A stretch of 64,000 nt of DNA from Nautilus pompilius (Eukaryota; Mollusca; Cephalopoda; Nautilida; Nautilidae). Shown here in pieces: positions 1 to 64,000 of the stretch (position 1 is its first letter; each line of letters opens with the position of its first letter). The DNA lies in contig JACATO010002131.1 in NCBI GenBank assembly GCA_018389105.1, forward strand, positions 496,001-560,000, read 5' to 3'. The notes under the pieces were generated by a model. The model was not told the origin of the DNA. It searched no databases and saw nothing but the letters and a program-made list of their open reading frames with translations. Position numbers and translations under genes: made by a program.

Positions 1-32
1 TACAATACAGCTTGTTGTTGTTATTGTTTCAG

Positions 33-778
33 ATGAAACTGGTACAGAAATTCAAACAGGACAGGTTGAGGTTGAAAAGATCAATAAGGATGTAAAAGAA
101 GCAAGTGAATCATGCGGACAAACTCAGAGTATTTCACCCAGCAGCAATACTTATAGTTTACCAGTAGAGAATAGCTACTCTGATGTCTGTGATTCCACTG
201 ATCCATGTAAACACTACGAAATGACTATGCTATATAGCATTTATAATGCAGTTGCTTCTACAAGTACCAGTAATCCTGTTGTTCATAGTAGAAACATGGT
301 CAATGAAAACCTTTTGGCAAGAAATTCTTACAAAGCAGCCAAGTCTGCTCGGAAATTAAAGAAATGTGTCAGCTGCAGCTATCAGACAGTCAGTACGTAT
401 AATCTTCGTCGTCACATTGCAGCCAAGCATAATGTGAATTTCTACAGGTGTGCGGAGTGTCCGACAAAAAAGTTTGCTGATAAGTATCAGCTACGACAAC
501 ACCGGGCTGCAGCTCACTCCAAAGAATTGCTGTGTGAGTGCCACGGGAAGACGTTTCGGTCGCGGCAGGGACTGCAACAACATCTAAAGAAAATGGTCGG
601 TGAAGCCAGTTATGTGTGTTATGTTTGCAACAAGGCCTTTTTAACAAAAATACTTCTAGAGAACCACTTAAATGTTCACACTGGGGTAAAGCCGTATAAA
701 TGTGAATTTTGTGGCAAGCATTTTTCTTGGAGGGGATCTTATTATACACATGCCTCGACTTGCCATCCTCAGTTTTGA
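33..778 (+). CDS. Terminal exon with five C2H2-type zinc fingers
   Basis: The exon opens after a pyrimidine tract ending in CAG at 30-32. The reading frame needs one base from an upstream exon (phase 1, giving Asp if that base is G) and runs 247 codons to a TGA at 776-778. The first ~105 residues are acidic and serine/threonine-rich, as expected of a linker. Fingers lie at 365-766: a C-x2-C...H-x4-H finger, a second with C-x2-C, a degenerate third where CECH precedes GKTF, a canonical fourth followed by a TG-linker (HTGVKPYKC) and a fifth ending H-x4-H. The family binds DNA in the nucleus. There is no donor after the fingers, so this is a 3' terminal exon. The start of the protein is outside the window. 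The internal ATG at 221 is probably not the start, because the frame stays open from the acceptor. Likely one isoform-specific end of a BTB/zinc-finger type gene (inference). Confidence 0.85.
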
Positions 779-3379
779 GTCTAGCTGGAGGTTTATTTCT
801 GATGACCAGATGGATTAAAGACTTTTCCAAATTAACTACCAAGTAATTTTTACATTAGGGTTGCCTATAAATTACTATTGTTTTCTAGTTTGAATTTTAA
901 TGATTTATGCTGAACTTCTTGTCTTTTACATTAGTACAAAAAAGAAGCATCAAGTCCAATCTAGAGTAATAATTTTAAAAAAAAATTAGAGATGCTGTAT
1001 TTTTAGTTTATATTAAAAAAAAGATAATATATATACTAATGTATTAGATGTTGATTATTTACTTTTTTTTTAAAGCTACAGATTATTTTTTTTCTGATTT
1101 GGTATTAAACTATTAGTATTCTCAAAGAGCAGGACAGACTGTAGATTTCGTTTTTGTTCTTAAATACCACATTAATTAGAGATGGTGAGACTAACAATTA
1201 CATAGATTTGAAAGTACACTGCTTCTGGTTCTGGTGTCAGTCTGAAAGTATTTAAATGTTGGTTATCTTCAATTCAGATCCGTGCATTTAATGAATGTGT
1301 AAATTCTAGACATACATGAACAGCAAAACAAAAAAGCTATATAAACCAACAAGAAGGTCATATATGTTTAAATGCACACACATCCTTTTCAGCATTATAT
1401 ATCTCAATATTTCAGAATATCCTGTCATGTAAGTCTCATTGGCAGGGCTAAAATCCATTCTTTTTATTACTTGCAAAGTGTACTGAAAATAAAAATAATT
1501 ATTGACGCATTACAGTTTGAGATGGTTACTGTGTGTGTGTAAAACTTTTGTTTGTTATACATGTATTTCAAGAAAATGATTGTTGTTTTAAAGAAATCTG
1601 GTTTGTTTTTTTTTTGTTTTTTTTTTTCATTTTAAAACTTGCTTTTGTCATACAGGAGGCAAGTGGACGAAGTATTACATCTTGATGATAACATTTTAAC
1701 TGATGTAACATATCTTGGTTATCTAAACATTTGGGTAAATCAGTCGTAATCGAATAAACATGTTTGACACAGATGAGAAAGTGATACTTGTTTGATGTTT
1801 GGTAAAACTTAAAAAAAAAACAAAAAGTGGTTTTTATATTTCCAGTTTTACTTATGATAAAAGCTACGCGAATCTACTACAGTAAATAGCCCAGCCAACA
1901 GCAATACTCTACTAGTAGTTTACCATTGTATGAAAAAAATGACCACTAAAAAGTAAAGTTTTCTCTCAGAACCAGTATGCCATAAGATCAAATAAACAGT
2001 GTATATTTCCTTTGAAATCATTTAATAAAATATTGCAGCCCAGATTATGCGATTCTTTTTCAAAATAGATATTTTATTTTATGTTTAAACACTACTAATT
2101 ATATGCATATATGAAAAAAATGTTTAAATATTTAATCTGAAAGATAGCTGCTTTTGCTGGGTGTGTCTTAAAAGATTTTCCAATATGAGACAAATAGGTC
2201 AGTATGTAAATACCGTTCTTTCCCAGTAGTGTGTCAGTGTCAGTGCTAACAATGCACTATCTAATTTGAATATTTCAGTTTTTTTTTTTTTTTTGTGGAT
2301 AACAAAAAGATTTATAAAGTCACTTTTAGAAGCTAAACTTCTCAAGTTTGTGCAGGTGTCACATGATGAAGATTAAGGTTTAACCGAAGGGAAAAAACAA
2401 AACTATAATACTGTTTAAAATTATCAGGAGCAACTGGCCTACAGAAATGGTTCTTTTAATGTCAGCCAAGGTTATCGCACACACGCTATTGGTTTGTTTC
2501 TTTTTTCTTTGAAGCTTGCTTTATGGTAATTTATATTTGCATAAATTATTTTGAAATTTGTCTTGTCTTAATTAAAAGTATCACTGATTATGTCACATTT
2601 GAGAGATTTTAAGAAAAAGAAACAATATCCAAGAGACACAATTATTAATTATAGAAATTAAAGGGATTATTTTATTTTTATTATTTTAGGCTTTATCCAC
2701 CACATTTGTATTAGTAACAGAACTAGCCAATATGTCAGTTTCCTATTTTGTTGTTCATTAGTTTAAACAGTTGGTGAAAACAAGTAGGTAACCAAGTTGC
2801 AAGCTTGTGCCACTGTTATATATATAACATTGTGGTGGAAAAAGACTGAAGTAACTCTTAAAATTGTTATGTATGAACAAATAAGAGAAAATCATTCTTT
2901 AATATGCATCATACCATTTAAAATTTTTGTTTATGATGTGAATAATATGCAAAGCAAATATGCTTCTATATCATGTTATATGTATGTTAGGACTGTCGCT
3001 TGCATGGTGAACTGGCATTCATTGTGGAGCATCATTACTGGGTATTAGTTGGGCACTTACACTTGCTGCTGGAACAAAACTCCAGAACAACTTATCTGGC
3101 CGCTCACACTATTAATGCCCAGGCTGAGGATCCATAAACCAGAAAATTGGAATTAAAGTTATAGCAATCAAACAAGAGAAAGAATCTACATTCTGGTAAT
3201 AATTTAGTGTATAAAGGAAGAAAAAAAGAAAAGTTTTTTTTTTTTTTTCATGCTTTTGATGAGAGAGAATAGGATAGGGTCCAAATGGTTATGTCCATCA
3301 ATGGGGAGTTTCTTTGATACTGTGACTGGTGGTTCTGTATCCATAGTTTGACAGTTCCTTCAGTGGTGTTTGTCTTGGT
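779..3379. other. 3' UTR then intronic/intergenic AT-rich DNA
   Basis: The first several hundred bases are presumably 3' UTR of the preceding exon. The rest is AT-rich with many A and T runs and no frame with coding character. The stretch 3050-3140 is less AT-rich and may belong to the Tc1 relic that follows. Confidence 0.5.
1488..1493 (+). terminator. Candidate poly(A) signal for the first zinc-finger exon
   Basis: AATAAA hexamer about 710 bases after the stop codon, in AT-rich DNA. A second AATAAA lies near 1754. Such hexamers are frequent by chance here, so neither is certain. Confidence 0.25.
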
Positions 3380-3564
3380 TATGTCTCTGTTGGAGAGATT
3401 CCTGAGTGTTCTATGTGATTGGGTGTGCCATTTTCAGTTAAGAAACAAATGACTGATGTCTTGGAGCAGCTTATCAATGAAACTATCTTGACCATTGTAG
3501 CGCCTGCTAGATGTGTGCTCTTGTCATCTTTTTTGACTGCTGTAACGTCTTTGCCTTTCCCCAT
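3380..3564 (-). mobile_element. Tc1/mariner relic, transposase N-terminal region
   Basis: The minus frame starts MGKGKDVT and continues through a helix-turn-helix-like pattern (hydrophobics around ISCSKTSVICFL, then a Gly-rich stretch). This resembles the start of Tc1-like transposases, which open with MGKGK/MGKTK and a paired-type DNA-binding domain. The following bases on that strand (down to about 3240) vaguely continue the second helical half with frame changes. No catalytic region or terminal repeat is seen, so this is a fragment. The plus frame over the same span (3419-3607) is its shadow. Confidence 0.4.
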
Positions 3565-3619
3565 GCTTGTTAGACAGACTGCAAATGTGCTTGTTCAAGT
3601 CATATAGTGCTGTAGGAAT

Positions 3620-6600
3620 CATCTGTCACAGCATGAGGTCAACATAATTTGTATCTGTAGCCCAGCCCAAGTCTAAAAAGGTAAATAGGTCCTAATAAAG
3701 TTGTGTGTTTTCTTTATACTCTTTGAGGGACTTGTCTTGAAAAATTACATCATCTCTACTTTTTTCCATAAACCATATTTTGTGTAGATGTTTTGAATTA
3801 AAACTAAACAATTATGATTGATCTTCGATTAATTTGGATGAACTATATCAAACTTTAAAAAACAATTGACAGCACTAGTAGTAATGATGATGATGATAAA
3901 AATTTTATGTTGTTTTTTTTTTTGGTGAAATTTAATAGATGAACTAATATTAAACAAAAAAATCTCAATATTTTTGCATTTAAGATAGTGCTTATTTTTC
4001 TTTATCAGTTACATTAAGTATAGAAGAAAGGTATGCAGAGAAACAGGTGTAACTAAATGCTTTCACTAAAGTATTGTTAAATATATGCTGTAGTGAAAGA
4101 AAATTGTGTTAGGAACCTTGTGGAATTTTGTTGTGCAGATATGTATTTGTTTAAGAAGAATAAACAAATTAATCAAATATGTGGCAGCATTCAAAATTTG
4201 TGGAGAAACTGATGCTATGACTGTTTTCTATCAGAAATTACTCTTGCAAACTATATAAAGTGTATGGTATATGTATTAGCTTTTAAAATTTTTTTGATAC
4301 ACATTGGTGTTTCTTATTATAATTCTAAAAAAGTCTCATGTACTTGATCACAACATAAAATCTCTTAGTAGTACTTTTTTTTTCCAGAATATTTATTTTT
4401 ACTGTTGATTGTCATAACTTTGCTCTTGATAGATTTTTTTTTTTTTTGGCTTTTCTGTTACCTTTGTTCACTACCTCTTGTGTGCTAGATTAGATTAGCT
4501 AGGGATAAACTGATCAAAAGGGCAGGGCCACTTGCTCTGCCTGTTTACATAATATAGGACTACATATTGCTGTTCAAAAGGAACTTTAGGAAGTGAGTTT
4601 AACAGCTTTTCAATTGTGAAATAAAAAAAATTTACATTGTAAATCATTTGTCCCACAATTGTTTGTTTGCTTGCTTGCTTAAAATACTGTGAAAAGGGCT
4701 GCTAATTCTCAGATCACTTTAAATCAACTATCTTTTTGAAAAAATATAAGAGGTTTCACAGTTGGTATTGTTTTGACTGATTGCCACATTAAAATAATTG
4801 GAGCAAGAAAAACTATCTTTTAGATCAGAATTATACATTAGTATACAAGGTACCAAAATTACAGTATTTGTGGTTAACAGATTGAAAAGTTTTACTTTGA
4901 TATGGACACAGGCCTGTAGCATCTCTCTCTCCTTACCTGAAGTTATCAAATTGACTACTTTTCTACATAATCTTCATTACCAACACATTTTGTGTTGTTA
5001 ATACTGTGATTGTTTCAGCAAGGTTCCCACATATGTTGGTGAAGAAAATAAATGAATGTCCCCTTCTCTGTTAAGCATCATTTGTCATGGTTAAAAACCA
5101 ATCCAGAACTAATTTGGAGACATTCTTGCATACATCTGAAAATTGGTCTACCTGTGCATGTAAAGTTGAATCAATCTTTTGAAGGATTTATGGTAAATGT
5201 ATAAGTTGGTTCTGTTCTGAATTTGGATCATCTTCAGAATCTATATCTCTGATTCACCAGTTTACATGTTTCACTTTTTAGTTCACAAATGCTTTTCCTA
5301 TATAGAAATGTTAGAATAAAAACCCCATTAGCTGACAGTTTGATATTTGCGTAAAAGTAATAAGTTTACTGAATCTGTGGGGGTAATAATACTAGAAAGG
5401 AAGAAGAGAAATGCAATTTACATTTTAAAATTATTGACAGCTGCCCATTTCTCAGAGGAGGTCTATTGTTTTCTGTGATGCTGGATTTTACTCAAAGCCA
5501 CACTGGATTTTGCTAACCAAGTGATGCTGCTGCTGCTTACTACAAAAGGAGTCTATAAAGAAGACAACGATGACAAGAAGTGGTTTGTACATATAGCAGG
5601 TCCTAAAACAACATTTGTTCTATAAAGTTTAACAGTGATATGAGAGCTCAACAGCAAGAGTCCTTTCCTGTTGATTCTTTTTCCAAGTTATCTTTATTTA
5701 TAAAACAGTTGAGACCCTGTCTCAAGGATTGGGGTTTTTCTGTTGAAAATGAAAGATTTTGTTTGGACTTTTTTACTGTTTTTCCATAAGGACTAACTTT
5801 GAAACCTGTTTCAAAGATTTGTTTTTCTTTTATCAGCTTTATTTTCAGTAGATACCCACCCAGCACAGCAACTTGTTCTATCCTTTAAAAAGTGTTTTTC
5901 TCTGGATTTTTGTTTTATATGAATTTTGTTAAAATGCGAAACCCATGAGAAAATCTTATGGTTTATAGTGAAGAAAAGTCTCCGTTGCACCAGATATAAG
6001 CATCGCCTCCTGAATGGGGTCTTTCAAGTGGAGGTTTTTCTTGTTGCTGTCTTCAGGCTGGCCCTGAGGAAAACTCGTCAATCAAACATTTTTGTCCCCC
6101 CCAAAATGTCTAACCACGGGGTTTTGAGACGCTATTGCTTTTACAGCGATATTTTAATCCTTTTGTTGGGTGAAGAAGACTTTAAAACCGTGGTGGGTAA
6201 AAAAATAAAAATGGCAGTATTTTAATTCTTGGAAAGTGTTCTGCAATTTATGTGCTTTTACGATTATCGAATGTCTAACCTTTTATGGACACCATAGCAT
6301 CTGGTTCATGAGCAATTTTTAGTTAGGGAAGTGATAGAGATTACTTAGGGAAAAAAAGTGGAAAGTTTGTTCGTAACACCTTTCATTAAAGGTACATTAG
6401 TTTGTAACTTCAAAACACTGAAGCTATAGAAGGATGACTGGTCTGAAAAACAAACAAAACTGCGATATCGTTTCTGGTTTTTCTGATATTAGCTTCGCTA
6501 CTTTGTGCCAGCTTATGTGGAGTTTTGGATTTCCGGTCAAATCCTCCCATTTTTTGTTGGGGACTTTGGATTGAATGCTCTTCTCCCACAACCAGGCCAC

Positions 6601-6721
6601 ACAATTCTTCCTACCTGAAAGCTGCTTCCCCACCCTTGCTTTCCTTCAACACACAGCTATGTCTAGCAAGAGACTGAACTACCCAGCCTGACTCCTACAT
6701 TTTATATTGAGTTTTGTGCAG
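3620..6721. other. Intronic AT-rich DNA with two less AT-rich islands
   Basis: Mostly A/T runs with no supported gene. Two islands stand out. At 5926-6225 there is a 99-codon plus frame with unusually many CpG dinucleotides. At 6410-6690 there is a minus frame of about 65 codons. Neither matches a family I recognise; they may be decayed repeats. Confidence 0.4.
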
Positions 6722-6937
6722 GTGTGGAATATCACTGATATTTTCAAAAACTTCCTGCACCAAGGAATAGCCAGTTCAAGACATCCAAAAAGTGACTGCT
6801 TGGAAAAGATGAAGTGCCCACAAAGGCTAAGAAGAAAAGATATGATTGAAAGTTTTAAATATCTTGGCCAGAAGGATCCTAAAAGTCATGATCCAGAGTT
6901 TTCTGTTAAAACTCAAGTTGTTTTATGCAGATATTAA
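6722..6937 (+). CDS. Weak candidate phase-0 terminal exon
   Basis: After TTTTGTGCAG at 6712-6721 the phase-0 frame stays open for 71 codons to TAA. It carries a basic stretch (PQRLRRKD) and many charged residues. I do not recognise it. It lies upstream of the 7112-7194 exon, whose acceptor implies that the common upstream donor is phase 1. In that phase this frame stops after five codons, so it fits the model poorly. Either it has another upstream partner or the open frame is chance. Confidence 0.2.
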   Translation: MWNITDIFKNFLHQGIASSRHPKSDCLEKMKCPQRLRRKDMIESFKYLGQKDPKSHDPEFSVKTQVVLCRY

Positions 6938-7111
6938 AAATAAAATTAAGTGGAGTGCTAAATCCTGATGATGATGATGATAACAGGTAAAGATCTCTGA
7001 ATGAAACAACTTTATTATTTGGTTCTGTTACTTCTAATATGTGATGGGAAATGCTAGACTTCATTTCTTTTCATGGCACATTTTAAATTTGTTTGTTTTG
7101 TTTTTTATCAG

Positions 7112-7194
7112 ATTCTGATACAAAAGAAGAAAAACAAGAAACTTTACAGCAAGACCAACCTGTGATGTGGCAGACAGGAGAATCATCAAGAGAG
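7112..7194 (+). CDS. 83-nt internal linker exon, phase 1 in, phase 0 out
   Basis: It is bounded by TTTTTTATCAG before and GTAAGA after, both good splice sites. Only one frame is open: it borrows one base upstream and ends exactly on a codon, encoding 27 full residues (SDTKEEKQETLQQDQPVMWQ, then TGESSRE). The peptide is acidic and glutamine-rich with no known domain, which suits a flexible linker. Its acceptor has the same phase as the zinc-finger exon at 33, and both open with a GAT-type split codon. So the two probably compete for one upstream donor. Its phase-0 donor matches the phase-0 acceptors of all the recognised downstream exons. It therefore looks like the shared joint that leads into the later alternative 3' ends (inference). 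Confidence 0.65.
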
Positions 7195-7670
7195 GTAAGA
7201 AAAATACATTTGGCTTCTTTCTTCCCACCAAATTTCTTGTATGTTTTTATTATTCCACTGTACTAGACGTAACAACAACTAATGTCTGTTCAGGCTAACC
7301 ACTTTTCTGTTTAATTTGTCTTCTCTTTTCATGACTGAACTCTGGCCATCACCACTCTGTTAGTTTGCATTATTTTTTTAGTAATGCCAGTTGCAAAAGT
7401 CACTAAAATAGTGTTTTTATACATAGTTGCCTTAAAATTTTTAGTTTTTTATTATTGCACAAACACTCAATTTTAACACTATTATTATAAAGAGAAGAGT
7501 GGCTGGGACATTTTGTTTTAAGTCCACCTGCTGGGCACTTTACAACATATGCACATGTTGTTAGTGCAGGTATTTACAGGAACATGGTGAGATTGAGCCC
7601 AAGTATATTTTGTTCATTTTTTAAGTGATGTAAATCTGAGTGAGTGGATTTTGTTAGTTCAGGAGAGCCA

Positions 7671-7699
7671 GAGAGGAGGAGGAGGAGGAGGAGAAGGAA
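7671..7699. repeat. GGA-rich purine microsatellite
   Basis: A run of GAG/GGA triplets ending in GAGAAGGAAA. It is purine-only on the plus strand. Confidence 0.8.
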
Positions 7700-7964
7700 A
7701 AAGGGCAAGAAGGGAATGCTTAGTATTATCAACAATATTAGAAATTAAAGAGATTGTTGTTTTTGTGGAATTCATATCTTTTCCAGTTAGGGAGACTGGA
7801 ATTTACTATAGTGAGAGTATTTTTGGGTAGTGCCAGCTATTATAGGGTAAGATTAGCATGTACTTTTGTTTTACAAAAGGGATTTTACAAAAGGCTGTCA
7901 TTGCCAAGTCTAATTTCCAGTGATTTTTTTCTGATCTGTTGATGAAACATCAACTCTTTCTTTG

Positions 7965-7996
7965 TCTCTCTCTCTCTTTCTCTCTCTCTCTCTTTC
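7965..7996. repeat. (TC)n microsatellite
   Basis: TC repeat interrupted by TTTC, immediately followed by TTTCACAG. It may double as the pyrimidine tract of the next candidate acceptor. Confidence 0.85.
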
Positions 7997-8000
7997 ACAG

Positions 8001-8109
8001 CCATGCTGCCCTTGTTTTAAACAGGGGGAAATGTGGGAGCTGTTGCTGTAAAGACACAGGCTGCTGTACATCTTGTGTTAACTCGATGTGCAAATTCATG
8101 GGAGCACAG
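8001..8109 (+). CDS. Candidate cysteine-rich internal exon
   Basis: It lies between a very long pyrimidine tract ending CACAG (8000) and a donor GTATGT at 8110. The only frame open throughout needs two upstream bases (phase 2) and leaves in phase 0. It encodes 36 residues with nine Cys in 20, containing CGSCCCKDTGCCTSC, a spacing reminiscent of metallothioneins. No exon in the window has a phase-2 donor that could feed it from upstream. In phase 0, after the 7112-7194 exon, it would instead give 16 residues and a stop. It may be a cassette of this or another transcript, or chance splice-like sites beside a TC microsatellite. Confidence 0.25.
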
Positions 8110-11100
8110 GTATGTTCTTACCTGTATTTACTATTTGTGCTACTTGCACAAAACAATTTCTGCATAACATATTTTGCCATCAATGTTAAGTAATTGAAAA
8201 TTTCAACAAAAAGGAAATCAACCAACAAACCGATTCAGAATCTTTCTTTGGATTCCTTTGTTTAGGCATAATGCTGCACTTGGCTCATTAAGAGGGATAT
8301 TAGTTGTGAAATTTTAATGCAGCAAATTAAAAAATGAAATAATCCTTAATCTTCCATACCCCATATTTCCACTATTTAATTTTCAAAATTGTTTATGCTG
8401 ATTAATTTTCGCTATGCTAGGCACATTTTTTACTGTTTTGTTTTAATTGGGTATGTCCAAAAACGTCAGCTGTTGATTTTGCCTTCAGTTTTTTTTAATT
8501 AGTTTTTTTTTACCAATTTTTAATTTTATGTTTAGAGAGATTAACTCTGTTCATGTAATATTTAAGTACAGTGGAATTGTTGAAATGATAAGGGTTTAGT
8601 TCTGTAGTTCTGATAGTGGATTTCTATTGAACCACTAAGAAAGAAGTTTAATCTGTCTGGCTTTTGGAACTGATCAGAGAATTTGTTTGCTTGTATCTGC
8701 ACCTCTTATGATTAACCAGAGTCTTAGAGGAGCAAGAGATGCACCAAAGACTGCTACCTTAATACCGAGGAAATTTTATCATCAGTTTGCTCCCCCCCCC
8801 CCCACCTGTACCTAAAATAATAGAGTAAGCATGCTTATGCTATTGTTGATATGAGTTTCAGGCTATGATCATTACCTTAATTTTATCATTTTGTCTTTTT
8901 TTTAAATTGGTGCCTTAAAATAGTAGATTTTGAAAGACTTTTGCAAAAAAAAGGGGGGATTTTAATTAAGCAATATACCTTTGTAGCAGAATTGAAAATT
9001 TTGATTATATATGTAGTAGTAGTAAAAGGCCTGCCTACACTTTTGTTTTTAAGGTTTTGTAGCTATACTCTTGGAGATGCATTTACGGATATTTCTTGTT
9101 GTTTTTAGTGTGCTTAGTAGTTTATTATAACTTAATATTCAGTGATCTTTTGGGTTGTTTCTTCTCAGATCAGAAAGAAATAATTTTTCACATAGAGAAA
9201 ATATACATTACCTAAAAAAAAAAATGTTAGTTGGTATACTAACAGTGTTGGAAGGAATTTACAGAGAATTCTTGTGCAGATGTACTGATAAATATACCCT
9301 TTAGAAAATTAATTTTTGAGCAGCACGGCACACTTAGTGTAGAAGATTTTTTTTTTTTTTATCTTAGACCTTGGTTTTGGTCTCCTAATTTTTGGTGGTG
9401 TTTGGCCATTTGGCTATGAATAGACAACTTGCTTCTAGTCTTCCACCTGCTGTGTACATTTAAATCTTTATAGAGCCATCCAAGGAAAATCGTTTTCTTA
9501 TTTATTGTCATTTAGGTGCTAGTTTGTCATTTACAAACTACACACGATGGACATCTAACATGGAGTCAACTGAAATTTTAAGTCTAGTTTGACCTATGGA
9601 GCTTATGAGCTTAAATTCCATGAAAATATGTTCATTTTAGGTTATAATGGATGATCTCTTCAACCTTCAAATTGGATTTCTAAGGTATGTATCAGTACAT
9701 CTGCATGCATCTTTAAGTATACTTATGTTTTCCAGAAAATTAAGTGTATAAATAGATTTTTTAGGAATCTCTTGCCCCAGAATTTTTTCTCTTTGTGAAA
9801 CCCTGAACCATAACTAAAGTTTCATCCACCAATTTTTAGCATTGCCAGCATGGTATGGATAGTAAAGTTTATATTTTTAAATAAATGCTATTGAAATATT
9901 CACCACTAAGAAAACTAAACCAATCTTTAGTTTGGTTACAACACTATGCCATTAGTTGAAGTGTTTTAAACCTAACTTCTGAATCAGTACAGAATAAGTT
10001 GTCATAGTTGGGCCTTGCTGATATGCTTTTCTGGTGAGGTTTCAATGAAGGCAGTTGTTAGCTGGCCATAACTTCTTTATTAGATTTTTTCTTTTCATAT
10101 TTCACCAGAAGGATAGCATGCATAGAGGTTTTGTTTACTTAGGTCTTTGTAAAGTTTTCTGCATTATTTAAGAAAGTTGATGCTTTATAATGAATGGCTG
10201 CTGAGGAAGAAGATGGATTTTAAAAAAGAAAGAGATGGAAGAAAATTTACTGAATTTGACCTTAACTAGTAGCTTTTGTTGTCATTGTTACATTCATCAG
10301 CCATGGATCCCACGAGGTCATCTCATTTTAAATAAGAGGATTGGACACAGCTAATTATCATTCATTTATTTTACTTTAATTCAAATTAAAGTAACTTCTA
10401 GATTTTTTTTAAGTGATTAGTTCCTTTATTTTTGGTAAAAAAAAAAAAATTCACAAAATTTGACATCTAAAACCACATTTATCAAAGTAGGAGGCAAAAA
10501 GGTTTTGGTAGAAAATATAGTGACTTGTTACGTGAGCTTCAAGCAAAGTTTAATCCATTTTTCTCATAGTAAATGTAGCTTCTTTTCTGTACTTCTGTAT
10601 CCATTGCATTTGAATATTATTCAAATTCATGGATTTCAATATGCACTATTTTTTTTAAAACTCTTTTACTACTGTCTTAATGGTCATGCTGTCTGGATTA
10701 ATTACTGAATGCCTTTTGTTTTGAGTAATGGCTAAACTAAGCCTCTGATAACTTTTTCTATCATCGATCGATACGTGTATAGCCAATCAGATGTTACTCT
10801 CTGTGATGAGATAAAACCAGTGAGAATGGCTCTCAGGCACAAGAGATAAATAGAAGAGCTGCTAACAACGGCTTATGATAGTGATTGAGTTAAATGTTCA
10901 GAAAAGTATTTAGCTCATTGCCATTTGCCAATTGTAAAAATATTTTGCTTTTATTTTTTAATTAATTTATACATTTATAAAATATTCTCAGTTTTTTTAG
11001 GTACGTCTTGATTCTGGAGCTCAAATAGTTACATAATTCTCTATTTGAACATGGTTCCTGCCCATGAAGACTGCCTCTTAGCAGCTAACTAAAAACCACC

Positions 11101-11961
11101 AGCTAAGTTTCACCAGTTCTTTTGTCATAGAGTTGAATTCACTTTTGTGACCTTTTAGAAATGCATTCTATGAAAACCTGACTGTTTCGTTTTGGTAAAG
11201 TGATCATGTTTTCAGAAGAAGCTCTCACAAAATATGTAAATGATTAATCTTTGTGTGTGTTTGTACACATGGGTAAAATTAATCTTTTATTATTGCCACA
11301 TGCAGAATTTTAGTGATCTGATTTCATAATTAAAAAAATAAATAAAATAGTTGCTCTTTTTAAATTTTTTCCCTGTATCCTGACACAGAACTGCCCTACA
11401 GAGAACTATTGTTAAGTTTTAATGTCAATTTCAAGATTAATGTGTACAAATGAATTTTCACTAAGTGGTTTGAGTTCAGCTTCCATGCGTGACTGATACT
11501 TAGGTTGGCTCACTGGGTGAAAACTATGGATTATAGGCAGCAAAGGTCTAGAAAAGCTATTTGCCAGTCTTCTACCAAAGAGAGTAGTTAAGATATAAAT
11601 TTAATTTGTGTTTTTTATTATTCAGCTCTTATCATGTCTTTGAAAGTGGTTAATAATAATCCTGTTCTGATTTTTTAATCTGTTTATAATGTTTGCATTT
11701 ATTTAAAAATACCTGGTCTTGTTTGTTTAGTGCCAAATGTTGTCTTAGAAACCAGTGCATGCACCATTGGTTCATTGGTAATTTTAAAATCTTTAGCATC
11801 TGGAAAAGTGAAAGCTTGAAAAATCGAGACTACTTCAGCCCAGAGTGATTAAACATAGCAATAATATACCAAAACATCAGTTCACAGGTGCATATTGAGT
11901 AACAAATTTTTCTTCCATTTTTCAGCTGGGCATAGTTATCTCCTTTAGACAATACCTTATC
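8110..11961. other. Intronic AT-rich DNA, no supported gene
   Basis: Long A/T runs throughout. A micro-exon-like piece (9641-9684: TTTTAG, then 44 open bases with an ATG, then GTATGT) is the only splice-like signal. A CCAAT-type motif sits near 10783 in a less AT-rich patch (10740-10880), but there is no supporting gene start. Confidence 0.5.
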
Positions 11962-11963
11962 TA

Positions 11964-13508
11964 CAAGTGCATCTAAAAAAATTAGAATATCGTGGAAGAG
12001 TTCAATATTTTTTGTCAGTTATTTCAGAAAGTGAAAATTGTATATATTTTAGACTCATTACACACAAAGTGAAATATTTTAAGCCTTTTTTGTTTTAATT
12101 TTGATGATTATGGCTTACAGCTCATGAAAATCAAAAATCCACTATCTCAAAATATTAGACTATTTCATAAGATCAATTTAAAAAAAGGATTTATAATATA
12201 GAAATGTCAAACTTCTGAAAAGTATGTTCATTTATGCACTCAATACTTGGTCGGGGCTCCTTTTGCACGAATCACTGCTTCAGTGTGGTGTGGCATGGAG
12301 GCGATCAGCCTGTGGCTCTGCTGAGGTGTTATGGAAGCCCAGGTTGCTTTGATAGCAGCCTTCAGCTCATCTGTATTGTTGGGTCTGGTGTCTCTCATCT
12401 TCCTCTTGACAATACCCCATAGATTCTCTATGGGGTTCAGGTCAGGCGAGTTGGCTGGCCAATCAAGCACAGTAATAACATGGTCAGCAAACCAATTACT
12501 AGTAGTTTTGATACTGTAGGCAGGTGCCAAGTCCTGCTAGAAAAGGAAATCAGCATCTCCATAAAGCTTGTCAGCAGATGGAAGCATGAAGTGCTCTAAA
12601 ATCTCCTGGTAGACGGCTGCGTTGACTTTGGACTTGATAAAACACAGTGGACCAACACCAGCAGATGACATGGCACCCCAGATCATCAATGACTGTGGAA
12701 ACTTTACAGTGGACTTCAAGCAACTTGGATTCTGTGCCTCTCCACTCTTCCTCCAGACTGTGGGACCTTGATTTCCAAATGAAATGCAAAATTTACTTTC
12801 ATCTGAAAAGAGGACTTTGAACCACTGAGCAACAGTCCAATTCTTTTTCTCCTTAGCCCAGGTAAGACGCTTCTAATATTGTCTTGGTCTTAGACACTAA
12901 TGTGACACTTGTAGCCCATTTCCTGGACACGTCTGAGCATGGGGCTCTTGATGCACTGACTCCAGCCTCAGTCCACTCTTGTGAAGCTCCCCCTAGTTCT
13001 TGAATCGGCTGCTTGACAATCCTTTCAAGCTGCAGTCATCCCTCTTGCTTGCGCACTTTCCTACCACACTTTCCCTTCCAATCAACTTTCCATGAATATG
13101 CTTTGATACAGCACTCTGCAAACAGCCAGCCCTTTCAGCAATGACCTTCTGTGGCTTACCCTCCTTGTGGAGGGTGTCAATGAGTGTGTTCTGGACAACT
13201 GTCAAGTCAGCAGTCTTCCCCATGATTGTGGTTGTGTGTACTGAATCAAACTGAAAGATTCATGGTATTTATACTGCATAAATAGTGATTTAGTTAAACT
13301 TGAAATGGAATATTCTAATATTTTGAGATACGTTTTTCCTATTTTTTGAGCTGTAGGCCGTAATTATCAAAATTCAAATTAAAAAATGATTGAAACAATT
13401 TAGTTTACATGTAATGAGTCTAGAATATATACAATTTTCACTTTCTGAAATAAATGACAAAAAATATTGAACTCTTCCATGATATTCTAATTTTTTGAGA
13501 TGCACCTG
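11964..13508 (-). mobile_element. Tc1-like DNA transposon, copy A
   Basis: The ends read CAAGTGCATCT on the left and, reversed, CAGGTGCATCTC on the right. TA target duplications lie at 11962-11963 and 13509-13510. The terminal inverted repeats are long, about 210 bases. Each carries a second, inner copy of the tip motif (ATCTCAAAATATTAGA-like), the IR/DR plan known from some Tc1 elements such as Sleeping Beauty. The transposase lies between them on the minus strand. The copy is 1545 bp and its inner parts are decayed. The same family occurs, inverted, at 62027-63384; by eye the two are roughly 90% identical or more. Confidence 0.92.
12240..13223 (-). pseudogene. Tc1-type transposase remnant (copy A)
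   Basis: Starts MGKTADLTVVQN and a helix-turn-helix (SAVSKHIHGK). It continues through the DDE core: LFSDESKFC holds the first catalytic Asp, QDLAPA the second, and SPDLNPIENLWG the Glu of the DD34E triad. It ends at TKY before a stop at 12240. The frame is lost after HGKLIGRE by small indels. Bases are missing around the VKP...NQRQ region, compared with copy B. A TAG stands where the first Gln of the usual FQQDLAP stretch should be. No transposase can come from this copy. Confidence 0.9.
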
Positions 13509-13759
13509 TATGTTTACATCTGTAAAATAAAATTGATCTGGTTAGACTTGAACGAGGAATTAATTCCTTGTTTATCTTGTTCTAAATTTATGTTGTACCT
13601 TTACTAGCTAGTTGGTGCACAGTAAAGTTTACTTAGAACAGGCTAATCCTTTTCTTCATCAGTAAAAAGGAACTTGTTGGCAGCACTGTTTTTACTTATC
13701 TTTCATCTCATCAGACTCACAGCAACAATTTTTTTCATGGAAATCATCTTCAAAGTTAT

Positions 13760-13797
13760 TTGTCTGTCTGTCTGTCTGTCTGTGTGTGTGTGTGTGT
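13760..13797. repeat. (TGTC)n/(TG)n compound microsatellite
   Basis: About five TGTC units pass directly into TG repeats. Confidence 0.9.
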
Positions 13798-16700
13798 TCA
13801 CATTCTTGTTCAGCATGATGGGAAATTTAAGCAAAGACATTGTGAAAATTTTAGTGTATAGAAGAGGACAGTACAAAATGGACCAGTAGGCTCAAGCAGC
13901 TGTAGACTTCTATCATTAATGCTATTTTTTCCTTTTTGTTTGTTGAAATTTTCAATTATGAGAGTTTAAACATTTTTTCCATAGAAAATTAAGTGAATCA
14001 AACCATGAGTTTGTACTTAAACAGCAGGCTTGTGGGCAGCAGTCCTGTAATCTTGCCTGTTTTCTTTCTACTGATTTATTTTATGTTTTCTTACTTGGGT
14101 GATTTAATTTTAAAAAAAGAGTGAGAACGCACACATTGATGTATTGACGGGTACCTCCAGTGTTAATCAGGAAGCTGCAAGATTGTTACTCTCTCTTGCT
14201 TACAATTTAAATGAATTTTTTCTCACTAATAAAATATATAAATAGAAGAATCAACATTTAGTATACATGATGAGCTTGCACAGGAGACTCACTAAAAGCC
14301 AGTTTGTTTTTCTAATGAGTATTTAACTTATGAATGTTTGTGAAAGTAATGTTTAGTTTTAACCTGATACTACTTTCACTGGTTAATTAGAATTTTGCAT
14401 ACATGATCAGTAATGTAAAAATCTGTAAAGATGCTCTCCTCTTCCTTTTTTAACGCAAACCTTTAGATTTAGAAAACTTTTCATTTAATGCAATCACATA
14501 TGTGTTTATATATAATCTTTTAGGTGCATGAATGCTGCTATGGTTTGCTATGGTATTTCACTACTGAACCATACATCAGGTATTCTCTACCTGGTATACA
14601 GACAAAAATGTGTACAGTGGTAGTGTTTGTGTACTAATTTGTAGACATGCTTAATTTTAGGGAAAATATGTACTTTTTGTGTGGTTTAACTGCATAGACT
14701 TGAGTTTTTTTTTTGTTTTTTTTAATAAAAAAACATTGTGTTTACTGTACTTTTTAGAAAAACTAAGTTTTTTTTTAATTCTCTAGTTTAAAGAAAACAA
14801 ATATTTATTCTTGGTTTTCAAAGTTCAACAAATCATAAGCATGTGAAATTTCACTAGTGATAATGAGTTTATGAAATGTAATCAACCATAGATTCACAAT
14901 TTCACAATAAAAGAGATTCCATTTCATTCATTATCCAGCCAGGTTTTATGGAGATAGTAATTTATTTAGATTTGTTTTCACAAAAAGATTGGGAAAGTCT
15001 TGTGCTTGAACGCCAGTTATCTTTTCTTTATCCATGACATCAGAGACTCTGTGTGTGGTTATATTTCTTGACCAACATTACTTCTCAGCAGACATTCTCT
15101 TTATGGTTAAACTACTTGCCATTCCATGTAAGTAACTTACCAGTAGGAAGTCCATAAAACTACTACTAAACAGAAAGTAATATTACACCAATGAAACAAA
15201 TATTGTAGCCATATTCTCATTGCTTTTGGCATTTGCTTGCCTGCAGGCAAGTTTGGATTTCTGGTTTGTAAAGTAAATTTGCATGACAAGTTCTTTGTTT
15301 TATAGATGAGAGACACCATGATTAGGTGGCCAGGTGAAACCCAGAGGTTGCATAGGGTTTTAAACTTGTACACATTTGACAAGAATTTAACATATTCATT
15401 TTTTTTTTTTTTTTGTGTTCACTTGTTTCTGTTCATGCTGCAAATTATACAATTATTTCATAAAATATAAATAGAAAGAAAGTTGTATTAATGCATTGGC
15501 ACAGTGTCTGTTCTGTTCTTATAATTCTCCTCCTATAATATTTTTGTGTATTCCAAAGATGGATTGCTACAAGCACTGAATCAAACTTTCAAAAAGGCCA
15601 GCCAAGGTTTAAACAAAACTGCAACTGCATTAAAAAAAGAAAATGGGTGTGATATTTAATAGCTTTTAACACAGACCGAGACACTGTAATGCATTCAGAA
15701 AACACACAACTACGACTTAAGTTGCCATAGATTACAATCTGCATAACAAAGGTTAAGATAAGTTCTTTTCGTTGAATCTTTAAGATATTTATATTATGCC
15801 AGCATTTGTCGTATGTCAATGCAATGTATTTTTAGTATTAGTGAATTATTTACTGTTATCTGATTAATATCTGGTTTTAGATTAGTTAAATCTAGTTGCA
15901 AGCTTTGTAAGTTTTTTTTTTTTTTGTTTGTTACAAATGATGATGTTGAAGCAGTATATGTTATTACCAAGTCTAACATCAAAACTATTTTCTGAAGGAA
16001 AGTAACTAGCATTTGAAAGTTCTGAAATGATTTAGCTGTAAAAGATTATCAAATTATAGATAAACATCTTTAAAAAAAGAAAGAAAATTCAAGCTAAATC
16101 AGCATTTTACTTCTGGGCTGATCAGGAGGAAAACAAATACCATTTTATCTCAGATTGACTGTAGAAAAAAGCAGAAGGCTGTTGTTATAACTTTTTAAAA
16201 ATTAGATGACATCAAATATTGGTAGACACTAAGGAATAATGGCTCTATGATTTTCCATTCCCTATTCCTTAGACAAAATTTAGGTTTTAAGTGTGCATAT
16301 TAATAAAGAAAATAAGTCTCTATTAGTAGTCACATCATATATTTGGTCTTGAATATCCTGTATAGAAACAGAATCCATATTTAAGAAAGGATACTGAGTT
16401 TAATTTAGATTCATTAATATTTTGTGGTTTTAAGATGTTTAGAATATATCAAATAATGAAAAGGTGCTAGATTTACTTAGTTTGGATGTTAGATATTTGG
16501 AGATCTCAAGTTTCAAAATAATTAGAGATTAGTCGTAAGGGAACTGTATAAATACCAAAGTATTGGCATAGCTTGATATTAGAAAAAGCATTTTAGCAAA
16601 AGAATTGTAAATGAATAAAATAAATTAACAGTAGTAGTAGTTGATAATGTTAGTGTAAGCTGCTCACCCCTCTGTACACTATAATTGCTTCCTGTCATCT

Positions 16701-17971
16701 TGTGGCAACAAACTAAACCAAGATTTTTTTCAATTATATATTTTTTAGCAATAAATTTAGCCTGTAAAGTGACTAATGGTACAATGATAAATTAGATTTT
16801 CTTTGTTGCCTAAATTTGTTGCTACAGCTTTCACTTGTTGATTTTTAACATTTATATGCTACACCAATGTTGTTTGTTTTTGTGTTTTTGAGGGCCCTTT
16901 ATAGTAGCTAGCTTTTACTTTTTAAAAACAAAACAAGCATGTGTTGGCAGTGTTTTGTTATTTAAGGTTGCCATTACCATGACAGTGGGCTTTATTTATT
17001 TCACAACTTTCACTAAATATGTTTTATTTCCCATATTCAATAGATGTGCCACTACTAACCTTTTGGTAGATAAATCTATTGTAGGAACATGAAAATGGCT
17101 GGCTTGGGGAGAACATAATTTTACCCCAAGCTGTAAACATAAAACAATGTTTTAGAAAAACAATTGATGGTTCAAAAAATTTTGCAGTGTATTATGGTTT
17201 TGAATGACATTTTTGATTTGTCTCCTGTCTCGTTTGGCTGCATTAACAAATTTAAACCCTTGTGATGGTTCTTTTTCCTGTGATCACTGTTGTGGTAGGA
17301 TTTTGTTTCATTTTCTATGATCCAAGCTTTTAGGAGATCTAGAAGGTAGTAAGTATATTATATGTTTACATCAAGGAAGCAATTAGGAGCTTTACTGTGA
17401 TATAATTATGGGATAAAATGAAAACCAGTAACCACAGTAGACCATATGATTTGGTGCACTGATTAGAAATCAGAAAAAAATAAACAGTGCCTTCTAATAA
17501 TCAATGTTGAAATTATTAGCATTGAGAACAGCATTTGTTTCTCTTTTTTTATGAAGGATGCTAATTGCCATAGATTATATATTTGTGTTCTAATTTTTTT
17601 TTAATTAAATAATTTAATAATAAAATTAGGTGTTTTGTATGATTTAATATGAAAATGAAATTGACTAAGAATCAAACTTTTATTTAGTTTTAAACAAGTC
17701 TGACTTTTTCCTTTTTAAAATCTGACAGCTTTATTTTGTTTATATGATAGACTGTGTCTATGTATTGCTTTTGTTGTCTGAAGTGTAATTTAAAAAGAAT
17801 AAATGCATATATAGTATTAAAACTAAAATAACTTTTATGGAAAATTAGTGCTCACTTTAAATACTATGTACATATGTGCTATTAAAAAATTTTATTTCAC
17901 ATACTGTATAATATGGTTTAAAAATGGGTTGGTTCTTATGCATAGGGTATTGTATATACATTTTCAAAAAA

Positions 17972-18000
17972 AATATATATATATATATATATTATATATA
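17972..18000. repeat. (AT)n microsatellite
   Basis: Alternating AT after an A run, ending in ATTATATATA. Confidence 0.85.
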
Positions 18001-19663
18001 TTTATGTTATTACCACAGATTAAGTATGCTATTGATGCTATTCTACTAAAATTTGCAGAACAAAAACAGTTTTCCAAGTCATTTCAGAGGGTACAAACAA
18101 GCAGATAAGATATGAGAAATGCTCTCACAGGCTTGAACATTTGCATGGAATGTAAATTTTCATGGTTTAAAGTCAAGCTTTTGGGGTAATGTTTTCAATA
18201 TGTCTCTTTCTCAGAATTAGAAAGTCTGATTGCTGAAACTCTACAGATTAAATAAGGTGAAATATCCACAAAATGTGAGCAATTCATAGAAACGGTAAAA
18301 CTGTTTTATAAAATTCTGAATTTTGCACATGGTTAGACTAAACTACATAGTTTTGCAGATTAAAATGAAGGTGAAATGATTTTGAAATCATTGTCGTGTG
18401 TGAATATGTTTTTTCTGCTTGCGTGATGATAACTGGTTTGTAGCGCACATACCTACACGTTGTAAGTTGCTTGTTTGGAGAAACTTCCTTGCAAAATGTC
18501 GAAGTATTACCTCTGTATTTGGTGTAACAAGAAGACAGTCTCCAAACTTAGAAGTGTTCTCTGCTAAATATAACCATCTTACCAAATAATGCAGTGTTGT
18601 GCATCCAGACCACAGTTATAAACTTATTATATCTTCTAATGTGTCTCGTGTTTGAAGCAATTGTCAATATTGTTACTGGTGACATTGATAATGATTTATG
18701 ATATTGATGAAAATAACAATGATTGGAGATAAAAGACCTAGATATAAGGCATTCATTTTTGCATTACCAAAAACACATTCAAAATTTCTATACAACTATC
18801 TGCATGCAGAGTTATGCCATTGATGGTTAGTGCAAAGTACTTCATTTTGCACAGTATTGTGATTCCATTTGGAGTGTGATGTTTTAGGAGACATTCAGAT
18901 AATTTAAGTATGAAAATAGGTGGTGTCTGACATCAAACTCCTAAGAGGCATCTCATTTAAGAAAGATCTTGTTGAATTGATGGCAGAAGTAAAACTTTAG
19001 CTGATGCAAATGACCCAATCCAGCAACAAGTGGAAAGAGGCATTCTTTGTAGTAGTGTTTGCAAGAGGAATGATATGATAACATCTGATTATTGTGTACC
19101 AAGTATCCCCTGTTTGATGGAAGAATATCAAAGGGATTACATTTGGTGTTCACGACTAACAAGCATGCCATGATGCTTTGGCATTAATAGAACATACAGT
19201 ATGCATTCACCAGATATTCTGGATCTGCTACTTACAAAGTTTCATTGCTCTTCCAAAAGGCATTCTGTGTGGGTTGAATATTTGGATGATTCCAATGCAA
19301 GAAACTCAATAATAGTATGGTATTGCCAGTGTAAAGTTCTGGTGGGCTATTGTGCTTATGTGGACTGCATTCTCTCGTATCTTGTTTGGGTTGTACACAT
19401 AGGTTGTACTTTAGGCCATCTGTTGCCAAGTAATCTGGACTTGAGGGTGTCAAAAACACAAACATGAAATGGATTCCAGACCTCTACATAATGATTAAGA
19501 GGTGTGCTACCATATGTCTTAAATACATTCAAATACCTGCTTTGTAACATCCCAGATTCCACAAACTTATTTTAAATGTATTTTGTAGAATACTATCTGC
19601 ATGTAAAGTTAGTGTATCAAGTTTCACTTAGAGTTAAATGTTTGTAACTTGTGGGGTTATCTA

Positions 19664-20068
19664 CAGGGTGTATGTAAATTCCTGGAACCCCTATGATGGT
19701 CAATGCTTTCAGGTTAAGATCAACTTTTATATGCTTTCGCATCATTGCTTTGGTTATTCTGACTTTCAAGAACCTTTGTTTGTCCAGTCCTTGGTTTGTC
19801 TTTGATACTTCCTGTAGTGAACAACTTATGTTCCCATCTTAATATGGTCATTTTAGGCAGTGCATTCTTGTTGAACTTAGCTTGAAAGTTATTTTGGATT
19901 TCCACCATTATCTTGCCAGTGTGGTATCTTTTGCGAGTTCATGTGCTAACTAATATTCATTCTTTAATGCTGTAATTTCTGGTGCTTGCCATCTTTTGTT
20001 GCTAGTTTGACATGAGAACAAAAAAAAAAGGAAATAGTGAGGGGTAATAGGACTTTGTATGCACTCTG
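19664..20068 (-). mobile_element. Short Tc1/mariner-type inverted-repeat element with HTH remnant
   Basis: The left tip CAGGGTGTATGTAAATTCCT matches, with several mismatches, the reversed right tip CAGAGTGCATACAAAGTCCT. Both tips are flanked by TA. Inside, on the minus strand, an open frame at 19720-19908 reads FNKNALPKMTILRWEHKL followed by TTGSIKDKPRTGQ. This is the helix-turn-helix pattern of the DUF4817-type domain carried by many arthropod Tc1/mariner transposases. The catalytic part is absent, so this is a 405-bp internally deleted copy. Confidence 0.7.
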
Positions 20069-20639
20069 TATAACTGCTGAATCTGTTGGAAATATGCCAA
20101 AGACCAATACAAATTAGTTTATTTAATAGCCTGGAATCTTAACTTTTTATATTGGTAATAATTAAGTTAAAGTTAATTAATGACCTTTTTGGCCTCTTGT
20201 CTGCCTGTGTCCTTTAAAACATCTTTTTCTCTCTGAAAAGTAATAGATGTTGACAGCCTAGTAATAAACAAGGTTGGTTCTAGAAAACTGTCTTTTCTAA
20301 TAAACAGGGTTGAGAGAGATGTCTAATAGTTTTAACAATACAAATGTGTAATTTGTTTCATTCTCTTACCTATTACTGAAAATGAGGATTGTGTAAAATA
20401 TTTTCATCAGAAGTTTAATGAACTTTGTTGATTTTTAAAAAATTTATCACTTAAATCAGATCACCCTGACATTAAAATGAAAGTGCTTTCATTTTTGCCT
20501 TTTCAAGTCTTTAATGTTAATGAAAAGAATTATTCTAGCAAAAAGACTGAAAATTAAGATGAATCTTGTACCAAAACAAACAAATCATTAATTTTGACAA
20601 TGTTAGCAATTTCAAGCTTTTTTCATCAAAATAGCTCTT

Positions 20640-21300
20640 TGTCTGTGAGTAACTGCTGTGCATATTTTGATGCATCCTGCTAGTAACTTTTCAAAATATT
20701 GCCTTGTAACTAACCACAATTTCTCTTGCAAGCAGTTCCATGGCCAATTGATGTTGGTTGGATCTCTCTTCTTGCTTCATCAAACTAGTTTAACCCAAAC
20801 AAATTTACTATGGTTACATGCAGATTAAGGAAGTCAAACCATGGTTTAAGCTAATTATTTTCTAGAAAAAGTACTGTGTGTATTTAGCATTGTAATGTAC
20901 TTTATATTATCTTGTTGCCACATAAACCCACTATCTATCAAACAATAATCATATAAAATTGTATGGCATCATATAATATTGTGATTTGTTTCTTTTGTGT
21001 AATCTCATCAAGTTTTACCACAAGCTCTCTTCTAACATAGTCATTTGCCAAATATATTAAACCACCTCTCATCCAACCACAATACATTGTACCATTGCTT
21101 CTAAATGTAGTTCTGATGATGTTTAGTCCAGTCAAATTTTTTTCTTTCTTTTTTTTTTGTTACAGTGTCTAAGCAAATGCTTTCTAACTGTTACTACTTG
21201 GCTAATTAATCCAACCTTTCTCAGCTCTCTTTTGGTGGTGGTTGAGATGCTGACTGTTTCAGAAAAATTGTGGTCAGCAGTAAATGGCTGTGTCAGAGGG
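20640..21300 (-). mobile_element. Tc1-like transposase relic
   Basis: Read on the minus strand. A paired-domain-like end is followed by VLWLDERWFNIFGK (the usual VlfsDEs.f pattern of the first catalytic Asp), then YVRRELVVKLDE. Farther on come NHSKFVWVKLV and SKKRDPTNINW, matching the NPIENLW...LKR..P.N stretch, and then a C-terminal SMPxR-like region. Frames shift and stop codons intervene. No convincing terminal repeats were seen. This is a separate, older element from the 11964 and 62027 family. Confidence 0.6.
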
Positions 21301-21849
21301 TTTGGTCTATATTTTTAAACTTGCATCCCATCATATCATTTCAAAATTTTTATATTTCTTTCTCTGTCCTTTAAATTCATTACTAAGCCAGTTTACATCA
21401 TTCCATAAATGTCATTCACTCACCACCCTGTAAAACTCCAACTTCCCTCCATTTAAACTTATCAATAATGTGGTCCATTAACATTTTTTGCTAAAGTATA
21501 GTATGTACTAACAATTCTTCAAATGAATAGTAAGAAATAATATCAGATAAACATGATAACATGGTTTCAGTAAAAACTAAATTTAACATTCATAGAAATA
21601 ACTTGCTGGATCAGTAATAATGCAGAAAAGCTTGAGATGATAGCACCACAGTTAATGGTTTATGTTCTGCTACACAGTTCGTCAAATTTTGATATTGTTT
21701 TCTTTTGCTGGGATAATGGATTTTATAAATGAAAAAGTGTTAGAAAAGCAGATAACTGTTTTTGTGTAGTGGGTGGGTTCATAATTTTGAACACAGTGTA
21801 TGTATACATATTCTTGACATAATAGATAGCCAAATTTGAAAGAACATTT

Positions 21850-22860
21850 GTTTTTATTCTGGAATCATACAGAGCACTGGTAAAAACATGGGTGGGATTA
21901 ATACTTTGTTGTGCAGCTCTTTTTCCTTATGTAAGGCAGAAATATTGGGCATCATGGACAAGATCAGCCCATTCCTGGCACAGAATCAGTATTATTAAGT
22001 TCCTGGAAGTATATTTATGGGATACTTTCATATGGATCGATTTTGGATAACTCTCATGTTCAGTGGGGTTCATATCTGATGATTGGCCAGGCCATGAAGG
22101 CAGAGTTGTGCTGTCTTGATTTGCTTTCCATCTTTGCTTCAGATGGGCAGTGTAATCTGGGACACCATCTTTGATTAAGATGTGTTTCCTCTGGACAAAT
22201 GCCCACTGATTCGGACAGGTAGAAAGAAGTCCCTTTCAGAGAATGTTATCAGGGAGAAGTTAAAATTTCTCAGCAGATAACCAGCTGTAACTGTTCAGTG
22301 GCCCAAATTGTACCTTATACCATAGCAAACAGACCACCATATTTTGCTGTGGCTTGTAGATGGTTCAATGAAAATTCCTTTGTACATCTGTACATGAATC
22401 AGAGAATTGTGAAAACCTGGATCATCAGAAAAAATTATAGTGTTCCAAAAGAAGGCAGAGGGTATGTTGTCATAAGTTCTGCTTATTGCAGTTGATGTCT
22501 AACATTGTGTGGGGTTAGGAGTGGCTTACATCTCATCACTCTTCCATTGTACCCTATACTTTGTTGTGGAGTTAATATCTGATAATTCCTGGACACTTGT
22601 ACATACTCTGCCACTTTGAAGCCATTTACCAGGGTTTGGTTTTCATGCTTATCTTCATACCCTGAAGTTTTATTTAAGACACGCATGAATGGTCATCTAG
22701 TTGTTTGTTTTCAATTGGACAGTCAGTCTTTTAGCAATTGACAGTGGAATATCCAGTGTTTTGGAGATTTTCTGTTGGCTTCTACCAATATCCCTTATAA
22801 AAGTTTTTGAACCTCCTGCTTGTGGCATGGTTATTTGCAGACAGGCTTTCTCTAGCCTGC
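21850..22860 (-). mobile_element. Second Tc1-like transposase relic
   Basis: On the minus strand, from high to low coordinates: an HTH-like start (MPQAGGSKTF, then SQQKISKTLDIP), a GRVMRCKPLLTPHN stretch typical of Tc1 transposases, then a weak core and IKDGVPDYTAHL (second Asp region). SWPGQSSDMNPTEH follows, with the catalytic Glu in the usual SPDLNPIEH motif, and then a decayed C-terminus. Stops and frame shifts are spread throughout. The order and spacing suit a near full-length transposase of about 340 residues. Confidence 0.7.
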
Positions 22861-22883
22861 AAGCCTGTAATCATGTGCTTATA

Positions 22884-22967
22884 CGAGGTCTGTCCAAAAA
22901 GAAACCGAACTTTTAAAATAGCACGTGTACTGTTTTAAAAGTTCAGTTTCTTTTTGGACAGACCTCA
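22884..22967. mobile_element. 84-bp fold-back mini-element
   Basis: The left arm CGAGGTCTGTCCAAAAAGAA is matched by the reversed right arm TGAGGTCTGTCCAAAAAGAA. Arms of about 40 bases surround a tiny GC-containing loop (GCACGTGTAC). TA or TATA flanks both sides. The tip resembles known mariner ends. It is probably two terminal repeats left after deletion of everything between them. Confidence 0.7.
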
Positions 22968-22971
22968 TATA

Positions 22972-23605
22972 ACTAAAATGTCCTGTTTGAGTCTCAGGGA
23001 AACATATTTACTTTCTGTTAAGTGCATGTGTGCATATGTGGATGGGTATGCATATGTGTGTGAGAGCTTAATCCTAACTGACATCTATGAAAAAGTAGGT
23101 TGTTTTATTAACAGCTGTTAGGTAAGTGTAGCTACTACTACTACTACTGTTGCTTATTCTAGACATAGAACACTCAATACTTCATGAAAAGTACCACTAA
23201 AGGAATTACTCAGTGTCTTACATCTTTATTGCTATTTCAACAAAGCCTCACCTATATGTGTTTTCAGAAAAAAAAATTTTTTTTAAATTAAATGTTTTTT
23301 TTAACATAATAAATATGTGCAGAAAGCTTTGTTTTTTATATTAAAAACAACAAATAATACATTTTTAAAAAATTTTATTTGCAAGAACTAATTAATTTTG
23401 TATGTATGCATTATACATTTTGATCTTATGCATGAAAATATATTAACAAAATATGATAATGAGTATAACAACAAAGATATTATATATTTTGTTTTTTGTT
23501 CTACATTTTTGTTGCCTTTGCTTTCATCAACCTTACTGTCTTCTCTCTCTCTCTCTCTCTCTGTCTGTCTCTCATATCATATCATATATTGCTGATATTA
23601 CATAG
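22972..23605. other. AT-rich DNA upstream of the cysteine-domain exon
   Basis: No gene seen. It contains a CTA/CTG triplet run near 23133-23148 and ends in the microsatellite and acceptor of the next exon. Confidence 0.5.
23541..23572. repeat. (TC)n/(TCTG)n microsatellite
   Basis: TC repeat passing into TCTG, about 35 bases before the acceptor at 23605. Confidence 0.85.
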
Positions 23606-23890
23606 AGTACTTTTTGTCTTTGGTCTGTTGGAGCACAGACTGCAAGGATAAATGCATTCCAAGTGAAACATGATCTACAGCGGACACCGGACAGCAAAAA
23701 GATGTACTGCATTCAGTGTAGGATTACTGGCAGGGTCACTGGAGGTATTCGTCTGCGGCCCCATGTGACAAGGTGTTGGTGTTTCACATGTCAAGTCCCT
23801 ATATGTAACCCTCGGTGCAGACCAGAATGCTGGCGTGAGCACAGTGGTGAAGCTGAAATGAAAGACACACTCACATTTATGCAGCTGTGA
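23606..23890 (+). CDS. Terminal exon with piggyBac-like cysteine-rich domain
   Basis: After ATTACATAG at 23605 the phase-0 frame is open for 94 codons to a TGA. The domain spans residues ~21-80: HDLQRTPDSKKMYC, then C-x2-C (35, 38), a basic spacer RLRPHVTRCWC, CFTCQVPIC (59, 62, 67) and C-x3-C-x3-H (71, 75, 79). This order, including the TxxxC..C.VP.C...C...H core, resembles the C-terminal zinc-binding domain of piggyBac transposases, which helps bind transposon ends. No piggyBac catalytic core is seen upstream, so the domain stands alone behind a splice acceptor. Composition is far less AT-rich than the surroundings, and both frame and cysteines are intact, which suggests host use. It could join the donor at 7194 in frame. 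It may instead be a different cross-brace zinc domain. Confidence 0.65.
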   Translation, partial: STFCLWSVGAQTARINAFQVKHDLQRTPDSKKMYCIQCRITGRVTGGIRLRPHVTRCWCFTCQVPICNPRCRPECWREHSGEAEMKDTLTFMQL

Positions 23891-25185
23891 ATTGATTTCT
23901 GCATTGTGATTGCATTGGTTCATTTAAAAATCATAAGGAAATATTACCATCTATTTTTAATTTGTACAGAGAAAGATATTTATGCATAAATGAGGTGTGT
24001 TTGCACATGTGTTAGTAAATCCACTATCTGGCTGCAGCAAAGTGAAAGGTCATTTTCAAAGGTTCATTGATGAGATAGGTATTTTCTGTCTTAGTAGTCT
24101 TCTGATCTTTTTGGGAAATTATGAGGCTTGTTATGATGCTAATTAATTCATTAAAAATAATAATAGCATATACACAGAATATTTAAATATATTGGAAGCC
24201 CTGACTTGTAGTAGCAAACTTTCATGCCCGGTAATTTCTGTAATCTAGGTTTCCAATTTATGTTTTTCTCTCTCTCTCTTTCTCTAAATGCATTTCACAT
24301 TTTGGTTCTGTCAATTTTCATATATTTATAAAATCATAGAAATTTTTTTCTTGTAGATATTTTAAATGTCTTTTGAAGAGTTAGCTTTAAATTTCTTCTG
24401 AGAAATCGAGGTTGTGGTTTAATACCGTGGATACCCTTCTATGTGCTACATATGTACTCTATAATACAAATGGACAGTATTACAGGTAACATTTTTTTAA
24501 AAAATGTCATATTTTTATTTTAGAGGCTCTCTGATTTGAAATAAATGGAAGAATGTCAAGAGACTTGTTGGCATTTTTTACCTAGATGCAGATAACTCGG
24601 ATTGCAAAGATGCTTGTTACCATTAGGTATAGTCCCAACTTTAGAGAAATCAATATATTAGAATAAACGAGTACTTATAAGACAAACAGATGAAAGCACT
24701 GGATTATCTGTACATAAAAGGTGAAATTGTTTCACAACGTTATGTCAAAGAAAAACAATGATGACTATAGTCTTTGTCAATGATTGCCAGGCTTGATTGT
24801 AAAGCTGGTACTCTTTGTGGCTGCTTTAAATTATAATTGTTGTCATTGTGCAGAAATTTTTTCCCAACTGGACACAATCACAAGTCAAACCTGTACTAGT
24901 CATTACTCATTACTTTAAGTACTATGAAACTGGAATCCATTATAGCTTAGCCATCTATATCTTGTGTATAGCAGGTTGTAAAACACAAATGAGTCTCAGG
25001 TTATTTGCATGCATTTATCAAGAATACAATTGCTGATTTTTCAAGTTCACGGATTAGGTTAATTTTTCTGCCACTTAAGTGTATAGATTTACATCTTTTA
25101 GCACTTCTTACAAAGGTTTTGTTACAAACATTTTGTTGGTTTTTTTTTTTTACTGCAACAATGAGACTTCATATTGTTGCTGAAC
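23891..25185. other. 3' UTR and AT-rich intronic DNA
   Basis: Likely 3' UTR at first; an AATAAA lies at 24540-24545. The rest is featureless AT-rich DNA without supported genes. Confidence 0.45.
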
Positions 25186-26206
25186 GTGAAGTTTATTTAT
25201 CAAAGTAAATTCCAGTACAATCAATACATTTCTGCCAACAAGTTACAAGCACATTAATACCATTTTGAAAAAAATCTAGATTTCTGGAGTCAATAAACTG
25301 TTGGAAGGCAGTTTCAATTGATGCTTGGTTGGAGGAGGATTTCGTATGGAGGAAGCTGTCGAGGTGTTTGAAAAGGTGGTAGTCTGTGGGTGAAAGATCT
25401 GGTGAATAAATAGGCTGGGTGAGGGAGAATCTCATATCCCAACATGTTCAGTGCTGAAGAGTCACTTTTGCAACATGAGGACGGGCTTTGTTGTGGAGCA
25501 AGATTAGGCCTCTTTGATTCACCAATACCTGTTTTTGTTGGGAGAGTTTCTGATGAACAATGTTTAATCCACAACAGTACCTTTCAGCTATGATGGTTTT
25601 GCCGGGTTGCAAGAAGTTATAATAAATGACACCAGTTGCAGTCCACCAGACAGTGACCTTGACCTTCTTTAGCTGGAGGCTGTGTTTTGGAATGTGGTTA
25701 GGCGCTTTGTCTCTGTTGAGCCACTGTGCTGATCGTTTGTGATTGTCATAAAGGATCCATTTTTCATTACACATAATGATTTGGTCAAATTGTTTTTTAT
25801 GACAAGCGAAAAGCCGATTTCAAATCAATGATTTTATTGTTGTTTATTCAGCTCGTGAGGCACCCACTTGTCAGGTTGTTTCACCTTGCCGATGGTGTCA
25901 AGATGCCAGGAAACAGTTGCAGTGCTTACATTAAGCTCTCCAGCAATTTCTTGCACTGTTTTTCTTGGATCAGCTTCAACTGAGGCTTTCAGACGGCCAT
26001 CATCACAGCTGGAAGAACCTCTGCTATGTTCCTTATCTACGAGGCTCTCATCTCCTGATCGAAACTTTGCAAACCATGGTTGTACTATGCGCTCATTTGT
26101 TGTGTCCTTGCCCCATGCTTGCTTAATGTTACAAGTTGCTTTGTTGGCTTTGTGGCCCAGTTTGAACTCATGAAGCAAAAATGACAAAAAACATTTTATA
26201 TCCATG
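25186..26206 (-). mobile_element. Mariner element, decayed
   Basis: The minus strand holds a nearly whole mariner transposase. The N-terminal part (26205 down to 25834) has paired HTH motifs, with RIVQPWFAKFRSGD, a GSSSCDDGRLKA hinge and KWVPHELNKQQ, as in irritans/mellifera-type mariners and SETMAR. The catalytic part follows in other frames: NEKWILYDN, then LLHNKARPHVA, then YSPDLSPTDYHLF, ending YFDK. The family motif is DEKW and LLHDNARPH, so the first two catalytic Asp are both Asn here. Frame shifts separate the parts. Terminal repeats were not identified, so the outer limits are uncertain. Confidence 0.88.
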
Positions 26207-26214
26207 CTTCACTC

Positions 26215-28619
26215 AGAACTCTGAAACAAATATCCATTTTATGGTTTTTTAAAAGGTAGGTTTTGCATAATGTATGCCAAAGCACATGCAACAAAACAAC
26301 ATATAACTTATCTACATACACCTTCACGGGCATGCAAAAAATGGAAACCGACAAAACGTTTATAATGACCTAATAATTACTGCTGCTATGCATAATTTCC
26401 CATGATGGAGCAAGTGACACTACTGTACTAAAACTAATAAATCTTAGAATTTTTCTGTCTCCTTCAGTTTGTAGACCCGTTAAAATGATCATGAATTGTG
26501 ATTAATAGATCTAAGACTTTCTGTACCCATGTGATTGGTAAATAAAGGAAAAAAGAAAAAGGAACTCTGTCTGCTGACTAAAGGATTGAATAAGGTACAT
26601 AAATGTCATAAATTATGTAAAACCACCCTTTTATAGAATACTTTTTATCATTACTGCTCTTATAATTTATAAGGCATACTTATTTCATTTAGACTAGATA
26701 TAAAAATTATTTAAGGCAGACTATAAAAATATACAAAACAAAAAAAATTTCATTGTTTTAGTGTTCCTCTCATAACATCAGATCACTAAAATGAAACAAT
26801 TTTAAAATACACTTACAGAATCTATTGCAATGTTTTTTTTATTGTTTTTATTTAGTTGTAAGTTTGAGTGTTAACAAAGTATTGTAATATGTGTGTGTGT
26901 GTGTGTGTGTGTGAAAATTTATAAACTCTTTGTTTCTAAATTAATGTATACCTTGTCTTATAAGGTTCCAGAGAATTAAGACAAATAAAGCTAATTTCTG
27001 ACAAACATTTCATTTTGTTTTGACCTGTTTTGTGTTTGTTATGGCATGTTTACTAATATCTGGATTTCATTTAGAAGTGTTTTTTTTTTTTTTTATAATA
27101 GTTGTTACAATTTATTCCTTCATAGAGATCATAAAAAATGTATTTTTGATGATTTGAAATGGGAAGCAGAGAGGAATAAGTTTTCTTTGTCCTGTACATG
27201 ATTTTCACATGTATGGTGAGTTCATTCACAACATTGAACTGAAAATTATGGTGCATGTATCATCCACAGCACAGTGTATCCATATGAATAGAAATTCCAG
27301 AATTACCCTATTTTTGTTCTGCCTATTTCACTGTATTTCCAGAACTTTGTTTAAATTGTGTAAGTAATAAACCAGATGATGTATGTGTTCTTTGACTTAT
27401 TGTTATTTTCTGTTGTGGGTTTTTCAGTGTATTTTTGTTTGTTTATACCATTTATCAGTATGTGGAAAATCAACGGTTTTTGTGCTTGCTCCTAACAGTA
27501 TTTCCAAAACAACAACTAGATATTTTAGATACATCTTTTTTTGCATAAAACAAATTGTTAATTTAATTATGGAAATACATAAGCAAAAATACCAAGACAC
27601 CAGTATAAAACAGTAAATAAACAGATTAGTTTGAATTATACTTTATTTCTTCCTCAATTTAAAAAAAAAACAATAATAAACTCAGGTGCATAAAAAAAAC
27701 AAAAACAAACCAACAAGATGTATATATAGTGATCACCCTTTGTAACTAAAGATGGCTTTTTACACTGTAACCCATTGAGGAATATTTGAGAAGACCAGAC
27801 AACTTTCTCCTTTCCCACATTCACAAGAAAGTGCAAAGAAATAACAACAAAAAACTAAAAGAATATACCTGCAAAAATTACCAGAAATTATACACACATC
27901 TTGGCATTTTTAAGCTCAATGTATAATAATGTAAAGAAAGAAATGTGCTTTGCTTACATTGGTCAGAGGTGTAACAGTAGAAAAGTTATCTGAACATAGC
28001 TTTGATTGCAATGTTTGGTTGCATCTTGTACATGAAAAACATAGTAGCTGCTTCACTAGAAGTGTGTTACTACTGTGCATTGTGATCATCTTCATTCAAA
28101 AAAAGAATTTGAAGAAATTCAACCTGGTTATTATAGTCCCACAATGCACTATTTTGAGTAATTAAAAAATTTAAAAGAAACTGCAAGGAGCTTTTACATA
28201 AGACATTTGATGTCTAGATTTATGGAATAGATTGGTGTTTCAAAATTGTGATCTGTCATGGAGTAACCTTGAAAATCTGCTGCTTTAGCATTAGCACAGT
28301 GTTAATGAACAAAAAAAAAACTGAAATTATTTATGTTTATGGAAAATAGCTTATTCAGAAATACACAAGTTTAATATTTTCAAATGCCCATTGCCATGGC
28401 TTTCACTTATGGTATATATTAATTTCATTTGAATGAAGGGGGCAAGTATTATAGATTTTGCCTGCCTCTTTCTTTTTTGTTGGATAATTGAACTAGACTT
28501 GGATTTTGTGTCATTACTCAAGTGTATCATTTTGATTATTTATAAAATGAAATGCTTGCTAACATTTAGCAAAATTGAAAAGTTTTGATGCTATTTCAAA
28601 CCACATGGAGCTAGACAGT
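26215..28619. other. AT-rich DNA, no supported gene
   Basis: Long A/T runs. A T-rich frame after TTTTTCAG at 27427 is open in phase 0 for 62 codons, but its composition looks non-coding. Confidence 0.45.
26890..26913. repeat. (GT)n microsatellite
   Basis: About twelve uninterrupted GT units. Confidence 0.9.
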
Positions 28620-28780
28620 TCCTATGCATACTTGACTACCAGATCTTATTGGGTGGATGTAGCTACAAGTGGTATCTTTGAGAACATCACCATAGACCAA
28701 TGAATTTTATGTAACAACTGGACAAAACATCACAGCAGGTTGATATCCACAGCCTGTTGACAGTGTCACTTCATTTACTG
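28620..28780 (+). other. Possible untranslated exon ending in a strong donor
   Basis: A less AT-rich stretch ends CATTTACTG followed by GTAAGTAC, a consensus donor at 28781. No long open frame crosses it and there is no convincing acceptor, so if real it would be a first, non-coding exon. Together with the ATG-bearing exon at 31795 it could mark an internal promoter. Confidence 0.2.
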
Positions 28781-28906
28781 GTAAGTACTTTTTAAGAAAT
28801 ATTATTTCTTATTAACTAGTAAGCCCCCCCCCCATTTTGACTTATTGTTAATTAAAGAAAAGAAGAGTGAAATTTTCCTACTAAAAGTAGGAGGTAACTA
28901 ATTTTA

Positions 28907-29000
28907 AAAATGTTGAAACCTGTGCATATAAAGTTAAATTAATATTTGTTATGAAAATGTTGAAACCTGTGCATATAAAGTTAAATTAATATTTGTTATG
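28907..29000. repeat. Perfect 47-bp tandem duplication
   Basis: Two identical 47-base units (28907-28953 and 28954-29000), each starting AAAATGTTGAAACCTGTGCA. Identity indicates a recent event. Confidence 0.95.
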
Positions 29001-30959
29001 ATGGAGGGAGCTATTCACAATAAATTTGCAATAATAAAATGAAGTTTATTTAGGAGGCCCATAACAAAATTGTAAAGTGAAATACATTGGCATAAAAATG
29101 TACATACAGCATGTATCTCCAAAATTCTGTAGTAAAATAACTTAGGTAAATTATCTAAAAACTTTTTCATCTTTTTTAAATATTGGATGCTATACTTTTT
29201 TATTTTATTATTATTTTTCTAAAGTAAAGTCAGTCACTGCTAAATATTTTGTTTATATGTTTTTAATGATGGTTAAACATTTTCATTTTTAGAAAGTGCT
29301 GTACAATTTAAAGAATTTAAGGTTTAGTTTCACTATGTCATTAATTTTGATTTTTGTAAATCATGGTTAACAGAATAATTTTCCAGCTTATAACTTTAAA
29401 TTGGTCTTTTTACTTCACTTTGTACTTAAATAAACAAAAAAAAGTAGGTGCAGTGGTGTTCAGATGAGATTTCACATTCTAGTACATTCGGAAATATTAA
29501 TTAAGTTGTCTGTGATTTTACATTTACTCTGAAATAGTATAAACAGTTACTTAATAGGTGAGTGAGAATGATTAACTGTGGTACAAATGTTTCCTGTAGT
29601 TTTGCAGTTACCCCCTTTTTATTTTCTTGTAATAAGATGTAATACATTTCGAATTTCACCAGCCAACTAAATAATTAATACATGTTAATATTGCCTGGTT
29701 TTTCAAAAATTATAACTAAAAGAATGTACTTTGCAATAACAAGATGGTATGATGCCATTGCATTGTAATGTGTTAATAGAAAATAGTGTGGGTATTTATC
29801 TTCATCTGTTTTCAGTAGTAACTAAACTAGCTAATGAACCTATGCTTTTGTAATCTTCACTATCACCATCATGAGAGTCTGGTCCTGGGAAGTGTTGTTG
29901 CAGATTGTAATGATTGTCATCTTGAGTAGATGTTTTGAAATAGAAACTACTATACATTAATGATAACAGGGGAAATGCACAAACTAGCCCCCTCCTTTAA
30001 GTGATGGTTTTTCAAATATCTGTATGCCTTTAGATTTGTCTTGTAAAATTGGTACATGTTAAAAACTAACAGCTGATTGGAACTTTAAACTGATTTGAAT
30101 ACTACTTCAGTTTCGTAGTTAACTGCAAATAGCCATATAAATTGGTACTAATACTAGATTTAGCTATGAAGTTTATGTTAGAAGTAATTGTTTACCTTTT
30201 AATACTACACTTGGAAAAATATAGCAACAGTTTGTATTTGTATTTCTAGAATCAACCAGTCAAATTTATATATCAGCCTGCATAATGGCATTTTATATTC
30301 AGATACCAGTAACTTTTAGTAATTTGCAAAGATGTAATTATCTTTATTTAAATTATATATTGTTACTGTTAAGACTGCATTTGGCTTTAAGCTACCAGAC
30401 ATTCCTAATTTAAATACTGTGGTTGAGACGAAGACTTGCACCGTGCTAACTATTTTAGAAGCTCTAGTTTTAAATCTGGTCAAGTTGTCACAAACTGTAT
30501 TTACTACTATATTTCTAAACCATGTGTCTTTTTTTTTTATTATTTATTTATTAGTTTCATTCAACTAGTATACAGTTTTAGTAAAAGCATCTAAGTGTAG
30601 GTATCTTAAGCTTTCTTATAAAATTATGTATGAGACACTCCAAAAGTGATCTTTCTTATTTATTTTGTGAAAATGATAAGTGGTACAGTAATGGTACACA
30701 AGATACTTGATATTTTTTATAAATTTTGCCACTGCTATGATTGCTCCCACCACCATTCACCAGGGGAAAGCACATATCATAAAAATTTATAATAGCAGCT
30801 AGCACTGATATACATGTAAAGCCAATAGTAATTGAATTTTCCACATCTGAGAAAACCTTTACATTTGTGATTATGAATAAATGTTTTATGGACATTAATG
30901 TGTTGATGTTAGTACTGCAAGATACTGGGTAAATCATGTGAAAAGCAGAGAAACTGAAT
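29001..30959. other. AT-rich DNA, no supported gene
   Basis: No frame with coding character. The minus frame at 30656-31018 overlaps the mariner relic and is chance or a shadow. Confidence 0.45.
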
Positions 30960-31335
30960 TTCATAATATGCCTTACAGTGGGAAGCCTGCAAGAGCTGTT
31001 AATGAAAATGACATGCACAAGATTGATGAACTGATCTGCAAAGACTGGTTATCATGTCATATAGATAATTAATGATAACCGTGGTTACTTTAAAGTTTGT
31101 GCTCAGTGGGTCCTTCAAATCTTGATCAGGGCATCAGATGCTATTGGATAAACTAGATCAACTGTGCTGCTTCCTCACTCTTCATGCAGCCCCAACTTGG
31201 CTTTCCTTAGTCCTCCAATACATGAAAAACACTTTAAAAATGTTGATGTAATGAAGAATGCTGTTCATTAATGGTTACATAACAAAGTGACTCAATTTTA
31301 CTGTAATGGCCTATTGGCATAAAAATAACTGTACT
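30960..31335 (+). mobile_element. Mariner-type transposase relic
   Basis: Near 30970-31060 the plus frame reads GKPARAVNENDMHKIDELIC followed by KDWLSCHID. This matches the GRPxTAVxxxNVxxVxELIxxDRRLTV hinge of mariner transposases. Near 31227-31335 a second piece reads HEKHFKNVDVMKNAVH, a stop, then WLHNKVTQFYCNGLLA, matching the extreme C-terminus (F..d.eV..aV..WL......FY..GI..L). The catalytic middle is missing or unreadable, so this is an internally deleted, old copy. Confidence 0.55.
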
Positions 31336-31339
31336 GGTG

Positions 31340-31794
31340 TATTTTAAATAGTTTTTGTTAAGTTCTGTAAGTAAGACAATTAGAAATATTGCTTTTGGTG
31401 TTTCTCACGGAGTCTTTTTTTTTGCAAGGATAAATAGTGGCTGCCCTCTTGATTGCTCTTTGATGGTGTTTTACATTTTCAGTATTTCTGAACCAAGAAG
31501 TCTCAGCAGAAATTTAACAACATTTGTAATATTATTTTCATCCATGATTCTAAAAAGTTATTTAAAAAATAAATTAATAAAATAATAATGTATAAATTTA
31601 GACATACTGCAGACATGTTGTAGTATAACTTATCATGTGATTTAAAAACATTCCTAATAAACCAACTTTGTGCATAATAGTACATGCTATTTTTGATGTT
31701 GTTTCATATTCTGAGATTTTACATTTTATTTAGATCTTTTCTTGAGATTATTAAAAATTCTGTAGGTTTAAACTGCACTGTCTTTTTTTATCAG
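31340..31794. other. AT-rich DNA
   Basis: Open frames exist on both strands (31355-31585 plus, 31503-31685 minus), but they are biased to codons made of A/T and show no recognisable motif. Confidence 0.4.
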
Positions 31795-31858
31795 GCTACA
31801 TTTAAGGATCAGACATTTCAACAAATTAAAGAGAGAGAGCAAAAATGACTGAAGATAG
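31795..31858 (+). CDS. Candidate start-codon exon (MTED...)
   Basis: TGTCTTTTTTTATCAG precedes and GTAAGTAA follows; both are strong splice sites around 64 bases. All three frames contain a stop, so it is not an ordinary internal coding exon. An ATG at 31845 in the context GCAAAAATGAC opens MTED plus two bases (phase-2 donor), consistent with 5' UTR plus start. In phase 0, as used by the downstream exons, it would instead encode 17 residues and then stop. No phase-2 acceptor partner is evident in the window. Confidence 0.3.
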
Positions 31859-32059
31859 GTAAGTAATCTTCTTATCTAGTGTATGTAGTAGTTCACCCTG
31901 ATATATTTCTCAGCAGTTTTTTTTATTTAACTTCATGCCATTGTCAGTGTTGTCACTATATATAATTAATTTAAAAAAAACAAAAATTTTATGCTGGCCT
32001 AGTAGCTGTAGACCTGAGAGTTTTTTATATTAAGAATGGTTACAAACTGTTATTTTGGG

Positions 32060-33275
32060 CTGCTGTACAAACTTTAAATAACCATACTTTAAACCTATCT
32101 TCAAGGATATCTAAAGGCCTGGATTCATAGATAGGTCATTTTTCAAGCCTTGATTTATAGAAAGCTCTCGTAAGTCTAGATATATAGCAGTAGCTATGTT
32201 TCAGGCTTTGACTAATAGTTATTTGTATTTCAAGCTTAGATTCATGGATAGCTATATTTAAAGCCTTAACTGATAAGTAGTCATGCTTTAAATGTGAACT
32301 CATTAATAGTATATTTTAAGCCTGGATTTATGGATGACTATAGGGTGTTCCAGATGAAACACCATTATTTTACATATTTATTACAAATGAATTATTAATG
32401 ACAAACATAAAATTGATATCACCATTCTGATTAAGCAAAACATGTATTTATATTCATAGTGTGTCCATAACCTTTTTCAAAGTGTTAGCTAACTGTATGC
32501 AATCCTGGATTGCTGTTTTCAGGTTGTCAACAATCCTGGGAGCCTTCTTGTAGACTTGTTTCTTAAGGTACCCCCATAAGAAGCTACATGGATTAAGGTA
32601 ACAGTTTGAGATAACCCTACCACTGAGTCAGGAATGGAGATAATTTTGTATGGAAGCATGTTTAAGTCCTTCCTAAAAATTCTCTCTCCAGGTTGTTTTT
32701 GACACAATTGCCTCCATTGACAGATGGTGCGATGATTTATTTCAGGGACTGCCAATCACCTTATGGGAATATTTTGAATGGATTCATTGGTGTGCAGTCA
32801 TCTGGAAACAATATTTGTCTAGTTCTCACACACCTGTGTTCCAATATTGCTGAACAAATTGAATAGATTTATAGTTAGGGGCCCATTGGGTAATGAACTT
32901 TTCTTTGAATTTCCTCTGTACTGTCATGATTGACTTGTCTCATTGAACCACTCAATAAGTTCTGTTGCACAGTCAGTCTGTGATCTGCCATGTTCATTTA
33001 AATATGCCACCTATGGACAGCAAATTAAATAAGAGAGACAACATTAGACTTATCATTAATAGTTTGTCAGTAATAGTGTAAAATCGTAGTGTTTAATATG
33101 GAACACCCTGTGTATTTCTGGGCTGAACTGATAGATAGAAAAGCTTGGACTAATAGTTATCTACATTTTACTTTTGAAGTCAACTATATTTTGAGCCTGG
33201 GTCTCGTGGATAGCACATTCTAAGTTTAAGATAAGAGGTAGATAGCTTTATTTTGGGCATGGACACATTTGTTTT
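32060..33275. repeat. Diverged minisatellite split by a transposon
   Basis: From 32060 to 32340 and again from 33115 to 33275 there are degenerate units of about 40-50 bases with the theme AAGCCTGGATTTATGGATAG or CTTGGACTAATAGTTAT. The middle part is the element at 32341-33112. Confidence 0.6.
32341..33112 (-). mobile_element. Internally deleted Tc1/mariner-type element with terminal repeats
   Basis: The left end AGGGTGTTCCAGATGAAACA and the reversed right end AGGGTGTTCCATATTAAACA are matching inverted repeats, followed by a shared ATTTTACA, with TA near both edges. Minus-strand remnants include TVQRKFKEKF (HTH region), TICQWRQLC, FRKDLNMLPYKI and CSFLWGYLKKQVYKKAP, then NLKTAIQDCIQL. These match the DUF4817-bearing transposase group, which has a FFLWGYLK...VY motif near its C-terminus. 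The middle of the catalytic domain is missing and frames shift several times. Confidence 0.8.
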
Positions 33276-34676
33276 TCAACTTCTAAAGACATTTGTAAAA
33301 TGTGATGCTGAGAAAATGTAAATAAATGACTTGGTGTTGCATTATATTAGTTATTAGTATAATCTTTTAAACAGGAATCAAACCCCATAAGTTATGGAAC
33401 TCCCCATTTTGCTGACTGTATTTTGTCAAAGTAAGAAGGATAATGGAAAGTTATTTGAACTAGAATTTTTTTCATAACTTAATATTTATTTTCAGTTAAA
33501 AAGATCATACTGTGTATAAGTGCATAGTTTACTTGTTTTAATAATATCTATTTGATTTGCAATGTGTGATTGTTAGCCTTAGCTACTCTGTATAGACTTA
33601 TAATATAGAGACTTGAAGTGTAATGCTGTTCTACTGGATGTGAACTTTCTTATAGCTGTTTTAACATTTACTAACATTTTTACAAAAGACTACTACAGGA
33701 ATACCTAGTACAGATATAGATTTGGCATTAAGAATAACTTTAGTGCATCAGTGTGGTAAATCTTACCATACAAAATATGATGTAGAACTGTTAGTCACTG
33801 ATCACTTGTAAATCAGTTGCCCAAGGAAATTTGGTAGTTATTTTGTTTCTGCTTAGAAAAGAAAATAAAGAAAACTATTAATTTTGCTTTTAATGTTTAT
33901 TTGGAATCTGTTTCTTGACCAATTTAATCAAATGTCTGCAGTCTTTCCATTTTGTTACCATTATTGCATCTGCTAAGTAAGAGCATGAAAATTGGCTATT
34001 TTACAATTGGCTGCTCACTAATCTCTCAACAGTAGAAAATTGAGGTAAGCAACTCCGTAAAAAATTACCATTGGAGTTGCAGACTTCTGTAATCATCTTG
34101 CTGTTTGTTTATGTTTCATAAGGTAAGCCTGTACTATCACTATCACTATGATGGTGGTTTAGGAGGAAACAACCTATTATTAGAAACTTTTTATTGGTAG
34201 GGGTTTGGCCTGGACAAACAAGTAGTTTTATGTTGTGTGACTAAGTGAACCAAGTAAAAATCAAGTTGAATTTTAAATTAACTTTCACTATCCTTAATTT
34301 TTTTTTTTAGTAATGGCATTATTATTATTTACAAATATCAAACCAAGCTGAAATTGGGTTTATAATTATGATCTCTAGTAGTTGTAGACCCTTATTTTAA
34401 AAACCTTTAATAGGTGTCTTCTCAAATGTCTAAATTAGATTTGTTTAAAATAGTTTTTTTTCCTCACTTTTTGAATGGAACCTGAAACCATTTCTATGCT
34501 ATTCCAGTAATTAAATAAGCTTCAGAGATGAGGTTAATCACTTTGAAATTTAAAAAGAACAAGAAATCTAACTTCTCCTTGATGGCTACTTTTAGAAGTA
34601 AATTGTTGCTCCTGTAAATAGATGGCTAAAATGATTAGATTGTGTTGGTATTTCTGTCTGAGTGACATTTTACTGC

Positions 34677-34678
<2 letters not shown>

Positions 34679-34710
<32 letters not shown>
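34679..34710 (-). repeat. 32-base poly(T) run
   Basis: An uninterrupted T run. On the minus strand it is a poly(A) tail-like end after CTGAGCTT, so a small retroposed sequence on the minus strand is possible. I saw no target duplication. Confidence 0.6.
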
Positions 34711-34713
<3 letters not shown>

Positions 34714-37050
34714 CTCAGAAAAAATCCAGGTGCATCTTGTGGTTTATGCTGTTATTATTTCCAGTTAGAAATTCAGAGAGCATGTGAACCCACCTGGCAT
34801 GTTCATAATTTTACAAATGTCTTCTCTCCTAAATTATGAAGAGTTAAAAACTACCTAAAATAGCCCTTCATCTTTAAATGAAATAAATGCATATTTCTAA
34901 TATTAATATTAAATACATTGGAAGAAAAGCTACCAAGTTGGTAATGAGATTAGTTTGGAGTTTTAAAGTAAAAAAATTGTTTAAAGGTTCTTAATTTATC
35001 ATTTCTAAAAGTACAGTTTCAGTCATAAGTCTGAGCTAACTACCAATGCTTCTCTCAAAGCTCTGACATCCATCTTTTGAGGAAAAGTTTACTAATATGC
35101 TACAAAATAAGAACACCACAGACCAGAAATGGACAAAAGAAAACAAATGTAACTTAGTATGTCAAAGGCCCAAATAGGTGTCAAGCTGTTACATAATCTT
35201 GATGAGGTCCAACTAATTTGTTTGATTATGATGTGGTCAGACTTACAACTGGTACTGTACATATAGTAGATCTAAGAATCAAACAGACTATCACTACAGA
35301 AATTTTAAAAGTTTGCTGTTTACTAAACCTTTAAAACTGCATAATATAGTTATGTTCAAAATTATTAAAATGTTTATTTAAAAATAAATTGCCTGCAAAC
35401 TTACTTTAAATAAAGTCAAAGAATGACAGCTATTTAATTGATGATAAACTCTTCATGCTGAATCTGTAATATATATATATATATGTTCTACTGCTATTTG
35501 ATGACTCAAGTGAAATGTTTTGAAAGCATCAGGCTCTTATCTGATAGCAGTTATAGCCTTGTATCCTTTGGAATGTTCTTTTTTTTGTAAGGGCAACTTT
35601 CCTCCAAACTGCACCATTCTGACTGGAATGGATATGAAAATTTTTAGAGGATGAGTGCCCAGAATGGCAATTCAGAAATAATTCAGCTTTAAAATACTTA
35701 TCAGTTAGGTGGTATACCAAATGCTAAAAAATATCTGAATATGTAAGAGAATTAGCTTTTATATTATCTCATCACCTAACTTTTAAAACCATTTTTGACA
35801 TTTTTCTCACTTATCCTCAGATTCAAGCAAATTGAATGGAAAACCAATTTCTATATTTGTTGTCATATTATTGATTTTACTTCTAAAACATTTCAAACTA
35901 AACTTCAATTTGAGGATCTTAAATGCTAGAGTTTTCATAATACATTTGTCTAGTGACTATCTACCATTATTTCCTGTCTTTACACACATTGTTTTGTAGT
36001 GAAAATTGTTTCTGGAATTTTATTTTGTCACATGATTTAATGTAATCGGATACTATATTTGAAACCACCTTTACAGATTAAATTCTGGAACATCTGTGTT
36101 ATTATAGATGTTCAAAAGTCTTATTAGTTTGTCAAATAATAAATATCAATTTAGTATATAGGTACTGACCTATGTTTATTTGATAAAAATTGTTAACACT
36201 ATCTTCTGTGGTGCAAAACATTGATACTTGGATGCAAAATTTGTTAACTTTGTTTCTGTGATTTGAATAAACAGGTATAAAAAACAACAAAAAACTTTAA
36301 TACTGAAATATCTATTCATTCCAAGAGGCTAGTGAGTCTCTTCATTTTTCAACATCTTGCCACTTTTGCTTTTTTTCTGCTACATCTGTATAGTTAAATG
36401 TGAAGCTAGTAGTAATGTGATGGCATCTTAGAAACTGCTCATGTCTGTATAGAATGGCAGTGTTTGTTTCATGTCTTAGCGCAGAACTGAACTGCTATTG
36501 TTGTGCTTACATTTAAGGATTACACAAACAGAATGAACCAGTGTTTTTCTGTTTTGAGTTAAGGAAAGCTAATGTAAGTTGGGAGATTTTTATGGAATTA
36601 GGTAAATTAAACCAACTAATAATGATAGTTTGAGTTTGATATTTTAAAAATAAAACAATTAAATGGCTAAACACTATATTTATTCTAACTATTTATACAC
36701 AAACATGCCTTTTTGTTGTTGTTTGTATAAGCTAAATAGTTCATTACTACAAAATTTGTTTGCATTTTATCACATTGTTTTTTATTTATTTTATTGGGCT
36801 TGGTGTGTAGAACGAACTGTCACTTTTAGAAGGTTTGTTTTGTATTCAATAATTGCTGAATCAGAATGAACTAATCACATTATTTTTGGCTCACAGTAGA
36901 TGTTTCATTACCTTAAACAGAAAAAATAGTGTACTTTAAAAATTGTAACAATGTTGTAAAAAATGTTGGGTGAGAGTGCATGTTCATGCATATATTAATA
37001 TTTGATTATCTGATGCAGTTTGGCATCAGTGGGAGTGCTGCTGTTTGAAT

Positions 37051-37212
37051 ATTCCAAGGTAGTGTATTGTGTGTGTTAATGTTTTAATATCTTGAGGCAG
37101 TGTATTATCTGTGTGTTAATGTTTCAATTTCTTGAGGCAGTTTATTAGCTGTTTGTTAATGTTTTAATATCTCGAGGCAGTGTATTATCTCTTTGTATAT
37201 GCTTCTCTTTTT
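37051..37212. repeat. Four-copy 40-bp tandem repeat
   Basis: Units starting near 37051, 37091, 37131 and 37171, with the theme CTTGAGGCAGTGTATTATCT followed by GTGTGTTAATGTTTTAATAT. The first and last units are diverged. Confidence 0.85.
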
Positions 37213-38214
37213 TGATATAGATATGTTGTACTATAATATTTAGTTGTAATTTAAAAATTCCAGTTCTTTTTTAAAAAAAAATGAATTTTTTATAAAACTG
37301 AGGAAGGGAGAATAGAATTTTTGTGTGATTAGATACCTTTGCTGTGGTTGTGACTGTTGCATATACCACACCAGCTGATAAAATACACTGATCACAATTT
37401 TTTTACTAATTGTTTACTTGTAGGAATTTTAAACAAAACTTTTTGTCCAGCTTTTTTGTATTTCCAAATACTTTTAAATGAGGTTTTCTGCTAATAATTT
37501 TTCATTACTAGAACTAGGAATATTCATTATTGATACACAACTGTTCATTGTAAATAGAGGTTTGCCACTGTGCCAACATACATATATACATCCTGCCTAC
37601 ATCTAAAATTATGTGTACTCTTTTTAAATACATTTTCTGTTTCATGAATTGCTCTTGTGGATTTATTGTAAACATTTGTTGGGAACATCATGTAAACCAA
37701 TTATTATGGATTATACTTTGAGATACTCCTAACACTTTTAAAATTTTGTTTAAATATGATATTAGAAATGTTATTTCAACTTATATATTTTACATTGTGT
37801 AGTTTAATATAGTGATTACTTTCAGTTTCAAGTATCCTTGATCCCTGTTTTATTTTTTACATATATTGTTTAAAATATAAGTGAAATTTCAATATGTATA
37901 CTAAATTTTGTTATAGTTTTTATTATTTATCTATTTATTTGATAACACTGTGTAAAGAATTTTCAAAATGTTTTCAGTTATCCTGATTTTTCAATTGGTC
38001 ATGGTCAGTTTTGGTGTGCTGATTACTAACATAACACTCACTGGTTTTTCTAAAGTGTGGATTTTTTACTCAGAATGTTACTTTAAACATTTTAACACAT
38101 TATTACTGATAATACAGGTACAATTAACTTTCTTTTCCTAAACCAAAAAGAAACAATTATTTTAACTCATGAAAAAAAGTTTATTCATTACATTTATTTA
38201 ATTCTTAAATACAG

Positions 38215-39775
38215 TAAAAATCTAAATTGCAGTTGCAGAAATCAAAAATGCACAACTTTTTGGGCTTTCCTTCTATGTATTGAAGTATCATCCTGAATTA
38301 GACTCCAAATATAGTCACTCATCATTCTGACATCCCATCTTCCCTGATATCTCTTTTCCATTGTTAGGATATCTTGGTGAAATCTTTCATTATGCTCTTT
38401 ACTGAAATCTCCCATGTTGTCTTTGAAGAAATCTAGATGAGAATGAAGGCCGTGAAGCTTGAGAGACATTCTGCATCCAGGCTTTTCATACTCATTGATT
38501 AAATCCTCAATCAATTGTATATAGTTTTCACTTCTGTTTCCCAGAAAATTTTCACCAACTAAAAATGCTTTCCATGCTCTCTTTCCTTATTCTGACATCT
38601 TGTCTTCTAATTCTTCTGATTTGAGCGTTTGATAAACTTGCAGCCAAACAAAAATCCTACCCTTTACTTTTGCTTTTGAAAGATTTGGAAACAATTCATG
38701 AATGTGTTGGAATGCTTCACTTTCTGTGTTAAGAGCTTTAGTGAACTGCCTCACAAACCCCAGTTTTATGTGCAGTGGAGGCATGAGGAATTTTTTCTGA
38801 TTTCACCAAGGGCTCATATTTAGCATTTTGTGTCCAAGGAATAAACTGATCTCTGGCTGGCTACACTTCTGTAATGCTGTGATTTGGCATGACTATCTCA
38901 AAGACAGAGAAAGCATGAGTATTTTGTGAATCATCCTTATAGTCCTTTCAAAAAACCAATCATCTTAAAACCTCCACAAATATTCCAGTTATATTTTTTG
39001 TAGTCAATTGTCTCCAGCATAACAGCATAAACTTAACATTTTCATAATCATCCTCCATATGTACAGAATGGACAGTGGGTATCTATGGATGTTTGTTTCC
39101 ATTGTGAAGGGCTGTTTTGAGACTTCTCACCAAACTGTCAATGAAGAGATGCCATTCAATAGGATTGTGCACAGTATCTATTTTGTAAAACAAGTTATTA
39201 ATGTCACTGCAGAAACATAGCTTGCCATTCACTGAGAAGTATCTTGAGAATTTTTCATTCTTTTTTTCTGGAACATATAGATTCACAACTGCTATCCAAG
39301 AGATTCCATTCTTTCAGTCTTGATATAAGAAGTTCAGCATTAGATTTTGTTAAACCTAAATCTCGTACTAAGTCATCCAGTTCTTGCTGATCTGGAAAAT
39401 GAGGCTGCTTTGAATTTAAGTCAGAATCATCTACAGGTGAATCTTAACACATCCATTAGACAAAAGTAACAGTCATCTATGTGATTCTTAGGCTCTTGCC
39501 AAATACAAGGATTGCAAATGGCATTGCTTTATGATCTTCTCTGAGCCATCCTTCCAGTGTTGATCTGCATGTTCCACAAGCCACATGAGGTGGCCATGAT
39601 TTTTCTTGATCACCAATCTTCATTCCAAAGTTTGATTCATAGGCCAGTGAAAATTTATTGTTTGGTGTGATCATATGTCTTACTTGCTTTGGGCCAACAA
39701 TGAATCTACAAACATAACAAAATGAGTCTGCAGAGAGCTTTCATTTTCGATTTGCAGCCATTCTTATCTAATAGA
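38215..39775 (-). mobile_element. Fossil multicopy ORF element, family unnamed
   Basis: Minus-strand pieces follow one another in the order of a single long protein. First comes an N-terminal part with a cysteine-containing stretch (HVACGTCRSTLEGWLRE). Then come LDDLVRDLGL-like and FSRYFSVNGKLCFCSD stretches and IEWHLFIDSLVRSLK. These are followed by PPLHIKLGFVRQFTKAL, and finally LHSHLDFFKDN and ERFHQDILTMEKRYQG near the C-terminus. I recall the same protein as an abundant uncharacterised repeat-like family in several invertebrate and some vertebrate genomes. Its class is unknown to me, so it is treated as a fossil: it is broken in several places and looks old. Confidence 0.75.
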
Positions 39776-39860
39776 ATAAAATAATCACTTGTTAAATGCT
39801 TTTATTTCATACTGGGCTGAGTGTGCACAAGGGTTTATTATATACCTTGGTTTATATTAT

Positions 39861-39898
39861 GAAAGTGCTAGAATGTTCCAGAAAGTGCTAAAAAGTTC
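39861..39898. promoter_or_regulatory. Heat-shock-element-like array
   Basis: GAATGTTCCAGAA (39871-39883) is a perfect three-unit nGAAnnTTCnnGAAn heat-shock element. Further GAA (39861) and TTC (39896) units lie in the same five-base register. It sits about 90 bases upstream of the minus-strand fossil ORF element, so it may have been part of that element's promoter. Confidence 0.4.
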
Positions 39899-39899
39899 T

Positions 39900-41039
39900 A
39901 AAAAAAAATCTAAGAATTTTTAGTGTTCCGTATTATGCACCAATTCTATCAACTATAATAGTATATTATTTATAATATACTTGACATTTAAAACCAATGG
40001 TATAACTGTATTTAACATACAAACATGCTATGGAAAATGTAAAAAAAAAATCAGGTTAACTAAATTTTGTTACCTAGTGAATTTACAACATAATTATAAT
40101 CACTCATAGTAATTTATCAATGCATTTCATGGAGTGTTGTGTTGTGAAGTTATCTTGATTGATAACTATCCTTATAGGTGTGTTCCTATTTGCACTGCTT
40201 CTTGAGATTTTTTGTATGTTTCATTGATGCCCCATTTAATTATAGTAAAAATGATTATTTTTTGTTCACATCTAAATGCCATTAGTTGCTGAAATGTTAA
40301 CTTTTCCAAACCCACTTTAGAACCTTAAATCTGTTCTAACAAGTGTTACACTATCTTTAATGCAATTCCAACATACCAGTTTGTTTAGATTTACTTTCTC
40401 AAGATACTTTAAAAAGGAAAAACTCAGAAGTTTATCTAAAATGTTGTCAAATTCAACAAAGGTTTCTAAGTTTAATCAAAAAAAAAAAGTATACGTGAAT
40501 ATTTTTATTTTTAAATTTAACTTTTAAGTTTTAAATAGTAGCTCTTGTGATAGATCCAAATTATTAACATGCATTGTTTTATATATACTTTTTGTTTAAA
40601 TATTATATAGAGAATAACACTGCTATCCAATCCAGTTTTGGTATTAAGAAGAAACTATGTAAAAAAAAAACAGAATCAATTATAGCAGTTTTTAAAAAAA
40701 AACTTTTTAATTAATATTTTATTTAAATCTTAAGGCTTAGATTTTGTAATTTAAAAAATAAAATCATGGCTATAAATGATTATTTCCCTCCCTGCTAATG
40801 CTCCTGTGAGTTGACTACATTAGGTACAGCATAGATAGCTACCTGGATGCATTTCCAGAGCTTTGGTTGGTATTTTGTGCATGAAAGAGAGAGATGCTTT
40901 AAATTTCACAAAACTTTTTGCATGTGTGTAAGTTGTTGCTTAATATATGTATATACAGTATTGGAAATCATGCACAGGATATCTACAATTAATTAATAAT
41001 TGCAAGTGAGAGAAATATATAATATATACACAGTGCATT
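39900..41039. other. AT-rich DNA, no supported gene
   Basis: A/T runs only; no frame with coding character. Confidence 0.5.
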
Positions 41040-41480
41040 AGTATTTGGTATATAAGCTCTTTGTTTTATCTAGAGGATGACACCTTGTTTTCATGCTCCC
41101 ATACAGGTTATCAATGTATGACTGTAGAATGTTGTTACTTGACTTTTTCAGTAGTCATATAGCCTAGTTTTTTCATCCACATTGGCTATATGCTTGGGAT
41201 TAGAGGATGACTCCTTTCCCAGTGAGAACCAACTATATCTGTTGTACACTGATTGTTATATCACAGCTCTCATTTTGCTTTTGAACAAACTTTTGTTGAT
41301 TATTACCAAACTATTTAAATTTGGACTTATCTGTAAACAGCACCTTTCAGGTTTGGTCATGCTACTGTTTCATTTCTACTGCCCATCTCAGACTTGCTGT
41401 TTGGTTAGCATCTCTCTTCAGCAAAGTTTTTTTTTGATTGCTTGCATAACAACCAATCACAGTGTATTATATCACATGAG
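41040..41480 (-). mobile_element. Tc1-like transposase relic
   Basis: The minus strand reads VLFTDKSKFK, then FGNNQQKFVQK, matching the VLFSDESkF.lfg....VrR block around the first catalytic Asp. A decayed GKGVIL stretch follows, and then YIDNLYGSMKTRC, resembling the iLe..l.p....lyg segment. Several stops intervene. The 109-codon plus frame over the same bases is a shadow. Confidence 0.5.
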
Positions 41481-41489
41481 ATGCAATTT

Positions 41490-44120
41490 TATCATTTTTA
41501 ACATTATATAAACTAGAGGAAGTTACTACAAATTTTTTAAAACATTTGCTGGATTATTTTAGTTAATTGTTCTGAATAACTTTTGATGAATGCATAATTT
41601 GAACCTATTTTATTCAAACTTTTTATTTTTAGAAGATCTCTAACATTTTTTAAATAACATACAAATGTATAAATCTGCAAAGTTCCTACAGCAATAACAG
41701 CATCCTATCATCTTTAAGTCTGCTAGGACATAATTTCTTTATATGACTGATTTCTGTACCATGAGTTTTCACAGATAATTCCATGGCCACTGCTAGGATG
41801 CAGACCGTACAACAGATTTTGTTTATTTGTTTTTTTCAAAGATGCCAAATTTTCATACATTTATAAAAATAAAAAAAATACAGTTTAAAAGACTGTCTGC
41901 ATGATATTGTTGAAATAAAATTTTTATAATCAACTTAAAACAAAGATAATTGCTTTATTTTAACTCAAAACCAAAGGGAAGCATTAAAAATTTGAAATTA
42001 AGTTAAGCAACTGTAACTGATTGGCAAGAAAATGTCATAGTAATGTAGGTTAGATGAAAATGCAGTCATTATATCCTCATCAAATAATTATATTATAAGA
42101 ATTATATATTTTTCAATTTAATATATATCTTCAGGGTTATATATGCTTGGTGGTCATGAAGCTACTTGTATTCAGTTGCTTATAACTTGCTTATAACAGA
42201 ATCAACTGTGCATGCACTGTAGATCATGGTGACACCACTTATGCTATGTGATGTCATCTCTGACATTTTACCTTTATATATGTGCGTGGAGTTATGTCAG
42301 TTTGCCTGTAAACAGAGTTTCTCTTCAAGATTGCATAGTACTTACGAAGTTTGTATGGGCACCTTGATATGCCTTCCATCATGACAAAAGTATTTGTTGA
42401 GGTCCATGTAGCATAAGGATCTTGTGTAATCTCATCCATAAATTATTTTCTTTTGTTACAATAGCTAGCTGGCTTACTTTGTAGTACTACTACACTAACA
42501 GAGAACTGTTTTCAGTTTAAAATATAAACTACAGTGCTTGACCAGTTATCTGTTTAACAAACAAATTATCTACATTCAAACAAGGTTAATACTTTTTAAT
42601 TTACTTTGTAAAGCATAAAATTTTAAAAAAATAAAAATTTTAACATTTCCAACTATAAACACACAACCTTCTACAAAAAATAAACAACTACATTTTCAAA
42701 ATCTATAATCAAGTATAGTTATGGTATATGTTTTCCTATAGAGATAAAAGACAAGAGAGATTTTTTATATCAGAACAATTAAGCCCTGTGCATTTTTAAA
42801 AACATTTAAAAACACTTGAAAGTAAGGTAGTTTTATACTAATGAGTTGGAGGAAAACTAACAGAGCTTGTGGGTTCTTTGATTGATAGATTTTCATTGTT
42901 GGAGTAATTTAACTTTGTCTTGTAGCTGCTGTTTTTTAAATGATTCCTGTTGTTGTTTTATTTGTTATATGGATACAACTTGATGGTATTTTACTGCAAA
43001 AGTTTTCAATCCTATCTACTGATTTCAGAAGGTTAAATAAAATGTGACTGGTTAAATTATTTTTTAGGTGAAAAATTGTTGGTGCATAACTCTAAAAACT
43101 TCAGTTTTGTTTTCTGGAACACTGGAACACACATGTTTTTTTTTTAAAAAAAAGAAAAATTAATTAATAGACTTACAGGTTTGGTAATAATCAAAATGTT
43201 AGCATCTGCTGATAACTTTAAAAGACAAGAATAAAAACACTAAAATGGTAAGAATTTTGAAACTTCTATTTTCATCTGTTTGTTTGCCTTTTAATGGGAA
43301 TTCATGGTTTAGTGATAGAGAGATGGAGTTCATTTGCTTTTTCAAATTACTCTTTTGTTATGGTAGAATCTAATAAGAACAAAGTTATTGATGGTATGTA
43401 ATTTGCAGGAAGTAGAGTGTTGGTCTGGAGATTGTCCATCACAACAGAATTAATGAATGAACTAACATTTTTGGCTACTAGATCATTTTTAAAAAAGAGA
43501 AAAACAAATTCATAGTACTTTATTTTGCTGAAAAAATGGTAAAAAGATCAATTTGAAATTGTTTGTGCTATCATTGGAAATTCTGTTTTAGCTGTTTTAC
43601 AAAGTTATTTTTTTCTGCTAGATGTTGGTCTAGAATTAAAACTTTGCTTTTTGTTTTGATGGCTAACTAGACAAAACAACTCCAAGTATTTTCTTAAGAT
43701 AGTAGTTTCTTATCACAGTTTGTTTTTGTTTTTTAGATTACAATTTCTTTACCACTGAAATGTTTTACACGGCTCCATTTTTGAGTTGTAGAAGAGAGGT
43801 TTTTACCTTTTTTTTGCATAAAATTTGCTATGTTCACCTTTTCTAAATTTGGGTTTTTTTCAATGATAACGTGTATTATGGCAAAAAAAGCATGAACACT
43901 TTACACAAAATGAAGGCTTTTTCATGAATATAAACTAAAAGATTTTAGTATGCAGTGCCTCCTATATTTGCCACTGTTTTTAGTGCTCTTGGTAATATTG
44001 ATTTTTGATAACACATTGTTTAGCCTGTTTACCACCATTACTTCCCTTTTGTGGTGGGAAGGAGTGAATTGCATTTATAGCTTCTCACTGACAACCACTT
44101 TACTGTCTTATATTTTTTAG
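41490..44120. other. AT-rich DNA before the six-finger exon
   Basis: No gene. A minus frame at 42254-42439 lies in a less AT-rich patch but matches nothing I know. Confidence 0.5.
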
Positions 44121-44852
44121 ATGAAAGTCAATGTACAAAACAGTACCCCAGTCGGATCTGGTTATGGCACCGAAGAAATTAGGGGTTTGTTTTCTGAAAG
44201 AACAGATAATGTGACTCTCAGCAACCTTTCAAAAGATACTTCATTTACTTGTGGTAAGGGGCAAATGGTGAACACTACAATGGCTGTACAGGGGAATCCC
44301 CAGCTAGCTAACTATAACCACAGATGTGAGTGTGGACAGCTTTTCTTTACATTAGGTACACTGGAAGTTCATCGGAAAGTCGAACACAGCGGGACAGCAG
44401 CCCATGAGTTTAGGTGCAGTTTGTGTATGCTCCAACTGACTACTTTTCAAGAGATGCAGGATCACATAAAGTATCAGCATGCTGATGCTGCACAGGTCTG
44501 CAAGAACTGCGGGGCTCTGTTTGTTTCCATCGACTTGTTAACAGAGCATGTGAAGAAGTATCATTGGGAGTTCACATGCAAACACTGTGGCAAGAAATTT
44601 GGCAGGAAGCACCATCTAGAAAGTCATATGCGCTTACACGAAGAAAACCCAACGCTGTTTGCTTGTTCCAAATGTGACTACACAAGTGTCTATAAACATT
44701 CTGTTCAGAGACATCTGAATTCAGTTCACAATCATGAACGTAAACATCTGTGTATTAAATGTGGCAAGAAATTTAAATTGGTTAGTAGTCTCGTCAGACA
44801 CAGGCTTAGGTGTGGCAACTCTCCAGAACAAACACATGATGTCTTTTACTGA
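44121..44852 (+). CDS. Terminal exon with six C2H2-type zinc fingers
   Basis: After TGTCTTATATTTTTTAG at 44120 a phase-0 frame runs 243 codons to TGA. Residues 1-66 are a Ser/Thr/Asn-rich linker. Fingers: 1 (C69-x-C71...H84...H89, only one residue between the cysteines), 2 (C99, C102, H115, H120), 3 (C127, C130, H143, H148), 4 (C153, C156, H169, H173, with GKKF), 5 (C182, C185, H198, H203) and 6 (C211, C214, H227, C231). They are mostly not joined by the TGEKP-type linker. This suits invertebrate BTB/ZF isoform exons rather than KRAB-type arrays. The exon can be joined in frame from 7194. The first codon is ATG, but being directly at the acceptor it is probably internal. Predicted role: sequence-specific DNA binding in the nucleus. 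Confidence 0.88.
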   Translation: MKVNVQNSTPVGSGYGTEEIRGLFSERTDNVTLSNLSKDTSFTCGKGQMVNTTMAVQGNPQLANYNHRCECGQLFFTLGTLEVHRKVEHSGTAAHEFRCSLCMLQLTTFQEMQDHIKYQHADAAQVCKNCGALFVSIDLLTEHVKKYHWEFTCKHCGKKFGRKHHLESHMRLHEENPTLFACSKCDYTSVYKHSVQRHLNSVHNHERKHLCIKCGKKFKLVSSLVRHRLRCGNSPEQTHDVFY

Positions 44853-44916
44853 GTTTGTTTCTTTTTTCTCTTTGATAACTATCTCTTGCTGAACACTTAC
44901 TATTTGTATATCCCAC

Positions 44917-44922
44917 AATAAA
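44917..44922 (+). terminator. Poly(A) signal of the six-finger exon
   Basis: AATAAA 65 bases after the stop codon, in CCCACAATAAACATTC. Confidence 0.6.
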
Positions 44923-44939
44923 CATTCAAATTGAAATAT

Positions 44940-47201
44940 TTTTTTTAATACTCAAAACCCTTTAAGACATTTTGTATCCTGTGTGTTTTGTATCAAAAAC
45001 AAGGATCCAACAGAATGGATTCTGGTTGGAATGGAAGAACAAACAGATTATAAAGCATTCCTTGAATAAATCATTCTTTGAGAAAATAAATTTCGTTTGC
45101 TAATATTCAACTAATATTGAATGTTTTTCAAACATTTTTATGCATGTAAAAAGAACTTTAAACAACATGTCATCTCAGTCTCTGCAGTCATATTTTGTTT
45201 ATATTCTTTTAAAAAAACCCAACATTTTTAATAATTATTTTATTTACATAGAATTTATTCTTCAGCAAACCTGTGACTAGCCATTCTGGATTTCATTAAT
45301 TATGGATTTTTACTATACTTTAAAAACTCATTTGTGTCTTTTATGCATGTGTCTAATCCAATAGTAAGCACAATGGTCTATAACAAATAATGAGAAAATG
45401 AGTTACTACATGTATATATGAAATCACTTGTTTTTCTCAGCCCATCATAGTTTTTATTATTTTACCTTTATTTTACCAAGGTGGTGATTTTAGCATGAAA
45501 TTGAGGAAAATGTAAATAATACTGATGATAAAAGGAAGCAAGAGAGCAAAAATTCTGCCTCCCAAAAAATATTTTAAGCTTTCTCAGGTTTTTAAATCAA
45601 TATACTGTGTTATATATAAATAATTGCCTTCCTGAGATTAATAGATTCTAAAATTGGGCAATTATTGATTTTCATAAATTATTATTGTTACCATTTAACC
45701 TCCAGAAATCCAGTAGCTCTATAATGATATTTGCATTTACAGATATTGTTGTTGACATATGCCAATGATTGCAAGGTCAACTTTAGTAAAGAAGTGTAGT
45801 GCTGTGATTGTCTGCTTGGAAGTATTGCTAATCTTGCACTCAACACTTCCAGCTTTGACAGTGAAAGCTCTCTAGGATTCTTTTGTGTGTGTGTGAGTGT
45901 GACAGAGAGAACTTGAGTGTTTGGAGGAAAATCTTGGCATGTAGTTTGCCAAACTAAGCTGCTTTCATGGGGAATACCTATCTGGGACTTCAAGAGTATA
46001 TTGTCTAGTGTTGCAACATGTAGCAAAGAAACAATAAATCATGACAATATTCCGAAGCTCTACCAAAAAGAATATCCTACCATAGGTTTGATTTATTGAT
46101 GCCAGGCATGAGAAGAAGTAGGAAATCAGTTAGGTGAAGGTTGAATCTGAATAAAAAGAGAAGAATGGATCAGAGTTAAGCTGTACCAAATTACTACTAT
46201 ATTAATTGATTTTTTTAATGGATACTCAAATGAAAATAATTTCTGTCTTGGTATTAGAAATAAAACTAACAGACACATTTTAATGTTTTTATTGCATTTT
46301 GTCAAGTAACTTGATACATTAATCTTTGAAAGCTTGCCATGTGGACAACAAAAAAAACTTTAGGAAATGTAATGTAAACGTGGATACCATAGTCCAGTTA
46401 AAGGGTACTACTGAAGTGTTCTAAAAGTTTTCATGTTTAAAAAAAAGATTGATAATAAAATGGTTATGGTTATTTTCAGTATTTCTACAGATAGCTAGAT
46501 CTAAATGCTTAAAGGTTGTTGGTACATTTCTAACTATTTCAAAATTAAATTTTGAAAAATGTAAATTTTTAAAATTCATGACTAAAAAAAGAAAGATGAA
46601 TGCCTGTATTTAACTTTGGTGATGTTGTTGTTATAGTATCATAGTAGGCTGGACATTGTTATTCTTTTTTTAAGATAGTAATAGAATGGTGAACAGAACT
46701 ATTTGCCTAAAGCAATTCACTGTAACAGTAATTTAAGATTGCATTGTATGGTTGGTTTAAAAAGAACAAGGCAGTTGGAGTTTAGGAAGTTTTATCAATA
46801 TTATCTTATCTCACCATTATCCAGTTCATTGGTCATTTCTCAGCTTTGTTTTTCTATCATTTTAGGATAACATCAGAAAAATTTTTGTTTATACTGTCAC
46901 TGATCTATCTATGTTGCTAAGTGTTTTCAAGCTAATAAATATCTAAGTATATGAAAGTGAGATACAAAAAGAAAAATTGTTTAATGTTTAACCATGAGTA
47001 GGGAAGTAGTCTCTGAAATTCCTGATTAGCACCTGGAAGCACCCTCTCTAACCTATTGTGTTTAAGTTAATTGAATGTTTCATATTTGATTGTTTTGTTT
47101 TTTGTTGGTAACATGCATGACTTTTGAATAATACAAATTGCTGTTTCCAGGTTCCATTTTTTTGTATACTGTATATCTGTCTTTATTTCCAAATATTACA
47201 G
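44940..47201. other. AT-rich DNA between two zinc-finger exons
   Basis: No gene seen. A 112-codon minus frame (45688-46026) in a less AT-rich patch shows no recognisable motif and could be an old repeat. Confidence 0.5.
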
Positions 47202-47537
47202 AATAATCATCAAGGATCAGAGACGAACAAGATGTTTGGGTTTTTACTGGATATTACTAAAGAGATTCAGGAAAACATGAATGCTTCAAAAAGTCCTGAG
47301 ATAAACACAGAAAGTAAAGCGTCAACATCAAGGGCAGATGAGGTTTATGAATGTACAGAGTGTAGCTTTAAGACCCGCTACAGGTTTTCTTTCAATAGAC
47401 ACTCGCGAAAACACTCTGGAACAATGTACACGTGTGAATTTTGCTGTCACAAGTTTTATGAAAGATACAGATTACGAAGACACATTGAGAATTACCATCA
47501 GACCAATCTAGTACTTGCAGAGTTTGAAAACAACTGA
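47202..47537 (+). CDS. Terminal exon with a pair of C2H2 zinc fingers
   Basis: After CCAAATATTACAG at 47201 a phase-0 frame encodes 111 residues and a TGA. A polar linker (1-48) is followed by two fingers: C51, C54, H67, H71 and C78, C81, H94, H99. They are joined by the short SGTMYT linker; each has an aromatic residue at the usual position. This linker plus tandem finger pair, without a stop or donor between, is the classic layout of lola-type isoform exons. The frame continues upstream into the intron by chance as far as 47124. The splice phase matches the donor at 7194. Confidence 0.85.
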   Translation, partial: NNHQGSETNKMFGFLLDITKEIQENMNASKSPEINTESKASTSRADEVYECTECSFKTRYRFSFNRHSRKHSGTMYTCEFCCHKFYERYRLRRHIENYHQTNLVLAEFENN

Positions 47538-47890
47538 AACATCAAAAAGTTGGGGTTTTTTTGTTTGTTTTTTTTTTTTTTTAAAGATTTTAACAATTAC
47601 GTGTTTTAGAAAGAGAAGGAATTTACTCAGTTGTTTAGTAAAAATTGATGCATGAAGATTTCTGGGGAGCATGAAGCTGATATGGCAGATATCTAAATAC
47701 ACAAGCACTCACTCATACTACTGTATATAAGAGAGAGTATCAGCTTTAATTCATGGGCAGAACGGAAAAACAAAATAGTCTCAATAGCTGTGTAAATGTG
47801 TCTTTGACTAGGATGCAACTATAATAGTAAAGTCTGGATATACAACAGTCTCAACATTAGAAATGACAGTGCACTTACAATCCTCTATTT

Positions 47891-48386
<496 letters not shown>

Positions 48387-48394
48387 CTCTATTT

Positions 48395-50656
48395 AAACAA
48401 AATACCTGCTAAAAAAAAGCAAAAATATTCAGCAACAAGGATTATTTTCCTTTTTAATAAGAAATCTCCGACATTCCAACATGAATATAAAATTCAAGTT
48501 GTTTCATGATATTAATCCTTTTGTTCATATAACATCTTAGTGGAAAGTTTACTTGGGAACAGCTTAAGGCATTTGATGGCTGCCAGAGTTCAGAGAACAT
48601 GGTTGTAGCTATAGCTTTGTTATTACAAAATGGTTGCGAATCAAAATTAGCTGAAGGATTTCACGATGACTGTCAAATGTGATGTAAAATAGAAATGGTG
48701 GTGTTTCTTGATCCCTAACATTCTATAGCTGCTGGAATGGCTTATTGAGGGATACATCATCAATGAACAATAGCAAATGTTTTTGTTTCTAATAAATACA
48801 ATAAAGGATTTTCAGCTTGCTTTGTTGACAGAAAACTACATTTCCGTTTTAGTCCTCTAAAATGCAAATGAGAAATGACATGTTACTGTTTATTTTTTTT
48901 ACATCATCCATCTGTATTAGTATCTTTTTTTCTCTCTTAAGAATGGTTAAAATATGGATTACTGTATAATAATGATGACAATGATAATTTTCTTTTTGAA
49001 ACTTTTTTAGCATTAAAAGTTACAATGCTTTATTCAAAGAACTTTTATGACTACAAAGGTTAACTTACTTAAATAAAGAAAATTATTGTACTCTCTTTAT
49101 ATAAAAAAAGAAGACTAATTGCATTTCCCACTATTTTCAAATGCTCTTGCTTGTCAACAATCAGAGTAATTCCATAACCATCTCTCCTGCAGATAGGTCA
49201 GGTCTTACAGTTTCATGTTTTTATCAGTGTTTTATATTCTACAGTAATAGCTCACTGGAAAAAAATTTTTTTTTCTTAAACTGTTAACCCTCTGTATATC
49301 ACATCAGTTTTTACCTTCCTTATACCACTTGGCCAGATATCTGTGTTGCTGTTTAATTAGTTAATGCAAAGCACATGCAGTTGGAGTGATACTGATTTGT
49401 CATTACAAAGTTTATATTACTGTGTTACAGTGCCTATGATCTAACTAACCTCTGCTGAGTAGTATAGATTTGAATGATATTAGGGTACAAATGCATTCCA
49501 GGTGGTATACAGTAGGTTAAGAATGGGTTGTGAATACTGTAGTATACTTTTAGTATTACATATCTAGTTACATTTTAATTTAACTGAAGGTTAAGTATCT
49601 TTTGCAGGGTTACTTCTGGCTAGTTGTTTTATCTTGCTGAACTTGAAACACTCAGTACAATGAAATTACATAGTAGCATCCAAGTTCACAATAATTGTCT
49701 TCTCCAGATTTTTATAAAGACTTGCTGATTATTCTGCATGTACCCAGAAACTAGATATTCAATATACTTAATTTCTAGTTTTCAAAAAGAGAAAAGGGTA
49801 AAAAAAGAAGAAAGCTTATTTTAAAAAAAAAAAAAAAATTTCAGTTAGTTTCAGCAGAAACTATCTTGATTCTGTAATATTTTTTCTTTTTTTAAATTTT
49901 ATATTATTAGTAAGAGAGGTAATCTGTATGTAATGTAGATAGTCATATTTCTTGATAAAATAATGAAAATATAATGCCATAAAGTTCTTGGGATAGACTG
50001 AAGAAAAACAATTATTAAGGGAAGTGCAAGTATCTGCTTTAGCTCTACTGAATGTGAGAACTTGTATATAGCACATTAGACGGTTAATTTTTCAAACCTT
50101 TGGTGACTTGGAAATCAATTAATACTTTAATATGATAGATTTTTGTTGATACAGTGTACTTTCTGTGACAAATATATTATTTTGTTTAGAATTTTGCCCT
50201 CCTCTAACTTTTGTCTAATTATCAAAAGTATCAATATGACAGCAGTTGTACTATCGTAGAGCAAGCTTCAAAACAATACAATTTGGCATGTAGCACAAGT
50301 AGTGTGATACACCATAGAGTAATGGGCATGTTAAGCTACTACATTTATAGCATACAGCCAGTATCAGTATAGAATGTTTTGCATGTAAGCAAATAAATAA
50401 TTTTTAATTTTCTTTTTCATCTTTTTATTTTACTTTCCTTTCAGCAGTTTTTAAATTTATTTTTTGCTTATGTTATTTAAAAAATAATACATTCATGATA
50501 TCATCACCCAAATACTCTGTTGATCTAATACATTAAAATAAATGGGAAAGTGAGTGTTTTCACTTTTTAGAACAGAGTCGGAGGATATCCCACTTATGAC
50601 AATGATGTAATACAGCATTTATGTCATGTTTCAATTATCGTTTTGGGTAACTATTT
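48395..50656. other. AT-rich DNA, no supported gene
   Basis: A/T-rich sequence with short chance frames only. Confidence 0.5.
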
Positions 50657-51007
50657 TTGATGATGATGTCTTTTACTTATGATGATGTAGATAATATTAT
50701 TAATGATGTCATATCTTCCAATTATGATGTTGCTATGGGTAACAGTATTAATGATGATGTATCTTCTACTTATGATATTTCTGTAGATAATATTATTAAT
50801 GACATCAGATATTCTACTTATGACATTTTTTTGGATAACAGTATTGCTGGTGATGTATTTTCCAAATATAATGTTGTTGATAACAGTTTTAATAATGCTA
50901 TATCTTCCATTTATGATGAGGTGGATAACAGTATTGGTGGTTATGTATCTTCCAATTATGACATTACTAAGGATAACAGTATTAATATCTCAAAACATTA
51001 CTATTGA
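50657..51007 (+). repeat. 45/48-bp minisatellite, open in one frame
   Basis: About six full units and a partial one, of 48, 48, 48, 45, 45 and 48 bases, theme GATAACAGTATTAATGATGA followed by TGTATCTTCC. All unit lengths are multiples of three, so one plus frame stays open for 116 codons, giving a 15/16-residue repeat around DNSINDDVSSTYDI. No splice site or start with good context is attached, so protein coding is unproven. Confidence 0.85.
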
Positions 51008-51009
51008 TA

Positions 51010-51866
51010 ATAATATAACAGTATCCTTGATACAACTCAGGATTTTTTAAAGACCAAAAAATGCTGATTTACTCTCAAATGACTAAATAACCCAATCACT
51101 CTATCTATTACTTTAGATGCATTGATTTGGTAAACAGAATATTGGACCTGCCTTTTAATACTAAGGTAAGAAATTCAAACCCTGGTCTTTAAGATTAAAA
51201 TCTTAAAAAGGCAAAATTTAGGAAGCAACCTATAAGTTTTGAATGTTGCTATTCAAATTTTTATCTTTCATTGTTTCAATTCGTTATTGAAAAGATTCAA
51301 ATCCTTACTAAACCTTAAAAATTCTTTATTCTTTTTAATGTATTTTTGGATTTGGTAATCACATCTGGTATCCTCAGGAGCTTTGATATAAATAAAAATT
51401 AATCTTTTTATCTAGAACTCTTATAATCATGGATCCTTTTTGATCTGAACTCAAAAGATATTTTTTTGGCTTTGGGAACTGGCCAAGAGTTTATGGTCAA
51501 CTACCTCATTAACCACTAGATGCTCGTAGTTACATTAGAAGAAACCTCAGAATCCATGTGTTACACAAATTCTGCATATTAAATTTTATCAAGAAAAAAA
51601 AACCTAATCTCTGGTATGGCACATTAACATTTAAGGTATGAATCTTCTATAAGACTGGTGTATAAGTGGCAAGCACCGGTCTTGAACTGAAGGATTTTGA
51701 GGCTTTGAATTTTGGATAAGAAGTTAAAGTTACTACTTTATCAATCATTAGGTGGAGCAATGGAGAAGAATCTGTGCAGTAAAATGCATTCTATGGAAAG
51801 GGATTAATTTCCATCTTTGTTTACTCGTCAGAATAAAACTAGTTTTTTTTTCTAATTATTTTATAG
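51010..51866. other. AT-rich DNA before a candidate exon
   Basis: No gene. A box-B-like ATTCAAACCCTGG lies near 51174, without an A box. Confidence 0.45.
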
Positions 51867-52154
51867 GGGAGGGGACTTTGCTTAGAAATTATGTCAGTTT
51901 TGCAAACTTTGTCCAGGTGTCAAGACAGGATAATAATACCATGGCTTCATTATTGTATCATAAGCAGAAAAATTTTCTCGGAGTATAAACAAAAACAAGA
52001 ACAACAGGAAATACCCTTAGAAAAAACAAAAAACAATGTAGATCTTAACAGTGAACCAAAATTACAAAATGAACAACAAAACCCAAATAATTGTAAATTA
52101 GAATTTGAAGTAAATTTAAAGGGTCTTTGTTCTGTAAAAAAAAATTTTAATTAA
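51867..52154 (+). CDS. Candidate phase-0 terminal exon, unrecognised protein
   Basis: A strong acceptor (TTTTTTTTCTAATTATTTTATAG) ends at 51866. The phase-0 frame is then open for 95 codons to TAA. In DNA this AT-rich, about 7% of random codons would be stops, so such a run starting exactly at a good acceptor is unlikely by chance. The first half contains four cysteines and aromatic residues; the second half is Gln/Glu/Lys/Asn-rich (KQKQEQQEIPLEKTKN), with few T-rich codons. No domain is recognised. Phase and length match the neighbouring alternative 3' exons. It could equally be a low-complexity chance frame. Confidence 0.35.
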   Translation, partial: GRGLCLEIMSVLQTLSRCQDRIIIPWLHYCIISRKIFSEYKQKQEQQEIPLEKTKNNVDLNSEPKLQNEQQNPNNCKLEFEVNLKGLCSVKKNFN

Positions 52155-55100
52155 ATGTATTGCTGTTTTAAGAAAGCCTGTTAACAATGGATATAATTCA
52201 GAAATATTTAAAATGTCATAATTACCATTTAATTGCATCCCTATGTCAGTGAATACAGGAATTGCATTAAATGATTAGCATTTTAAACAATTTCCATATG
52301 AAAGTTGATTAAAATTTTTAAAATTAAAAGTTCTCTCATTTTTTAATAGCTGCTTAGTGCCCATTTGTGTATTTTGAAGTGTGAAAAAACATTGGCTTGT
52401 AAACTTTTGGACTACAATGATTCCATATTTGGTGCCTTAAATTCAACTTGTTACTTATTCTTTTAAAATCCAACATTTTGCTTTAACACTTTTTTGTGCA
52501 ATAACATTGGGATAATTTTCTTGTTGTCCACACCACGTGCATGCGTGCACACTTTCTTTTTTTGATTACTGGGGAGTAATGTGTAGACCAGTAATGTAGT
52601 TTGTGTTTTGTTTCTGATAATTGTATCAAATGATGCTTCAAAACAAAAGTAAGGTAAGCACATCTTGACTGGCTGTAATCACTTAAAGAGTTTGGCTAGA
52701 TCGTACACAAGCAACAGCCATTCCATTGTCATTGTCCCTGTAGATATTATTCTTGAGTCTTGTACTAACCCCTGTTGGAAGAGCACTACACTAGATGTCA
52801 TTTCTGTAGGAAATGTATGCAAATTTGTCACATGTTAATTAAGTTTTTGATAAAAAAGAAACATGGGATTTAATGAAAAGGGACTAAATTTCTCTGTTTA
52901 TAATTCCTAACTTTTCCCTTCAATTTGTATAGAACTTTGTATTCATTACTTTTTCAAATTTATATATTGTAAATAAAAAAAATTAATGGTGTAGAGACAA
53001 ATTCCTTTTAATATAATTTGGTTTAAAGATAATGTGATCTACTGTACTTCTCAAATAGAGGCCATGTTTTTGAATACGAAGAATCCAAATTTATTATGAA
53101 GATTGTAGTATTAAACTAATGGGAGAGATTGACACTAAAAAAAACTCCCCTTTTGATCACAAGTCTGGTATAAGGTGAGATCTGCAAATTAACATATTTA
53201 TTTTAATAGAAAACCTAGACCTGTTTGAGAAGAAACACAGCAGCTTATAGAAGCCTCTAGGAAGCTTTTTGTTGGAAAGACTATGCAGAAGTCATATAGT
53301 TGAGTGTTTTCACATTATAGGTTGTGATATTGTGGTTTGGCTGTTCATACATTCACTCATTTACTTACTCGAATAATCACTATAAATCACTCTACCTCTG
53401 GTTTCATAGTAGCTTTTTTGTTTCAAAGTTGATGATGAGGAGGCAGTTGTGGTCAAATTAAGGAAGAAAAGTAAAACAAACAAGCAACATACTTGTTTTT
53501 CTGTGAATTTTTAGCTAGTCACATAGGTGCTGTTGGTATTGAGTTTATATAACGGAAAGGTGAATAGGCTACATAGAACAAGACCATGTTGTTGTAGAAA
53601 AACATTGTATGGATGGATGTTTTGCTGGATAGTGTTCATCTGTTCAAAAGGTCCCTTATGGATGTGGAGAGGTTTCAGCTGCTACCATAAAAAATCATAG
53701 GTTCAGTTGGTTTGCACTCCACCAGAGGCTTGATAGCAATCTAAACTTATGACATTTCCTGTTATAGTCATCAGCATTTTTGATGTGAAACATGAACATC
53801 TGAGTGTTGTTATTTTACTGCTAAACTCACTGTCAAAGATGGACTTAACTATTAACTCACTGTCTGAGCCTATTAGTTCTTGGCCCACTGAGAGAAGGTG
53901 TGACAATTTATCTTGCATTTATCATTGGAACTGAGCCAAAACGTTCAAATTGTGCTTGCAACATCATCTCAGCATTTTCTCACTATTGAATGACCAAGTT
54001 CCTGTTTCTGTAAGTTTTGATTAATTTTGTGCAAACATAAGTGTGGTTAACAATATTTTAAATTAAAATTAGTTGGTTCTTGTTTCCTTATTATTGGGGC
54101 AGACTAAGAATTAAATTATGATAGCTTTTCCACAATGAATTTCTACTAACTCATGCATTGGACATTGTTTTCATATTTCTGTTAGGTTCTACCAACTATT
54201 CTTTTCTCACTTATTTTTTCCCTAGATAAATCTGTTTCAGCAGCAACTATTATAGAATTTTTTATTTTTTGTTTTCTATAATAGAATTTTTTTATTTTAA
54301 TTCATTTGTTGTACTTGGTGTTTTTTTTTACACATTCAGTGTGATTCTTGATAATTTTACATTTGTGGATGTAATGCACTTTAGAAAAGAATTGCATGTA
54401 TATTATTTGGTAATACTACACTAGAATTCTGTCTATAGGCCCATTTCAGAATTCTGCTCAGTAGTCTTTCATAATACATTTTTTTTTGTTGTTTTTAAAA
54501 GAGTAGAAAAAAATCTCTTTCTCATATACATACAGTAATTGCTTTTACAAAAATTAAACATTTTCAGAGGAGCACACTGTATTATGTATTAGGGCCACTT
54601 AAATTTTTATGTTAAATTTTAACACAGTAGTTTAAAAAACAACAAAATATGCAATTGCTATATTTCTGGAATGTACTCCTGTTTTACAGTGGTCAGGAAG
54701 TTAATAAGATTCCAAACTAGCAGCCTACATGTTATTCTTTCTTGAAAATAATGATGAAATGTTCTTGTTTGCTTTAATAATCTCTTAAAACTTGATATTT
54801 TCTTAAAAGCCCAATAAGAAAAATACATGAGTCATAGACCTTGACAATCCATTTTGTTTAAAGGAAATAATGATGATGCTCTAACAAGATTCACTTGAAA
54901 CTTTTTTTGTGCTAACCAATATTTCCAATGTGAAAAATATGCAGAAACTTCAGCAGTTCTATTAATTGCATTGGCTTAAGGAGTCTTGCGTCATCAGGGG
55001 CTGTCGTTTATTGGAAATGATGCTAAATCGGTATCATAGAGCTGTGCAGAGTGCAAATTGGTACCTGTTTTCGTCCATTTTCGCTCCATTTAACAAAGTT

Positions 55101-55563
55101 TTAGAAATTATTAACAACAAAAAGGGTTCAGTTTTTTGTATATAATGATATACAATTTGCAGTTGAATCAAGCAGTTTTTCTTTTAATCCAAAACATCTT
55201 CAACTATTCAGCTTTTTATGCATCTACATATAAATATAACCAGGACTTAAGGGTTGTTTGTTGGATTCATGTGTCTTTCCTATATTTATCAAATTAAGTA
55301 CCACGTGCTAACTGAACATTTAAATCGTCATTTGATGCTTTATTTAGGTGTTACATCTTACTATAATTACAAACAGGCTTCTCAGCAATGACCTTGTGTT
55401 TTAAATGACGTTTTAGGGGCTAGACGGTCTATCTACAAGTAATTTTTGTTCAGATATTTTTCTGTTTCTAAATGTGAGTCAAGTTGATAAATACCTGGGT
55501 GGGAACTGGTCAGTTGGTTGGTAGCTTCTGTTAACTCTGGCCTGTTTTTTTGTTTGCCCATAG
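52155..55563. other. AT-rich DNA, no supported gene
   Basis: Only short chance frames. The stretch 53560-53990 is less AT-rich, with frames on both strands and no recognised motif; possibly an old dispersed repeat. Confidence 0.45.
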
Positions 55564-55815
55564 GCCGACAGACAATCTTTGGGGCAGTTTTACGAGGTCC
55601 ACAATTCAGGCTTTGGAATGCAAGCCGCGGTACGGATAAGCCGTTCGGCCAAGAACTACGCTAGGGTGAAGAAATGGAGGGAGAAGCTGAGACGCGATCC
55701 ACAAAAGCATGAAGAGTACAGAAAGCGTGAAGCAGCTAGGAAGAGGGATGCAAGGAGAAGGTCAAGAATGGAGCTGCTCATGTGGCATGAAAAAAATCTT
55801 TTTTTACATCTTTGA
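55564..55815 (+). CDS. Terminal exon with a basic Arg/Lys-rich domain
   Basis: After TTTTTTTGTTTGCCCATAG at 55563 the phase-0 frame encodes 83 residues and a stop. The core (residues ~30-72) is strongly basic and predicted helical: ARVKKWREKLRRDPQKHEEY followed by RKREAARKRDARRRSR. This kind of YxxKLxxDPxxxExYKxREAxRKR module recurs in many invertebrate uncharacterised nuclear proteins and resembles a basic DNA-binding or nuclear-localisation helix. It has no leucine zipper. The exon is much less AT-rich than its surroundings and the frame is intact. Phase 0 fits the donor at 7194. AATAAA signals follow at 56241. Confidence 0.75.
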   Translation, partial: ADRQSLGQFYEVHNSGFGMQAAVRISRSAKNYARVKKWREKLRRDPQKHEEYRKREAARKRDARRRSRMELLMWHEKNLFLHL

Positions 55816-56240
55816 CCATATTTATTCTTGGTTGAATTAGCATGGATAAGAGAAAGAAAGGCAGGCTTCTGTAAAATTTTGATTAATCCTCAAAAAAATT
55901 GTGCTTGAGAAATCGAAAATTCTTAGGAGACTACACATCGCCATTGTGGTAGAGCCACCTGGTGGTATATACACAATGATGATTATTTTGTGTCTAGTGA
56001 TTCAGGTTTGACCATTTGGTTCCGTCAACAGACTCCCAGCTTATTTCATCGTTGGATTTTCAATTACTGTACTCTGAAGTAACACAGTACTCAGCTAAGT
56101 CTTTTATTTTATTTGAACATTACTTACATGTTTTAAAAAACAGCTTTATCTTTTCATCCTCAGTTGTTAGGGATTTGGGACCAATGTTAATTCTCTCTCT
56201 TTGCCTGTGCTTGTTGTTATTAATTCTTTTCAGCGAGACA

Positions 56241-56253
56241 AATAAACAATAAA
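56241..56253 (+). terminator. Poly(A) signals of the basic-domain exon
   Basis: Two overlapping hexamers in AATAAACAATAAAA, about 430 bases after the stop codon. Confidence 0.5.
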
Positions 56254-59200
56254 ACACTGGCTTTATTGTGGTTTTTTTTGCTTAAATTTTTTTAATGGCT
56301 ACTACTCCTGTTCTAGCTATACTTATGATGTCTTGTTCGTGTTTATAGAGATTCCATAGTACATGCAATAGGCACTCTGTTTTAAATCTCAAACATTTAA
56401 AAAAAATTTATTTAATTAATTTTTTTAACCTTTGTCTATTTTGTAAGATTCCTCAATACAAAATAGCATTATTCTAATGAGTTGATGATAGGTTATGTTA
56501 AACTAAATATCGAGAATTATTGGCATACTGGAAACATGGGGTGGATACAATTCATCAGATACAAAATTATATACATAAAACCTGTTGCTGTTGTGATATT
56601 GCATTGTCTATTTAAACTTAACTAACATCCTTTTGGAGTCCAATTCTCTCTTAGTCTACCATAGCTAATAGAAACAGGACCACCATTTAGATTTTAGAGA
56701 TGATTACTTTTCTTTATCTTGATTTCTCTGCATAGTAGTGAACTTGTTTATCAATTTTGTTTTTAGTAAAACACTATCAAAATTTTCATTCAATGTGTTA
56801 AAAGCAGTTATTTATTGGTTTGTTAAAATTTTGCTATGAAAAAAAATATCTTTTTTGTATCTATTTTGGTAAATAAAGAGTTACTTTCTTTGCATGCATA
56901 GATAATAGAAAGTTAGTAAACCAGCCATTTACATTTAATTATGCCCAAGTTTTTGTACTTACATATAAATGTTCTTTATTTATGTCTATAGTTTGTATTA
57001 GTAATGAGTGTATTCTTTAGCAAAAGTGATTGATTTAATCTTTATTCACCAATCTCTGTAAGGAAGACTACCCTGGTGAAGAGCGGCTGCTAGAGACTGT
57101 TATCCTGTGCAAAGTGGTTTTATGTAGGCTTTTTTTTCCATTGAGGGCACCTTGAATGTGTTTTAGAGTATGTTTATATTTTCACATCACCTGTAGACAG
57201 ATGTGCAGAGTGTATAAATCAGTACACGATTATGCTTAGTTGGGATATACTTTTTACTGAATAAAATAATTTTTTATAGAATAAAGCTTTGAAGTGAGTG
57301 GGTACAGCCTAACAAATAAAGTAGATGAAATATCATATATACAAGGTAAATAAATGATAGAATTTGCAAATAAAAATATATAACTTATTGATACACTTAT
57401 GTTTCTGGTACCAGGTACTGATCGCAGGTAAGCACAGAATTTCCTTAAAACATACATGAAACAAACCAGATGTAAGATAGACGAGACCCTAAGTTCTTTT
57501 GTAGCTGATAATTTTGTTTAAGTGTCAGAATTCATAAGAGAACAAAAAAAAAGCCTGACTATTAAACCCAGACTGGGGTGGGAGTAGGAGAATACATCTG
57601 TCTAGCCAGTGTTTGCTCAGTTATTCTCTGTTAGTGGAACACGCAGCCTCTAGCTTGATACTGTTTATGTAGATGCTTGGATTGATGAGGGATTAACTAC
57701 CCACTTTGTAAAACAGTGCATGGCCAGTCAAACCCCAATAGAAATGAAGCAAGATTGCAGGCCCTTAGTTTTTCTTTTATAAAACGGTTTTTAACTTTAC
57801 TAAAATATTAAATTTAAAAAAAAAACAAACTTGAGGACATCTGTAAAAGCATGAAATAGTGATCACTAGCCAAAGTTTTCTATATGAATATATGTAGCTT
57901 TAGCTGTAGTAGTACAGAATGAGCCAGTGAGTGCTAAAGAATTAACTTCCAGCTTTGCTCCAAGGCAAAAGTCCAAGGAAAGTTCTATGTAATTTCTACA
58001 AGAAAATCATATACTAAGGTGGTATTTACCAATTGCATACAATTGGGATGGTAGGTTGGCTTGCTTTTTAGTACACTTGCTTACTATGAACAGGTCTGAA
58101 CTATGTCTGTTGTCCAGAATGTGGGAGTTTCTCTTGCTCTTTACCAGCCTGACTACAATTTTCTCTCATTGATAATCAGAATGTATTTACTGGCTTCTTT
58201 ACTCTGCAAAAGTCTGCAGCTTTCATCTTGTTACACCTCATCCATTTGGATATCATCATGTACATAACCTAAAAAAAAAAGGGTTGTTCCTGAAAGTATA
58301 GGATAATAATTCAATGATGCTTGCTTACCCATACTAGACCTGAATAGTAGCATCACTGCAGAACCACAATGAACCAACAAGAAATTGCATAGAGGAGACT
58401 AAAGAAATTGCTAGTTTTTAAATCATTCACTTTGCCTCTACTTTCTATCTGATAGGTATTTAAAAATGGAAGATTAATCTCTCAAAACATGTGCCATTTT
58501 AAATTGTTATTTTTTATTGGCACTGAAAACTATATTTGCATTTCTCAGGGGTCATACTCAACTTTTGTCTGGGCACTCTGGTATCTTGTGAGTTGCTTTT
58601 TGTACTCAAAAGTGTTGGCAGAATGGACAGGAGACAGTTTTTTTTTTTTGCTTAGCTGGCATTTTCTTACCTGGACATTGTAGGGTGCAATTTGCAATTG
58701 TTTTTAATAACTTCACAATTCTGTGAATGCATGTAGACTTATTTTTTGCAGTTCAGCCATTTCATGAAGTTTTTTACACTGACCATCTGGAGCTTGCTGA
58801 CTTATTTTTAGTTCTGTGTATAGTACCAATAATCCCATCACTGGCCTGTTATGTGTGATCTATGCCAGACATATTGGCTCAATATGATGTCCACGTGTCA
58901 GGAACCATGTTGCCATTTGATGATGATCATCTTTCTGAGGCAGCCAACAGGGAAGTGATTTAATTATTTAATGTGATGGAAGACATCTGACAACTCTGTA
59001 CATAAGTAATTTGGTTTTTAGCTTTGACTCTGCTTCTGTTACTAGTTTTTATCTTTGTCTTCACTTTCCTTTAAGAACTCACTCCATTTTATGAGTGTGT
59101 GCTCTTCACTTATGCTATGTCATCTCCAGCACCTATGTTGAGAATTGACCTGTCTGTGGCTATCCTTGGTAGTCAATAGCATTGTCCCGTGAGACTCTAG

Positions 59201-59577
59201 TTAGCCAGTTGGTATATTATTTCTGTCTTTGGATTCATAGTAAGTCTGTAGCAATGATAGAGGTAGCATTAAAGTAGTCTATCATTACCTGGAGATCATT
59301 TTGGATGTTGGTCACCAACGTGCAATCATAGGTATTTCATTGATATTTCACACACCTTTGTTTTCACCTGAAGAATACCTTTTCATTTAAAAAGCATTTT
59401 AAATTAAAAACTTAACAATAACCATCCAGGATCAGATAAAGCACTGCCTTTGGTTGAACATAATTATTGTTAAAATTTAAGTTTCAAAAATGTGTAAAGG
59501 TAATAAGATTTTATGCAAAGGCAAGATGAAGGTCACTTTACATTGGAAATTAATTTTCTTATATAGAACTTTTGCTA

Positions 59578-59709
59578 ATGGTTTGAACTTCTGACTGTGG
59601 CATCTACTACCTAGATGTTGACAAAATAATAATCATAAACTTTTGGCCAAATAAAACCTGAAAAAAATTGTGGTATGTGTTGGTGACATAGTCACAAGTT
59701 CAAACCACT
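59578..59709. repeat. Imperfect fold-back with box-B-like ends
   Basis: The left arm ATGGTTTGAACTTCTGACTG and the reversed right arm GTGGTTTGAACTTGTGACTA are inverted repeats about 90 bases apart. The arms contain GTTCAAACC, close to the tRNA T-arm/box-B sequence. Confidence 0.5.
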
Positions 59710-60702
59710 GGGAATCCATGAGATTACATGAGTTCTGTGTAAAAAAAATTAATCTCAGTGTATCTACTAATGAGAATAAAGGTTAATCTTCAACTTTACT
59801 TCTGTGAATTATAATTACAAAATCTATGACACACAATAAATGTTTTGTTTGTTCTTAAAGGAGTAGAGCACACATGGATTGTAAATTTGATTTAAAGCAT
59901 TAACACCAATATCTTGTTTTCCTTAAGTATTATTTTATCCACTTTTTAAAAAAAATATTTATGGAGAATATCAAGAAATTTTTGTGGATTAGGATGTGCC
60001 ACACCAACTCTGCATTACAAGCTTGCTTGGATGACCAGAAAGTGCCAACAAGACTATGTTTGCATGGCAGCCCTTCTGTTAAGATATGGGCAGATAATCA
60101 GGCCTTGTTTATCTCTCCCACCTCCTCTCTTTTTTTTCACGCATGCACTTCAACACATTTTTTAAAAAAAAGTCAGATCTAGAGCTTATGCAAATTGTTA
60201 TCCCTAAATCTAAAATGACTAGTTTATGACAAAAAAAGAAATCGGATTGGTAATATTGAAAAGTGTTAAGAAATCTGTGACAATTTAATGGGAAGGAACA
60301 ACTGATGACTATATAATTCTTTTTTTTTTTCTTTTAGATATATCTTGTCATTACTTTTTAAAACTGATTGTAGTTAATTCTGAAGCATAATTTTGTTTAA
60401 GGGCAAGATCAATTGAAAAATTCTAATTTAGTCCACAGTACCCTAAATCTGTGCTTCAGTTTGCCCAAAGCTTTGTACAGTGATGGGTTTTTTTTATTCT
60501 GGTTAGCGGAAGAGAAATGGTATCAGAAAACCCTGATCAAACTATAGAGAAGTGAATTCCAGTGCTTGTTACTGTCCAAAAACAACTGCAACTTTGACTG
60601 GATTTTTAGAAATTAAAATATAATTATAGGCTTTAGTTTTGTTTTGTTTTGTTGTTTAAAGAATCTTTTTAGCATTTACATTTTTATTTTGTCTTGTTTT
60701 AG

Positions 60703-60981
60703 ATGTTCAGTTGTTCACTGCCTCAGACATGCAAAGTTTTCTCAGAAACCAGGCAGCAACAGCAGCAGCAGCGCAACATCTCTCTCCCCAAGTTTAATGG
60801 CTACCTCGCCAACATGCTGGAAGGAGGCAATGCACAGTTTGTGTGGTCCAAGCTTGTCGAGCAGTGTGCTTACCACATATTATCCCAGAAAGACATTCGT
60901 GATAGACATGATTACCGAGAATTCTGCCATGCCCTATATACTCGTTATCCCAGTATTGGACTCGATGGCCCCCAGCCTTGG
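60703..60981 (+). CDS. Coding exon, phase 0 at both ends, YP-motif domain
   Basis: Bounded by TGTCTTGTTTTAG before and GTAAGG after. All 93 codons are open; read-through would stop at 61018-61020. A short Gln run (RQQQQQQR, ~18-24) precedes a conserved-looking globular part: FNGYLANMLEGGNAQFVWSK, LVEQCAYHIL, then DYREFCHALYTRYPSIGLDG ending in PQPW. The pattern (basic/hydrophobic helix, then Y..hC..l..rYP.i......W) occurs in several families of invertebrate nuclear proteins of unknown function. I cannot name the family. Codon use and base composition are coding-like. The phase-0 acceptor fits the same donor as the other exons, but the donor shows that more coding lies beyond the window, or in a different gene. 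Confidence 0.72.
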
Positions 60982-62024
60982 GTAAGGTGGTTCTCTTTAG
61001 AAAAGTCTCTTTCTTTATAAAAGAAGACTAACTTCATACTAACCCTAACTGGTCTATGTTGAGCACAAGATAAACTTTTATTCTGACTCATTGGTCTTGC
61101 AGTGTAACATAAGATTAACTTTATACTAATTATATTAGTCCTAAATTGTAATATAAGATTAAATTCATACTAACCCATTAGCTCTATAGTGTAATAGGAA
61201 ATCTACTTTATAGTAACCCTAAAATCTGCCTTCTCACTATTACAGTGTCTATAAATTTCCTGTTTCAATTTCTCATAAAATACAGTATATTGGATAGTAA
61301 AAATAAAGCAATGAAATCATTTATTATTATTATTATTAATTCCTAAATTTTTAAAAAGGAAATATGCTTTTTTAAAATTATTTTCTAAGTTACATTAGTT
61401 TAAGATTATCTGTCTTATTAACCTTCATGCTATTTACCTAAGTATGTAAAATCTTATTCAAAATCTTCTTTAATAACAACATTATATAGGCTTGGAAATA
61501 GACTGATATCATCAGGAATCGTGCCCAACAAAACAAATTACTGAATGGAGGTAGGATGATGGTCTTGAGTAATTTCTCAAAAATAAAAAAAAAAAAAAAT
61601 TTTAAACTGGCGTTTACTTTGCTACAGAATTCACTGGAATATCTGTAACTGAGTTAGTACTTTTTTGTCACAAGTATAATGATGTGTTTTCAGTATCTCA
61701 AGATACTGTAGACAGCTAGCACTGAAGCTTAGATTTGAACCAGGAATCTCCAGTTACTAACCCACGTGTGCTACCAACTGGTTCAAACCCAAGCTTCAGC
61801 GTTCGTTGTCTGCAGTTTCTTGGCCTTTACTTTATTCTAGAGGTAAGGGGAATAACTCTTATTTATCCTAATGCTTGTTGTTTCATTAGATTTTTTTAAT
61901 ACTAGTTCAATCGCCAGATTTGTTTAGAAAAATAAAAAAAGAAAGATGGTGTTGGCTATTTTAAACCTGCTAATAAAGGATAATAGATAAATTTAAAATC
62001 AATTTTTTGAAGATACAATATATA
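60982..62024. other. Intron following the last exon
   Basis: AT-rich, with an (ATT)n run near 61318-61340 and the fold-back at 61699-61823. No other gene seen. Confidence 0.5.
61699..61823. repeat. Fold-back repeat with box-B-like loops
   Basis: The left arm runs CAAGATACTGTAGACAGCTA to GCTTAGATTTGAACCAG. The right arm, reversed, runs CAAGAAACTGCAGACAACGA to GCTTGGGTTTGAACCAG. The arms are about 45 bases with some mismatches, around a 34-base spacer. GGTTCAAACC sits at the inner end, as in tRNA T-arms. It may be two facing tRNA-derived repeats or a small inverted-repeat element. Confidence 0.6.
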
Positions 62025-62026
62025 TA

Positions 62027-63384
62027 CAGGTGCATCTCAAAAAATTAGAATATCATGAAAGAGTTCAATATTTTTTGTCAGTTATTTCAGAAAGTGAAAA
62101 CTGTATATATTCTACAGTCATTACATGTAAGCTAAAATGTTTCAATCATTTTTTTAATTTTAATTTTGATAATTACGGCCTACAGCTAAAAAAAATAGAA
62201 AAAATGTATCTTAAAATATTAGAATATTCCATTTCAAGTTTGACTAAATCACTATTTATGCAGTATAAATACCATGAATATCACTCTGGTTCAGTGCACA
62301 CAACCACAATCATGGGGAAGACTGCTGACTTGACAGTTGTCCAGAACACACTCATTGATACCCTCCACAAGGAGGGTAAGCCACAGAAGGTCATTGCTGA
62401 AAGGGCTGGCTGTCTGCAGAGTGCTGTATCAAAGCATATTCATGGAAAGTTGACTGGAAGGGAAAAGTGTGGTAGGAAAAGGTGCACAAGCAAGAGGGAT
62501 GATCGCAGCCTTGAAAGGATTGTCAAGCAAAGCTGATTCAAGAACTTGGGGGAGCTTCACAAGGAGTGGAATAAGGCTGGAGTCAGTGCATCAAGAGCCA
62601 CCACGCAGAGACGTGTCCAGGAAATGGGCTACAGGTGTCGCATTCCTAGTGTCAAGCCACTCATGAACCAGAGACAATGTCAGAAGCATCTTACCTGGGT
62701 TAAGGAGAAAAAGAATTGGACTGTTGCTCAGTGGTCCAAATGCCTCTTTTCAGATGAAAGTAAATTTTGCATTTCATTTGGAAATCAAGGTCCCACAGTC
62801 TGGAGGAAGATTGGAGAGGCACAAAATCTAAGCTGCTTGAAGTCCAGTGTGAAGTTTCCACAGACAGTGATGATCTTGGGTGCCATGTCATCTGCTGGTG
62901 TTGGTCCACTGTTTTATCAAGTCCAAAGTCAATGCAGCTGTCTACCAGGAGATTTTAGAGCACTTCATGCTTCCGTCTGCTGACAAGCTTTATGGAGATG
63001 CTGATTTCCTTTTCTAGCAGGACTTGGCACCTGCCCACAGTGCCAAAACTACTAGTAACTGGTTTGCTGACCATGTTATTACTGTTCTTGATTGGCCAGC
63101 CAACTCACCTGACCTGAACCCCATAGAGAATCTATGGGGTATTGTCAAGAGGAAGATGAGAGACACCAGACCCAACAATACAGATGAGCTGAAGGCCGCT
63201 ATCAAAGCTACCTGGGCTTCCATAACACCTCAGCAGTGCCACAGGCTGATCACCTCCATGCCACGCCACATTGATGCAGTGATTCTTGCGAAAGGAGTCC
63301 CAACCAAGTATTGAGTACATAAATGAACATTTACAGAAAAAAAATGAACTCTTCCACGATATTCTAATTTTTGAGATGCACCTG
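62027..63384 (+). mobile_element. Tc1-like DNA transposon, copy B
   Basis: The tips are CAGGTGCATCTCAAAAAATT on the left and the same motif reversed on the right, with TA at 62025-62026 and 63385-63386. It has the same family and layout as copy A but opposite orientation. After the transposase stop only 70 bases remain, against about 276 in copy A, so its right repeat has lost about 200 bases including the inner repeat motif. The left repeat is long and carries both motifs (62034 and 62209 regions). Confidence 0.93.
62312..63314 (+). pseudogene. Tc1-type transposase remnant (copy B)
   Basis: ATG at 62312 opens MGKTADLTVVQNTLIDTLHK and a paired HTH domain with SAVSKHIHGKLTGRE. TGA follows after RIVKQS (62534), where Arg (CGA) is usual. 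The frame resumes as FKNLGELHKEW and continues through LFSDESKFCISFGN. A 2-base loss near 62912 (GVGPLFYQ) shifts the frame. Then come a TAG before QDLAPAH and an intact last 96 codons with SPDLNPIENLWGIVKRKM and a TKY terminus. It is a dead copy of a ~340-residue DD34E transposase, but most of the protein can be read. Confidence 0.92.
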
Positions 63385-63386
63385 TA

Positions 63387-64000
63387 TGTTTTGCTCTTGT
63401 CCATTAAGTAAAAACAGCCAATGATTTCTCGCTTTAATTACGTTTTCGTTTTACAATAGTTTTAATGTAAGTTATAGGCAGCTCTTTGTCTTTGATTATT
63501 CGTTTGGAGATTTGATAGAAGCCTGTGGTAAAAAAGTTACACTAACATAATGGAAAATGTTCCACGCAGGTGCTTTGCAGGTGAAAATCTCTGCTAAATA
63601 GCTGTGATACACAAGCTCCAGGCTGAAAGTAAAGAGCAAGAAAAAAATACTAATTGTAGAGTTTTATGAACAACAACAAAAAAAAGAATGTAATAAAGGT
63701 GAATTTTACTTTTTTTTTAATTCTAAAAAAAAAAAAGTCATACTTTAACAGTAATTTAGAGCTAGTGCTCTTTACTTTTGATACTCAATGTGTGTATATG
63801 TCATTAAAAAACTAGGGCTATTGAGAATTTCGGCAGTATAACAATGTTCACTTAAAATCATCTTCATTTGCATGAGAAAAGATAAATTATTATGTGGGTG
63901 TGTGTGCATGTGCATGACTCTAGTGAATTAAAAAGAACCTGTTGCAATGAGGTGACATTTAGATTACCTTATGATAGTCTTCATGTTTTCTTCAGCATAT
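63387..64000. other. AT-rich DNA to the window end
   Basis: No gene seen. Ends TTTTCTTCAGCATAT, where TTTTCTTCAG could be a splice acceptor of a next exon, but too little sequence remains to judge. Confidence 0.4.

Follow-up and report, generated by a model that had tools for sequence, protein, structure and literature searches.

Coding exons with unlike modules in Nautilus pompilius as candidate alternative 3' ends of one locus

The insect gene fruitless encodes a BTB protein with a few alternative ends, all of which are C2H2 zinc-finger ends. Drosophila lola is described as having a common part followed by a series of alternative exons that encode its C-termini, mostly with zinc fingers (PMC1947980). 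The available text of a second source gives C2H2 fingers for 17 of 20 lola isoforms and describes TTK-type BTB proteins as usually having one or two fingers (PMC11426971). The ends of mod(mdg4) in Drosophila melanogaster are described as mostly of the FLYWCH type (26 of 31; PMC4667647), and mod(mdg4) ends are described as lying partly on the opposite strand and being trans-spliced (PMC12692577). In the cephalopod Octopus bimaculoides, BTB-associated THAP and CENP-B factors combine transposon-type modules with a BTB part; in the available text, these are described as genes rather than as alternative ends (PMC10027918).

Over 61 kb of the window, the 64,000-nucleotide stretch of Nautilus pompilius DNA analyzed here, six coding exons (A, C, D, E, F, and G) follow one another in a row, all on the plus strand. 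Their resemblance to lola, mod(mdg4), and fruitless would be one of working principle. As in lola, these putative alternative C-terminal coding exons form a row in which several carry zinc fingers, but here the ends are mixed in kind: C2H2 fingers are found in three of the six, above the Pfam cut-offs in A and D and below in E. Arrays of five and six fingers also differ from the one or two described for TTK-type BTB proteins. With mod(mdg4), the row would share its many alternative ends, small and of a single domain each, and one common part, whereas here all ends are on one strand and a Pfam scan of seven stretches returned no FLYWCH match. Alternative zinc-finger ends are likewise a trait of fruitless, although its ends are few and uniform. 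Unlike in the octopus factors, no THAP or CENP-B module was recognized here. A literature search over titles and the starts of abstracts found, among the matches listed, no description of a locus with such mixed ends.

Layout and coding evidence

The features of the array are collected in Table 1. The reading frames of A, C, D, E, F, and G named in the original prediction are borne out in position and strand, and so are the acceptor phases that it gave, phase 1 for A and phase 0 for the other five, with the acceptor of C having alternatives (see below). Coding character was judged by a leave-one-out codon score compared with open non-coding stretches of equal length. On this measure, C, E, F, and G score higher than every such stretch (150, 44, 317, and 161, respectively), and among 95318 and 95582 positions, respectively, not one such stretch is long enough for comparison with A and D.

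Table 1. Coordinates of exons, candidate exon, and splice-site pair in the window
Feature	Position	Strand	Type and phase	Character
Exon A	33-778	+	Terminal, phase-1 acceptor	247 full codons; five C2H2 fingers (one degenerate)
Candidate exon B	7112-7194	+	Phase 1 in, phase 0 out	83 nt; proposed hub
Splice-site pair	8001-8109	+		Combined score 22.6; 80 AG-free bases
Exon C	23606-23890	+	Terminal, phase 0	Cys-rich; possible piggyBac-type zinc finger
Exon D	44121-44852	+	Terminal, phase 0	First codon ATG; six C2H2 fingers (one degenerate)
Exon E	47202-47537	+	Terminal, phase 0	Two C2H2 fingers
Exon F	55564-55815	+	Terminal, phase 0	83 codons; basic, helical-looking stretch
Exon G	60703-60981 (or to stop ending at 61020)	+	Phase 0	First codon ATG; YPSIG...PW motif

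A search for other genes, based on codon scores, regular expressions, and Pfam scans of chosen stretches, found no further stretch of at least 18 bits on either strand, except for frames overlapping the six exons and transposon remnants. No tRNAs or Rfam families were found in the window. An acceptor-like TATAG opens a 95-codon reading frame at 51867, but this was rejected as an exon because of its codon score of -18.4 bits.

The AG-free runs before the seven acceptors are unusually long, being equalled by only 1 of 20000 random sets. Among the 400-nt flanks that precede the acceptors of B to G, six in all, the sharing of words does not exceed that in random sets: the counts of words of 8 to 11 present in two flanks were reached by 26 to 84 of 200 random sets, and the count for words of 12 by 34 of 200. 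Between the 600-nt flanks and the 1.5 kb after the B donor, the longest exact pairing is 10-11 nt, a raw value taken without a control. Poly(A) signals lie within 500 nt after A, C, D, E, and F; these are uninformative because 162 such hexamers occur in 64 kb.

Modules carried by the ends

The original prediction gave the ends different DNA-binding modules, which fits A and D, where C2H2 matches exceed the Pfam cut-offs; C and E fall below theirs, G matches at chance level, and F has no match. In A, four of the five predicted fingers are canonical by regular expression, and the fifth is seen only as a degenerate finger by eye (zf-C2H2 E 2.4e-10, 40.7 bits, cut-off 25.2). The same holds for D, with five canonical fingers and a degenerate sixth recognized by eye (zf-C2H2 E 1.9e-12, 47.3 bits, above the cut-off). 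Both fingers predicted in E are canonical by regular expression, and its best Pfam match, to a C2H2 model, lies under the cut-off of 27 (E 0.0025, 18.8 bits).

A piggyBac-like cysteine domain had been proposed for C. The exon is indeed Cys-rich, and 52 of its residues align to positions 4-54 of the 60-position profile of the piggyBac transposase zinc finger (zf-Tnp_2, PF13842), but the match stays under the curated cut-off of 24 bits (E 0.031, 15.3 bits, or 15.1 bits with a start at 23639). The list of open reading frames contains no transposase part beside C. The structure model of C has a mean pLDDT of 48.1, and a sequence comparison of C with the PDB returned no match.

For F, the Pfam scan gave zero matches, and for G, the best match was DUF3882 (E 0.07); compared with the PDB by sequence, both exons gave chance-level matches only. 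The model of G contains predicted helices at a mean pLDDT of 57.9, and the best of its 59 Foldseek matches reached only E 1.2. Scans of viral contigs found no relatives of D, F, or G and one matching stretch for C, and a scan of genome contigs with A found one C2H2 array, 39% identical, which is of no help here. Judged by their resemblance to known families, A, D, and E may bind DNA and, more weakly, so may C; for F and G, DNA binding would follow from the company of the other ends alone.

Splice sites, phases, and the candidate linker exon

In A, C, E, and F, the codons before the first in-frame ATG are coding-like, with 76 of 1760, 283 of 26652, 1193 of 56012, and 1072 of 34891 open non-coding stretches scoring as high, respectively, and these exons therefore need an upstream coding exon. 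The codon score of E jumps at its acceptor, from -11.7 before to +3.6 after, and among the acceptors, that of F scores best (top 0.7% of AGs). The acceptor of C at 23606 follows 129 bases that contain no AG and is poor on a polypyrimidine matrix, with 32% of 3623 AGs as good. Alternative acceptors for C are found at 23639 (phase 0, score -0.3) and 23634 (phase 1, score -1.4), the latter ranking first when acceptor and codon scores are added. C probably starts in phase 0, at 23606 or 23639, with 23634 in phase 1 as the alternative. With either phase-0 start, all five downstream exons share phase 0, an agreement expected by chance at 0.012 to 0.033.

G had been predicted to be internal, with phase 0 at both ends. 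Its donor is good (top 0.9% of GTs), and the read-through tail beyond it is not coding-like (31351 of 48851 stretches as high), but a pattern search of 60982-64000 found no continuation exon. G is either internal with a phase-0 donor or terminal with the later stop.

The small exon B, predicted to convert phase 1 to phase 0, has good splice sites, its donor ranking in the top 0.27% of 3765 GTs and its acceptor, with 54 AG-free bases upstream, in the top 3.1% of AGs. Its codon and combined scores are weak: the codon score is only in the top 2% (358 of 17708), and the combined score is 14.2, against 12.7 (antisense to G) and 12.4 for the highest-scoring candidates on the minus strand, transposons aside. 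As a linker exon, B is weak, and its signal scarcely exceeds chance. The nearby splice-site pair listed in Table 1 can be read through from 8001 only if it follows a donor of phase 2. A TC repeat and the Cys-rich exons used for training raise its score, and a Pfam scan of its reading gave no match. A CXXC domain was considered for this stretch and dropped because, by eye, the cysteine spacing does not fit.

A scan for start exons between 8.1 and 63.5 kb found no phase-0 start exon scoring above 3.5, with the reservation that short start exons can escape it. The best plus-strand candidates beyond 8.1 kb were no better than those on the gene-free minus strand.

One locus or several

Most of the end-pieces are seemingly unable to start a protein, so that the simplest reading is that they are alternative endings of one gene. 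We favor, with moderate confidence, the view that A and C to G form the alternative 3' ends of a single lola/mod(mdg4)-like locus that begins outside the window. The original prediction of one locus with mixed ends agrees with the common strand, the phases, the coding character before the ATGs, the lack of a convincing start exon among the ends in the scan, and the lack of further high-scoring coding stretches outside transposons, but B is weak and D and G may start on their own. C may also be in phase 1, at 23634, and the flanks show no common motif. A single shared donor would have to serve A in phase 1 as well as D to G, and probably C, in phase 0; B could bridge these phases, weak as it is.

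An arrangement into at least two genes appears unlikely, though it accounts for several of these points. A would then be the final exon of a zinc-finger gene located upstream, D and perhaps G would be genes of their own that start after a 5'-UTR intron, and only some of C, E, and F would share a donor. Such an arrangement fits the in-frame ATG at the first codon of both D and G (chance 0.005 for two of five), the first 40 codons of D, which are not coding-like (1141 of 7198 stretches as high), the phase of A, unlike that of D to G, and the weakness of the bridging exon B. Counting A, an ATG is found at three of the seven acceptors (chance 0.0004), which likewise counts against one locus; the ATG of A is out of frame, however, and an ATG at an acceptor therefore need not mean a start. 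The first 30 codons of G are coding-like (331 of 14432 as high), which argues against several genes, although an own start would permit that too, and so does the fact that all six exons share a strand and that, transposons aside, nothing else between them scores highly as coding.

We regard it as improbable that unrelated genes stand in a row here by chance, their start exons being too small or too far away for the scans to pick up. Start exons of a few codons would be invisible to the start-exon scan, and introns are long here, but on this explanation, A, C, E, and F at a minimum must each have a start that stays hidden, all six exons must fall on one strand, and no fewer than four of them (D, E, F, and G) must agree in phase. 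Moreover, the plus-strand start-exon candidates do not surpass those of the minus strand. Least probable in our view is that some ends, C above all, are decaying pieces of transposons rather than exons. C does resemble the Cys-rich tail of piggyBac-type transposases, and the same introns also contain remnants of Tc1-like and mariner elements; against this, C is open from its acceptor to its stop and outscores all 150 open stretches. Since frames of transposons within the window likewise obtain high scores, the codon test alone cannot separate genes from young elements.

Under the favored reading of a single locus, coding exons to the left of the window would supply the common N-terminus. An upstream phase-1 donor would splice either to A, where the protein ends, or to B, which would shift the phase and pass on, through its phase-0 donor, to any one of the ends C to G. 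Each splice choice would yield the same core with a different C-terminal module and its own 3' end. The common donor and this role of B are putative, and that the common part holds a BTB or other oligomerization domain is a guess.

It is conceivable, if rather doubtful, that the row is an independently evolved counterpart of lola outside the known insect loci, with unlike modules, one of them piggyBac-derived and two without a Pfam match, and with a hub exon switching between phase-1 and phase-0 ends. If the single-locus reading is true, one locus would give a common protein core several unlike targeting modules. The gene could then test new binding specificities, perhaps including one derived from a transposon, while keeping those it already has, and whether lola-type organization arose more than once in animals could be tested directly.

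Coding exons of the window

The six plus-strand coding exons of the original prediction (A and C to G) are borne out by a codon test, a six-frame scan and a scan for terminal exons. The codon test used log-odds trained on the other exons and compared each exon with all equally long stop-free stretches elsewhere in the window, on both strands; training on so few exons, rich in Cys and His, favors Cys-rich frames. A and D had no open competitor (0 of 95,318 and 0 of 95,582 positions), and C, E, F and G scored above all of theirs (150 of 150, 44 of 44, 317 of 317 and 161 of 161). Among the best 60 frames of the six-frame scan, those reaching at least 18 bits were only transposon remnants and frames overlapping the exons, antisense included, followed by two simple repeats at 17 to 18 bits and some anonymous stretches at 11 to 14. 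In the terminal-exon scan (at least 40 codons; 137 candidates on the plus and 156 on the minus strand), the sums were 76.0 for A, 56.5 for D, 45.8 for F, 34.4 for C, 31.8 for E and 30.0 for G, with one transposon frame ranking among them (32.2) and a minus-strand top of 29.8, antisense to A. The six exons are distinct from the rest, G and E by a narrow margin over antisense shadows and transposon frames.

Features of the window, with strand, boundaries and phase
Feature	Position	Strand	Description
Exon A	33-778	+	behind TTTCAG; phase 1 (one base of first codon upstream); 247 full codons; C2H2 fingers
Candidate exon B	7112-7194	+	flanked by TATCAG and GTAAGA; entered in phase 1, left in phase 0
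Splice-site pair	8001-8109	+	109 nt; strong sites (acceptor 9.4, donor 6.0); 80 AG-free bases upstream
Tc1-like element, copy 1	11949-13516	-	terminal inverted repeats; frame broken by stops
Exon C	23606-23890	+	phase 0 opening; frame to stop
Mariner-type transposase remnant	25448-26208	-	two frames; Pfam Transposase_1 E 1.8e-22, HTH_48 E 2.5e-12
Exon D	44121-44852	+	phase 0 opening; frame to stop
Exon E	47202-47537	+	phase 0 opening; frame to stop
Exon F	55564-55815	+	phase 0 opening; frame to stop
Exon G	from 60703	+	phase 0; either GTAAGG donor after 60981 or stop ending at 61020
Tc1-like element, copy 2	62015-63391	+	terminal inverted repeats; frame broken by stops

The two elements that we take to be Tc1 are 92% alike across 1312 bases, match Pfam DDE_3 under its cut-off, and are presumably fish-like in look. 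An open frame of 114 codons on the minus strand (38242-38586) is without a Pfam match and presumably resembles an anonymous protein frequent near invertebrate transposons. A tandem array of 48/96-nt units at 50641-50987 has an open frame in each direction, of 112 and of 118 codons.

Acceptors, phases and the candidate linker exon

In each of C, D, F and G the frame starts at the acceptor, whose TAG is read as a stop in that frame. The frame of E is still open further upstream, where its codon score is -11.7 bits, as against +3.6 downstream; upstream of the acceptor of A the score is -4.8. By an approximate matrix, the acceptors rank from the top 0.7% (F) down to 32% (C) of the 3623 AGs in the window. 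Independently of the matrix, the AG-free runs upstream of the acceptors from A to G measure 22, 54, 129, 40, 51, 39 and 30 nt, a geometric mean equalled or exceeded by 1 of 20,000 random seven-AG sets. The acceptor of C is the least certain of the set: position 23606 combines the longest AG-free run with a low matrix score, 23639 (phase 0) does better on the matrix, and 23634 (phase 1) gives the highest sum for C in the terminal-exon scan.

With 23606 or 23639 as the start of C, all five exons downstream of B open in phase 0, an agreement with a chance of 0.012 for equal phases, of 0.033 if half of introns are in phase 0 and, by our own arithmetic, of 0.04 to 0.07 when C is left out. An economical model would join a single upstream phase-1 donor to A or B, both entered in phase 1, and B, by its phase-0 exit, to any one of the exons from C to G. 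In this model the weak element is B. Its phases are those of the converter from phase 1 to phase 0 that had been proposed, and its status as an exon is weak: its codon score is matched or beaten by 366 of 17,783 open stretches, and its combined score is 14.2, with minus-strand candidates outside transposons reaching 12.7 (antisense to G) and 12.4. The pair at 8001-8109 has a combined score of 22.6, above that of B; behind a donor of phase 0 or 1 its reading soon runs into a stop, so that, if it is an exon at all, it may be a poison or a non-coding one.

One locus or separate genes

The observation behind the original prediction is sound in its core, and its interpretation, one locus with alternative 3' ends, is the likeliest reading and somewhat favored, yet unproven. 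Before the first in-frame ATG, 76 of 1760 open non-coding stretches score as high as A (tested up to 214), 283 of 26,652 as high as C (from 23639), 1193 of 56,012 as high as E and 1072 of 34,891 as high as F; the Fisher combination is about 2e-4, a rough value with overlapping null stretches. Since these parts score as coding, the four exons require upstream coding sequence. When start exons were sought outside exons and transposons (plus strand 21 candidates, minus strand 22; best 14 per strand), two on the plus strand scored at least 8, versus one on the minus strand; the two have phase-0 donors, one at 7194 within B and the other at 8109. From 8.1 to 63.5 kb the top score was only 6.1, in phase 2, in a search that very short start exons would escape.

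D and G are the exons for which separate genes have to be weighed. Both carry ATG as their first codon right at the acceptor, and the first 40 codons of D are not coding-like (1141 of 7198 stretches score as high); the first 30 codons of G do score as coding (331 of 14,432). An ATG directly follows three of the seven acceptors (33, 44121 and 60703), in frame for D and G and out of frame for A, and at the window's rate of 86 per 3622 the chance is 0.005 for two of five and 0.0004 for three of seven including A. Either some of D and G may be genes of their own, or the ATG at the acceptor is an unexplained feature. The exon flanks have no unusual words in common, and poly(A) signals occur too often in the window to be informative.

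Encoded modules and comparison with known loci

Of the differing DNA-binding modules that had been predicted, C2H2 fingers hold for A and D, above Pfam cut-offs, and E has two canonical C2H2 fingers, yet falls under them. The three are only distantly similar (best-stretch identity 36/138 for A-D, 23/68 for A-E and 16/54 for D-E). The contig search with A also matched L001, a contig catalogued under a Candidatus Pacebacteria MAG; its long C2H2 zinc-finger array at 2022-3209 seems to be animal DNA contaminating that bin. C weakly matches a piggyBac-type zinc finger in Pfam (E 0.031; 15.3 bits versus a cut-off of 24). F is basic and G carries a YPSIG...PW motif; searches of Pfam, NCBIfam and PHROGs gave neither of them a match that reaches the cut-off. 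In the PDB both have chance-level matches only, as does, in Foldseek, a G model predicted, at low confidence, to be helical. We infer DNA binding by F and G from the company of the neighboring ends.

We liken the locus to lola-type loci in working principle, not in membership. In lola, cis- and trans-splicing attach many C-terminal exons, mostly zinc-finger, to a common BTB part (PMC1947980), and mod(mdg4) is trans-spliced to ends that are mostly FLYWCH (PMC4667647) and partly on the other strand (PMC12692577). A further report gives TTK-type BTB domains as arthropod-only and Drosophila non-TTK BTB-C2H2 proteins as having a single isoform each (PMC11426971). A lead to mixed modules beyond arthropods comes from Octopus bimaculoides, where a BTB part is reported with most CENP-B-type and most THAP-type factors (PMC10027918). 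A single locus with such a mixture of ends, if true, would differ from known alternative-end loci in the kind of ends.
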